Below are positions 1 through 45,740 of a stretch of DNA of 45,740 nucleotides, piece by piece. This DNA is from Bacteroidaceae bacterium (lineage in GTDB: Bacteria > Bacteroidota > Bacteroidia > Bacteroidales > Bacteroidaceae). A program made the translations under genes and the position numbers. Within the stretch, counting starts at the first letter, position 1, and each line of letters begins with the position of its first letter. The notes beneath the pieces are model-generated. The model did no database searches. It was given only the letters and a program-made list of their open reading frames with translations, and was not told the origin of the DNA. The stretch is from positions 1-45,740 of the forward strand of contig JAFQVS010000081.1 in the NCBI GenBank assembly GCA_017407905.1, read 5' to 3'.

Positions 1-150
1 GCGGAAATAGTAGTGTAACATCGCGTGCGTTACGCCCGCCGCCTGCGCTATCGAGGTGGTACGGGCACCATCATAACCCCTGGTCAAGAACTCCTGCTCC
101 GCCGCCGCAAGTATCTGTTGCTCTTTGCTTTGTTTCTCCTGATTATCCAT
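1..150 (-). CDS. TetR-family transcriptional regulator, N-terminal part (cut by window edge)
   Basis: The first 50 residues are present, starting at the ATG at 148-150 and running off the left edge. They form the classic TetR DNA-binding head: a charged start, 'ILAAAEQEFLTRGYDGA', then the helix-turn-helix 'TTSIAQAAGVTHAMLHYYF'. Proteins of this family are usually ligand-responsive repressors of a neighbouring gene or of themselves, binding through this N-terminal domain; the ligand domain lies outside the window. A near-perfect Bacteroidetes promoter sits just upstream, and a small palindrome overlaps its likely start point, which suggests autoregulation. The family call is secure; the target and ligand are unknown. 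Confidence 0.88.
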   Translation of the reverse strand, partial: MDNQEKQSKEQQILAAAEQEFLTRGYDGARTTSIAQAAGVTHAMLHYYFR

Positions 151-176
151 ACCTTTTAATTTTAACAAATATGTCT

Positions 177-188
177 AACAATTTTGTT
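177..188. promoter_or_regulatory. candidate TetR operator
   Basis: AACAA-TT-TTGTT is a perfect inverted repeat lying at the expected transcription start of the TetR gene. Position and symmetry fit an autoregulatory operator, but it is short and AT-rich, so chance is possible. Confidence 0.25.
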
Positions 189-192
189 GACA

Positions 193-223
193 CAAAACTA
201 AGAATAAATTCTCACTTCACAAA
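193..223 (-). promoter_or_regulatory. Bacteroidetes-type promoter of the TetR gene
   Basis: On the minus strand a -33 TTTG (220-223) is followed after 19 bases by the -7 box TAGTTTTG (193-200), matching TTTG-N19-TAnnTTTG. Transcription would begin near 186, giving a leader of about 35 bases before the ATG at 150. Confidence 0.6.
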
Positions 224-521
224 ATAAATAAGAGTAAAAAATCTGATTGATTAGTAAACCGAAGAATGTAAACTAACAATAAACGATTGCAAAATGGGCA
301 TATATAGCTTATACTTCAATTGTTATTACTATCAACGTTAACTTCAACTTGCAATAAGTTTAGTTTTCACCATTACAGTCTATATGTCCAAAACGGACTA
401 AACTTTTTTCGCAAATACAGCATAAAATATGCAGACTAAAAAAGAATTTATTGCAACCTCTCTTTTCGTCTGCTTTTATTTTTGAACCTTTGTTGCATCA
501 GAGTTATCACATTGTAGCATA

Positions 522-719
522 ATGATGAAGAACTCAGAAATACGAACGGTCGCTATCCTAATAACCATCGACAGGAAAAGCAACGTGCAACTAAGGAGCG
601 ACGGCTCCTTAGTTGTCAATTGCAAAAAGATTGGTAAGAAGAGAATGCTCGTGGGCAGCAATGTAGAGGAGTTTAATAGAATTTCCAATTATCTGATAAC
701 CGGAACATTTAAATTGTAA
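522..719 (+). CDS. small hypothetical protein (65 aa)
   Basis: I do not recognise this protein. The frame encodes 65 residues with mixed charge ('VQLRSDGSLVVNCKKIGKKRM'), no signal peptide and no membrane segment. Support for expression is indirect. A possible -7 box TATTTTTG (477-484) lies 38 bases before the ATG, and the stop codon runs straight into a strong hairpin terminator at 717-764. A start at the second ATG (525) is equally possible. Oddly, the coding region contains a perfect 12-bp inverted repeat (588-615), so the locus could instead be a small RNA with an internal hairpin. The surrounding gap 151-521 holds the TetR promoter and nothing else I can identify. Confidence 0.4.
   Translation: MMKNSEIRTVAILITIDRKSNVQLRSDGSLVVNCKKIGKKRMLVGSNVEEFNRISNYLITGTFKL
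588..615. repeat. perfect 12-bp inverted repeat inside the small ORF
   Basis: CAACTAAGGAGC (588-599) and its exact reverse complement (604-615) flank a GACG tetraloop. There is no adjacent U-tract, so it does not look like a terminator. In the plus-strand transcript it would fold into a very stable hairpin. Confidence 0.7.
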
Positions 720-764
720 TAATCAAAAAAGGTGCAGAAAATTCTGCACCTTTTTTGATTATTA
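717..764. terminator. bidirectional intrinsic terminator
   Basis: A perfect stem of about 23 bp (717-739 with 742-764) contains the core GGTGCAGAA/TTCTGCACC flanked by A- and T-tracts. It therefore terminates in both directions, between the small plus-strand ORF and the minus-strand DUF6057-like gene. Confidence 0.88.
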
Positions 765-817
765 TTTGAGCCAAGCCCCCCTCATAATCTCAATTAAAAT
801 GCGGCTGAGAGGCTACC

Positions 818-2104
818 CTACTCGCCATATTTATAATACCACCAATAGGTGTGTCCGAATTCTTTTCGTGCATAATTGTAGCGCACGAGAATGTCGGGAT
901 ACTGCCGTTCGAGCTCAATCATTCGTGCAAACTCCGCACCAAGAGTTTCGAGCGAGAGCAGTGTTAAAAGACGGCTCGACGATATTTTAAAATTCTTCAA
1001 GGCGCCGGAATATTGCGTCGGGAGCGCCTCTTTCGGGCCACTGCCTTTAAGCCCGAGGCTCGTCAGATTGGCACGCAGAGTGTCGCCGCGCGCATCAAGG
1101 TCAACGTCCGAGAGGGTGGTTACATAATACATCAACGCCTCTTTATAATGTTGCGGCAGTGTATCTTTTTCGAGGTTGTAATATTTTGGCAAATTATCGA
1201 CAAAGTCGGTGAGGCGCTTTTCGAGCAGTAATCCGCAGAGAAAATAGTCGGCCGCGAGGCGCGAGACGCTATCGGCCTGCACCGTGCGATAGAGGTACTC
1301 CACTGCCGTCTCGTCGGCAGTGCGCTTGAGGCCGATGGCGGCATAAACGGTGTCGGGCGATAATGGGGTGCGCTGCTGAATAGGCGGCAGCAGGCCCTCG
1401 GCACGATAATATTGCGGATAGGTAAAAAGATTGTCGCCCAGCTTCTGACACTGCGACAGATAGAATGCGCGGGCGGCGGTAAACTCGTGCGAGGCGCTGA
1501 GCGAGCGGCTCGCGACGCTCAGTGCTCCTTGAATATCGCCACTCTTATAGCGGCTGTAAGCGGTAGCCTCTTGCTTAAGGTGCTCGTCGGCGTTCGAGAG
1601 CCAACCTGTGAGGCCGAAGAAGAGTACAAACAGCATCAGATTGCGCCAAACTATTCTGTTGCCCTCCATCTTCAGATTTTTTATTTTTGCAAATAGAATC
1701 CTTTGCAGAAGGAAGGCCAACAGAGCGTATAGAAGAAAGCCTGTGAGCAGGATTATTGTCCACGATAGGTAGTTACTCTCTCCCGTGTATATTGTGCGGT
1801 CGATGTCTGTTATAAAGGCAAGCAACAGCGACGCAGGCAGATAGGCCATTGCCGTCCACTCGCGCTGGAAGCGTGCCAATTTATTCATCCACCACGACAA
1901 TAACAATAGGATTGTGGTGGCTGTTGCAGCCACCACATATCCATTATAGTTTAGCTTACCTGTTGCTACCTTATCGTAGAGTGCTTCGAGCAGTGGCGAT
2001 TGGTATATTGCTATGAATGTAAAGCTATAAATAGCAAATACACAGGCACACAACAGATTAACGCTGCGTTGTAGTTTCTTTTCGCCTCGTTGTTCTCTCA
2101 TCAT
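818..2104 (-). CDS. DUF6057-like integral membrane protein with C-terminal helical repeats
   Basis: This 428-residue protein has a hydrophobic N-terminal half, with about five membrane segments in residues 15-190 (for example 'LLCACVFAIYSFTFIAIY', 'VVAATATTILLLLSWWM', 'NLMLFVLFFGLTGWL'). A soluble half of TPR-like helices follows (from about residue 195, 'YSRYKSGDIQGALSVASRSL'). The layout matches the Bacteroidetes family annotated DUF6057, whose function is not established. The start overlaps the stop of glgB by four bases (ATGA), so the two are almost certainly translationally coupled. That ties it to a glycogen/envelope operon by position only. A role in polysaccharide handling would be inference. 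Confidence 0.75.
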   Translation of the reverse strand: MMREQRGEKKLQRSVNLLCACVFAIYSFTFIAIYQSPLLEALYDKVATGKLNYNGYVVAATATTILLLLSWWMNKLARFQREWTAMAYLPASLLLAFITDIDRTIYTGESNYLSWTIILLTGFLLYALLAFLLQRILFAKIKNLKMEGNRIVWRNLMLFVLFFGLTGWLSNADEHLKQEATAYSRYKSGDIQGALSVASRSLSASHEFTAARAFYLSQCQKLGDNLFTYPQYYRAEGLLPPIQQRTPLSPDTVYAAIGLKRTADETAVEYLYRTVQADSVSRLAADYFLCGLLLEKRLTDFVDNLPKYYNLEKDTLPQHYKEALMYYVTTLSDVDLDARGDTLRANLTSLGLKGSGPKEALPTQYSGALKNFKISSSRLLTLLSLETLGAEFARMIELERQYPDILVRYNYARKEFGHTYWWYYKYGE

Positions 2105-4116
2105 TTGTTGCTCTTACGGTTCTTTTTCAGCACAAGAGCTGTGCGGGCGGGCAGATAGAGTTGCAACCAGCCTTTTTTGCGTCGTGCGTGCAGTTTGTCG
2201 TATTGGGTAAAGTGTGTCTGGCTCTCGTCAACCAATCCGTAACCGCCGAAACGCTCATTGTCGCTGCTCATAAGGATTGAATAGTCGCCCTCGGGGACAA
2301 GCAGTCCGTAGTCGGTAAATGAGCGTGTGGGGTTGAAGTTAAAGACAAAGATAAGGTCGCGACGCGAGAAAGCAAGCACTTGGTCGCCGTCGTTGTGCCA
2401 TATTTCTTTTACGGGACGCTCTTGGAAATTCTTTGCGCCACCGATAATCTTTGTCATCTCTTTGTCAAACTCGCCCAGCACAGTGTAGAAATAGTCGGGA
2501 TTATCGACAAGGTTCCACTGACGACGGGCATATTTGTGGCTCCAGCCGTTGCCCTCGCGCGGGAAGTCAATCCACTCGGGATGACCAAATTCGTTGCCCA
2601 TAAAGTTCAGATAACCACCGTTTATTGTGGCGAGGGTAATAAGGCGTATCATCTTGTGCAGTGCAATGCCGCGTGTTACGGTGCCTGTCTCGTCGCCGCG
2701 CTTAAAGTGCCAATACATATCGGCGTCGATAAGGCGGAAGATGATTGTCTTGTCGCCCACGAGTGCTTGGTCGTGGCTCTCGGCATAGGAGATTGTCTTT
2801 TCGTCCTTGCGGCGGTTGGTGAGCTCCCAGAATATTGATGAGGGCTTCCAATCTTCGTCGCGGCACTCTTTGATGACCTTTATCCAATAGTCGGGTACGT
2901 TCATTGCCATACGGTAGTCGAAGCCGTAGCCTCCATCCTCGATGGGTGCTGCAAGGCCGGGCATTCCCGATACCTCCTCGGCAATTGTTATTGCCTTGGG
3001 GTTCACGGTGTGAATGAGGCGGTTGGCAAGCGTCAGATAACATATTGCGTCGCCATCCTGATGGCCGTTGAAATAGTCGCCGTAGCTACAGAATGCCTCA
3101 CCGAGACCGTGGCTGTAATATATCATTGATGTTACGCCGTCGAAGCGGAAGCCATCGAATTTATACTCTTCGAGCCAATATTTACAGTTCGAGAGCAGGA
3201 AATGTACTACCTGATTTTTGCCATAGTCGAAGCAAAGAGAATCCCACGCCGAGTGGATGCGACGCTCGCCCGCGTGGAAGTATTGTGCGGGGTCGCCGTC
3301 GAGCATTCCGAGGCCTTCGAGCTCGTTCTTTACGGCGTGCGAGTGTACAAGGTCCATAATCACGGCAAGGCCCATTCCGTGTGCCGTGTCGATGAGTTCT
3401 TTCAGCTCCTCGGGTGTTCCGAAGCGCGACGATGGTGCGAAGAAATTTGATACGTGGTATCCGAAACTGCCATAATAGGGGTGCTCCTGTATGGCCATAA
3501 TCTGTATGCAGTTGTAGCCGTCGGCTGCTACGCGTGGCAGTATCTTCTCTTGAAATTCTTTGTAGGTACCCACTTTCTCCTCCTCTTGCGCCATTCCAAT
3601 GTGGCATTCGTATATGAGCAGGGGCGATGTTTTTGGGGTGAATTTTGTGTGTTTGAATTTATACTCCTCTTCGGGACACCATACTTGTGCGCTGAAAATC
3701 TTGGTTGCGTCGTCCTGTACCACGCGGCGTGTCCAAGCGGGGATACGCTCGCCGCAGCCACCGTCCCAATAGACCTTCATCTTGTAGTGCTGTCCGTGTT
3801 GTAGTGCTTTACGGGGCATACGACGCTCCCATACGCCGCCGGGCAAGGCTTTTAGCTCGTACTCGGGACGTTCTTCCCAATTGGAGAAGTCTCCGATGAG
3901 CACTATCTTTTTTGCGTTTGGTGCCCACTCGCGGAAGCACCAGCCTGTGGATGTGCGGTGCAATCCGAAATAAAGATAACCCGATGCAAAGTCGGACAGT
4001 GTCTGGCGTCCGTTCTTTGTCAATTCTTTCTCCCTTTGCAAGAAGTAGCGGTAACGTCCGTCAATCTCCAGCGTGTAGGGTTCAAGGTAGCTGTCTCGTG
4101 CAATTAGGTTCAGCAT
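2101..4116 (-). CDS. glgB: 1,4-alpha-glucan branching enzyme (GH13)
   Basis: This 671-residue cytoplasmic enzyme cuts alpha-1,4 glucan chains and rejoins them through alpha-1,6 links, making branched glycogen. An N-terminal CBM48/E-set region ('GWCFREWAPNAKKIVLIGDF', about residues 58-77) precedes the GH13 barrel. All catalytic signatures are visible: the nucleophile Asp in 'DGFRFDGVTSM' (near 324), the acid Glu in 'ITIAEEVSG' (near 377) and the His-Asp of 'ESHDQALVGDK' (near 449). A C-terminal beta domain follows. The length is typical of the eukaryote-like GlgB seen in Bacteroidetes. It sits 61 bases after the YhcH-like gene and overlaps the DUF6057-like gene, so it lies mid-operon. No glgA or glgC is nearby. 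Confidence 0.95.
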   Translation of the reverse strand: MLNLIARDSYLEPYTLEIDGRYRYFLQREKELTKNGRQTLSDFASGYLYFGLHRTSTGWCFREWAPNAKKIVLIGDFSNWEERPEYELKALPGGVWERRMPRKALQHGQHYKMKVYWDGGCGERIPAWTRRVVQDDATKIFSAQVWCPEEEYKFKHTKFTPKTSPLLIYECHIGMAQEEEKVGTYKEFQEKILPRVAADGYNCIQIMAIQEHPYYGSFGYHVSNFFAPSSRFGTPEELKELIDTAHGMGLAVIMDLVHSHAVKNELEGLGMLDGDPAQYFHAGERRIHSAWDSLCFDYGKNQVVHFLLSNCKYWLEEYKFDGFRFDGVTSMIYYSHGLGEAFCSYGDYFNGHQDGDAICYLTLANRLIHTVNPKAITIAEEVSGMPGLAAPIEDGGYGFDYRMAMNVPDYWIKVIKECRDEDWKPSSIFWELTNRRKDEKTISYAESHDQALVGDKTIIFRLIDADMYWHFKRGDETGTVTRGIALHKMIRLITLATINGGYLNFMGNEFGHPEWIDFPREGNGWSHKYARRQWNLVDNPDYFYTVLGEFDKEMTKIIGGAKNFQERPVKEIWHNDGDQVLAFSRRDLIFVFNFNPTRSFTDYGLLVPEGDYSILMSSDNERFGGYGLVDESQTHFTQYDKLHARRKKGWLQLYLPARTALVLKKNRKSNK

Positions 4117-4177
4117 AGGAATAAAGGTTTATGTTAATATTGTTTTGTTTTTTGTATTGTGTAGCCGTGAGGGGGGA

Positions 4178-4624
4178 TTATATGGCTACTTTTAGTATTA
4201 CTTTGCGCAGTTTGATGGGGGTTACTGCGGGTGCGTGGCCATCCTGTGGGAAGAATATTGTGAACATTCCTTTCTTTACGTTTACATAGTCGGTGGCCAA
4301 CATTCCAACGGGATAGAGCGAGGCATCGCCTGCTTCGTCGTACTCGCGCTCGGGAAGCTCGTTCTTGGCAATGTAGCCCATTATTTCGTCGGCTGTCAGG
4401 GGTATCTGTATGTCGATGTATTTGCGGTGTATCTCAATGGGGGCCTCTTCTTTTGTGCGGGGGCCTACTTCCATTACGTTGGCAAATACAAGGTCGCCAC
4501 ACACCTCGTTGCGTCCTAAGGGGAGTGCTTCGAGGTTGGTTGTCAGGATAAACTCTATTGCTTTTGCAAAATTGGGGTTCATTGCCTCGTAGGCCTTGAT
4601 GTTGTCTAATGAATCGAGTATCAT
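4178..4624 (-). CDS. YhcH/YjgK/YiaL family protein (DUF386)
   Basis: This 148-residue protein belongs to the YhcH/EbgC cupin-like beta-sandwich family. Family hallmarks seen are 'VFANVMEVGPRTKEEAPIEIHRKYIDIQIPL' (in part), the conserved HrkYiDiq segment, and 'GMFTIFFPQDGHAPAV' near the C terminus, which includes metal-binding His and Glu positions typical of the fold. Members associate with sugar catabolism (sialic acid, beta-galactosides), but the exact reaction is generally undefined. Here it lies 26 bases after the MORN-repeat gene and 61 before glgB, on the same strand, so co-transcription is likely. The family assignment is firm; the substrate is unknown. Confidence 0.85.
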   Translation of the reverse strand: MILDSLDNIKAYEAMNPNFAKAIEFILTTNLEALPLGRNEVCGDLVFANVMEVGPRTKEEAPIEIHRKYIDIQIPLTADEIMGYIAKNELPEREYDEAGDASLYPVGMLATDYVNVKKGMFTIFFPQDGHAPAVTPIKLRKVILKVAI

Positions 4625-4650
4625 TTTTCTATTTCTTTTTGGGTTAGTTT

Positions 4651-6174
4651 TTATTTTTTCTTTTTTTTATCTGTTTGTTTGCTCACTTGTTGTCCGAGGT
4701 TGTATTCGCACTCGCGCACGACGTTACCGGTGCTGTCTTTTACGATGAAGTGTCCGTGACGCTGCCCCTCGACGAATGTTCCTTCGTAGCGGTAGCCATT
4801 TTCATCGACTGCGACTCCGGCGCCGTGCTCGCTGCCATCTTCGTAGCCGCCGTTGTATTTAAGGCCGCTGGCGAGGCGCAACACCCCTGTCCCGTTCATT
4901 GTGTCGTTTTTCCAATCGCCCTCGTAAATATCGCCGTTGGCCCACGTATATTTTCCTCGGCCGTGGCGCAGGTCGTCTTTCCATTCGCCGACGTATATTG
5001 CGCCATTCTCGAATATCATTGTTCCGTGGCCGTGGCGACGCCCTTTCTTGAATGTACCTTTGTACGATATGCCCGAGACGCTCTTGTACTCGCCTTGTCC
5101 GTGCCACTCGCCTGCGTCGTAGCCTCCTTCGTATGTGTCGCCGCCGGCAAAGGTATATTTGCCTTGCCCGTGGCGAATGTCGTTTTTCCAATCGCCCTCA
5201 TAGACGTCGCCGCCGACGAATGTGTATGTCCCGCGGCCATCGCGCAGATTGTTTTTCCACTCGCCGATGTATTTACTGTTGTCGCTCCAGATGAATGTCC
5301 CGAGGCCTTCGTGAATGTCGTTTTTCCACTCACCAACGTATGATGCTCCGTTGGCATAGAAATAGCTGCCCGAGCCCTCGCGTCTGTCCTCGACCCAGGA
5401 GCCCACATAGACGTCGCCGTTGGGATAGGTCATCTTGCCATAGCCCTGCTGATAGTCGGCCTGCCAATCGCCATCGTAGCATTTGCCATCGTTAAAATGG
5501 TAGATGCCTTTGCCGTGCTGTCGGCCGTCAAGAAAATCACCCTCGTAGGTCTCGCCATCTTGGAAGCGGTATTTTCCCTTGCCCTGCATTTTACCCTTTA
5601 CGAATGTGCCCTCGTAGGTGTCGCCGTTGGGAAAGGTTATTTTGCCCTCGCCGTGCGGACGCTTGCCTTTTAGCTCGCCAATATAGGTCGAGCCGTCCTT
5701 TAGGCGTATGGAGCGCACGATATTATCTTTTTTTGTCGGTTGCGACGGGGCTTCTCCGTCTGCGACGAGTTTGTATTTAGAATCGGCCTCGACGATAATC
5801 TTTGCAAGGCCTTGTGCCGAGGGGCGCTCGTCGCTGAAGATGCCCTCATAGACGTTGCTGCCGCTGCGGAATTTCCCCTCGCCCTCGATGCGACCATCGA
5901 CAAATGTTCCTTCAAAAATGTCGCTGTTTGCGAATATCAATTTACCTTTTCCGTGTGGGAGTTTGCCTTTTACCTCGCCTATGTAATATGAGCCGTCTTT
6001 TAGGCGGAGGGCCTTTTTATCGGTGTTATCGTCGTTATTTTCAGACAATTGTGTTGACGGTTGCGAGGGGCAGGCGCAATTTTGAACATCGACACGGCAT
6101 TTATTATGCACCGTGCCCGAGGCTGATCCTGTAAAGAGTGAGAAAAACAGAAGTGTGTATATATTCAGTCTCAT
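4651..6174 (-). CDS. secreted MORN-repeat protein (about 17 repeats)
   Basis: The 507 residues begin with a signal peptide ('MRLNIYTLLFFSLFTGSASG') and then consist almost entirely of MORN repeats of 23 residues. The pattern is YxGxWKxxxxHGxGxYxFxxGD, and I count about 17 units from residue 58 to 490 (for example 'VYEGDWKNDIRHGQGKYTF'). A short variant linker around residues 130-150 interrupts the first three units from the rest. The tail is Lys-rich ('KQTDKKKKK'). MORN arrays form elongated beta-hairpin rods that bind membranes or proteins; no enzymatic domain is present. The gene opens a minus-strand run with yhcH, glgB and the DUF6057-like gene, and its promoter lies about 180 bases upstream. 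Confidence 0.88.
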   Translation of the reverse strand: MRLNIYTLLFFSLFTGSASGTVHNKCRVDVQNCACPSQPSTQLSENNDDNTDKKALRLKDGSYYIGEVKGKLPHGKGKLIFANSDIFEGTFVDGRIEGEGKFRSGSNVYEGIFSDERPSAQGLAKIIVEADSKYKLVADGEAPSQPTKKDNIVRSIRLKDGSTYIGELKGKRPHGEGKITFPNGDTYEGTFVKGKMQGKGKYRFQDGETYEGDFLDGRQHGKGIYHFNDGKCYDGDWQADYQQGYGKMTYPNGDVYVGSWVEDRREGSGSYFYANGASYVGEWKNDIHEGLGTFIWSDNSKYIGEWKNNLRDGRGTYTFVGGDVYEGDWKNDIRHGQGKYTFAGGDTYEGGYDAGEWHGQGEYKSVSGISYKGTFKKGRRHGHGTMIFENGAIYVGEWKDDLRHGRGKYTWANGDIYEGDWKNDTMNGTGVLRLASGLKYNGGYEDGSEHGAGVAVDENGYRYEGTFVEGQRHGHFIVKDSTGNVVRECEYNLGQQVSKQTDKKKKK

Positions 6175-6249
6175 TATTATCTTTTTATTGTATGTTTATG
6201 TGTGTCGATTGGGTTGCGACACACTTTTTCACATCTGCACGCGGGGGGG

Positions 6250-6356
6250 GTGCAGAGTTTCTTCGCGATAGCAAAGAACAACAAACGAGCGAGATATATA
6301 AAGCAGGCGCTTTAATATTTCACAGCGAGTGCAGAGTTTCTTCGCGATAGCAAAGA
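6250..6356. repeat. 28-bp direct repeat pair around the operon promoter
   Basis: An identical 28-base sequence (begins GTGCAGAGTTTCTTCGCGAT) occurs at 6250-6277 and 6329-6356, 79 bases apart. The right copy includes the -7 element of the promoter. The left copy lies in the leader and has a broken -7 sequence. An 8-G run precedes the left copy. The rest of the 6175-6570 gap shows nothing further. Confidence 0.85.
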
Positions 6357-6382
6357 TAATAAGTTACCTTATAAAAGGCAAA
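6351..6382 (-). promoter_or_regulatory. promoter of the MORN-glgB operon
   Basis: On the minus strand a TTTG at 6379-6382, a 20-base spacer and TATCTTTG at 6351-6358 match the Bacteroidetes consensus exactly. Transcription would start near 6344, leaving a leader of about 170 bases that contains the second copy of a 28-bp direct repeat. Confidence 0.7.
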
Positions 6383-6570
6383 AAAAACAAGACAAATTAA
6401 AGGCCCGAATATAATTCTTTTTAAATTATCGAGGCGTTCAGGATACACACTGCCCTATTTTTAGAGAAAAAATTTTACTATACCGAGAATCTAATTGGAG
6501 AAAAAGATTTTTCCACGGAGTTTTTGGGGACGATTAAAAATCCGTCCCACAGGAATACAAGAAACAGCCA

Positions 6571-7833
6571 CTATACTCCCACGATAATCTGCGACATTGC
6601 CTCGGGACGCAGATACTCGCGCGCCAACGAGCGTAATTCGGGTGCAGTAACCGAGCAGACGGTGTCGAGATAGTCGTTGACAGCCTCGAACGGTTGACCC
6701 GCGAGCCACTGACTTATAAAAACCTCGGCCTTTGGAAGCACCCCCTCGTACTCGCGGCACAGCTCGCCCAGAGTATAGTTTCTGACAAGTTCAAGCTCGT
6801 CGTCCGGGATATTTTCATCCCTCAGACGCCTAAGTTCCTTGTCAACCTCAAGGAGCAGCGGCTCGACATATTCATTATCTGTCTCGGTGCTTATCATAAA
6901 GGCGTTGCGTGTACCGTATGCGTCAATCTCGGCCTCGATGTGATATGTGTATCCGTTCCTTTCGCGTATGTTGCTCATCAGACGGCTGCCGAAATATCCG
7001 CCTAAAATAACGGTCAGAAAGCGGAAGCGATGAAAATCGGGGTGCGACGCATCCATTGCCATACACCCCACTCTGATGCCACTCTGAAGCACCCCTTCGA
7101 GCTTAATTTTTCGGCTGCCGAGGATTGGTCGGGGGGCGTCCGGCTGCACAGCGGGAAGGTCCTTACAGCCCCACTCGCGGGCGAAACGGCTCTCTATTGC
7201 GGCGATGCTATTTTCGTCAACGTTACCCGAGAGGAAAAAGGCCATCGTTGCCGAGCCATAGACACTCTTGTGATACCGTAGCAACGCCTCGCGCTCTATT
7301 GCATCGTAATCTTCGGCTGCGACAATATGCCCCAGCGGGTGCCCCTCGCCCCAGAGCGATTGCTCGAAATAACGCTGCGCGACAACATCTACCTTGCGGC
7401 TGTTTATGTGATAGAACGCCTTGTTATTGGCCTTTATTGTCTCTAAATTATTCTGCGGGAATGTGGGACGCTTGAGCATCGACTCCAGCACATCGAGCAT
7501 CGGGCACAGATGGCGCCCAAGCGTGTAGAGGGTTATTCTGTTGCAATTTTGCAGAGAGTACATCTCAATCCACGCTCCATAATAGTCGAGCATACGCGAT
7601 ATTTCCTCGGCGCTGTAATCGGCTGTTCCCTCGCGCAACATTCTGTTTGTAAAGAGCGCCTGCAAGGGCTGCGACTGCACGCCGTATCCGCCGCTTATCA
7701 GAATGTCGATGCGCAGAACATCCTCGCGCCCTCCTTTTATCACAAAGAGGGGCACCCCGTTTGATAATACTGTTTTTTGCGGCATTGTCAAACAGGGTTT
7801 TTCCATCGGTTTTATCAGCGGCGGACGAGGCAT
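6571..7833 (-). CDS. M16 (insulinase/processing-peptidase) family protein, apparently non-catalytic
   Basis: The 420 residues carry the two-domain M16 fold. An N-terminal domain ('TVLSNGVPLFVIKGGREDVLRIDILISGGYG') is followed by the C-terminal M16 domain with the diagnostic 'RERNGYTYHIEAEIDAYG' near 290 and 'LGGYFGSRLMSNIRERNG'. The zinc site HxxEH, expected where the sequence reads 'ALFTNRMLREGTADY' (near residue 63-77), is absent, so hydrolysis is unlikely. Such inactive M16 proteins usually pair with an active partner, but no partner is encoded in the window. The gene starts 3 bases after the kdsB stop, making it the last gene of a pbp1A-kdsB operon. No signal peptide is evident. Confidence 0.85.
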   Translation of the reverse strand: MPRPPLIKPMEKPCLTMPQKTVLSNGVPLFVIKGGREDVLRIDILISGGYGVQSQPLQALFTNRMLREGTADYSAEEISRMLDYYGAWIEMYSLQNCNRITLYTLGRHLCPMLDVLESMLKRPTFPQNNLETIKANNKAFYHINSRKVDVVAQRYFEQSLWGEGHPLGHIVAAEDYDAIEREALLRYHKSVYGSATMAFFLSGNVDENSIAAIESRFAREWGCKDLPAVQPDAPRPILGSRKIKLEGVLQSGIRVGCMAMDASHPDFHRFRFLTVILGGYFGSRLMSNIRERNGYTYHIEAEIDAYGTRNAFMISTETDNEYVEPLLLEVDKELRRLRDENIPDDELELVRNYTLGELCREYEGVLPKAEVFISQWLAGQPFEAVNDYLDTVCSVTAPELRSLAREYLRPEAMSQIIVGV

Positions 7834-7836
7834 AAT

Positions 7837-8604
7837 TTAATCGTTCCAATCGAGGCCTATTGATGCGGCAAACTCTTTGGCACGCTCAAGGTCCTCGGGG
7901 GTGTCGATGCCCACTGTCTCAATATCTGTTTTTCCCACGCGTATGCGATAGCCATTTTCGAGCCAGCGCAGCTGTTCGAGCGACTCGGCCTTTTCGAGCG
8001 TGGTCTGCGGGAGGGTTGTTATACGCTCAAGAACCTCGGTGCGATAGGCGTATATTCCAAGATGCTTGTAGAATGTCTCCTTATCGAGCCACTGCGACTT
8101 TTCGACGCCGCGCAGATAGGGAATGACCGAGCGGCTGAAGTACATTGCAAAGCCGTTAATGTCCATCACAACTTTTGGCGAATTGGGACATTCGAGACGC
8201 TCGATGCCGTCGCTCTTCTCGAAGGGTTTTACAAGCGTTGCAATGTCTGTCTGGGGTGAATCGAAGCAGGCCATAAGCGCCTCGACCTGCTTGCGCTGGA
8301 TGAAAGGCTCGTCGCCCTGTATATTTACAATTACGTCGCAATCGAGATTGAGGTTGCGATAGGCGTCGAGGCAGCGCTCGGTGCCGTTCTTGCACTCCTC
8401 GGAGGTCATTACAACATTTCCGCCGAAGCCTCTTACGCACTCGGCTATACGCTCGTCGTCGGTTGCCACATAAAGAGTATCGAAACAATCCTGCACCTGC
8501 TCATAGACGCGCTGTATCACGGTTTTTCCGCCGAGCATAGCCAAAGGCTTTCCGGGGAAGCGTGTCGATGCGTATCGAGCCGGGATAATTCCTGCAAATT
8601 TCAT
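7837..8604 (-). CDS. kdsB: 3-deoxy-manno-octulosonate cytidylyltransferase (CMP-Kdo synthetase)
   Basis: KdsB activates Kdo with CTP for lipid A inner-core synthesis in the cytoplasm. The protein is 255 residues from the ATG at 8602-8604, the usual length. It shows the nucleotide-binding start 'MKFAGIIPARYASTRFPGKP', the 'NIQGDEPFI' motif near residue 98 and 'GIDTPEDLERAKEF' at the end. A longer open frame continues upstream to 8772 but would overlap the 3' end of the PBP gene, and its extra residues do not belong to the family, so the 8604 start is chosen. It lies 38 bases after pbp1A and 3 bases before the M16 gene. Confidence 0.95.
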   Translation of the reverse strand: MKFAGIIPARYASTRFPGKPLAMLGGKTVIQRVYEQVQDCFDTLYVATDDERIAECVRGFGGNVVMTSEECKNGTERCLDAYRNLNLDCDVIVNIQGDEPFIQRKQVEALMACFDSPQTDIATLVKPFEKSDGIERLECPNSPKVVMDINGFAMYFSRSVIPYLRGVEKSQWLDKETFYKHLGIYAYRTEVLERITTLPQTTLEKAESLEQLRWLENGYRIRVGKTDIETVGIDTPEDLERAKEFAASIGLDWND

Positions 8605-8642
8605 AGTATTATGTTTTATTTTGAATAATATTTTCAGTGGTA

Positions 8643-11024
8643 TTATTGGAAGAGGTCGTCGAAGCCACCCGCCGAGGTCGAGGGAGCGGGCGCCTGAACA
8701 TCCTCTCTTCGGAGCATTATTGTGTCGCCCTCCTCGGTCATTGTGAAAATCTGTCCCAAGCAGGGGTCCCATCCTTTGGGAATGTCGAAGCGCTCCTCTT
8801 GCGAGTAAGGCAGTGTCTTGTCGGCATATACCTTATTCATATATATTCCCCAGATGGGCAGCGCCATTGATGCTCCCTGTCCGTCGCTCATACGGTCGAA
8901 GTGAATGTCGCGCTCCTCGCCGCCTACCCAGCAGCCTGTTACCAGCGACGGGGTGAATCCCATAAACCAACCGTCGGAGTTATTCTGTGTGGTACCTGTT
9001 TTTCCGCCAATGTCGGCTGTTAATTTGTATATTCGGCGCAGACGTCCGCCGGTACCCTCGTTGATTACTGCGCGCAACATCTCAATCATTCTGTACGAGC
9101 TCTCCTCACTTATTACCTCGTTCTTTTGCGCCGTAAATGTCGCAACGGTGTTACCCACGTTATCCTCGATGCGTGTAACCAGCAGAGGCGCGGTGCGTAT
9201 GCCCTTACCCACAAAGGCAGTGTAGGCGCTCACCATTTCGCCCACCGAGGCGTCGCACACTCCCAAGCACAGCGAGGGGGTCGGTTCAATCTCTTTGTTG
9301 CGCAGTCCATATTGGTGCAACAGTTTTTTGAACGAATAGGGATTGAGCTTGCTCATTATATAGGCAGAAATCCAATTGTTCGAGTTTGCAAGGCCCCAAC
9401 GCAGCGTTACAACCTCGCCGTAGCGTGCTTTTGAGGTGTTTTTGGGGCTCCATATTTTCCCGTCCTCGGTGAGCAGTGTCTGCTCGACGTTGCGTGTCTC
9501 GTCGCAGGGTGTAAAGCCATTTTCCATTGCCAACGAGTATAGATAGGGCTTTATGGTCGAACCTACCTGACGCCGACCGGTAAATGCCATATCATATTTG
9601 AAATTGTAGTAGTTGGTGCCGCCAACGTAGGCCTTAACCTCGCCCGTGTGGGGGTCCATCGACACAACGCCCGTTCTGAGGAAATATTTGTAGTATTTGA
9701 GCGAATCCATCGGGGTCATCACTGTGTCTATTGTGCCATTGTAGCTGAAGACCTGCATACTCTCCTTTGTGTTAAAGGCTGTGCGAATCTCCTCGTCGGT
9801 GGCGCCGTTCTTTTTCATTATTCGGTAGCGGTCGCTCTGACGCATTGCGCGCTCCATAATCTTGTTAACCTCTTCGACGGTGAGTTCGTCGGTAAAGGGG
9901 GCGGTCTTTTGTCCCTTTTTGGCCTTGAAGAATCGCGGTTGCAGATAGTCGGCAACGTGCTCTTTGACGGCCTCTTCGAGGTACTGCTGCATACGCGAGT
10001 CGATTGTTGTGTATATTTTCAGTCCGTCGGTGTAGAGGTTGTAGTTTGTGCCGTCGGACTTTTTATTCTTGTTGCACCAGCCAAAGAGCGGATTGGTCTC
10101 CCAATCGAGCGAGTCCTCGTAGAATTTCTGCATTTCCCATCCGCGATAGTTCTTTTTGTCGGGTTTTTTGGCTGTCATCATTAGGCGCAGATACTCGCGG
10201 AAATAGGGTGCGGGCCCTGCTTTATGGTCGGACGAGTGGAAATTGAGTTTCAGCTCGGTCTGTCTGAGGCTGTCGGCCTCGGCCTCGGTGATGTAGCCGG
10301 CCTTTGCCATCTGTCCAAAGACTACGTTACGACGCATTTTGGTCTTTTCGGGACGGCGACGGGGGTTGTATAATGAGGAGTTTTTGCACATTCCCACGAG
10401 CATTGCAGCCTCTTGCACATTGAGGTCTTTGGGCAATTTTCCGAAATAAATTTGTGCGGCACTGCGTATTCCCACTGCGTTGTATCCAAAATCGTATTTA
10501 TTCAGATACATTGTTATAATCTCCTCTTTTGTGTAGCGACGTTCGAGTTGTACGGCAATGACCCACTCGATGGGCTTTTGCATCATACGCTCCATTTCGT
10601 CCTCGGCCGTTACCTGTGTGTAAAGCAATTTTGCAAGCTGCTGGGTGATTGTACTGCCGCCGCCGGCACTCTCCTGACGCAAAATACCGCGCTTGATGAT
10701 TGCACGCAAAAGGGCTCGCGCATCAATTCCCGAGTGCTCAGTGAAGCGTACATCCTCGGTGGCGATAAGCGCTTTTATCAGATTGGGCGAAATTTCCTCA
10801 TACTCGACAAGGGTGCGATTCTCCTTGCTGTACGACCACGTGCCCATCACCTTTCCGTCGGCCGAGAGCACCTGCGCCGCATATTTATACGAAGGATTCT
10901 CGAGCTCGGACATATCGGGCATATAACCTATCCACCCCTTCGCAATGGCAAAGAAAGTAAGAATCACGGCTAAAATTCCGCCTAAGAGCAGCACCCACAG
11001 TGCTATCAATATTTTTTTCAACAT
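8643..11024 (-). CDS. bifunctional penicillin-binding protein 1A (class A)
   Basis: This 793-residue inner-membrane enzyme polymerises and crosslinks peptidoglycan in the periplasm. A single N-terminal membrane anchor ('ILIALWVLLLGGILAVILTF') precedes the GT51 glycosyltransferase domain, with catalytic Glu in 'IATEDVRFTEHSGID' (near 92) and 'GGSTITQQLAKLL'. The transpeptidase domain carries SxxK in 'VGSTIKPY' (near 484), SxN in 'NSNNWIS' and KTG in 'GGKTGTTQNNSDGW' (near 678). It begins the pbp1A-kdsB-M16 operon. The DNA before it (11025-11329) separates it from the divergent pyrB and holds its promoter. Confidence 0.95.
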   Translation of the reverse strand: MLKKILIALWVLLLGGILAVILTFFAIAKGWIGYMPDMSELENPSYKYAAQVLSADGKVMGTWSYSKENRTLVEYEEISPNLIKALIATEDVRFTEHSGIDARALLRAIIKRGILRQESAGGGSTITQQLAKLLYTQVTAEDEMERMMQKPIEWVIAVQLERRYTKEEIITMYLNKYDFGYNAVGIRSAAQIYFGKLPKDLNVQEAAMLVGMCKNSSLYNPRRRPEKTKMRRNVVFGQMAKAGYITEAEADSLRQTELKLNFHSSDHKAGPAPYFREYLRLMMTAKKPDKKNYRGWEMQKFYEDSLDWETNPLFGWCNKNKKSDGTNYNLYTDGLKIYTTIDSRMQQYLEEAVKEHVADYLQPRFFKAKKGQKTAPFTDELTVEEVNKIMERAMRQSDRYRIMKKNGATDEEIRTAFNTKESMQVFSYNGTIDTVMTPMDSLKYYKYFLRTGVVSMDPHTGEVKAYVGGTNYYNFKYDMAFTGRRQVGSTIKPYLYSLAMENGFTPCDETRNVEQTLLTEDGKIWSPKNTSKARYGEVVTLRWGLANSNNWISAYIMSKLNPYSFKKLLHQYGLRNKEIEPTPSLCLGVCDASVGEMVSAYTAFVGKGIRTAPLLVTRIEDNVGNTVATFTAQKNEVISEESSYRMIEMLRAVINEGTGGRLRRIYKLTADIGGKTGTTQNNSDGWFMGFTPSLVTGCWVGGEERDIHFDRMSDGQGASMALPIWGIYMNKVYADKTLPYSQEERFDIPKGWDPCLGQIFTMTEEGDTIMLRREDVQAPAPSTSAGGFDDLFQ

Positions 11025-11103
11025 AATAATTGTCGCGAATTATCTATTATAAATTTGCACCGTGTATGTTTAAGCATCGGCGCAGTTACAGCAATTTACA
11101 ATG

Positions 11104-11111
11104 CAAAGTTA
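11104..11111 (-). promoter_or_regulatory. -7 element of the pbp1A promoter
   Basis: TAACTTTG on the minus strand matches TAnnTTTG, about 80 bases before the pbp1A start. The -33 region is only AT-rich, so support is moderate. No clear promoter for the divergent pyrB was found; TACCTTTA at 11284-11291 is an imperfect candidate. Confidence 0.45.
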
Positions 11112-11329
11112 ATAATAAAAATCCAATTATAATAATGCCCACCGACTAAAAACCTCTAACGATAAATAAAACTTATGCAGCGGCAACAGCGAGCCTCGCA
11201 GCCACAGACCCAACGGGGACAAAAAAAATGACTCACCGATGCAAATAAGCCCGTTTATTCGCTCAACATTTAGATATTTTATATACCTTTACGGGAAAAT
11301 ATTCTGTTACACAATGTAAACCACTCAAT

Positions 11330-12244
11330 ATGGAAAAGAGAAGTTTAGTATCAATCAACGACTTGTCGCGCGAGAAGATTCTTCAATTGCTTCAAATGGC
11401 CGAGAAATTCGAGGAGAATCCCAATCGCGATATTCTCGCAGGTAAGGTCATCGGTTCGCTGTTTTTCGAGCCCTCGACCCGCACACGCCTCAGTTTCGAG
11501 ACAGCAGCAATGCGTTTGGGCGCCCGTGTTATTGGATTCAGCGATGCAGCCACAAGCTCGGCAAGCAAGGGCGAGACACTAAAGGACACAATTATGATGG
11601 TGTCCAATTATGCCGACCTTATAGTAATGCGCCACCGCCTTGAGGGTGCCGCCCGATACGCAAGCGAAATTTCGCCCGTACCCGTGATAAATGCAGGCGA
11701 CGGTGCCAATCAGCACCCCTCGCAGACAATGCTCGACCTCTACTCCATTCTAAAGACACAGGGCACGCTCGAAAATCTGCACATACATCTTGTGGGCGAC
11801 CTAAAATATGGCCGCACTGTTCACTCGCTTCTGCACGCAATGCGACATTTTAAGCCCACATTCCATTTTATAGCACCGCAGGAGCTTCAGATGCCCGAGG
11901 AGTATCGCCTCTTCTGTCGCGAGAACAATATCCCCTTCACCGAAACCACCGAGTTTAACGAAGAGGTAATTGCAAGCGCCGACATTATATATATGACACG
12001 CGTACAACGCGAGCGCTTCAGCGACCTTATGGAGTACGAAAAAGTAAAGAACTGCTACCGTCTGACAAACGCAATGCTCGCCGAGAGCAAAGAGAATCTG
12101 CGCATCCTGCACCCCCTGCCCCGCGTAACAGAAATTGCCTACGACGTTGACGACAACCCCAAGGCCTACTATTTCAGGCAGGCACAGAACGGCCTCTATG
12201 TGCGCGAGGCACTCATTTGTGATGTATTAGGAATTAACATCTAA
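11330..12244 (+). CDS. pyrB: aspartate carbamoyltransferase, catalytic subunit
   Basis: PyrB condenses carbamoyl phosphate with aspartate, the committed step of pyrimidine synthesis. The 304 residues include the carbamoyl-phosphate loop '[15 protein letters not shown]' (near 45-59), '[20 protein letters not shown]' near 118 and the C-terminal '[10 protein letters not shown]' (near 262). Length and motifs are standard for the class that forms the c3 catalytic trimer. The regulatory-subunit gene follows after 12 bases, so the enzyme is the E. coli-like c6r6 allosteric form. Confidence 0.97.
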
Positions 12245-12256
12245 AAAGCAGTAACA

Positions 12257-12718
12257 ATGAAAGACAATAAGACAGCAATGCAGGTAACGGCACTGTGCAA
12301 CGGAACAGTAATCGACCACATTCCGGCCGACAAGCTATTCGCCGTAGTAAGCCTGTTGAATATACCCGAGATGAAGAGCAACGTAACAATCGGCTACAAC
12401 CTCAACAGCAAAAAATTGGGCAAGAAAGGCCTCATAAAAGTGGCCGACAAATTCTTTACCGACGACGAGGTGAACCGAATCTCCTTAGTTGCCCCCAACG
12501 TAGTACTGAACATTATACACGACTACAAGGTTGTAGAGAAGCGCGAGGTTCGTATGCCCGACAATCTGTGCAACATTGTCAAATGCAGTAACCCCAACTG
12601 CATCACCAACAACGAGCCGATGCCCACACTTTTCCATCTTGTCAATCGTAGCGAGGGCACCCTCAAATGCCACTACTGCGAAAAAGAGAAGAACGTAAAA
12701 GATATAGAATTACTATAA
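12257..12718 (+). CDS. pyrI: aspartate carbamoyltransferase, regulatory subunit
   Basis: PyrI binds nucleotide effectors (ATP/CTP) and holds the catalytic trimers together. The 153 residues show the allosteric domain ('[20 protein letters not shown]', '[20 protein letters not shown]') and the zinc domain with four cysteines: 'CSNPNC' near 113 and 'CHYC' near 141. The gene is coupled to pyrB upstream and to the flavin reductase 8 bases downstream. Confidence 0.97.
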
Positions 12719-12726
12719 TTATAAGG

Positions 12727-13302
12727 ATGAAACTAAATTGGAAGCCGGGGACAATGATATACCCCCTGCCTGCCGTGCTCATAAGCTGTGGCGACAGCCC
12801 CGAAAATTATAATATGCTCACCGTGTCGTGGGTGGGAACAGTGTGCACCAACCCCGCAATGTGCTACATTTCGGTACGCCCCGAGCGCCACTCGTACCCC
12901 ATAATACGTCAGACGGGCGAGTTTGTCATAAACCTCACAACAGCCGCAATGGCACGCGCCACCGATTGGTGCGGAGTGCGCTCGGGCAAGGACTACGACA
13001 AGGCCAAAGAGACGGGGCTCACCTACGGCCCATCGACCGTAATAAAAGCCCCTGTAATAGTAGAGTCGCCCCTAAGCATAGAGTGTCGCGTAAAACAGAT
13101 AATCCCATTAGGCTCGCACGATATGTTCTTGGCCGAGGTTGTCAACGTACAGGCCGACGATAGCCTGCTCAACGCCGAGACGGGCGAGTGGGACCTGTCG
13201 GCGGCCGACCCTCTGGTCTATACTCACGGAAAATATTTCCATCTGGGCGAGTTTATCGGAAAATTCGGTTGGAGCGTAAAAAAGGAGACTAAAAAGAGAT
13301 AA
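12727..13302 (+). CDS. flavin reductase-like FMN-binding protein
   Basis: The 191 residues match the flavin-reductase-like split-barrel family that binds FMN. The N-terminal 'NYNMLTVSWVGTVCTNPAMCYISVRPERHSY' region (read in parts) is the flavin pocket, followed by 'FVINLTTAAMARATDWCGV'. The ATG at 12727 is chosen because it follows the pyrI stop; the open frame extends further back but overlaps pyrI. Family members reduce flavin or simply carry FMN, and the partner is unknown. It lies 8 bases after pyrI and 2 before the barrel-protein gene, so it is part of that operon. Confidence 0.87.
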   Translation: MKLNWKPGTMIYPLPAVLISCGDSPENYNMLTVSWVGTVCTNPAMCYISVRPERHSYPIIRQTGEFVINLTTAAMARATDWCGVRSGKDYDKAKETGLTYGPSTVIKAPVIVESPLSIECRVKQIIPLGSHDMFLAEVVNVQADDSLLNAETGEWDLSAADPLVYTHGKYFHLGEFIGKFGWSVKKETKKR

Positions 13303-13304
13303 TT

Positions 13305-14009
13305 ATGCTTGCACGTCATATAACAATCACGATAGCGGTTCTTCTGCTTGCGCTAACGGTCGGAGCACAGGAGAAGAGCGATAAGGTGCGCGTCAACGGC
13401 GGACTGAAAGTGGGATTCCACGCAGCCACCTACAACAGCACCAATTTCAAGATTGACGGTTACGAATATGACGACCGCGTGATACAGAGCAACAAGATAG
13501 GTTACTCGGTGAGCCCTTTTGTACGAATAAGCAAAAAGAAATTTTACTTGCAGACCGAGGGCACGCTCAGCCTTACGCGCCACAATTTCGAGTTTAAAGA
13601 GATTCAGCCGGCGGGTGCCACCACCCCCGACGATGCCCCGAGGCCACAATACAAGCTCACCACATATTGTATTCAGGTGCCTCTGCTCGTGGGATACGAG
13701 TTTGTCAGCAGCGACCCCTACGGGATGAGTGTCTTTACCGGCCCGAAGGCAAAATTTGTCTTTACGGCACACGACAAGCAGGAGTTTCAGCATTTTAAGC
13801 ACGCTCACCTCGAAGAGCAGCTTCAGCCGATTGTCTATTTTTGGGAGATTGGATTGGGAGTAAAAATCTCGAATTTCTGTTTCGATTTTATCTACGACTT
13901 TGGACTGACAAAAAACTCCGATGGCATAATATCGAAAAAGAGCGGCGAAAAATTCCATTCGCGTCGCAGCGACAATATTCTGAGTTTCTCGGTGGGATTT
14001 ATTTTCTAA
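13305..14009 (+). CDS. PorT-family outer-membrane beta-barrel protein
   Basis: The 234 residues start with a signal peptide ('MLARHITITIAVLLLALTVGAQ') and continue as alternating amphipathic strands typical of a small barrel. Examples are 'VRVNGGLKVGFHAATYNS', 'FVRISKKKFYLQTEGTLSL' and the terminal strand 'NILSFSVGFIF', ending in an aromatic residue as barrels do. It resembles the Bacteroidetes PorT/outer-membrane beta-barrel family; members include a type IX secretion component, but most have no known role. It is the last gene of the pyrBI operon, with a terminator 45 bases downstream. Confidence 0.8.
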   Translation: MLARHITITIAVLLLALTVGAQEKSDKVRVNGGLKVGFHAATYNSTNFKIDGYEYDDRVIQSNKIGYSVSPFVRISKKKFYLQTEGTLSLTRHNFEFKEIQPAGATTPDDAPRPQYKLTTYCIQVPLLVGYEFVSSDPYGMSVFTGPKAKFVFTAHDKQEFQHFKHAHLEEQLQPIVYFWEIGLGVKISNFCFDFIYDFGLTKNSDGIISKKSGEKFHSRRSDNILSFSVGFIF

Positions 14010-14054
14010 AAAGAGACCCCCGGCAAGAAGATTCAACCCTTACTGAATAAAACA

Positions 14055-14094
14055 AATCGAGTGTATCCTTTATTTTATATGGATACACTCGATT
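14055..14094. terminator. bidirectional terminator between the PorT-like gene and glyA
   Basis: AATCGAGTGTATCC (14055-14068) pairs perfectly with 14081-14094 around a 12-base AT loop. It lies between two convergent genes, with weak T/A tracts on either side. Confidence 0.8.
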
Positions 14095-14120
14095 TTCATT
14101 CGTCCCAAGCTGTACGCTTT

Positions 14121-15401
14121 TTAATAAGCAAACAGAGGATACTCGGCCATTGTCTCGTTGACGCTGCGGCGAACGGCTGCAATGACCTTCTCGTCCTCGG
14201 GAGCATTGAGCACCGTCTCAATCATCTCGGCAATAAAGGGCATAAGCGTCTCTTTTACGCCGCGAGTGGTGATTGCGGGGGTACCCAGACGAATACCCGA
14301 TGTCTGGAATGCGCTGCGCGAGTCAAAAGGCACCATATTCTTGTTGGCTGTAATATCGGCGGCAACAAGGGCCTTCTCGGCCACCTTACCGGTGAGGTCG
14401 GGATATTTGCTGCGCAGGTCAACAAGCATAGAGTGATTATCCGTTCCGCCCGAGACGATGCCGAATCCACGGCTCATAAGCTCGGTGGCAAGAGTAGCGG
14501 CGTTCAGTTTAACCTGCGCCTGATACTCCTTAAACTCGGGCTGGAGAGCCTCGCCGAAGGCAACAGCCTTAGCGGCAATGACGTGTTCGAGGGGGCCGCC
14601 CTGAATACCGGGGAACACAGCGCTGTCGAGCAGGGCCGACATCATCTTAATCTCGCCTTTGGGAGTGGTCTTTCCCCACGGATTGGGAAAATCTTTACCC
14701 ATAAGGATAATACCGCCGCGAGGGCCGCGCAGTGTCTTATGTGTGGTAGATGTTACAATGTGAGCATATTTCAAGGGGTTGTCGAGCAGGCCTGCGGCGA
14801 TGAGACCGGCGGGGTGTGCCATATCAACCATAAGCAGCGCACCCACACTGTCGGCAATTTCGCGCATACGCTTGTAGTCCCACTCGCGCGAGTAGGCCGA
14901 ACCACCGCCGATAATCAGCTTGGGCTGCTCGCGGTGGGCAATCTCCTCCATCTGGTCGTAATCGACGCGGCCGGTCTCGGGATTCAGATTGTACTCGACG
15001 GGAGTATAAATAAGACCCGATGTATTCACTGCCGAGCCGTGCGAAAGGTGTCCGCCGTGCGCCAGATTAAGACCCATAAACTTATCGCCGGGGTTAAGTA
15101 CAGCAAGGAACACTGCGGCATTGGCCTGTGCACCCGAGTGAGGCTGAACATTTACCCACTCGGCACCATAAAGTTCTTTGAGGCGTGTGCGAGCAAGCTC
15201 CTCGACCATATCAACAACCTCGCAACCGCCATAATAGCGTTTGCCGGGATAGCCCTCGGCATATTTATTTGTGAGGAACGAGCCCATAGCCTGCATTACC
15301 TCGTTGCTTACAAAATTCTCGGACGCGATGAGCTCAATGCCCTTGAGCTGACGACGCTGCTCCATCTCAATCAACTGAAAAACAGAATTGTCTCTTTTCA
15401 T
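14121..15401 (-). CDS. glyA: serine hydroxymethyltransferase
   Basis: GlyA interconverts serine and glycine using PLP and tetrahydrofolate, supplying one-carbon units. The 426 residues have the family's full length. They show '[20 protein letters not shown]' near the start, '[15 protein letters not shown]' and the PLP-lysine motif '[14 protein letters not shown]' (near residue 228). It is monocistronic, facing the pyrBI operon across a shared terminator. A minus-strand -7 box TATCTTTG lies 60 bases upstream. Confidence 0.97.
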
Positions 15402-15460
15402 AGTATTATTTAATTATTTACTTTTTTACACTATAATACAGCATTTTTGCTAAAGAATTG

Positions 15461-15495
15461 CAAAGATAGTACTTTTTACTCTAATTATTATCAAA
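15461..15495 (-). promoter_or_regulatory. glyA promoter
   Basis: TATCTTTG (15461-15468, minus strand) is a perfect -7 box. A TTTG at 15492-15495 lies 23 bases upstream, slightly longer than the usual 19-20. Confidence 0.5.
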
Positions 15496-15500
15496 TAAGA

Positions 15501-15542
15501 CCATAAAAGGAGAACAAAATTTTATTTGTCCTCCTTTTATGG
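15501..15542 (-). terminator. terminator downstream of the outer-membrane receptor gene
   Basis: CCATAAAAGGAG (15501-15512) pairs with CTCCTTTTATGG (15531-15542), with further pairing of ACAAA/TTTGT inside after one mismatch. It stands between the receptor's stop and the glyA promoter. Confidence 0.75.
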
Positions 15543-15655
15543 CTTATTAACTACTTAAATTATTATATATTGACTATTTTTCTTAAATTATATGGCCCTA
15601 CGCGTTAACTCGGTGCCCGGCTTGCGAATGCCTGAGAATAAGAAAATTCAGTCTG

Positions 15656-18487
15656 CTAATCGGCTCCGACATTGAAGCGATAGATTGCCGAGAGCATCAG
15701 ATAACTGTGGAACGTCTCTGTGCGGCTGAAATTTCTTGAGGTGGCCGATAAGTAGCTCCACTCCGATGTTCGCTGATGCAGAATATCAACCGCCTCTAAT
15801 TGCAGAGTAAGAGCCTTGCTCTTGAGCAGCGACTGCGACACTGTTGCGTTCCACAACCACTGACTGTGATTAAGAATCTCGGAGTCGTACCCCGCGCGGT
15901 CAAAAAGTCCGAAGCCGGTGTTTATCCTCAGCCCGAAGGGAAACTCGACCTGTGGCTGAAAATTAAACTCGAACACCCTACCCGACTGATTGCGTGCCTT
16001 GTCGTGCCTGTAACGCGTAATCTCACTGCTGTACGACGAGGTTAGGCTCACGCTCCACATATCCTTGCGCCATTTTAGCGACATTGATGCCCGAGGGGTA
16101 TAGTTATTAACCACCGATAGCCCGAGCTCGTCGCCCATCGAGCCCACGAAGCTCTTGCGGTGCCAATGGTTCAGATTCGCCGTAAGCCTCAGTGTCCAAT
16201 GGCGGGCAGTATCGAGCGGCTGCTCGGTTGTGAGCATCACGAAGGTATGATAATTGCCATTTACATTCTCTGTTGTAATCATCTGCTTGCCCGTAACCTC
16301 ATCAATCTGTGTAATTGAGGTGGGAATATTATTATACCAACTAAAATATCCGTACATACTATAATTGTCGCCGCGTTTTTCGTTGAACCAATTTCCCTGC
16401 ATATTTATAAAGTTGTTCCACTCGTTCTTAAGATTGGGGTTATTTACCGAGACGACCATCTCATTTGATGTATCGGTGAGTGGCAGAAGGCTCACGAGCG
16501 AGGGGCGGCTTGTCGAGCCGTAATAATAGATATTAAGCTCGCCATTTTTTATCGGACGCAGCGTAAGGTTGGCGTTTATGCCCCAATCAATATATTTGCG
16601 CTCGGGAGAGTAGCGGTTGTTATCGCGGCTGTAATACAGATGCTCGTTTTTGTGCTCGGCGTTAGCGCCTATATGCGCCTCGACCTTCTCCCATCGTCCC
16701 GAGAGCGATGCGCCTATTGTGTGCCTGTTGCTAATCTCCACCGCATTATGGGAGTTTGCAATGTCGAGCACGGCACGCAGCGAGTCGGCTGTCGAGGGGT
16801 GCACTCCCGGTGGCAGAAGCGGCGAGTTGTACCCCGCGTATCGGTCGAGGCAATAGATGCTGTTGGCGTCGCTTTTTCTATCGTGGGCGTATGCGTAATT
16901 TAAATGATATTGTAGTTCTTTGGTCAGTCGGCCCGAAAATCTTGCCGAGGCGTCGTACGAGCTGTTATCATTGGGGGACGGATTGTATCGACGCATCAGA
17001 TAATCGGCCTTTGGAGCATCGGGACTGAAATAACGATAATAAGCAAGATTGTCGTTGCCGCTACGGCCCGAATTTATCCTAAAGGCTGCGTTCAACGAGA
17101 GTGAGTTACCCGAATTTCCGAAACGGTGTGTGTAGCCCACCCGTGCGTCGGCGCTTATCGAGCGCGAGTAGTCCGCGCTGACATCGTCGGTGGAGTTTAC
17201 ACCCTGTGCCCTAAGCGTGCTGTCTATCTCACTGCCTATGAGCCCCAGATGAGCGTCGTCCATAAACTGCGCACTGCTATAGAGCGAGCCTTTTGAATTG
17301 TAACTGTTATTATTGTCGTCGTAACGATAATTTAGGTTTAAATTTATGCGGTTCAGCGTGTCGATGTTCCACACAAGCGAGCCGTTGGCACTGATGCCTC
17401 GTTCGCGTCCGTTGTTTATGCTTGCATTGTAGCCAAAATGCGAGCCTTGCGTGAGGAACGTCTCGCTGCTTGATATTGTGCTGTGGTTGCTGTTGTCGTG
17501 CGTGGCCGTTACGTTCAGATGGGTTTTTATGTACCCTTTCTCGTTGTTCTTCAGTCCATTGTCCCACGAAAGAACCGTTCCCGCCTTACGATAGGTGTAA
17601 AAGCCGTTGCCGACGCCCCAATGGTACCAATTGCCATTCTCGTCAACCTGTTCATTTTGGCTGATGTTATTGGCCTGTGCAAATACCGCCGCACGATACT
17701 TATCGCTGAAATTCAGTGCGAAAATTTTTCCTATATAACGCTCTTTTGTTCCGCCACCCACGTTGGCGTTGACGTTCCACGAGCTCATATACTCCTTTTT
17801 TATTTTAAGGTCGATGACGGTGGCTTTTTCGGTGTCGTGCGTGCCCGAAAAGTCGCTATCCTCGTCGCTCTTTTTATATATCTGTACATTATCGACAGCC
17901 TCGGTTGTCATATTGGCCAATGCCGTGTTTACGTCGCCAAAGAAGGGCTTTCCGTTTACCAATATATTATCGACTTTTTTCCCTTGAAAGGTAAGATTGC
18001 CGTCGCTGTCCATCGAGAGGCCGGGCAACTGCTTGATGAGTGCCGCCACCGATGCTCCCTCGGGCACGCGGTAGGCTGCGCTGTTATAGACAAATGTATC
18101 GGCCTTTATGGTTAATTCGTTGGCAATGCCGGTTACAAGCGCCTCGCCAAGCATTTTGCTGTCGGGAGCGAGTTTTATTTTTCCCATTCGCTGTTTGGGG
18201 CTCTTTTTTGTGAGTTCGAAACTCTTTGTCAGAGTTTTATATCCTATATACGAGATTGTGAGGCTGTATTTTCCGGGGGTTTTTAGGGCGATGGAGAAAT
18301 TTCCATCCTCGTCGGTGCCCGAGACTGCTATTTGCGTCGTATCATTCTGCATTATCCGCAGACGGGCAAAGGGAAGCGTCTCTTTATTGTTCTCGGCATC
18401 AACCACCCTACCCGAGATTGCATAATTCTGCGCTGCGAGCGTCGCAGACAGAAACAGGAGCAGAATATAAATAGTGTATCTTTTCAT
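15656..18487 (-). CDS. TonB-receptor-like outer-membrane barrel protein with carboxypeptidase-regulatory-like domain
   Basis: The 943 residues begin with a signal peptide ('MKRYTIYILLLFLSATLAAQ'). A CarboxypepD_reg-like domain follows ('YAISGRVVDAENNKETLPFARLRI', to about 95), then a plug-like region ('PEGASVAALIKQLPGLSMDSDGNLTFQGKKVDNILVNGKPFF', read in parts, about 140-185). The rest, about 700 residues, is barrel strands. This is the OMP_b-brl_3/TonB-dependent receptor type common in Bacteroidetes. No SusD-like lipoprotein follows, so it is not a canonical polysaccharide locus. Its position downstream of an ECF sigma and anti-sigma pair suggests that pair controls it. The ligand is unknown. 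Confidence 0.88.
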   Translation of the reverse strand: MKRYTIYILLLFLSATLAAQNYAISGRVVDAENNKETLPFARLRIMQNDTTQIAVSGTDEDGNFSIALKTPGKYSLTISYIGYKTLTKSFELTKKSPKQRMGKIKLAPDSKMLGEALVTGIANELTIKADTFVYNSAAYRVPEGASVAALIKQLPGLSMDSDGNLTFQGKKVDNILVNGKPFFGDVNTALANMTTEAVDNVQIYKKSDEDSDFSGTHDTEKATVIDLKIKKEYMSSWNVNANVGGGTKERYIGKIFALNFSDKYRAAVFAQANNISQNEQVDENGNWYHWGVGNGFYTYRKAGTVLSWDNGLKNNEKGYIKTHLNVTATHDNSNHSTISSSETFLTQGSHFGYNASINNGRERGISANGSLVWNIDTLNRINLNLNYRYDDNNNSYNSKGSLYSSAQFMDDAHLGLIGSEIDSTLRAQGVNSTDDVSADYSRSISADARVGYTHRFGNSGNSLSLNAAFRINSGRSGNDNLAYYRYFSPDAPKADYLMRRYNPSPNDNSSYDASARFSGRLTKELQYHLNYAYAHDRKSDANSIYCLDRYAGYNSPLLPPGVHPSTADSLRAVLDIANSHNAVEISNRHTIGASLSGRWEKVEAHIGANAEHKNEHLYYSRDNNRYSPERKYIDWGINANLTLRPIKNGELNIYYYGSTSRPSLVSLLPLTDTSNEMVVSVNNPNLKNEWNNFINMQGNWFNEKRGDNYSMYGYFSWYNNIPTSITQIDEVTGKQMITTENVNGNYHTFVMLTTEQPLDTARHWTLRLTANLNHWHRKSFVGSMGDELGLSVVNNYTPRASMSLKWRKDMWSVSLTSSYSSEITRYRHDKARNQSGRVFEFNFQPQVEFPFGLRINTGFGLFDRAGYDSEILNHSQWLWNATVSQSLLKSKALTLQLEAVDILHQRTSEWSYLSATSRNFSRTETFHSYLMLSAIYRFNVGAD

Positions 18488-18521
18488 CTTCTTTAAGAAG
18501 TTGTTTTTTTACTACTTTTTT

Positions 18522-18561
18522 CAAATGTACAAAGTATTTTTTATAAACGTCAGTATCTGAC
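18522..18561 (-). promoter_or_regulatory. promoter and palindrome upstream of the receptor gene
   Basis: The 100-base gap between the anti-sigma and receptor genes holds a -7-like TACATTTG (18522-18529, minus strand). A perfect palindrome GTCAG-TAT-CTGAC (18549-18561) lies about 20 bases further upstream. It could be an ECF-sigma-specific or regulator-bound element; the evidence is position only. Confidence 0.3.
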
Positions 18562-18587
18562 AATTATTTTTACATTTTGGCATTATC

Positions 18588-19316
18588 TTACCAATCGAGG
18601 AGTATTCGTTTGTAAAAGTCGTTCCAATTGAGTTTATCTGTCGATAGTTCCGGCGGTGTGAATTTTATTGAGAAAAAAGTCTCGCTGCTCATCAGATGGG
18701 GAGTAAGTACATCAAGCGAGCCGAGGCCATCTGACGACCAAAATATTCTTTGTGGTGCACGAGGCCCCACCATTGTTCCCTGCGCCTGAATGTGGAAAAG
18801 GTCGAACGGGCTCTGTTTACTGCCGTGTAGCGCCTGAGGGGTGTGGTAGCGATAATCTCGACGGCCACTATACGATTGTCCGTAGTGTGGCAGCGGCTCG
18901 TCTGTGCCGGCGGACGATTCGTCGGTATTATGCTCGACCGAGGCAATGGCACTATCAGGCCCGACTGTGTCGTCCCACATAAAAGGAACAGCCACGAAGA
19001 GGGCAAAAATTATCACGGCGGCAACCGAGATATAAGCCGACCAACTATTTATCTTGCGCAATTTACCGCTTCGACGCATAGTGCGGCTTTTACGCCTCCA
19101 GCGTGCAAAATTGCTCCACTCGGCCTCGACGTCGGGCAGCGGAGAGTGGTCAACGGCATTTACAGCCTCAATATCACTGAGCAACGAATAGAGCTCTTGC
19201 GTCTCCTCGCTGTTCATTATGGCATCGAGCTGCTCGTCGTCGAAACTCTCGGGGCTCTCTACTGCTTGCAACAGACGCTCTATATTACTATTTTTCTCTT
19301 TATTATCCATAGTCAT
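18588..19316 (-). CDS. anti-sigma-factor-like single-pass membrane protein
   Basis: About 242 residues, starting at the ATG at 19314-19316, which shares a base with the sigma-factor stop (TGATG). The cytoplasmic N terminus (about 95 residues, acidic, 'SPESFDDEQLDAIMNSEETQELYSLL') is followed by one membrane helix ('WSAYISVAAVIIFALFVAVPFMW') and a periplasmic tail of about 125 residues. This topology and the direct coupling to an ECF sigma gene are typical of Bacteroidetes anti-sigma factors, although I see no zinc motif (HxxxCxxC) and no strong sequence signature. The function is therefore inferred from topology and context. Confidence 0.65.
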   Translation of the reverse strand: MTMDNKEKNSNIERLLQAVESPESFDDEQLDAIMNSEETQELYSLLSDIEAVNAVDHSPLPDVEAEWSNFARWRRKSRTMRRSGKLRKINSWSAYISVAAVIIFALFVAVPFMWDDTVGPDSAIASVEHNTDESSAGTDEPLPHYGQSYSGRRDYRYHTPQALHGSKQSPFDLFHIQAQGTMVGPRAPQRIFWSSDGLGSLDVLTPHLMSSETFFSIKFTPPELSTDKLNWNDFYKRILLDW

Positions 19317-19792
19317 CAATTTTCGCAGTTTGTGATATAACTTTTAAGTTTAAGCATCAACGACGCAAAATGACGCCTTGCGGTGGCGTAACTGCATCCG
19401 AGTATTTCGGCGGCCTCTTTTAGTGTTCTTTTCTCGAATATTACAAGGTGTATAAGGGCCTGTTCTTCTTTGTCGAGGGTAGATATATAAAGACGCAATA
19501 ACTCGATGCGCTTTTCGTAGCGAATATCGCTTAAACTATTTATCTCGGTGTCCGATATTATTCGTTTTTTGAATCGTTCGTGCACTTCGAGATGCCTTAA
19601 GCGGCTGATGCAGGCGTTGCGCAGTATCTGTCTTGCGAGCGCATCGGGATTATCGGTTGTTTCCCACATCTGCCACAGGCGCTTGAAGGTCTCGGCGACA
19701 ATGTCGCGGCTCTCTTCTTTGTCGTGCAGGATGCTCAGGGCTAAACGATACAGTGTTATATAATTTGTTTTATAAAACTCTTCAAAATTCAT
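19316..19792 (-). CDS. ECF-type RNA polymerase sigma factor
   Basis: The 158 residues contain the two ECF regions and nothing else. Region 2 is 'FYKTNYITLYRLALSILHDKEESRDIVAETFKRLWQMW' (read in parts, residues 6-45). Region 4 is 'LDKEEQALIHLVIFEKRTLKEAAEILGCSYATARRHF' (about 110-146), with its helix-turn-helix. It redirects RNA polymerase to a small regulon. It is the first gene of a sigma, anti-sigma, outer-membrane receptor cluster, a layout resembling surface-signalling systems, so self-regulation of the cluster is likely. Confidence 0.93.
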   Translation of the reverse strand: MNFEEFYKTNYITLYRLALSILHDKEESRDIVAETFKRLWQMWETTDNPDALARQILRNACISRLRHLEVHERFKKRIISDTEINSLSDIRYEKRIELLRLYISTLDKEEQALIHLVIFEKRTLKEAAEILGCSYATARRHFASLMLKLKSYITNCEN

Positions 19793-19874
19793 TACTCAGC
19801 TGCTACAAATGCTCTATTGTTTTGACGTGTTACATATATAAGACGTAAATAATGGCAAAAGTGAACAAAAAAAA

Positions 19875-19914
19875 ACAAAAAATCTTCAGAAAAATTTTTC
19901 TGAAGATTTTTTGT
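19875..19914. terminator. bidirectional terminator, perfect 20-bp palindrome
   Basis: 19875-19894 is exactly complementary to 19895-19914 (core AATCTTCAGA), flanked by A- and T-tracts. It lies directly after the stop of the first ligase gene and before the sigma-factor leader. Confidence 0.88.
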
Positions 19915-19935
19915 CTATCGTCAAGAGTAATTTTC

Positions 19936-21609
19936 TTATGAGTACATAAAGCGACGGATGCTCTGCTTGGGGGTTTTTTCAAAGGGCTCATCGCGCATCT
20001 CGCTTGTGGCAATCTGACTGTATGCGGGAAGTTCTTTGTTCAGTGCCTGAATACTCTCGGCGACAATCTTATTTACCTCCTCGGTACTCAGATTATCTTT
20101 CTTGCCTGTCTCGTAGTCGGCTACAACAAGTGCGACGAGGGCATTCTTACGACCAACAACCAACGATTCGAGAACGTAGGGAAGGTTGTTTATCTTATCC
20201 TCAATCTCCTCGGGGTAGATATTTTGTCCGCTGGCCGAGAGAATCATATTCTTGCAACGACCCTTGATAAAGATATTGCCTTTTTTGTCGATAATACCCA
20301 TATCTCCGGTCTTTAGCCAACCGTCTCTTGTAAATGTTGCCTTTGTGGCCTCCTCGTTTCTGTAATACCCGAGCATCACAGCGTCGCCCTTACACTGAAT
20401 CTCGCCCAGAATGCGACGGGGGTCTTTCGAGTCGATGCGCACCTCAAGAGGCTCGGCTCTGCGTCCGCAAGAGTATTTCTCGAATTTCGAGCGGTCGCAA
20501 TACGAGATTAGCGGGCCGCACTCGGTCATTCCGTAACCTACACAGTAGGGGAAATTCATCTTCTTCATAAGGTCTTCGACCTCGCGATTAAGCGCTGCTC
20601 CGCCAATAATAACACCTGTTGTAAGACCGCCGCCAAAGGCTGCCACCAGCTTCTTGCGGATGGTGTTGAGGATAATTTTGTTCACGCCGGGGATTGCCAT
20701 AAGCACTCGCATATGAGGCTTGCGCAGTGTGGGGAATACCTTTGACTTGAAGATTTTCTCGACAACAAGGGGCACGGTGAGGAACATAAAGGGCTTAACG
20801 GCGGCCAATCCTCCCAAAAGACGTGCGGGGACGGGCTTTCCGTTAAGGATTGTTATGTGGCATCCGCCCGAGAGGGGGAAGAGAAAATCGAATGTCTGTC
20901 CGAACATATGGGCCATAGGAAGAACCGAGAATATTGTGTTACCCCCGCACATAGGAATCTCGCGGCGGGCAAACTCGAGGTTGGCCGAGAGGCTGCGTGC
21001 CGGAAGCACCACTCCCTTCGAGGTTGCACTTGTGGTACCCGATGTAAAACTGATTACGGCAACGGGCTCCATTTCGGTCTTTGAGTAATCGACTGCCTCG
21101 GGCTTTACTCCCTCGGGGAATTTTGCCGCGAGCTTTGCGTCGAGGTCGGCTGCTGCCTCTTCATATTTTTTATCCGATGCGTTGAACAATGAAATATCCT
21201 TTACATTAACCGTGCAGGTAAAGCCGTCTATTGCATTCAAGGCATCGAGCAACGATTTATCGGCTTTCAAAAGGTCGAATGCCACATTGTCGCATATCAT
21301 CATACGGCACTCCGAGAAAGTGCTCAACTCTACCACGGCGCTCGCAAGAAAATCGGGCAGGAAAGGCACAACTACTGCATCGTATGCCACTACCGCAAGA
21401 TAGGCAATGCCCCACTCGGCCGAGTTACGTGCATACAAGGCTACTTTATCTCCTTTTTTCAGTCCGCAAGCATCGAACAGTATGTGGTATTTCTCAATGC
21501 CTTCGGCTACCTGACCATAGGTATATGTCTCGCCACCAAAATTGCTGAAAGCGGGTCTGTCCCAATGCTTCTTAATGGACTTATCCAGATAGGTTAAATA
21601 GTGCTGCAT
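19936..21609 (-). CDS. AMP-dependent acyl-CoA synthetase/ligase, paralogue 1
   Basis: The 557 residues form an ANL-superfamily adenylating enzyme that activates a carboxylic acid as acyl-AMP and then as a thioester; the long-chain FadD type is the best guess. Seen are the phosphate-loop region 'SFTSGTTSATSKGVV' (near 187), 'GYGMTECGPL' (near 364), 'GWLKTGDMG' and the hinge 'KGRCKNMILSASGQNIYPEE' (near 455). The C-terminal 'FEKTPKQSIRRF' supplies the catalytic Lys. Compared with its two neighbours, the phosphate loop has one extra residue and Ser in place of Pro before the Lys. It is separated from paralogue 2 by 650 bases containing a foldback repeat element. Confidence 0.9.
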   Translation of the reverse strand: MQHYLTYLDKSIKKHWDRPAFSNFGGETYTYGQVAEGIEKYHILFDACGLKKGDKVALYARNSAEWGIAYLAVVAYDAVVVPFLPDFLASAVVELSTFSECRMMICDNVAFDLLKADKSLLDALNAIDGFTCTVNVKDISLFNASDKKYEEAAADLDAKLAAKFPEGVKPEAVDYSKTEMEPVAVISFTSGTTSATSKGVVLPARSLSANLEFARREIPMCGGNTIFSVLPMAHMFGQTFDFLFPLSGGCHITILNGKPVPARLLGGLAAVKPFMFLTVPLVVEKIFKSKVFPTLRKPHMRVLMAIPGVNKIILNTIRKKLVAAFGGGLTTGVIIGGAALNREVEDLMKKMNFPYCVGYGMTECGPLISYCDRSKFEKYSCGRRAEPLEVRIDSKDPRRILGEIQCKGDAVMLGYYRNEEATKATFTRDGWLKTGDMGIIDKKGNIFIKGRCKNMILSASGQNIYPEEIEDKINNLPYVLESLVVGRKNALVALVVADYETGKKDNLSTEEVNKIVAESIQALNKELPAYSQIATSEMRDEPFEKTPKQSIRRFMYS

Positions 21610-22043
21610 AGTATCAATATTTAATGTTGTTTATATTCTGTTTCGTATTAGTTGCTTACTTTCCACAATAAGCCAATATATTTTTGCAAATATCTTTAAT
21701 TATTTTGTTTTTAGGAATATTTAAGCCGTAAATTAACACTATTTTCGTTCCTTTTTGAACAATATAGGGTTATTTTATTACTTCTGTTAACAATATTTTA
21801 CAAAAATACTTAAAAAAATGATTCCCTTTACAGACAATCAAAAAACCGTAAAGGGAATCGGGGTCTAACAATCTACAATCAAATTTTAAAGTTATTTAAA
21901 ATTTATTTCGCGTTTGTTTAAGAATTGTTTTTGAGCAGATTTTACTACAAGCAGTCTTTCTTTAAATTCAACGTGGAGTAAAAAAATGAGAAAAACAGAC
22001 TAAAACAACCGAAACAAAACTTTCACTGCTATGATATATCTTT

Positions 22044-22069
22044 TTATAAGAAATTTAAAATGTTTCTTA
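22044..22069. repeat. possible relic end of a second foldback element
   Basis: AAATTTAAAATGTTTCTTA-like sequence immediately before element A resembles that element's own right end (AAATTTAAACAGTTTCTTA). It may be the leftover of an adjoining copy. The remaining part of the 21610-22066 gap is AT-rich and shows no gene or clear promoter. Confidence 0.35.
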
Positions 22070-22264
22070 GAAGCTGTTTAAATTTATATCGCCAAGTTTT
22101 TATAGGGCAAAAATCGGATGCTTACTTCTTTTTTAAGGGCGCATAGCGGGCTATGTAACTGCAAAAAAGATGAAAACAGACATTTTTGAATATAAAAAAC
22201 GGCGAAACAAACAAAACTCGCTTCTATAAGATTTTTTTTTTTTAGAAATTTAAACAGTTTCTTA
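22067..22264. mobile_element. foldback MITE-like element, copy A
   Basis: A 198-base element bounded by TTA on both sides, with terminal inverted repeats GAAGCTGTTTAAATTT (left) and its near-complement ending CAGTTTC (right). It carries the internal hairpin CATAG-CGGG-CTATG at 22142-22155. The right-hand TTA (22262-22264) is the stop codon of ligase paralogue 2. It is in the same orientation as copy D. No ORF is inside, so it is non-autonomous. Confidence 0.75.
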
Positions 22265-23935
22265 TTTATACATAAATCTTTTTATGCTTAATTTGGGTGT
22301 CTTTTCAAAGGGTTCTTTCATTATTTCGCAGGCTGTAATTTTGCTGTACGAGGGTAGCTTGCTGTTGAGCGAGAGCACATTTTTCTCTATCTCTTTTTTT
22401 AGCTCGTCGGTGCTTATATTGGCTTCGGCTGCGGCGTCGTTGTTGGGCACCACAAGCGCCACAATGCCGTGCTTACGCCCCACTATTAGAGACTCTTGAA
22501 CGTAGGGCAGCTGATTTACAAGCTCTTCAATTTCCTCGGGGTAGATATTCTGTCCGTTGGCGGTGAGAATCATATTCTTGCAACGTCCGCGGATGACGAC
22601 ATTCTCTTTCTTGTCCATTGTACCCATATCTCCTGTTCGGAACCATCCGTCGGGGGTAAAAGCGGCCTTTGTTGCTGCTTCGTTCTTATAGTAACCGGTT
22701 GTTACGGCGTCGCCCTTGAGCAGTATCTCGCCGGGAACCTCGGCGGGATTCTCCGAGTCGATGCGTACGTCAACCGACGGATGGGCAACGGCTCCGCAAG
22801 TGTGGGGGATAAAATCCTGCCAGCGTGTATATGTTACAAGCGGGGCACACTCGGTCATTCCGTAGCCTACGACGTAGGGGAATTTTATCTTCTGCATCAC
22901 ACTCTCGACCTCTTTGTTTATGGCTGCACCGCCAATGAGCAATCCTCCCTGCTCGATGTTTCCTCCAAAGACGTCGAGCAATTTTGCGCGCACCTTATTT
23001 AATATAAGGCTGCGCACTCCGGGAATTGCGAGTATTATGCGCATCGAGGTTGTATCGAGCATCGGCATTACTTTCAGGCGGAAGATTTTCTCGACCAACA
23101 GGGGCACGGTAAGGAACATAAAGGGCTTAACCTCGGAGAGGGCTTTCAAAAGGCGTGCGGGAACGGGTTTTTCGGTGTAGATGTATATGTGGCAACCTTT
23201 CGAGAATGGGAAGATAAAGTCGAATGCCTGTCCGAATATATGCGCCAGAGGCAATATCGACAATATTGTGTATCCTTGACGGGCGTACATATGCGAGCGG
23301 GCATATTCGAGATTGGCCGATATTGCGCGCGCGGGCAGTATCACGCCTTTGGGCGAGCTGCTTGTTCCCGAGGTGTAGCTTATTATCGAGACTGCATCCA
23401 AATTATTTTTTGAGTAATCTATGTGCTTGGGCGCAACGCCATTGGGGTAACGTGTCTTGAAGGCCTTGTCAGCAAGCTCTATAATATCGGCTATTGTGCC
23501 TTTGCACTCGGCAAAGGGTTCTATTCTTGCAATGTTTACAATTCCGCGGAAATTTTCTATTTCGTCGAATTGGGGAAGTACTTTGTCGCGCTTTAATCCA
23601 TTGAGGATTGGAGTGTCCGACAGCAACATACGGCTGTCCGAGAGTTTTGTGAGGTCTAACACATTTTGGGGCAGAAAATCGGGCAACAAAGGCACTGCTA
23701 CGGCGTCGTATGTTACGATGGCAAAATAGGCCACACACCACTCGGCCGAGTTGCGCGCGCAGAGAGCTATCTTCTCGCCTTTGGCAATGCCGCATTTCTC
23801 GAACAGGATGTGATACCTCTCGATGTATGATGCTACGTCGCCGTAGGTCAGAGTGTTTGCGCCGTAGTTTGTAAGAGCCGGCGCTGTCCAATTTTCTATA
23901 ATGGACTCACTTATGTACGATAAAAAGTGCTTCAT
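22262..23935 (-). CDS. AMP-dependent acyl-CoA synthetase/ligase, paralogue 2
   Basis: The 557 residues are collinear with paralogues 1 and 3 and share every ANL motif: 'SYTSGTSSSPKGVIL' (near 187), 'GYGMTECAPLVTY', 'GWFRTGDMG', 'RGRCKNMILTANGQNIYPEE' and the final Lys motif 'FEKTPKLSIKRFMY'. All these residues support an active adenylating enzyme of the acyl-CoA ligase type. It starts 28 bases after the stop of paralogue 3, so the two are probably co-transcribed. Its stop codon coincides with the end of foldback element A. The substrate is unknown; divergence from the siblings lies mainly in the N-terminal half. Confidence 0.9.
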   Translation of the reverse strand: MKHFLSYISESIIENWTAPALTNYGANTLTYGDVASYIERYHILFEKCGIAKGEKIALCARNSAEWCVAYFAIVTYDAVAVPLLPDFLPQNVLDLTKLSDSRMLLSDTPILNGLKRDKVLPQFDEIENFRGIVNIARIEPFAECKGTIADIIELADKAFKTRYPNGVAPKHIDYSKNNLDAVSIISYTSGTSSSPKGVILPARAISANLEYARSHMYARQGYTILSILPLAHIFGQAFDFIFPFSKGCHIYIYTEKPVPARLLKALSEVKPFMFLTVPLLVEKIFRLKVMPMLDTTSMRIILAIPGVRSLILNKVRAKLLDVFGGNIEQGGLLIGGAAINKEVESVMQKIKFPYVVGYGMTECAPLVTYTRWQDFIPHTCGAVAHPSVDVRIDSENPAEVPGEILLKGDAVTTGYYKNEAATKAAFTPDGWFRTGDMGTMDKKENVVIRGRCKNMILTANGQNIYPEEIEELVNQLPYVQESLIVGRKHGIVALVVPNNDAAAEANISTDELKKEIEKNVLSLNSKLPSYSKITACEIMKEPFEKTPKLSIKRFMYK

Positions 23936-23963
23936 CTGCTTTTGGAATCTTTCCTAAGGTTTT

Positions 23964-25643
23964 TTATTGATACATAAATCTTTTTATACTCAGTTTGGGA
24001 GTTTTCTCGAAGGGCTCGTCGCGCAGCTCACACTTTGCGATGCGGCTGTACAATGGCAATTGCTCGTTGATTGCGAAAATAGCCTCTTCTATCTGCTTCT
24101 TAAGCTCTTCACCGGCAAGTGCTTGCTCTTTTGCTGCATCCTTATTAACAACGACAAGGGCCACAAGGCCGTGCTTACGTCCTACAATCAATGCCTCTTG
24201 AACCAATGGCAGGCTGTTGATAATCTCCTCAATCTCCTCGGGGTAGATATTCTGTCCGTTGGCGGTGAGAATCATATTTTTGCAGCGTCCGCGGATAATT
24301 ACATACTCGCCGGCGTCCATTGTGCCCATATCTCCTGTCTTGAACCAGCCATCCTCGGTAAAGGCAGCCTTTGTAGCCTCGGGATTTTTGTAGTATCCGG
24401 CTGTTACGTGCGTGCCACGCACTTGAATCTCGCCGGGAATCTCGGCGGGGCTCGACGAGTCGATGCGCACCTCAATGTCGGGGCGGATGATTCCTGCATT
24501 ATTTTTAAGCGCAGGGTGGTTCCAACCTTTATAGCTTATGAGCGGGCCACACTCGGTCATTCCATAGCCTACGGCATAAGGGATTTTCACGCGGCGCATA
24601 ATATCGTCAACATCTTTGCTTATCGCTGCGCCACCAATAAAGAATCCCGAAATGTGCAGATTGCCACCAAAAGCATCGAGCACTGTCTTTCTAATTTTTT
24701 TATAAATAAGGTTGCGCACACCCGGAATTGCTGTCAGGAAGCGCATTGCAGGCTTACGCAGCACGGGAATAACCTTTGCACGGAAAATCTTCTCGATAAG
24801 CAGGGGGACGGTGAGGAAAAGGAAAGGCTTAACCTCGGCCAGAGCCTTCAGCAGCAGGGCCGGAACGGGCTTTGCACTGAAAATGTGAATGTGGCAACCC
24901 TTCGAGAACATAAACAAAAAGTCGAGCGAGAGGCCAAAAATATGGGCCAAAGGAAGAATGGAGAATGTGTTTCCGTTGGGCACAGTGGGCACATAGTCGC
25001 GCGCGAATCTTATATTTCCCGAGAGGGATTTTGCCTGAAGCATCACGCCTTTGGGAGCACTGCTTGTACCCGACGTGTAGCTGATGAGTGCAAGGTCGTC
25101 GAGCGCCTCACTGCCTCGGCTGTAATCGACGCACTCGGGCGTTAATCCATTGGGATAGCGAGCCGCAAATGTATCCTCGACATATTTTCCTATGCCCTGA
25201 AGGCCTGCGCCGTCGAACTCAATTTTTCCATTTACAAAATTTATAATTCCGCAGAAATCCTTTACATCCTTAAATTGCTCGAAAATGCCGTTGCGGGCAA
25301 AACTGCTTGCAACGCCTTTATCGACAAGCAGCAATCGACTGTCCGACAATTTAGTAAGGTCGGCCAAATTCTGCGGCAGAAAATCGGCAAGCAGAGGCAC
25401 CGCCACTGCATCATAAGTAACGATTCCCAAAAAAGTGATGCACCACTCGGCCGAGTTTTTTGCACTAATGGCCACCTTATCGCCCTTCTTTATTCCGCAT
25501 TTCTCGAAAAGTATGTGCATCTTCTCGACACCCTCGGCTATCTGTCCATAGGTATAAGTATTGGCACCATAATTTGTAATTGCCGGCTTGTCCCAATTGG
25601 ATTTTATAGCCTCGGTGATGTGTGTCAAATAGTGTATCAACAT
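23964..25643 (-). CDS. AMP-dependent acyl-CoA synthetase/ligase, paralogue 3
   Basis: The 559 residues form the first gene, in transcription order, of the three-paralogue cluster. The ANL motifs are intact: 'SYTSGTSSAPKGVML', 'GYGMTECGPLISY', 'GWFKTGDMG', 'RGRCKNMILTANGQNIYPEE' and 'FEKTPKLSIKRFMY'. The acceptor region 'SILPLAHIFGLSLDFLFMFSKGCH' is hydrophobic and suits a membrane-associated fatty-acid ligase. Divergent transcription separates it from the oxaloacetate-decarboxylase-like gene across 456 bases containing repeated ACAGTG sites. Its own promoter was not clear. Confidence 0.9.
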   Translation of the reverse strand: MLIHYLTHITEAIKSNWDKPAITNYGANTYTYGQIAEGVEKMHILFEKCGIKKGDKVAISAKNSAEWCITFLGIVTYDAVAVPLLADFLPQNLADLTKLSDSRLLLVDKGVASSFARNGIFEQFKDVKDFCGIINFVNGKIEFDGAGLQGIGKYVEDTFAARYPNGLTPECVDYSRGSEALDDLALISYTSGTSSAPKGVMLQAKSLSGNIRFARDYVPTVPNGNTFSILPLAHIFGLSLDFLFMFSKGCHIHIFSAKPVPALLLKALAEVKPFLFLTVPLLIEKIFRAKVIPVLRKPAMRFLTAIPGVRNLIYKKIRKTVLDAFGGNLHISGFFIGGAAISKDVDDIMRRVKIPYAVGYGMTECGPLISYKGWNHPALKNNAGIIRPDIEVRIDSSSPAEIPGEIQVRGTHVTAGYYKNPEATKAAFTEDGWFKTGDMGTMDAGEYVIIRGRCKNMILTANGQNIYPEEIEEIINSLPLVQEALIVGRKHGLVALVVVNKDAAKEQALAGEELKKQIEEAIFAINEQLPLYSRIAKCELRDEPFEKTPKLSIKRFMYQ

Positions 25644-25787
25644 AATAATAGTTTTTTTGGGGGATTATTGATTGTTTTTGATTGTTATACTCGCGGTAAA
25701 TTTTAGGTTATCAGCCGAGGCTGTTTATGTAAATTATGTGCAAAAATGAGGTTTATTTTTCAATTTTCCGATTTTAGGCGATATTAA

Positions 25788-25826
25788 CACTGTTACAGTG
25801 GTAAAAATCTTTATACAGTGGTAAAA
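25788..25826. promoter_or_regulatory. cluster of ACAGTG half-sites in the divergent intergenic region
   Basis: CACTGT-T-ACAGTG (25788-25800) is a perfect inverted repeat, and TACAGTGGTAAAA is repeated at 25794-25806 and 25814-25826, exactly 20 bases apart. Three half-sites on one DNA face suggest binding of a dimeric regulator for one or both divergent genes. Confidence 0.4.
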
Positions 25827-26022
25827 TATTGTATTTTGGGGTGAATTTAGGAGTATAATAAGGCGAAAAAGCACCTTTTAATCGGCAAAATTCGCACGTC
25901 GATAGAAAAACTCGGAGCTTTTTGAGACAAAGAAAAAGTAACTGTGAAAAGGGGCGAAAAAAGGTAATTTTGGAGAGAAAATAAAAAAAGCTCGAAAAGT
26001 TATGAAAATTAAATAATACGTG

Positions 26023-26030
26023 TAACTTTG
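26023..26030 (+). promoter_or_regulatory. -7 element for the carboxyltransferase-domain gene
   Basis: TAACTTTG on the plus strand lies 70 bases before the ATG, with a TTATG-like -33 at 26000-26004 and an 18-base spacer. It is the most plausible promoter here. Confidence 0.5.
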
Positions 26031-26099
26031 CCCAAAAGAACTAATATGAATTATGGCACAGAGGCACACCACCCCGTGCTAATTTAAAAATTTCAGACT

Positions 26100-27875
26100 A
26101 TGGAAAGAGAGATAAAATTCAGTTTGGTTTATCGTGATATGTTTCAGTCGTCGGGTAAGTTTCAGCCGCTAGCCGAGCAGTTGGAAAAGATAGCACCCGT
26201 CATTGTCGAGATGGGCTGTTTCGCACGTGTCGAGACTAACGGTGGAGCCTTTGAGCAGGTTAATTTAATGGCCGGCGAAAATCCCAACAAGGCTGTACGC
26301 AGTTTCACAAAGGCGTTCAATGAGGCGGGCATTCAGACACATATGCTCGACCGCGCACTGAACGCTCTGAGAATGTTCCCCGTTCCGGCCGACGTACGCC
26401 GCCTTATGTACAAGGTAAAAAAGGCGCAAGGAACCGACATTACACGTATCTTCTGCGGACTGAACGACGTACGCAACATTATACCCTCAATAAAATATGC
26501 TCTTGAAGCGGGAATGATTCCTCAGGCTACATTGTGTATTACCTCTTCGCCCGTGCACACGGTCGAGTATTACAGCAATATGGCCGACGAGCTTATCGCA
26601 GCCGGTGCCGCCGAAATTTGCTTGAAGGATATGGCAGGAATAGGCCGCCCCGACTTTTTGGGCCGCCTCACAAAGAGCATAAAGGAGAAGCACCCATCTA
26701 TCATCATACAGTATCACGGACACAGCGGTCCCGGCCTCTCGATGGCCTCTATAATAGAGGTGTGCAAGAATGGTTGCGACATTATCGACACGGCCATCGA
26801 GCCTCTGTCGTGGGGAAAGGTTCACCCCGATATTATCAGCGTTCAGGCAATGCTCAAGGATGCAGGATTTAAGGTACCCGAGATAAATATGAACGCCTAT
26901 ATGAAGGCTCGCAGCCTGACACAGCAATTCATAGACGAATGGATGGGCTACTTTATGGACAACAACAATAAACTGATGAGCTCGTTGCTGCTGACAAGCG
27001 GCCTTCCCGGAGGAATGATGGGCTCAATGATGTCCGACCTTGCCGGCGTCCACAAAGGCATCAACGGCATTCTTGCCTCAAAAGGAAAGCCCACATACAC
27101 GCTCGACGAGCTTATGGTCGAGCTGTTCAATGAGGTTGCTTACGTGTGGCCGCGCGTGGGTTATCCCCCACTCGTTACCCCATTCAGCCAATATGTCAAG
27201 AATATAGCTCTTATGAATCTGCTGAGCAACGCACAGGACGAGCCGCGCTTCAGCCGAATGGACGAGAGTATGTGGGGAATGATTTTAGGCAAGAGCGGCA
27301 AGCTGCCCGGCGAGCTTGCTCCCGAGATTATAGCCCTTGCCAAAGAAAAAGGTTACGAATTTACCACCGACGACCCGCAGAGTTTCTACCCCGACGCCCT
27401 CGACAAATACCGCAAAGAGATGCAAGAGCTTGGCTGGGAGACGGGCGAGGACGACGAAGAGCTGTTCGAGTTTGCAATGCACGACCGTCAGTACCGCGAC
27501 TTTAGAAGCGGCGTTGCCAAAGAGCGTTTCCTTGCCGACATTGAAAAGGCCAAAGAGGCACAATTGGCCAAGCAAGGCGTCAGCGCAGAAGAGATTCTTG
27601 CCATCAAGCACGCAAAGGCCGACCCCATCGTAGCTCCCGTCAAAGGACAGCTGCTGTGGGAGGTATCGACAGAGGGCGAGTCTCTGCCACCCGCAATAGG
27701 CAAGCGTTTCGCCGCCGATGAGGAATTTTGCACCATTATCACCTCGTGGGGCGAGCTTCAACCCGTTGCGACAGGCCTCGGCGGGCGCGTTGTAGAGGTT
27801 TGCGCAAAGCAGGGCGCACACGTTAACCGCGGCGATATTATCGCCTACGTTCAGCGCGACGAGTTGTTCAACTAA
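26100..27875 (+). CDS. oxaloacetate decarboxylase alpha/pyruvate carboxylase subunit B-like protein without biotinyl lysine
   Basis: The 591 residues begin with the carboxyltransferase TIM barrel: 'SLVYRDMFQSSGK' (in place of TLRDGxQS), the catalytic Lys in 'EICLKDMAGIG' (near 178) and the metal-binding 'YHGHSGPG' (near 205). Next come the conserved 'MMGSMMSDL' and 'YPPLVTPFSQYVKN' of the post-barrel region. Enzymes of this family move carboxyl groups to or from carboxybiotin. The C-terminal biotinyl-like domain (about 510-588) keeps the flanking pattern ('APVKGQLLWEV', 'GGRVVEVCAKQGAHVNRGDII') but reads 'TIITSWGELQPV' where EAMKM should be. The domain cannot be biotinylated and must use a separate carrier or another chemistry. 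No beta or gamma subunits are nearby. Confidence 0.85.
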   Translation: MEREIKFSLVYRDMFQSSGKFQPLAEQLEKIAPVIVEMGCFARVETNGGAFEQVNLMAGENPNKAVRSFTKAFNEAGIQTHMLDRALNALRMFPVPADVRRLMYKVKKAQGTDITRIFCGLNDVRNIIPSIKYALEAGMIPQATLCITSSPVHTVEYYSNMADELIAAGAAEICLKDMAGIGRPDFLGRLTKSIKEKHPSIIIQYHGHSGPGLSMASIIEVCKNGCDIIDTAIEPLSWGKVHPDIISVQAMLKDAGFKVPEINMNAYMKARSLTQQFIDEWMGYFMDNNNKLMSSLLLTSGLPGGMMGSMMSDLAGVHKGINGILASKGKPTYTLDELMVELFNEVAYVWPRVGYPPLVTPFSQYVKNIALMNLLSNAQDEPRFSRMDESMWGMILGKSGKLPGELAPEIIALAKEKGYEFTTDDPQSFYPDALDKYRKEMQELGWETGEDDEELFEFAMHDRQYRDFRSGVAKERFLADIEKAKEAQLAKQGVSAEEILAIKHAKADPIVAPVKGQLLWEVSTEGESLPPAIGKRFAADEEFCTIITSWGELQPVATGLGGRVVEVCAKQGAHVNRGDIIAYVQRDELFN

Positions 27876-27882
27876 CAGCATA

Positions 27883-27943
27883 CGACAGATACATTCGGTG
27901 GGATAAACTTATGAAAAGTTTATCCCACCGAATGTATCTGTCG
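27883..27943. terminator. very strong terminator, perfect 28-bp stem
   Basis: 27883-27910 is exactly complementary to 27916-27943 around the loop ATGAA, followed by a 9-A run (T-run for the minus-strand genes). It lies between convergent genes. Its length and perfection exceed the other terminators here. Confidence 0.9.
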
Positions 27944-27955
27944 CAAAAAAAAAGG

Positions 27956-28405
27956 TTATAACACCGAGAGTGCCGCCTCGACGTCGGACAGCGGCGGAAG
28001 ATACCCTTCGGAGCAATCATAAATAAGATGATTCGCGTATCCCTTATAGGGGTCGGTAAGATGGTGGCCGAGCTTAGCAAAATGATAAGCCTCGACGACG
28101 AGCCTGCTGCGATGCGTGCCTCCGTCGCAATGCACAAGAACACGCCCCTCGGACGCCTCGTAGCTGCGCAGCACGGCAACAGCCTCAAGAACATTGCCCC
28201 ACCCAATGTCGTCAACCTCCTCGGCAAGCGGAAAATGATAATAGGCAATATCTTTCTGCATTATGGCATCGGCTACTGCGCTGTTTCTCTTTTGCGACAC
28301 GTTGACCACCGCAATAATATCGGGCGTGAATATCCACTTATTGGCAACGTCGCATACGTTGGGATAGGGACGCACGGTTATCTTCGCAAATGTATAATGC
28401 TTCAT
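27956..28405 (-). CDS. CX5R (dual-specificity/tyrosine-type) phosphatase-like protein
   Basis: The 149 residues, from the ATG at 28403-28405, contain the cysteine-phosphatase signature 'VLVHCDGGTHRSRLV' (Cys near 102, Arg six residues later). An upstream acidic segment 'PLAEEVDDIGW' may provide the general-acid Asp. Such enzymes dephosphorylate phosphotyrosine, phosphoserine or small phosphorylated molecules. An open frame extends back to 28582 but would overlap the next gene, so the internal ATG is preferred. It is probably co-transcribed with the M15-like gene 28 bases upstream. Confidence 0.75.
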   Translation of the reverse strand: MKHYTFAKITVRPYPNVCDVANKWIFTPDIIAVVNVSQKRNSAVADAIMQKDIAYYHFPLAEEVDDIGWGNVLEAVAVLRSYEASEGRVLVHCDGGTHRSRLVVEAYHFAKLGHHLTDPYKGYANHLIYDCSEGYLPPLSDVEAALSVL

Positions 28406-28433
28406 TCTGCGGATGCCTACACAAATAGATGCT

Positions 28434-29309
28434 CTACTCTTTTGGGAATGTGCGTGCCGTAATGTGGAAACAGGCCTGTTTTTTCTCGTGCTTGATGTAG
28501 CAACAGCCTTGTACCTTAAGGTCGCGCAGAACCTCGGCAAGAACGTCTTTATAGACGCCCGATTTTGGAATCTCCTCGCCATACTCCGAGAAGAAACGCT
28601 TGTAGGTAATGTCGATGGTTGTTCCGAAGCAGTGAGCCGAGTTTTTCGATGAGTTTACATTGTTGCGGCCCAAGCGCTTAACGTCGCTTTGTGTGCGCAG
28701 CACCGAGCTTACTATAATTTTATGCGGGGGCAGATGTTTCATCACCAAAGAATCCTGGAAATTCTCGCCGATGCGTTTAAGAAGCGCCGCGGCCTCGGGC
28801 ACAAGAAAGGGTATCGAGTGTGTGAGTTTATCGACTATGTAGGCGCTTGAATCGTTAATTTCGATGAGCTTGCGGGTGGCCTTGTGTACCGACTCGCGAT
28901 TTTCGAGGGGGCCGATGCCTATCTTGCGGGCGGCAGCAAGATGTGTGTCGTTAAGGTCGTTGAAATATTTTCTTATGTTTGCACCGCGCACCTTATGCTT
29001 GACCTCGGGGCGCTGCACGCGCGGAACGTAAGAAAAGGCGTATGGCGGGCGCTCTTCGACGGTCTCGGGTTCTTGCCCGGACTCGCCATCGCAGCTGCGA
29101 TAGGCAAAAATTATTAGCAGCAAAAGCGCAATGGCGGCAAGCGTGCCCCACAGCCATTTTCCGTCAATGCTGCCCACGCGCGGCACAGGAAGGCATTTTA
29201 TCAGCCTCAGAGTGTCGCGAAAAAGTCGTTGCAGGGCTATCCACAGTAGTTTAAAATCGTCTTTCAGGTCGCGCAGCGCCTCGTCCTTGTTATCGTCAGT
29301 ATTGCACAT
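28434..29309 (-). CDS. membrane-anchored DUF5715/M15-like peptidase
   Basis: In the 291 residues, an N-terminal cytoplasmic stretch of about 50 precedes one membrane helix ('WLWGTLAAIALLLLIIFAY', about 53-71) and a periplasmic domain. That domain has the M15-type zinc pattern: 'SAHCFGTTIDITY' (SxHxxGxxxD, near 223) and 'ACFHITAR' (near 281), where the later His is the expected third ligand. M15 enzymes cut D-Ala-containing peptidoglycan stems. The match to the Bacteroidetes family DUF5715 is good, but activity is inferred. The preceding gap 29310-29538 carries its promoter. Confidence 0.75.
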   Translation of the reverse strand: MCNTDDNKDEALRDLKDDFKLLWIALQRLFRDTLRLIKCLPVPRVGSIDGKWLWGTLAAIALLLLIIFAYRSCDGESGQEPETVEERPPYAFSYVPRVQRPEVKHKVRGANIRKYFNDLNDTHLAAARKIGIGPLENRESVHKATRKLIEINDSSAYIVDKLTHSIPFLVPEAAALLKRIGENFQDSLVMKHLPPHKIIVSSVLRTQSDVKRLGRNNVNSSKNSAHCFGTTIDITYKRFFSEYGEEIPKSGVYKDVLAEVLRDLKVQGCCYIKHEKKQACFHITARTFPKE

Positions 29310-29414
29310 TTTTTTGAATTTTCTTTTTTCTCATAAATACACGACGGACGTAAGAGACGCGCCGCAAGAAAAAAGCTTAGCTGTTTTATCGTCCGTCAGT
29401 GTTTTTTCGCAGCG

Positions 29415-29445
29415 CGAAGATAGCAAAAAAAATGACATTTTGAAA
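29415..29445 (-). promoter_or_regulatory. promoter of the M15-like/phosphatase operon
   Basis: On the minus strand TATCTTCG (29415-29422, one mismatch to TAnnTTTG) follows TTTC (29442-29445) after exactly 19 bases. It is about 110 bases upstream of the M15-like gene. Confidence 0.5.
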
Positions 29446-29538
29446 CTTTTCGCAGGGCAAAAAATATGCTCGTAACCACAAAAAACATCTGTTTTTGCAG
29501 TGTACTTACTACCCTTCGGGAATATCAACGCGGCTATT

Positions 29539-30723
29539 TCAATAAACCACTCTGTCTAAAATACCGGTGAGCGCCGCAATTGCAATTCCATAATTTGTGA
29601 TGGGGACATTCTGAGCCTTGGCCTGACGCACGCGCAAGAGCACGTGCCGACGGGTAAACATACAGGCGCCGCAGTGTATTATAAGGTCGTACGACGATAG
29701 GTCGTCGGGAAAATCGTTACCCGAGACAATATCAATCTTCAGCGTCTCGCCCAGACGCTTGCGCAGCAGTCGCGGCAGTTTCACACGTCCAATATCCTCG
29801 TTCTGCGGAATGTGCGAACAAGCCTCGGCTATGAGGATTCTTGCATCGGGGGGCAGATTAACGAGAATATCGGCGGCGGCACGAAACGTCTCAATATCGC
29901 CTTTGTGGCGCGCCATAAGCACCGAGAACGAGGTGAGACGCGTCTCGCAAGGGGTGAGTGCACGCACCTGCGCAAATACCTGAGAGTCGGTTATTATGAG
30001 CGACGGTGGCGATTGCAACTGCGCGAGCATCTGCGAAAGTTCCTCGGGGGCGCAGCAGAGTGCAAGGCAATGTTTGTCGAGCAGATTGCGCAGCGTCTGC
30101 ACCTGCGGCTGTATCAAGCGTCCTTTGGGTGCCTGAGCATCTTGCGGCATCACAAGCACCACCGTGTCGCCAGCCTTTACGAGCGAGTGTGTAATATCCT
30201 CGACATTATCGTCGAGTTTGTAAATTTGTGCCACACGCTTGAGCAGCGCCTCTATGCCCCTACCCTCGCGCGAGGATACGGGCAGCACTTCGGCGCCTAA
30301 AATCCTGCTCCACGAGGCTGCGAGGGTGTCGTCGCAACTATCGCATTTTCCCAGAAGGAATATCACGGGGATTCCCGATTTCTCGAATTTCTGTTTCCAC
30401 CGCAGCTCGCGGGCAGCGTCGTCGCAGCAGTCTGCGAGCAGCATTATGGCAAGGTCGATGCGGCGGGCTGCTGCCTCGGTGCGCTCTATGCGCAGCATCC
30501 CAAGCTCGCCCGTGTCGTCGTATCCGGCAGTGTCGCCAATGACGGCTGCTCCCACGCCCGGAAGCTCGATATTTTTCCACACTGTGTCGGTTGTTGTTCC
30601 AGCATAGTCGCTCACTATCGAGACGTCCTGCCCGGCAATTGCATTTACGAGGCTCGATTTTCCGGCGTTACGACGGCCGAAGATTGCTATATGGTAGCGC
30701 TGCGAACGGGGGGTATTGCTCAT
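29539..30723 (-). CDS. hydF: [FeFe]-hydrogenase H-cluster maturation GTPase HydF
   Basis: HydF is the scaffold on which the diiron subcluster is assembled before transfer to the hydrogenase. The GTPase domain starts 'IAIFGRRNAGKSSLVNAIAG' with 'GDTAGYDDTG' as switch. The C-terminal cluster-binding domain has 'EACSHIPQNEDIGRVKLPRL' (near 302) and 'HCGACMFTRR', the conserved CxHx...HCxxC set. The ATG at 30721-30723 is used, 13 bases after the hydG stop; an earlier ATG at 30762 would overlap hydG by 26 bases. It is the third gene of hydE-hydG-hydF. Confidence 0.95.
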   Translation of the reverse strand: MSNTPRSQRYHIAIFGRRNAGKSSLVNAIAGQDVSIVSDYAGTTTDTVWKNIELPGVGAAVIGDTAGYDDTGELGMLRIERTEAAARRIDLAIMLLADCCDDAARELRWKQKFEKSGIPVIFLLGKCDSCDDTLAASWSRILGAEVLPVSSREGRGIEALLKRVAQIYKLDDNVEDITHSLVKAGDTVVLVMPQDAQAPKGRLIQPQVQTLRNLLDKHCLALCCAPEELSQMLAQLQSPPSLIITDSQVFAQVRALTPCETRLTSFSVLMARHKGDIETFRAAADILVNLPPDARILIAEACSHIPQNEDIGRVKLPRLLRKRLGETLKIDIVSGNDFPDDLSSYDLIIHCGACMFTRRHVLLRVRQAKAQNVPITNYGIAIAALTGILDRVVY

Positions 30724-30736
30724 TGTCTTTTGCTTT

Positions 30737-32155
30737 TTAGAATCGGAAATCTCGCTCGCCATTCTCTATTGCGTCGAGGTATTTCGACGCTGTTGCGCGC
30801 GCACGCTCGTTGGGAATATCGCCCAGAAGACGCTTTATCATCGCCTGACACTTTTCGCGCACGGCGGGCGAGGCGTAGTCTTGCATATACTCCTTGAGGG
30901 TGAGCAGGGCGTTGGGCAGGCAGCAGTTGGCTATTTGTCCGCTCTTGAGCAGCGACATAAAGCGGTCGCCGGTGCGTCCCTCGCGGTAGCAGGCTGTGCA
31001 GAAGGAGGGAATGTGGTCGAGGTCGAGCAGCCAGCCAACAACCTCGTCGAGCGAGCGATGGTCGGCAATGTCGAATTGCGCCGAATTTTCCTCGGCGCTC
31101 TCCTCGTGCACGTATCCGCCGACGCTTGTGCGCGAGCCTCCGCTTATCTGTGTTATTCCAATATCGAGCAACTGCGCACGGCATTTTTCACTCTCGCGGG
31201 TCGAGATTATCATTCCCGTGTAGGGAACGGCTATGCGGGTTATTGCCACAATGCGGAAGAAGATGTCATCGGGCACTGCGTTCTTAAAATCGGCCGTGTC
31301 AATATCATCGGCCATACACAGACGCGGCACGCTTATCGTGTGGGGCCCGACACCGTAGGTAGCTTCGAGATGCTCGGCGTGCATAAGAAGGCCCACAAAA
31401 TCGTAACGATAGGTTTCGAGGCCGAAGAGCACGCCAATGCCGACGTCGTCTATTCCACCCTGCATTGCACGGTCCATAGCCTCGGTGTGATAGGCATAGT
31501 CGCTCTTTGGTCCCGTGGGGTGCAGAGCCTCGTAATTTACCTTATTATATGTCTCTTGGAACAGAATGTAGGTGCCGATGCCGGCGTCGCGCAGACGACG
31601 GTAATTCTCGACCGTGGTTGCGGCTATATTCACGTTCACGCGGCGTATGGCGCCGTTCTTGTGTTTTATGCCGTAGATTGTTTTTATGCTTTCGAGAATA
31701 TACTCGATGGGATTCTGAAGCGGGTGCTCGCCTGCCTCAAGGGCCAATCGTTTGTGTCCCATATTTTGCAGGGCGATTACCTCGTCGCGTATCTCCTCTT
31801 GTGATAGTTTCTTGCGGCGTATCGTCTTATTCTTTGCGTGGTAGGGGCAATAGACGCAACCGTTGACGCAGTAGTTCGATAGATACAGCGGTGCGAACAT
31901 TACAATTCTGTTGCCATAGAAGCGGTGCTTTATTTCGCGCGCAAGAGCGAACATCTCTTCGATAAGGTCGCTCTGATTGCATTCGAGAAGCACTGCTGCC
32001 TCGCGGTGGTCGATGCCTTTGCACTCTCGGGCCTTGTCGAGTATGGATTTTATAAGTTCGCGGTTATCTTTGTTGTGCGCAGCATATTGCATTGTTTCGC
32101 GTATCTCGCTGTCGCATATAAATTCTTGTGCGTTTGTCGATTTTACGTTGTACAT
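30737..32155 (-). CDS. hydG: [FeFe]-hydrogenase maturation radical SAM enzyme HydG
   Basis: HydG cleaves tyrosine to supply the CO and CN ligands of the H-cluster. The 472 residues hold the radical-SAM motif CX3CX2C in 'NYCVNGCVYCPYH' (near 96) and the auxiliary-cluster CX2CX22C at the C terminus ('FCTACYREGRTG' through 'NCC', near 393-419). The conserved 'LQNPIEYILE' and 'GGSRTSVGGY' blocks are typical. It lies 31 bases after hydE and 13 before hydF. It is full length with no missing ligands. Confidence 0.97.
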   Translation of the reverse strand: MYNVKSTNAQEFICDSEIRETMQYAAHNKDNRELIKSILDKARECKGIDHREAAVLLECNQSDLIEEMFALAREIKHRFYGNRIVMFAPLYLSNYCVNGCVYCPYHAKNKTIRRKKLSQEEIRDEVIALQNMGHKRLALEAGEHPLQNPIEYILESIKTIYGIKHKNGAIRRVNVNIAATTVENYRRLRDAGIGTYILFQETYNKVNYEALHPTGPKSDYAYHTEAMDRAMQGGIDDVGIGVLFGLETYRYDFVGLLMHAEHLEATYGVGPHTISVPRLCMADDIDTADFKNAVPDDIFFRIVAITRIAVPYTGMIISTRESEKCRAQLLDIGITQISGGSRTSVGGYVHEESAEENSAQFDIADHRSLDEVVGWLLDLDHIPSFCTACYREGRTGDRFMSLLKSGQIANCCLPNALLTLKEYMQDYASPAVREKCQAMIKRLLGDIPNERARATASKYLDAIENGERDFRF

Positions 32156-32186
32156 ATTTTCTTTTGTTGTTTTGTGTTACTCTTTT

Positions 32187-33233
32187 TTATTTATAGTCGC
32201 CACGGGAAAAATCAATGTGGTAGCCTATGGCTGCGAGGCGTCGGCCGAGTGCGTCGAGCTCTTGTGCCGACTCGCCGCCACTGCTTTTTTTTCCGTCGTA
32301 AATGCTGTATTTGCTTCTAACATCCCGAGGCGAGAGATTGGGCATCACCACATTGGCGCCTGCGAGGATGGCACGCTCGCGCCCCCTCTCGTCTATCGTT
32401 GCAAGAGCTGTCGTTGCCGGGATAAGGGCTTTGGGGAAGCGTAGCCGCAGCAAAGATACGATAAGAATCGTAAAATCGACCGCTCCTGCGGGAAAATGTT
32501 CAAACGGGGTATTTTTTGCCGGAATAAAGGGCCCTACTCCAATCATCTGCGGCTGTAACTCGTCGAGAAACTGAAAATCGTCAATTATATGTTCAATTGT
32601 TTGGTGGGGCGAGCCTATCATCATTCCGCTCCCCGTCTGAAAACCAAGCTCTTTGAGCACGGCGAGGCACTCGCGCCTGCCTTGTGCGCTCATCCTTGCG
32701 GGGTGCAGCAGGGAATAATGCTCGTCGTTACGCGACTCGTGCCTGAGCAGATAGCGGTCGGCCCCTGCACGACGCATCGTACGGTAGGCCTCGGCGCTGC
32801 GCTCGCCCACCGACAGCGTTACGGCCTTGTCGGGGTAACGTTCTTTTATCGAGCGGACAACGTCTGCTATCCAAGCATCATCCTGCTTGACATCCTCGCC
32901 GCCCTGCAACACAAAAGTGTTAAAGCCCAACGTATCTCCCACGCGGCAGCAATCGAGAATCTCATCCTTGCTCAGACGGTAGCGCTCGGCCGCGCGGTTA
33001 CTGCATCTGAGGCCGCAATAATTGCAATTATTGCGGCAATAAGAGCTTATCTCTATAAGGCCGCGAATAAAAACCCCTCGGCCGAAATTCTCTTCGGCCA
33101 CACGAGCCGCCTCGCGTCTGAGAAGCTCCACAGCCTCTTTATCATCGCCCGCCGAGAGCAACGCCCTCCAATCGGAGCGCTCCATAGGCTCTCCGGAAAG
33201 CAGTTTTTCTATTATACTATATAACTTTTTCAA
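32187..33233 (-). CDS. hydE: [FeFe]-hydrogenase maturation radical SAM enzyme HydE
   Basis: HydE processes the cysteine-iron precursor made by HydG during H-cluster assembly. The radical-SAM motif is 'SSYCRNNCNYCGLR' (CX3CX2C), with 'VLQGGEDVKQ', 'RHESRNDEHYSLLHP' and 'MMIGSPHQTIEHI' as further signatures. The start is a puzzle. The first ATG (33296) falls inside the predicted promoter and the next is at 33185. A TTG at 33231-33233 gives 348 residues, the family's usual length, and the expected opening ('KKLYSIIEKLLSGEPMERSDW' in parts), so it is used here with moderate confidence. Confidence 0.92.
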   Translation of the reverse strand: MKKLYSIIEKLLSGEPMERSDWRALLSAGDDKEAVELLRREAARVAEENFGRGVFIRGLIEISSYCRNNCNYCGLRCSNRAAERYRLSKDEILDCCRVGDTLGFNTFVLQGGEDVKQDDAWIADVVRSIKERYPDKAVTLSVGERSAEAYRTMRRAGADRYLLRHESRNDEHYSLLHPARMSAQGRRECLAVLKELGFQTGSGMMIGSPHQTIEHIIDDFQFLDELQPQMIGVGPFIPAKNTPFEHFPAGAVDFTILIVSLLRLRFPKALIPATTALATIDERGRERAILAGANVVMPNLSPRDVRSKYSIYDGKKSSGGESAQELDALGRRLAAIGYHIDFSRGDYK

Positions 33234-33277
33234 AATAGTGTTACATAAAAGACGGAGTGAGCAATACTCACACTTTG

Positions 33278-33308
33278 CAAAAGTACAAAATTGCAATCAA
33301 GGCACAAA
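33278..33308 (-). promoter_or_regulatory. hydEGF promoter
   Basis: On the minus strand TTTG, exactly 19 bases, then TACTTTTG (33278-33285) reproduces the Bacteroidetes consensus. Transcription would begin near 33271, downstream of the ATG at 33296, which argues against that start for hydE. Confidence 0.7.
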
Positions 33309-33362
33309 GAAGCAACCCGAAAAACTTCTATTTCCCATAGCTTCTGCCACTCACGCTAACAC

Positions 33363-33559
33363 TTAGAAGCTGTTTAAATTTCTAAAAATATTTTTTTTGT
33401 ATATTGGAAGCCGTTATTTCGTAGTTTTTTATGTTCAAAAATGGCTGTTTTCTTCTTTTTCTCGGTTACGTAGCCCGCTACGCGCCCTACAAAAAATAAT
33501 AAAACATTCTATTTTTGACCTATAAAAAACTTAACGATATAAATTTAAACAGCCTCTTA
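33363..33559. mobile_element. foldback MITE-like element, copy B
   Basis: This 197-base copy is the best preserved in the window and sits between hydE and the CHAT gene. TTA flanks both ends, with inverted ends GAAGCTGTTTAAATTT and (reverse complement) GAGGCTGTTTAAATTT. The core hairpin is at 33469-33482. It is opposite in orientation to copies A and D. Confidence 0.8.
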
Positions 33560-33660
33560 AAGGTCAAAAAAAATAATCCTAAAAAAGAGCTATAAAAATT
33601 TCAAACTGATGAGAGCTAATATTCATCATTTCACATTCATTTATAGCAAGCTATCACTTT

Positions 33661-36417
33661 TTATCTTATTCCATCCAACAAAATAAAAGTAGCCCAATAT
33701 TTCCATTCTTTATATCCCAATGCTTTTATTGCATTTTGAGCATCAAGAAGAGATTGCCGCTTTGATTTTCCTTGTGCCAACCCTTGATAGAAAGCAATCA
33801 TAAGTTTGGCCGTACTCTCGTCATAGACAGGTTTTATACTCATTAGCAGAGAATGCACTCCTGCGTTTTTGAAACCTCGTTGCAGACCAAATATACCATC
33901 CGTTCCTTTACCTCCAATACCGGTATTACAAGCAGAAAGAACCGCCATATCACATTGACGTAGATTCATTTGAGCAACATCGGCAGCTGTAATGAGTCCA
34001 TCATTAAGAATATCATCCGAACCGACATTTGCACCACTTAAGACAAGCAGACTGTTTTCCATCGCATCGGCTTCGGAAATTTTGTCATCACCATTATATT
34101 CACCGTGAGAAGCTATATGCAGAATCATCGGATTCTTATTCGACATTTTTCTGAATTGCTTTTCCGTTGCTTTCTTCCCATCATAAACGGAAACATCAAA
34201 AGTCTTATTTAAAGAAGACTTTATTCCGTCAATTTCTTCTCTTGCATACTCTAATTCTCCAAAAGAGATGGCGCCTCGTGTTCCTGCAACCAACTTTGCG
34301 TTGTAGTCAATATCACCATAAATGGCTATGGATTTTGAGGCTGTTGTTTCGGAATAGTTACGACAGAGCTCCTTTGTCGAAGATAAGCGATAAACCTCGT
34401 ACTTTTCAAAAAATATTTGCTCGCCATCGTACAAATATTCGATGGCAATGTCGCTTAAATTGTTATCGGGAGCAAAATATACACGCTGCTTGCCAACAAG
34501 ATGTTCCTGCATAAAGCCCCATATCAGGTTATAATATAGGTTATTGTCATATAGGTCTGATTGACCTTTCATCTTCTTCAGAATTTCCACCGTGCTTATA
34601 ACCGACATTGTTGGCTCACCGGTAGGCGTAAGTATCAAAGCTAATATGTAATTATCACTATCCAAAGGAGAGAATGAAACAGTCGTAAATTCAATTGCAA
34701 TATCATCCTTTCCTAATTTTGCCTGAATATCTCGCCAAGAATAAGAGAGGTATTTAGTATAATCGCCATAAGCAGCACAACCAACCATTAGTTTTTGTTG
34801 CAGGGTGGCATTTGATTGTTTCAGTTCAATTACTTGAGATAAATTCTCATCTGATACTTTAGATTGCAATTCTTCTATCCGTTGTTGATTCTCTTTAATT
34901 TTGCTATATATTTCTATAAGTTCCTTATCTCCATTTTGTTCCAACACTTTCTCAAATTCAATAACCGAATTAAGCATAATACCTTTAGAGATAAGTTCCA
35001 TATCGTATAAAACGGGTATATATAATTGCATTAAATCTGTAACAGAATCAGACAATGTAGCAATATTGTCTCGGTAGTTATCTATATGTTGCTGCTGTTC
35101 ATCCCATACTCTTTTTCGGTCAACGTCGGTGAGTAGAAGGAATTTCTCTCGGAGCATCTTTCTGAGGTTCTCGGTATAAAGTTCATAATAATGTGCAGCA
35201 TCTTTATATTGGTTGAGACTATAATAACATCCGGCAATGTTATTTAAAGAATTTATATAAACCGTAGTACTAAGATATTTTTCCGTGACTGAAAGCCCCT
35301 TTAATTCACTTTCAAGAATACGTCTTGTTACCACTTCATTATTATTTTCAGATTCGTGTTCCATTGAGTCTGCCACATCATTTTCACCAGCTTTACGCAA
35401 ACAAATCATTAAATCGGTATATGCATTGGAGTATTTTGTATCGAGATTAAGCGATTTATAAATATCACAAGCCTGTTGAAAATTTGCTTTTGCTTCATCA
35501 AACTGTTCTAATCTAACTTGCACCTTGCCAATGTCTTGTAAAGCATCTGCATAGCTTTCACTATTTGGTACTATCTCTTCACACACTTTCAATTCCTGTT
35601 TGTATGCTTCTAAAGCCTCTGAATATTTCTTTTGGCAGAATAAAGCAGTTCCTAAACAATCTAAATATTTGATATACTCTTTTTTCCCATCTTCGGTATT
35701 ATTATTTTCGAGTACCTCTATGGCTTTACGTGAATATTGTTCTGCGACATCATATTTTGATGAAATAATATAATTCTGTGCCGCGGAATACATTGCGTGA
35801 GCATATTTTTCCATATTACCCAAGCTTTTCCATCTATTAGCGGCCGAGTGATAATATTGTGCAGCACCCTCGAAATCGCGCATACTAAATAGAATCATTG
35901 CGTATGCTTCCTCTACTTCCACACGCTGTTCTTCATTTTCGCATAACTCGAGCGCCTCTTTTATATGAGCCTTAGCCTTTACTTCATCGCCTCTGGAGTA
36001 ATAGTAATATTGAGCACGTTCGAGCTTGCATTTATAATCGTTACACTCTTTTAAAAGTTCTTGTTGATTGTGCTCTTCTATTAACTGAAAGAGCCATTCC
36101 ATTTTTTCGGGATTAGTCTCATATACCACAGACAGACAGTTTATAATCCGCTCATACGCTTTGCCGTGTTTCTTAACCTTACCTAAAGCTATTTCCCAAC
36201 AAGCTCCGGCCGAAACATAATCATTGGCTCTATAAAATAATACAGCCAAATCGTGCATAGAGATAGAATCAACTGCTGCAAAATCTTGCTTTAAATATTG
36301 AGCGGTTGGAATTTTTCCACTTGTGGCCTCGGCATACATTGCTTTAGCTTTCTCTGATTGTGCGAATGAGACGTATGTCAACGACATAAACATTAAAAGT
36401 AATAAATATCTTTTCAT
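33661..36417 (-). CDS. secreted TPR-CHAT (caspase-like) protease
   Basis: The 918 residues start with a signal peptide ('MKRYLLLLMFMSLTYVSFAQ'). About 400 residues of tetratricopeptide helices follow (for example 'ALFCQKKYSEALEAYKQELK', 'AGCYYSLNQYKDAAHYYELY'), then a coiled-coil-like stretch near 495-540 and a C-terminal CHAT domain. The caspase-like dyad is intact: His in 'ILHIASHGEY' (near 771) and Cys in 'AVLSACNTGIGG' (near 830), with the late 'WATFILLDG' strand. Target and trigger are unknown. The DNA is visibly more AT-rich, with more ATA/AAT/TTA codons, than the hyd genes on either side. It is flanked by a MITE copy, and its location between hydE and the hydrogenase suggests later insertion. 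Confidence 0.9.
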   Translation of the reverse strand: MKRYLLLLMFMSLTYVSFAQSEKAKAMYAEATSGKIPTAQYLKQDFAAVDSISMHDLAVLFYRANDYVSAGACWEIALGKVKKHGKAYERIINCLSVVYETNPEKMEWLFQLIEEHNQQELLKECNDYKCKLERAQYYYYSRGDEVKAKAHIKEALELCENEEQRVEVEEAYAMILFSMRDFEGAAQYYHSAANRWKSLGNMEKYAHAMYSAAQNYIISSKYDVAEQYSRKAIEVLENNNTEDGKKEYIKYLDCLGTALFCQKKYSEALEAYKQELKVCEEIVPNSESYADALQDIGKVQVRLEQFDEAKANFQQACDIYKSLNLDTKYSNAYTDLMICLRKAGENDVADSMEHESENNNEVVTRRILESELKGLSVTEKYLSTTVYINSLNNIAGCYYSLNQYKDAAHYYELYTENLRKMLREKFLLLTDVDRKRVWDEQQQHIDNYRDNIATLSDSVTDLMQLYIPVLYDMELISKGIMLNSVIEFEKVLEQNGDKELIEIYSKIKENQQRIEELQSKVSDENLSQVIELKQSNATLQQKLMVGCAAYGDYTKYLSYSWRDIQAKLGKDDIAIEFTTVSFSPLDSDNYILALILTPTGEPTMSVISTVEILKKMKGQSDLYDNNLYYNLIWGFMQEHLVGKQRVYFAPDNNLSDIAIEYLYDGEQIFFEKYEVYRLSSTKELCRNYSETTASKSIAIYGDIDYNAKLVAGTRGAISFGELEYAREEIDGIKSSLNKTFDVSVYDGKKATEKQFRKMSNKNPMILHIASHGEYNGDDKISEADAMENSLLVLSGANVGSDDILNDGLITAADVAQMNLRQCDMAVLSACNTGIGGKGTDGIFGLQRGFKNAGVHSLLMSIKPVYDESTAKLMIAFYQGLAQGKSKRQSLLDAQNAIKALGYKEWKYWATFILLDGIR

Positions 36418-36489
36418 TTTTCCAAAGTTTATTTATTCTACAATAATTGCTACACTCTTATTTTATATTTAATAGCCATTGTATATTTG

Positions 36490-36497
36490 CAAAAATA
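36490..36497 (-). promoter_or_regulatory. -7 element of the CHAT gene
   Basis: TATTTTTG on the minus strand, 73 bases before the start codon, matches TAnnTTTG. The -33 region is not convincing. Confidence 0.4.
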
Positions 36498-36726
36498 TAA
36501 AAAAGTTTAAAGCGTAGAATAATAAATAGTTTTTTTATTATCCGAGACAATAATCTATACAAATTAACGAAACACATTTATTTACAAATATTTAATACAA
36601 GCATCTTCATTTTAATAAAAAGAATATTGCAGGTGGTTACCGATGGGATTTATAAGACAATGATGGAAATTTTACACAATATTACATTATTTCCTAAATT
36701 TTAACCTTTTTCTCACAATTTCTTTA

Positions 36727-36734
36727 TATCTTTG
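36727..36734 (+). promoter_or_regulatory. outlying -7 element upstream of the promoter array
   Basis: TATCTTTG, with only a T-rich -33 region, lies just before the repeat array and could be a fourth hydrogenase promoter. Confidence 0.4.
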
Positions 36735-36753
36735 CCCTAATTGGCGTAAAGTG

Positions 36754-36967
36754 GGATTCGGCTCGGGATAAAAAATAATCACTTTATTCTCCGCTCGCCT
36801 TTCACTATCTTTGCGCAAAGCGCGAACATAGGATTCGGCTCGGGATAAAAAATAAATACTTTATTCTCCGCTCGCCTTTCACTATCTTTGCGCAAGCGCG
36901 AACATAGGATTCGGCTCGGAATAAAAAATAATCACTTTATTCTCCGCTCGCCTTTCACTATCTTTGC
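36754..36967 (+). repeat. tandem promoter array (2.8 units of 76-77 bp) upstream of the hydrogenase
   Basis: Units begin at 36754, 36831 and 36907 (each GGATTCGGCTCGG...). The first two are 77 and 76 bases and nearly identical; the third is cut after its -7 box. Each unit carries TTTA at -33, exactly 19 bases, and TATCTTTG at -7 (36806-36813, 36883-36890, 36959-36966), all pointing at the hydrogenase gene. Downstream of the first -7 lies the palindrome TTTGCGCAAA. The last -7 is 55 bases before the ATG. Confidence 0.85.
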
Positions 36968-37021
36968 ACTATATTTATAAAAATAAGACACAGCCGATAA
37001 GAACCAAACAATAATAAGACT

Positions 37022-38461
37022 ATGGCATACAACAACAATGTAATGTTTGTAAGATACCAACTTCTTGCAAGATTGGTAAAAATGTGGAAGCAAGATGAGC
37101 TTCTGGGCAACATCGACAAAATGCTTATGGAGATGTATCCCCGCAAGCGCAGTCCCAAAGGTCGTTGCTGCATCTACAAAGAGCGTGCAGTGATGAAATA
37201 CAAGACAATGGCAATGCTGGGCTTTGATATGAGCGACGAGGTTGACGAGGGCGAGCGTCTGAGCAGCTACGTACAGCGTATGCTCGACCGCGATATGCCC
37301 GACGACAAGCGCGGCATCCTCAGCGTAATGGACGAGGCCTGCTCGTCGTGCGTAAAAATCAACTACGAGATTACCCACCTGTGCCGCGGCTGCGTAGCAC
37401 GTCCTTGCTACACCAACTGCCCCAAAGACGCCATCACCTACGACCGCGAGGGTAAGGCTCATATCGACCACGAGAAGTGCATCAGCTGTGGAAAGTGCCA
37501 TCAGGCCTGCCCCTACCACGCAATTGTATATATGCCCGTTCCCTGCGAAGAGGCCTGCCCCGTAAAGGCAATCTCGAAAGACGAGTATGGCATCGAGCAC
37601 ATCGACCCCGAAAAGTGTATCTACTGCGGTAAGTGTCTGAACGCCTGCCCCTTTGGAGCAATTTTCGACCAATGTACGGTGTTCGACGTACTCAAGCGCA
37701 TAAAGGCCGGTAAAAAGGTTATTGCAATGGTTGCCCCCGCAGTGCTTGCGCAGTTCGGGAAGCCCATCGAGCAGGTTTACGGCGCATTCAAGGCGCTTGG
37801 ATTCAGCGACGTAATTGAGGTTGCCGTTGGCGCCGAGGAGACCACCCGTCGCGAGTCGGCCGAGTTTGTCGAGCGTATGGAAGAGGGCGAGCCCTTTATG
37901 ACAACAAGCTGTTGCCCCGCATATGTCAACCTTGCGCGCAAACACATCCCCGACCTTGTAAAATACGTATCGACAACAGCATCACCTATGGTATATACCT
38001 CGCAGTATGCACGCGAGAAGCACCCCGACGGCATAAACGTATTTATCGCCCCCTGCGCATCGAAAAAGGCCGAGTGCCGCGAGTACGACACCGTTGACTT
38101 TGTACTCACCTTCCGCGAGGTAGAGGCCGTGCTCGAAGGAATGGAGATAAGCATCGACGGTTGCCAGCCCTACACACCCGACGAGACAGCCGGCAAGGAT
38201 GCTCACGGATTCGCAAAGACAGGCGGCGTATTCACAGCCGTACAGAATCATCTGGACGCAAAAGACCTTCAGGGCCTTGTAATTGCCGACCTCAACAAAA
38301 AGAACATCGCCTTACTAAGGGCATACGCAAAGACAGGCAAATGCCCCGGCAAGATGGTCGAGGTAATGTCGTGTCCCGGCGGCTGTATAACAGGCCCCTG
38401 CGCCTGCACCGAGAATGGCGAGGCCAACCGCCGCTTCGACGCCGAGATTAAGAAGAAATAA
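37022..38461 (+). CDS. [FeFe]-hydrogenase, group-B-like
   Basis: The 479 residues catalyse reversible proton reduction, probably H2 release from reduced ferredoxin. The N-terminal 100 residues are followed by cysteine-rich cluster domains ('CSSCVKINYEITHLCRGC', 'CISCGKCHQACP', 'CIYCGKCLNACP', about 118-210). The H-cluster domain has L1 'TTSCCPAY' (near 295), L2 'IAPCASKKAE' (near 342) and L3 'VMSCPGGCITGP' (near 448), so all four cluster cysteines are present. Tyr after TSCCPA and Ala before PC in L2 depart from the group A pattern (TSCCPxW, MPC) and fit group B. It is monomeric-looking, with no NADH-binding partner nearby. Maturases lie across the CHAT gene. Confidence 0.92.
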   Translation: MAYNNNVMFVRYQLLARLVKMWKQDELLGNIDKMLMEMYPRKRSPKGRCCIYKERAVMKYKTMAMLGFDMSDEVDEGERLSSYVQRMLDRDMPDDKRGILSVMDEACSSCVKINYEITHLCRGCVARPCYTNCPKDAITYDREGKAHIDHEKCISCGKCHQACPYHAIVYMPVPCEEACPVKAISKDEYGIEHIDPEKCIYCGKCLNACPFGAIFDQCTVFDVLKRIKAGKKVIAMVAPAVLAQFGKPIEQVYGAFKALGFSDVIEVAVGAEETTRRESAEFVERMEEGEPFMTTSCCPAYVNLARKHIPDLVKYVSTTASPMVYTSQYAREKHPDGINVFIAPCASKKAECREYDTVDFVLTFREVEAVLEGMEISIDGCQPYTPDETAGKDAHGFAKTGGVFTAVQNHLDAKDLQGLVIADLNKKNIALLRAYAKTGKCPGKMVEVMSCPGGCITGPCACTENGEANRRFDAEIKKK

Positions 38462-38486
38462 CGCTGCTGTACAGAAGAATCACAAA

Positions 38487-38518
38487 AATAGGATGCGCTT
38501 TTTATAGTGCATCCTATT
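38487..38518 (+). terminator. hydrogenase terminator
   Basis: AATAGGATGC (38487-38496) pairs with GCATCCTATT (38509-38518) across a 12-base loop with extra GC pairing, 25 bases after the stop and flanked by T-rich sequence. Confidence 0.75.
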
Positions 38519-38670
38519 ATATTTAATTAAGGTAATCAACCGACTGAATCCATCGGGGAAGTTTTTTTTGCACAGAGAGCGATTATCCTCAAAAATAAAA
38601 ATCGGGTAGCCAAAAAGTGAGCCTTTCCAATAAAAATCTCAGCCTCACAAGAATACACAAGAATAAAGGA

Positions 38671-38698
38671 TTATATTTCTTTAAACAGCCCCCTTATA
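38671..38698. repeat. possible relic of a foldback-element end
   Basis: TTTAAACAGCCCCCTTA resembles the right end of copy B (TTTAAACAGCCTCTTA). No left end or core is seen, so it could be a decayed remnant or chance. Nothing else is seen in the 38519-38698 gap. Confidence 0.3.
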
Positions 38699-38730
38699 TT
38701 TGGACAAAAAAAATTATTTATCTATCTTCG
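38699..38730 (+). promoter_or_regulatory. phoH promoter
   Basis: TTTG (38699-38702), 20 bases, then TATCTTCG (38723-38730, one mismatch to TAnnTTTG), 50 bases before the phoH ATG. Confidence 0.5.
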
Positions 38731-38780
38731 CACAAATAAACCAACAGCAAAAAGTCTCGGACATAGAGCACACACATTAA

Positions 38781-39746
38781 ATGATTGAACGACACATAAT
38801 TCTCGAAGGCATAGACCCCGCATCGTTCTACGGGGCCAATAACGTACATCTTCAGATGCTGAAAAAATTGCATCCGAAATTGCGCATCGTAGCGCGCGAC
38901 AACATAATAAAAGTAATGGGCGACGACGAGGAAATTGAGCGCTTCGACAAGGTCGTCAAGCTGCTGAGCGAGCATTGCACAAAATATAACAGCATAAACG
39001 AAGAGGCCATCATAGACGCAGTCAACGGTAAGCGCACCGACAAAGGCAGCGACAGCAACGTAATTGTATATAACGTAAACGGTCGCCCCATATACCCTCG
39101 AAGCGAGAATCAGTGTCGTTTGGTAAAGGAATTTTCAACGAATGATATGCTCTTTGCCGTGGGCCCGGCAGGCTCGGGAAAGACCTACACGGCAATAGCG
39201 CTTGCCGTGCGCGCACTAAAGAACCGCGAGGTAAGAAAAATTATTCTGAGCCGTCCCGCCGTCGAGGCAGGCGAGAAGCTCGGCTTTCTGCCCGGAGATA
39301 TGCGCGAGAAGATAGACCCCTATCTGCAACCCCTCTACGACGCACTTGAGGATATGATTCCTATGGCCAAGCTCAAAGAGTATATGGATGCGAACGTCAT
39401 ACAGATAGCGCCGCTGGCCTTTATGCGCGGACGCACGCTGAACGACGCAATAGTAATCCTCGACGAGGCACAGAACACCACTACGCAACAGATAAAAATG
39501 TTCCTCACCCGAATGGGCAGCAACACAAAAATGATAATCACGGGCGACCTTACACAGATTGACCTTCCGCAGCGTCAGGCATCGGGTCTTATTCAGGCAC
39601 TGCACATCCTAAAAGAGGTTCCGGGAATAGCCTTTATCACCCTAAACAAAAAAGACATTGTACGCCACAAATTGGTAACAAGAATAGTCGAGGCCTACGA
39701 TGCCTACGACAAAGAGAAAAAAGAGAAAGAGTATAATAACAACTAA
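38781..39746 (+). CDS. PhoH-like ATPase
   Basis: The 321 residues form a cytoplasmic P-loop NTPase of the PhoH/YbeZ family, linked to RNA metabolism and ribosome maturation with the endonuclease YbeY. A KH-like N-terminal region ('[20 protein letters not shown]', near 35) precedes Walker A '[15 protein letters not shown]' (near 130) and Walker B '[12 protein letters not shown]' (near 228). The '[11 protein letters not shown]' motif follows. The length is typical. It is 13 bases upstream of purC and probably co-transcribed with purC and aroE. Confidence 0.93.
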
Positions 39747-39759
39747 AAAAGATACAACA

Positions 39760-40701
39760 ATGGCAAAAGCATTAACAAACACCGAGTTTAAATTCGAGAA
39801 GCAAAAGAGCGTTTATCACGGCAAAGTACGCGACGTTTACGACATTGACGACGACAAATTAGTGATGGTGGCAACTGACCGCATTTCGGCATTCGACGTT
39901 GTGCTGCCCAAAGGAATACCCTTTAAGGGTCAGGTACTGAACCAAATAGCAGCTACATTCCTTGATGCGACAGCCGACATTGTCCCCAATTGGAAGCTGG
40001 CCACCCCCGACCCTATGGTAACAGTAGGTCTTAAGTGCGAGGGCTTCCGTGTCGAGATGATAATACGCGGCTATCTCACCGGCAGCGCTTGGCGCGAGTA
40101 TAAGAACGGTTGCCGCAATCTGTGCGGGGTAACACTGCCCGAGGGTATGCGCGAGAATGAGAAATTCCCCACCCCCATCATCACCCCCACAACAAAAGCC
40201 GACGCCGGACACGACGAGAATATCTCGAAAGAGGAGATTATAGCACAAGGCATCGTAAGCCGCGAGGACTACGAGCAGCTCGAAAAATACACCTACGCCC
40301 TCTTCGAGCGCGGCAGCAAGATGGCAGCCGAGAAGGGACTTATCCTCGTTGACACAAAATATGAATTTGGCAAGAGAGACGGCAAAATATACCTCATTGA
40401 CGAGATTCACACGCCCGACTCCTCGCGCTACTTCTATGCCGAGGGTTACAACGAGAAATTCGAGAAGGGCGAGCCTCAGAAACAGTTGTCAAAGGAGTTT
40501 GTGCGTCAGTGGCTCATCGAGAATGGCTTTATGGGACGCGAGGGCGAGCAGGTACCCAATATGAGCGACGAGTATGTAAACAGCGTATCCGAGCGTTACA
40601 TCGAGCTCTACGAGCACATTGTGGGACAGCCCTTTGTAAAGGCCGACACCGAGAATCTGCACGAGCGCATCGAGAAGAATATCGCAGCCTATTTAGGCTA
40701 A
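39760..40701 (+). CDS. purC: phosphoribosylaminoimidazole-succinocarboxamide synthase
   Basis: PurC joins aspartate to CAIR in purine synthesis. The 313 residues, from the ATG at 39760, match the longer Bacteroidetes-type enzyme: '[20 protein letters not shown]', '[19 protein letters not shown]' and '[20 protein letters not shown]' (near 193), with 'TPDSSRYF' in the active site. An open frame begins at 39700 but overlaps phoH, so the later ATG is used. It lies 13 bases after phoH and 21 bases before aroE. Confidence 0.96.
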
Positions 40702-40722
40702 AAATCCAACAGCCGCAAGCCA

Positions 40723-41475
40723 ATGAAGAGAGAATTTGGAATAATAGGCTACCCTCTGCATCAATCGGCCTCACCTGCATTCTTCAACAAGAAGTTTGCA
40801 GATGAGGGCATTGACGCCTGCTATCTGCCATTCGAGATTGCCGACATTAACGAGCTTCCGAGGATTCTTGACGAGCACAAAGAGCTATGCGGATTCAACG
40901 TAACAATCCCCTACAAGCTGGATGTAATGAAATTCCTTGAGGCGATGAGCGACGAGGCAAAGGGCATTATGGCTGTGAATGTGGTAAAAGTAACACGCGA
41001 CAAGGAGGGGCGGGCGCATCTGACGGGATACAACAGCGACGTCATTGGCTTCACACGCTCGCTTGAACCGCTGACAAAAGGGCGACACACTAAGGCCCTT
41101 ATTTTGGGCACGGGGGGTGTCTCGAAAGCCGTGGCTTACTCGCTGCGCTCGTTGGGCATCGACTACATTCTTGTGTCGCGCACACAGAGTAGCGGCGCAA
41201 TAGCTTACAGCGACCTAACCCCCGAGATTATGCACACGCACACTCTTGTGGTCAATTGCACCCCATTGGGAATGGTGGGCCACGGGGTAGATAAATGCCC
41301 CGAAATTCCATACGAGCTCTTAACCGACAGGCATCTTCTGTACGATGTTGTCTATAACCCCGAAGAGACACTCTTCCTGCAAAAAGGAGCAGAGCGTGGA
41401 GCAGCCACAAAGAGCGGATACGAAATGTGGTATCTGCAAGCGCTTGCATCGTGGGAAATTTGGAACAGCATATAA
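40723..41475 (+). CDS. aroE: shikimate dehydrogenase
   Basis: AroE reduces 3-dehydroshikimate with NADPH in the aromatic amino-acid pathway. The 250 residues show the substrate site 'YPLHQSASPAFFNKKF' (near 10) and the catalytic-Lys segment 'GFNVTIPYKLDVM' (near 60). The dinucleotide loop is 'ILGTGGVSKAVAYSL' (near 127), followed by 'VNCTPLGM'. It lies 21 bases after purC. Its TAA stop (41473-41475) coincides with the first bases of foldback element C. Confidence 0.95.
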   Translation: MKREFGIIGYPLHQSASPAFFNKKFADEGIDACYLPFEIADINELPRILDEHKELCGFNVTIPYKLDVMKFLEAMSDEAKGIMAVNVVKVTRDKEGRAHLTGYNSDVIGFTRSLEPLTKGRHTKALILGTGGVSKAVAYSLRSLGIDYILVSRTQSSGAIAYSDLTPEIMHTHTLVVNCTPLGMVGHGVDKCPEIPYELLTDRHLLYDVVYNPEETLFLQKGAERGAATKSGYEMWYLQALASWEIWNSI

Positions 41476-41651
41476 GCGGCTGTTTAAATTTATAAAAAGA
41501 GTTTTACAATATTGGAGGCCGTTATTTCGTCGTTTTTATGTTCAAAAATGGCTGTTTTATTCTGTCTCTTGATTACGCATAAAGAAAGAATAAGCGCTCT
41601 ATTTTTGACCTAAAAAAAAAGTCGGCGGTGTAAATTAGGAACAGCATTTTA
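41473..41651. mobile_element. foldback MITE-like element, copy C (decayed)
   Basis: The left end TAAGCGGCTGTTTAAATTT starts at the aroE stop codon. The shared middle ('GTTCAAAAATGGCTGTTTT', then TCTATTTTTGACCT) matches copy B in order and orientation. The core hairpin is lost and the right end (41631-41651) is degraded, so this is the oldest-looking copy. It fills most of the gap before the LTA-synthase-type gene. Confidence 0.65.
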
Positions 41652-41666
41652 AACAAAAATCGACCT

Positions 41667-43655
41667 ATGAGCTCTGAAAAAGACAAAAAAGCATCAACTG
41701 CGACAATCCTATCATTGTATGCACAAATATGGCTCTACCAGCTTTTAGGGCTCGTGATTTTTGCAGTGGCGCGCGTAGTGCATCTTGTTGGCAGCGGTGC
41801 CACAGAAAGCATCGCCACTCACAGCGACAGCCTGCCGATGTTCCTATGGAACGCTTGGCGATTCGACACGCAGGCACTCACCTACATATCCCTTCCCGCA
41901 ATATTAGCATCGCTCATCGTACCGTGGATGGGCAGCAGGGCCGCAGAAAAGTGCAGTATCATTATGCGCCGATACTACGCGGTGATGCTGGCTGTGCTGG
42001 GCGCCCTTGTAACAGCCGAGTTTTTCTTTTTCGAGAATTTCGGTTGCCGCTACAATGTGGTGTTTTTCGACTTTTTCGACGAGGGGCCGTGGGGTCTGCT
42101 TCAGACAATGTGGCAGGATTATCCTTTCTTGAGAATCCTCCTTTCGATTTTTGCGCTGGGTATTTTCATCCATTTTACGGGTAGGTTTATTGCACGCATA
42201 AGGCTCGGCGCAAGGCGATATTTCGGGACGGCACAGACAATTCTCGCCACCATTATAATTGCCGCCGTAACATTTGTGTTTATGCGCGGCTCGGTTACAC
42301 GCTACACGCTTCAGGTAGAGGCCTTTATGGTATCGACCGACGAGCGGATAAACAACGCTGTGCCCAACGCCGTCTATCTGCTGAAAAAGGCTTACAAAGA
42401 GAGAGCCAACAGTTTCAAACTATACAGCGACGAGCAACTGCTTGCGCGCGAGGGATTCACAAGCATCGACGAGGCCATAAGAACGGCGGCGCTGCCTCTT
42501 GCCGGCGAGACAAACGCCCAAAAATGCGAAGCAGCGCTCTTTGCAACGGTCGAGAAAAGCGACACACTACCCCTCCCCAACGTGCTACTGATTCTGAGCG
42601 AGAGCTGGAGCAACTTCCTCACCACAATGGACAAGGGCGAGAGGCTCGACCTGCTCTGCTCGCTGCGTCAGCATCTGCAACAAGATATTCTATTGCAGAA
42701 TTTCCAATCGGTGCGCAACGGAACAATCTATTCGATAGAGACGGCAACCCTCACAATGCCTTATATGCGATTCTTCAACTCGCGCTACCGCTTCGAGGGC
42801 TTCCAAAGTTCAATAGCCCACCCCTTTAAGCAGCAAGGCTACAGCACAGCATTTATCACAGGAATGGACCCTACGTGGGAGAATGTGCAAGAGGGACTGC
42901 GCTATCAGAGCTTCGATACAATAATTGGGCGACAGGATATTATGCACAGCATCGAGGGGAGCACGACAAGCGCCATAGGTGTTTATGACGAGTTTCTTAT
43001 GCAGTATCTTTTCGAGCACCTCGACAGCGGCAGTGGCGACACTCCGCAATTTGTGGTTGCACTCACAACAACCAACCATCCGCCATTCACCTACCCCGAT
43101 AATATGCAACTGCCACCGCTGACAGAGGAGTGGTACAACTCACCCTATCTGACAGGCGACAAAGAGGTACTGCGCAAATACGGCCTCGGAGCACAATATG
43201 CCAACAGATGTATCGGCGACTTTCTGACCCGTCTGAAGGCCTCGCCCCTTGCCCAAAATACAATTGTCGTAATTACGGGCGACCATAATGTGCGCAGCAT
43301 ACTCGACTACGATAAGGTGCCGGCCGAGCAGCGCTACGCTGTGCCTCTGTACATTTATCTGCCGCAACGATACGCGCTGTCGCAAGAAGATGAAGAGAGA
43401 ATAGAGCGACGTTACGGGTCGCACTACGACCTATTATCGACCATAGCACCGCTGGCCTTGAACAACGGAGCGCGCTATCTGAATATGGGACAGAATCTCT
43501 TGGACACCACGGCCGCAGATGAGAAATTCTTCAGTTACAGCGAAAAGCAGTTGCTTGCACCCGACGGCGCAGACACCGACACACTGATGCGCAGGATGAA
43601 AGCACGCGAGCTTTTAATGGAGATTTATTATCAACAGCATTTTCGCAATCAATAG
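41667..43655 (+). CDS. LTA synthase-type (phosphoglycerol/phosphoethanolamine) transferase
   Basis: The 662 residues have about five membrane helices in the first 230 (for example 'YQLLGLVIFAVARVVHLV', 'FLRILLSIFALGIFIHFTG') and then an extracytoplasmic sulfatase-fold domain. Metal-site elements are seen: 'LLILSESWSNF' (near 310), the nucleophile Thr in 'SVRNGTIYSIETATLTMPY' (near 353), 'VITGDHNVRS' (near 538) and 'YGSHYDLLST' (near 583). In a Gram-negative without teichoic acid, such enzymes decorate envelope glycolipids or glycans with phosphoglycerol or phosphoethanolamine. The substrate cannot be read from sequence. It is monocistronic and converges with the TPR regulator gene; no terminator is obvious in 43656-43761. 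Confidence 0.88.
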   Translation: MSSEKDKKASTATILSLYAQIWLYQLLGLVIFAVARVVHLVGSGATESIATHSDSLPMFLWNAWRFDTQALTYISLPAILASLIVPWMGSRAAEKCSIIMRRYYAVMLAVLGALVTAEFFFFENFGCRYNVVFFDFFDEGPWGLLQTMWQDYPFLRILLSIFALGIFIHFTGRFIARIRLGARRYFGTAQTILATIIIAAVTFVFMRGSVTRYTLQVEAFMVSTDERINNAVPNAVYLLKKAYKERANSFKLYSDEQLLAREGFTSIDEAIRTAALPLAGETNAQKCEAALFATVEKSDTLPLPNVLLILSESWSNFLTTMDKGERLDLLCSLRQHLQQDILLQNFQSVRNGTIYSIETATLTMPYMRFFNSRYRFEGFQSSIAHPFKQQGYSTAFITGMDPTWENVQEGLRYQSFDTIIGRQDIMHSIEGSTTSAIGVYDEFLMQYLFEHLDSGSGDTPQFVVALTTTNHPPFTYPDNMQLPPLTEEWYNSPYLTGDKEVLRKYGLGAQYANRCIGDFLTRLKASPLAQNTIVVITGDHNVRSILDYDKVPAEQRYAVPLYIYLPQRYALSQEDEERIERRYGSHYDLLSTIAPLALNNGARYLNMGQNLLDTTAADEKFFSYSEKQLLAPDGADTDTLMRRMKARELLMEIYYQQHFRNQ

Positions 43656-43761
43656 GCCGAATAGATTTTAGCCTCTTTATCATTAGGCGAATGATTTATT
43701 TGCACCGACTAAGCAGTGCTACACAAAAGAAAATCGGCAAGCGTTTTTTGGGCAAATGCCA

Positions 43762-45456
43762 TCAACTCATTGCATCAATAAATTGTTGCTTGTGTGGGGC
43801 CTCGGAGCGCAAAATCAAACTCTTGAGGCGCGATTTTTTTGTATAGACGTTACCCACCGTATCCTGCATAAATATGCTGATGGCTTTTGACGAGAATCCT
43901 GCATAGACAAAGACAAGGAAGCGCAGCTCGGCCTCGCCCAGCTGCGGAAGCTCGCTGCGCAGAAGCCTCATTATGCCGCCGCGATAGTCGTTAACGATTG
44001 CTTCGAGGCTCTCGGCCGAGCGTTTGTCCTTCATAAAGGCCTCGATGTTCTCTCGCACCTGACGATAGATGGCATCCTTGTCCTTTTTTATCCCGTGCGT
44101 CTCGTAGAAAGTGCCGCTGAGCTCGTCGAGCATTGCAAACTGTTTTTTGAACAGCGTACCCACCTGTTTGTCCATCTCGGCGAGGCGTCGGTTGTTGGCT
44201 TCGAGCTGCAACGATATATCGGCAACCTCGGCATTTTTTGCGTAGAGCGTTTTTCCAATCTCGTCGGCAAGCTCCATATAACGCTCAATCTCGGCATTTT
44301 GGGCTGCCATTCTATTTTTTATAAAAAGCAGTATCACGACGAGAAACAGCACGGCGGCAACAAAAATTGCAACAGAGAGGCGCTTGGCCGCCGCCAGACG
44401 ATACTCGCCAAGCTCGGCCTGCGAGCGGTAAAAATCGCGCTGTGCCAACATTACGGGCTGCTGCAATGCGCTGCGCATTATTGTGTCGTGTATGTAGTGT
44501 ACATTTTCGAGAATGTCGAGTGCCTCGGAGTAGCGCCCGCTCATACGGCTTATGTCGTACATCTGAACAAGGTTGGCCAGCGTGTCGCTTATGCTGTGAG
44601 ATTTTGCCCACGCGCGACGGATGAAGCGGTCGGAGGCCTTGTAGTCGCCACTGAGCGCGTGCATATAAGCGATGGCTCTATCGACGATGAGGGTGCTGTC
44701 GCAGAGGGTGAAATATTCGCTTCCAAGCAACCAATCGGATTTTGAGGGGTAGTTTGTACGGTGGTACAGAATCAACAGATTCTCGACGGTGCTCTGGCAT
44801 ATATCTTTGTGGGAATTATCGTATGCCCACTGAAGCTCGTCGAGCAGATAGCGCTCGGCCTCGTCATATTTTTTTTGCTCCATAAGCGTCTGTGCAACGC
44901 TGACAAGTGCCTTGTGCTGCAATTGATTGGCCTCGGCCACGCGGAAATAAAGATGAGCCTTCTGATAGGCGTCGAGGGCGCGAGTATAGTCGAATGAATC
45001 GGCAAAAATATCGGCCATCGCCATATACAGGAGGCCTGCATTTGCGGGGCTCTCGATTTTTCCCATAATGTGCTCGGCACCGACGTAGTTGAGCATCGCC
45101 TTTGCGTTGTATCCGCATCGGCGGTATATTCGTCCGAGGGTGTAAAGCGAGAGAAAATGAAGCTCGGCATCATTGGACGAGGAGTAATGTATCACCACCC
45201 TTTGCATCGCCGAGTCGTTGTCTGTTGTTGCTCCGATGCCATCGAGTGCCATTGTGCGCAGCAGCGTGTAGCGTAAACGCTCCTCGCCCGCAAGCTCCGA
45301 GGCATCTTGTATCTCGGACAGCAGCGCGAGTGCGCTGTCGGGTGCCACGGCAACTATTGCTTGTGCCTCTTCGAGTTTATCGTCAATCTCGCGTGTGACA
45401 CACGAGGCTGTCAGAAGCAGCGCTACGCCGAGTATTATTATTTTCAGTAGTTTCAT
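43762..45456 (-). CDS. TPR lipoprotein with membrane helix and C-terminal LuxR-like HTH
   Basis: The 564 residues start at the ATG at 45454-45456 with a lipoprotein signal ('MKLLKIIILGVALLLTASC', Cys 19). About 320 residues of TPR helices follow, then a membrane helix ('VAIFVAAVLFLVVILLFI', about 360-378) and a coiled coil to about 440. The C-terminal region resembles a LuxR-type helix-turn-helix ('AELRFLVFVYAGFSSKAISI' and then 'TVGNVYTKKSRLKS', near 517-550). This is the layout of Bacteroidetes membrane-bound TPR regulators, in which a periplasmic sensor and a cytoplasmic DNA-binding tail share one chain. The frame stays open upstream to 45558, but the lipoprotein start and a -7 box at 45477-45484 favour the chosen ATG. 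Confidence 0.8.
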   Translation of the reverse strand: MKLLKIIILGVALLLTASCVTREIDDKLEEAQAIVAVAPDSALALLSEIQDASELAGEERLRYTLLRTMALDGIGATTDNDSAMQRVVIHYSSSNDAELHFLSLYTLGRIYRRCGYNAKAMLNYVGAEHIMGKIESPANAGLLYMAMADIFADSFDYTRALDAYQKAHLYFRVAEANQLQHKALVSVAQTLMEQKKYDEAERYLLDELQWAYDNSHKDICQSTVENLLILYHRTNYPSKSDWLLGSEYFTLCDSTLIVDRAIAYMHALSGDYKASDRFIRRAWAKSHSISDTLANLVQMYDISRMSGRYSEALDILENVHYIHDTIMRSALQQPVMLAQRDFYRSQAELGEYRLAAAKRLSVAIFVAAVLFLVVILLFIKNRMAAQNAEIERYMELADEIGKTLYAKNAEVADISLQLEANNRRLAEMDKQVGTLFKKQFAMLDELSGTFYETHGIKKDKDAIYRQVRENIEAFMKDKRSAESLEAIVNDYRGGIMRLLRSELPQLGEAELRFLVFVYAGFSSKAISIFMQDTVGNVYTKKSRLKSLILRSEAPHKQQFIDAMS

Positions 45457-45476
45457 TCGCTTGGGATTTTCATCCT

Positions 45477-45484
45477 CAAAATTA
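45477..45484 (-). promoter_or_regulatory. -7 element of the TPR regulator gene
   Basis: TAATTTTG on the minus strand, about 20 bases before the ATG, leaves a very short leader. The -33 is weak. Confidence 0.4.
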
Positions 45485-45599
45485 GTGCAATTTTGCGAGA
45501 ATATGACAATATTGTAAGATAAAGTACACTCTGTCCGTAATATTTCCTTTCCGCACATTTTGTATCGGTTATAAAATTGTTTACTTTTGTTTCGTAAAC

Positions 45600-45740
45600 T
45601 AAGAAGCTGTTTAAATTTATATCGTTAAGTTTTTTATAGGTCAAAAATAGGATGTTTTATTATTTTTTGTAGGGCGCGTAGCGGGCTACGTAACCGAGAA
45701 AAAGAAGAAAACAGTCATTTTTGAACATAAAAAACCACGA
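45600..45740. mobile_element. foldback MITE-like element, copy D (cut by window edge)
   Basis: It begins TAAGAAGCTGTTTAAATTT and continues as the reverse complement of copy B through the core hairpin CGTAG-CGGG-CTACG (45677-45690) to the window end. About 55 bases, including the right end, are outside. Confidence 0.75.

Follow-up and report, generated by a model that had tools for sequence, protein, structure and literature searches.

A MITE-like foldback family of Bacteroidaceae with IS5-type ends and a hairpin tip found in elements with other ends

MITEs are usually viewed as transposons that lack their gene, and are defined by their ends. ERIC, REP/BIME and Correia elements are likewise short intergenic palindromic repeats without genes; to our knowledge, each of these families is described with one set of ends. 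In the Bacteroidales, Porphyromonas gingivalis carries MITE464/MITEPgRS, MITE239, MITE700 and BrickBuilt, whose ends match the IS5-family elements ISPg1, ISPg3, ISPg4 and ISPg9; BrickBuilt and PgRS contain internal tandem repeats (PMC4596501). We analysed a contig of 45,740 nucleotides from a Bacteroidaceae bacterium (JAFQVS010000081.1; hereafter the window), which carries copies of a foldback element. We consider it likely that these copies belong to a MITE family moved in trans by an IS5-family transposase, the interior being a one-strand foldback under selection with exchangeable ends.

Copies in the window, the genome and the genus

The initial annotation described four copies in two orientations, one of them decayed, with TTA at both ends of copies A and B. 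Our coordinates agree on all these points. In the list below, strands are those carrying the CGGG tip (the GG strand); that of copy C was assigned from its similarity to copy B, and its right end is uncertain by 1-2 bases.

22067..22264, plus strand: copy A, an element of 192 bp (22070-22261) with TTA at 22067-22069 and 22262-22264
22141..22157, plus strand: hairpin tip of copy A, GCATAGCGGGCTATGTA
33363..33559, minus strand (GG strand): copy B, an element of 191 bp (33366-33556) with TTA at 33363-33365 and 33557-33559
33469..33484, minus strand: hairpin tip of copy B, reading GCGTAGCGGGCTACGT in the minus-strand sense (placed to within about 2 bases)
41473..41652 (approximate), minus strand: copy C, decayed, with the hairpin tip lost and the right end diverged
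45600..45740, plus strand (GG strand): copy D, first 141 nt only, the rest being cut by the contig end
45675..45693, plus strand: stretch with the hairpin tip of copy D, containing GCGTAGCGGGCTACGT (position within about 2 bases)

Copy D is incomplete: the window comprises the entire contig, which stops there. Several further contigs of the genome likewise end within the element, and many contig breaks in the assemblies of this genus are due to these elements. The end GAAGCTGTTTAAATTT has seven matches in the window at three mismatches or fewer, against a mean of 0.75 and a largest value of 5 in 100 shuffles. The claim that the copies are foldbacks stands for A and B, which as RNA fold far better than shuffled sequences do (z of -6.1 and -7.1, respectively), and is weak for C (z of -2.1, with 7 of 200 shuffles folding equally well). 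The right TTA of copy A doubles as the stop codon of an AMP-binding gene (22262-23935, minus strand), and the left TAA of copy C (41473-41475) is the stop codon of a Shikimate_dh_N gene (40723-41475, plus strand).

Copies A to D are confirmed as members of a real repeat family. A genome search with the element and its ends, the check proposed in the initial annotation, found it dispersed: blastn matched 44 places, and the 16-base end motif had 57 + 46 = 103 matches versus 1 + 0 for a reversed control pattern. The element is about 190 bp long and has no coding capacity. Among the pairs of ends of this genome that lie 150-200 bp apart with both flanks visible (n = 13), the 3-bp flanks are identical (TTA or TAA) in eight, which fits a 3-bp target duplication, and non-matching in five. 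Of 37 genomes of the genus, 31 (this one included) carry the family, as against none of 24 genomes from other families of the order. No orthologous empty or occupied site appeared when loci of the genus were blasted against each other, nor when the 600-bp flanks of 21 copies of this genome were blasted against the other fetched loci.

The copies lie outside open reading frames in 24 of the 25 cases tested in this genome and in all 42 in three other genomes. Three of the 25 sit exactly at a stop codon and others are near starts or mid-intergenic; a preference for gene 3' ends or stop codons is thus no general rule. Relative to the neighbouring genes (n = 42), the GG strand runs with both in 13 cases, against both in 10, between divergent genes in 9 and between convergent genes in 4, one neighbour being unknown in 6. 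The gaps from copies to starts and stops vary widely in length.

A candidate IS5-family partner

The initial annotation placed the mobilising enzyme elsewhere and proposed a search for an insertion sequence with the same terminal repeats. The results support that placement. The candidate partner transposase has no match in the genome of the window (assembly 84% complete), and related gut bacteria carry an IS5-family insertion sequence of 0.87-0.91 kb, with a transposase of 256-257 aa and near-identical ends. All five transposases tested belong to NF033580 (IS5), with DUF4096 and DDE_Tnp_1. At 20 loci, among 46 of the 80 named loci, the transposase lies between inverted ends whose 3-bp flanks match, in a search that favoured pairs with matching flanks; an example is TAA-GAAGTTGTTTAAATTT..AAATTTAAACAGCTTC-TAA, of 871 bp (L168). 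The ends of these insertion sequences differ from those of the MITE by at most one or two bases and their duplications are TTA or TAA; at none of the loci checked for inverted end pairs do both ends of an insertion sequence read exactly GAAGCTGTTTAAATTT. Bacteroidales bacterium SW299 has an intact insertion sequence with ends GAAACTGTTTTGAATT, and next to it a foldback element with the same ends.

Within the genus, transposase matches occur in only 2 of 44 genomes, one truncated and the other a decayed remnant, and PF13586 in none of the 44. In one genome of the genus (G021), the exact left end, flanked by TTA, precedes a truncated IS5-type transposase by 115 bp; the contig is JAFYLO010000119.1 of Bacteroidaceae bacterium RGIG7201. 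When the 29 PF01609 loci of the genus were scanned for the end motif, an exact end was found beside the transposase in L119 only. L105 also has an exact end, but as part of a MITE copy whose distance to the transposase of that locus exceeds 1 kb.

Together, the dispersal of the copies, their duplicated flanks and the near-identical ends of these insertion sequences support the reading of the copies as MITE-like and non-autonomous, as initially proposed. Judging from these sequence likenesses, an IS5-type transposase probably moves the copies. The enzyme (DUF4096 + DDE_Tnp_1, NF033580) would act in trans, its source being an insertion sequence that the assembled genome now lacks; it would recognise the terminal repeat and insert the element at TTA/TAA, with duplication of those 3 bp. 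We also considered the MITE as an internally deleted insertion sequence and rejected this origin: by eye, the similarity between the two is confined to the end repeat.

Interior fold, conserved tip and strand bias

The predicted fold comprises an end helix, a hairpin of about 45 bp and a small 3' hairpin inside the right end. The tip, GC[AG]TAG-CGGG-CTA[CT]GT, sits above recurring G/A mismatches (repeated 2x2 loops). Across Bacteroidaceae, this fold recurs in elements whose ends fall into at least four unrelated groups (six kinds). Between end groups alignment is limited to the tip, which lies some 75 nt in from the left end. Of 67 elements, 66 have a left arm of 70-79 nt, and the 3' side hairpin is present in 28 of 31 representatives. 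Masking the tip and the ends of 12 elements left two hits at E<=0.01, both within end group 1. Two elements with different ends (L252 and L297) have 45 bp around the tip in common, at 91% identity. In the genus, conservation of the tip (mean of 93%) does not exceed that of the ends (93.5%) and is only modestly above that of the arms (84-87%).

The third stem pair is A-T in 23 sequences and G-C in 15, with no other combination, and stem changes are compensated at this pair. The covariation set (n = 39) was selected with a pattern in which the ten innermost bases of the tip are constant, so the invariance of these bases is no evidence. The cells paired and the covariation score exceed all of 500 shuffles, while doubly changed pairs are matched by 325 and pair types by 463 of the 500. 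Elements found by their ends give a less biased view of the tip: in one genome (G520) it is present in all 16 listed pairs of 171 bp and all 3 listed pairs of 205 bp. The tip is absent from L454 and L455 (end group 4, 155 bp) and from L461, has a single altered loop or stem base in L460, L463, L464 and L466, and in L458 and L459, from one genome, has its stem swapped for a different stem of the same design. Rfam 15 gave no match to the window at the gathering score; against 11 related loci at E<=1, the best value was 0.091 and all matches were under the gathering score.

One strand folds better than the other in 29 of the 31 representatives, and DNA energies give the same 29 of 31. With the tip removed, the bias remains in 24 of 31 and is weak in the genus of the window (9 of 14). 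The promoter-like motif TANNTTTG is not enriched on the GG strand (6 on GG versus 10 on CC in 31 elements).

For two other kinds of ends, a partner insertion sequence was sought among the matches listed: visual inspection showed no pair at a spacing of 0.8-2.5 kb, either for end group 4 (8 genomes) or for TGTTC-type ends (3 genomes). A plasmid search with one end-group-4 element gave no match, nor did its end in viral contigs. In the viral contigs, 32 stretches carry the 16-base end, and two tip patterns have 1 and 0 matches.

Competing readings and relation to known elements

The fold and its strand bias suggest that a conserved strand-specific structure may be borne by exchangeable transposon ends, and the recurrence of the tip with different ends hints at a structured RNA or DNA that is mobile. 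The interior would be a purpose-like foldback without origin as a shortened transposase gene. Its fold on one strand would be kept by selection while the arms drift, and its ends would follow whichever insertion sequence mobilises it. Tentatively, Bacteroidaceae may harbour a family of mobile structured RNAs, in which the strand-specific three-way fold is the lineage and at least four unrelated kinds of ends are the vehicles. A plainer account, which we regard as somewhat unlikely, is that of an ordinary MITE which arose through internal deletion or the capture of filler between two insertion-sequence ends, its palindrome a by-product and its tip a functionless trace of one element's recent spread among gut Bacteroidaceae. 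Every feature of the window copies taken alone agrees with it, and the likeness of L252 and L297 makes common descent with a change of ends plain; yet tip, left-arm length and fold persist where the arms are unalignable between end groups, the third stem pair is compensated (23 A-T, 15 G-C), and L458 and L459 replaced their tip stem by one of the same design.

The hairpin might instead act in DNA, as a cruciform or in single-stranded form during replication or transposition, which seems unlikely to us. The equal strand bias with DNA energies and the lack of promoter-like motif enrichment on the GG strand would fit; however, a cruciform treats both strands alike, so that the one-strand bias demands a strand-specific step, none being known for IS5-type movement. 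We give still less weight to a hairpin useful to the host (a terminator, or a signal for RNA processing or mRNA stability) that transposon ends spread incidentally: copies do avoid open reading frames (24/25 and 42/42) and three lie exactly at a stop codon, but their orientation to neighbouring genes is unbiased (n = 42) and their distances to starts and stops are widely variable.

In this family the ends change while the inner hairpin stays. What is new is an interior that is not a remnant of an insertion sequence and a tip common to elements with other ends. Should the hairpin function as RNA, a selfish or useful RNA would have been making its way through gut Bacteroidaceae by means of borrowed transposases; since cultured relatives in the Bacteroidaceae carry copies, the RNA reading is directly accessible to RNA sequencing.

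The literature searched, mostly outside subscription journals and preprints, gave no description of the tip or the ends, including the available portions of PMC4596501 and PMC10969869. Like the MITEs of P. gingivalis, the family is a Bacteroidales MITE with IS5-family ends; it is set apart by description, since the ends printed for those MITEs are GAGACTGTTGCA, ACGTCAGTTCGA and others, and the available portion of that report mentions no shared hairpin tip (PMC4596501). With the IS5-family insertion sequences (NF033580) it has the ends and the TTA/TAA duplications in common, whereas these carry a transposase, measure 0.87-0.91 kb and are dissimilar in the rest. Unlike ERIC, REP/BIME and Correia elements as generally described, it combines one tip with several kinds of ends.

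The repeat family in the window and its genome

The four foldback elements that the initial annotation had placed in the window are all real and at the positions it gave:

Copy A, 22067-22264
Copy B, 33363-33559
Copy C, about 41473-41652, decayed
Copy D, 45600 to the contig end, incomplete because the contig stops inside it

The element interior is also the end point of other contigs in the same assembly. The 16-base end motif has seven matches in the window (shuffles: mean 0.75, largest 5). A genome search with the ends, the check proposed with that annotation, yielded 57 forward and 46 reverse hits with no more than two mismatches, and the control pattern read backwards yielded 1 and 0. By blastn, copy B matches 44 places in the genome. 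Searched with an own copy, 31 of the 37 genus genomes (own genome counted) and none of 24 from other families of the order give a match; the element of Bacteroidales bacterium SW299 finds 20 of 201 family genomes, some of them weakly.

Nearly all own copies (24/25) lie outside predicted genes. Three of the 25 are at a stop codon, i.e., copy A directly at that of the middle gene among three adjoining AMP-binding genes, copy C directly at that of a shikimate dehydrogenase-like gene, and one on another contig. These AMP-binding enzyme genes (19936-25643, minus strand) are paralogous, and only the middle one has an element at its 3' end. The elements have no fixed orientation relative to neighbouring genes: among 42 copies in three genomes, 13 run along, 10 against, 9 are divergent, 4 convergent and 6 undecided. 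Of the end pairs spanning 150-200 bp, 13 show both flanks, and in 8 of these the flanks are TTA/TTA or TAA/TAA:

Equal TTA or TAA flanks: contigs 5, 13, 34, 47 (the window; twice), 63, 96, 102
Without equal flanks: contig 13 at 6287, contigs 17, 37, 44, 80

No empty site was found among the fetched genus loci and the flanks of own copies compared by blast. On contigs 30 (from 7444) and 32 (from 2635), the element ends and another shared repeat follows, starting GGCTCAGTAGCAAAAAGGTGTGGTCGAG.

The window holds other repeats:

4651-6174: a gene encoding a MORN-repeat protein of 507 aa, with a 69-bp repeat in its DNA
36741-36967: a 74-77 bp repeat present three times in tandem; the gene just downstream of it (37022-38461) is iron-only hydrogenase-like
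27883-27943, 717-764 and 19875-19914: perfect inverted repeats (arms of 28, 23 and 20 bp, loops of 0-5 nt), perhaps terminators

A probable partner insertion sequence

A DDE_Tnp_1 search across the genus led to a contig of Bacteroidaceae bacterium RGIG7201 from water buffalo cecum (JAFYLO010000119.1), where TTA and the exact 16-base end precede an IS5-type transposase frame that starts at 1142 of the fetched locus and is cut short. This record places the genus of the window in the Bacteroidaceae. Among 44 genus genomes, the transposase has matches in just two, its own and one with a decayed remnant, and none in the window's genome, an assembly 84% complete. From named genomes we fetched 80 transposase loci and inspected 46 for ends. 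The initial annotation had proposed looking for an insertion sequence with the family's terminal repeats. In 20 of the 46, paired inverted ends with identical 3-bp flanks enclose the transposase, a generous count given that the end-pair script favoured equal flanks, and the ends are nearly those of the family. These flanks are mostly TTA or TAA, and the elements measure 827 to 915 bp. The ends are GAAGTTGTTTAAATTT/GAAGCTGTTTAAATTT at one locus (L168) and GAAACTGTTTTGAATT in several others, and all five transposases tested belong to the IS5 family. In SW299, an intact insertion sequence adjoins a foldback element with the same kind of ends; it is flanked by TAA and TGA, i.e., without a clean duplication.

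A shared tip, differing ends and a strand-biased predicted fold

The SW299 and window elements have in common the hairpin tip TAGCGGGCTA and the layout, and hardly any further sequence. The tip pattern SMRTAGCGGGCTAYK occurs in 34 of 121 family genomes and 17 of 30 genera (in one genome, G520, 35 matches versus 0 in the control). Among 91 distinct tip contexts in fetched loci, 73 are foldbacks with an 18-nt inverted end around the tip; by eye, about 12 of the other 18 seem unrelated, often coding, and about six seem elements with worn ends. One viral contig (IMGVR_UViG_3300029972_000137, 8658-8679) also matches a tip pattern exactly. Foldbacks carrying the tip fall, sorted by eye, into at least four unrelated end groups:

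GAAGCTGTTTAAATTT-like ends
TGTTC-type ends, of three kinds: AGTAGGTGTTCAAAATTA, GGGTTGTTCTAAAAATTATG and GGGGTGTTCTATAAATTAG
AACCCAAATCGGTCATTAGA
AGTGATGGTTAAATAATAAG

Among the matches listed, the other end groups yielded no partner insertion sequence. A model of the tip region matches 2 of 395 phylum genomes, both among the five Bacteroidaceae, and none of the 390 outside the family, under strict filters and with a model built from this family only.

On the strand carrying the CGGG of the tip (GG strand), the left arm measures 70-79 nt in 66 of 67 foldbacks of 170-210 bp regardless of ends, many of the 67 being near copies of one another. Across end groups, blastn aligns the tip region only, which lies equally far from the left end. 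Masking tip and ends in 12 elements leaves two hits at E<=0.01, both of them inside end group 1. Within the genus, the tip (93%) is no more conserved than the ends (93.5%) and somewhat more than the arms (84-87%).

Among 31 representatives less than 85% identical, the predicted fold of 29 has a junction, with an additional small hairpin placed 3' in 28 and 5' in 1, and the main hairpin has 38-52 pairs in 26 of the 29. Recurrent 2x2 loops composed of G and A lie beneath the tip stem: 25 GA/GA loops on the GG strand and none on the complementary strand, under energy rules that favour them equally for either strand. By RNA energies, 29 of 31 fold more stably on the GG strand, and by DNA energies likewise 29 of 31. 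After removal of the 15-nt core and 12 nt each side, it is still so in 24 of 31 (in only 9 of 14 from the window's genus), with GA/GA loops at 9 to 0. The third tip pair is A-T in 23 sequences, G-C in 15 and mismatched in none. In two elements (L458, L459), another stem and loop take the place of the tip, and the flanking GGGC..AACC loop is retained. Imperfect-palindrome repair would otherwise mend the stem mismatches, yet they persist, which points to selection.

Some elements carry additional hairpins. In one (G537:C1:1927740-1928080), the small 3' hairpin has grown into a long separate one, as if the position accepts inserts, and three in G520 (L451-L453) share an insert of about 34 bp next to the tip, itself a hairpin.

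Interpretation

An IS5-type transposase acting in trans would move the elements and account for their ends, target and spread, and we consider it probable that they are MITEs in this sense. Such movement does not explain the tip and fold common to different end groups, however. These would be accounted for by common descent with exchange of ends and selection on a strand-specific fold. RNA would be the simplest strand-specific product, but no promoter-like motif was enriched, the elements lack a set orientation to the genes beside them, and neither the window nor 11 related loci matched Rfam at gathering score. We tentatively put forward the hairpin as a putative mobile RNA, a somewhat doubtful proposal.
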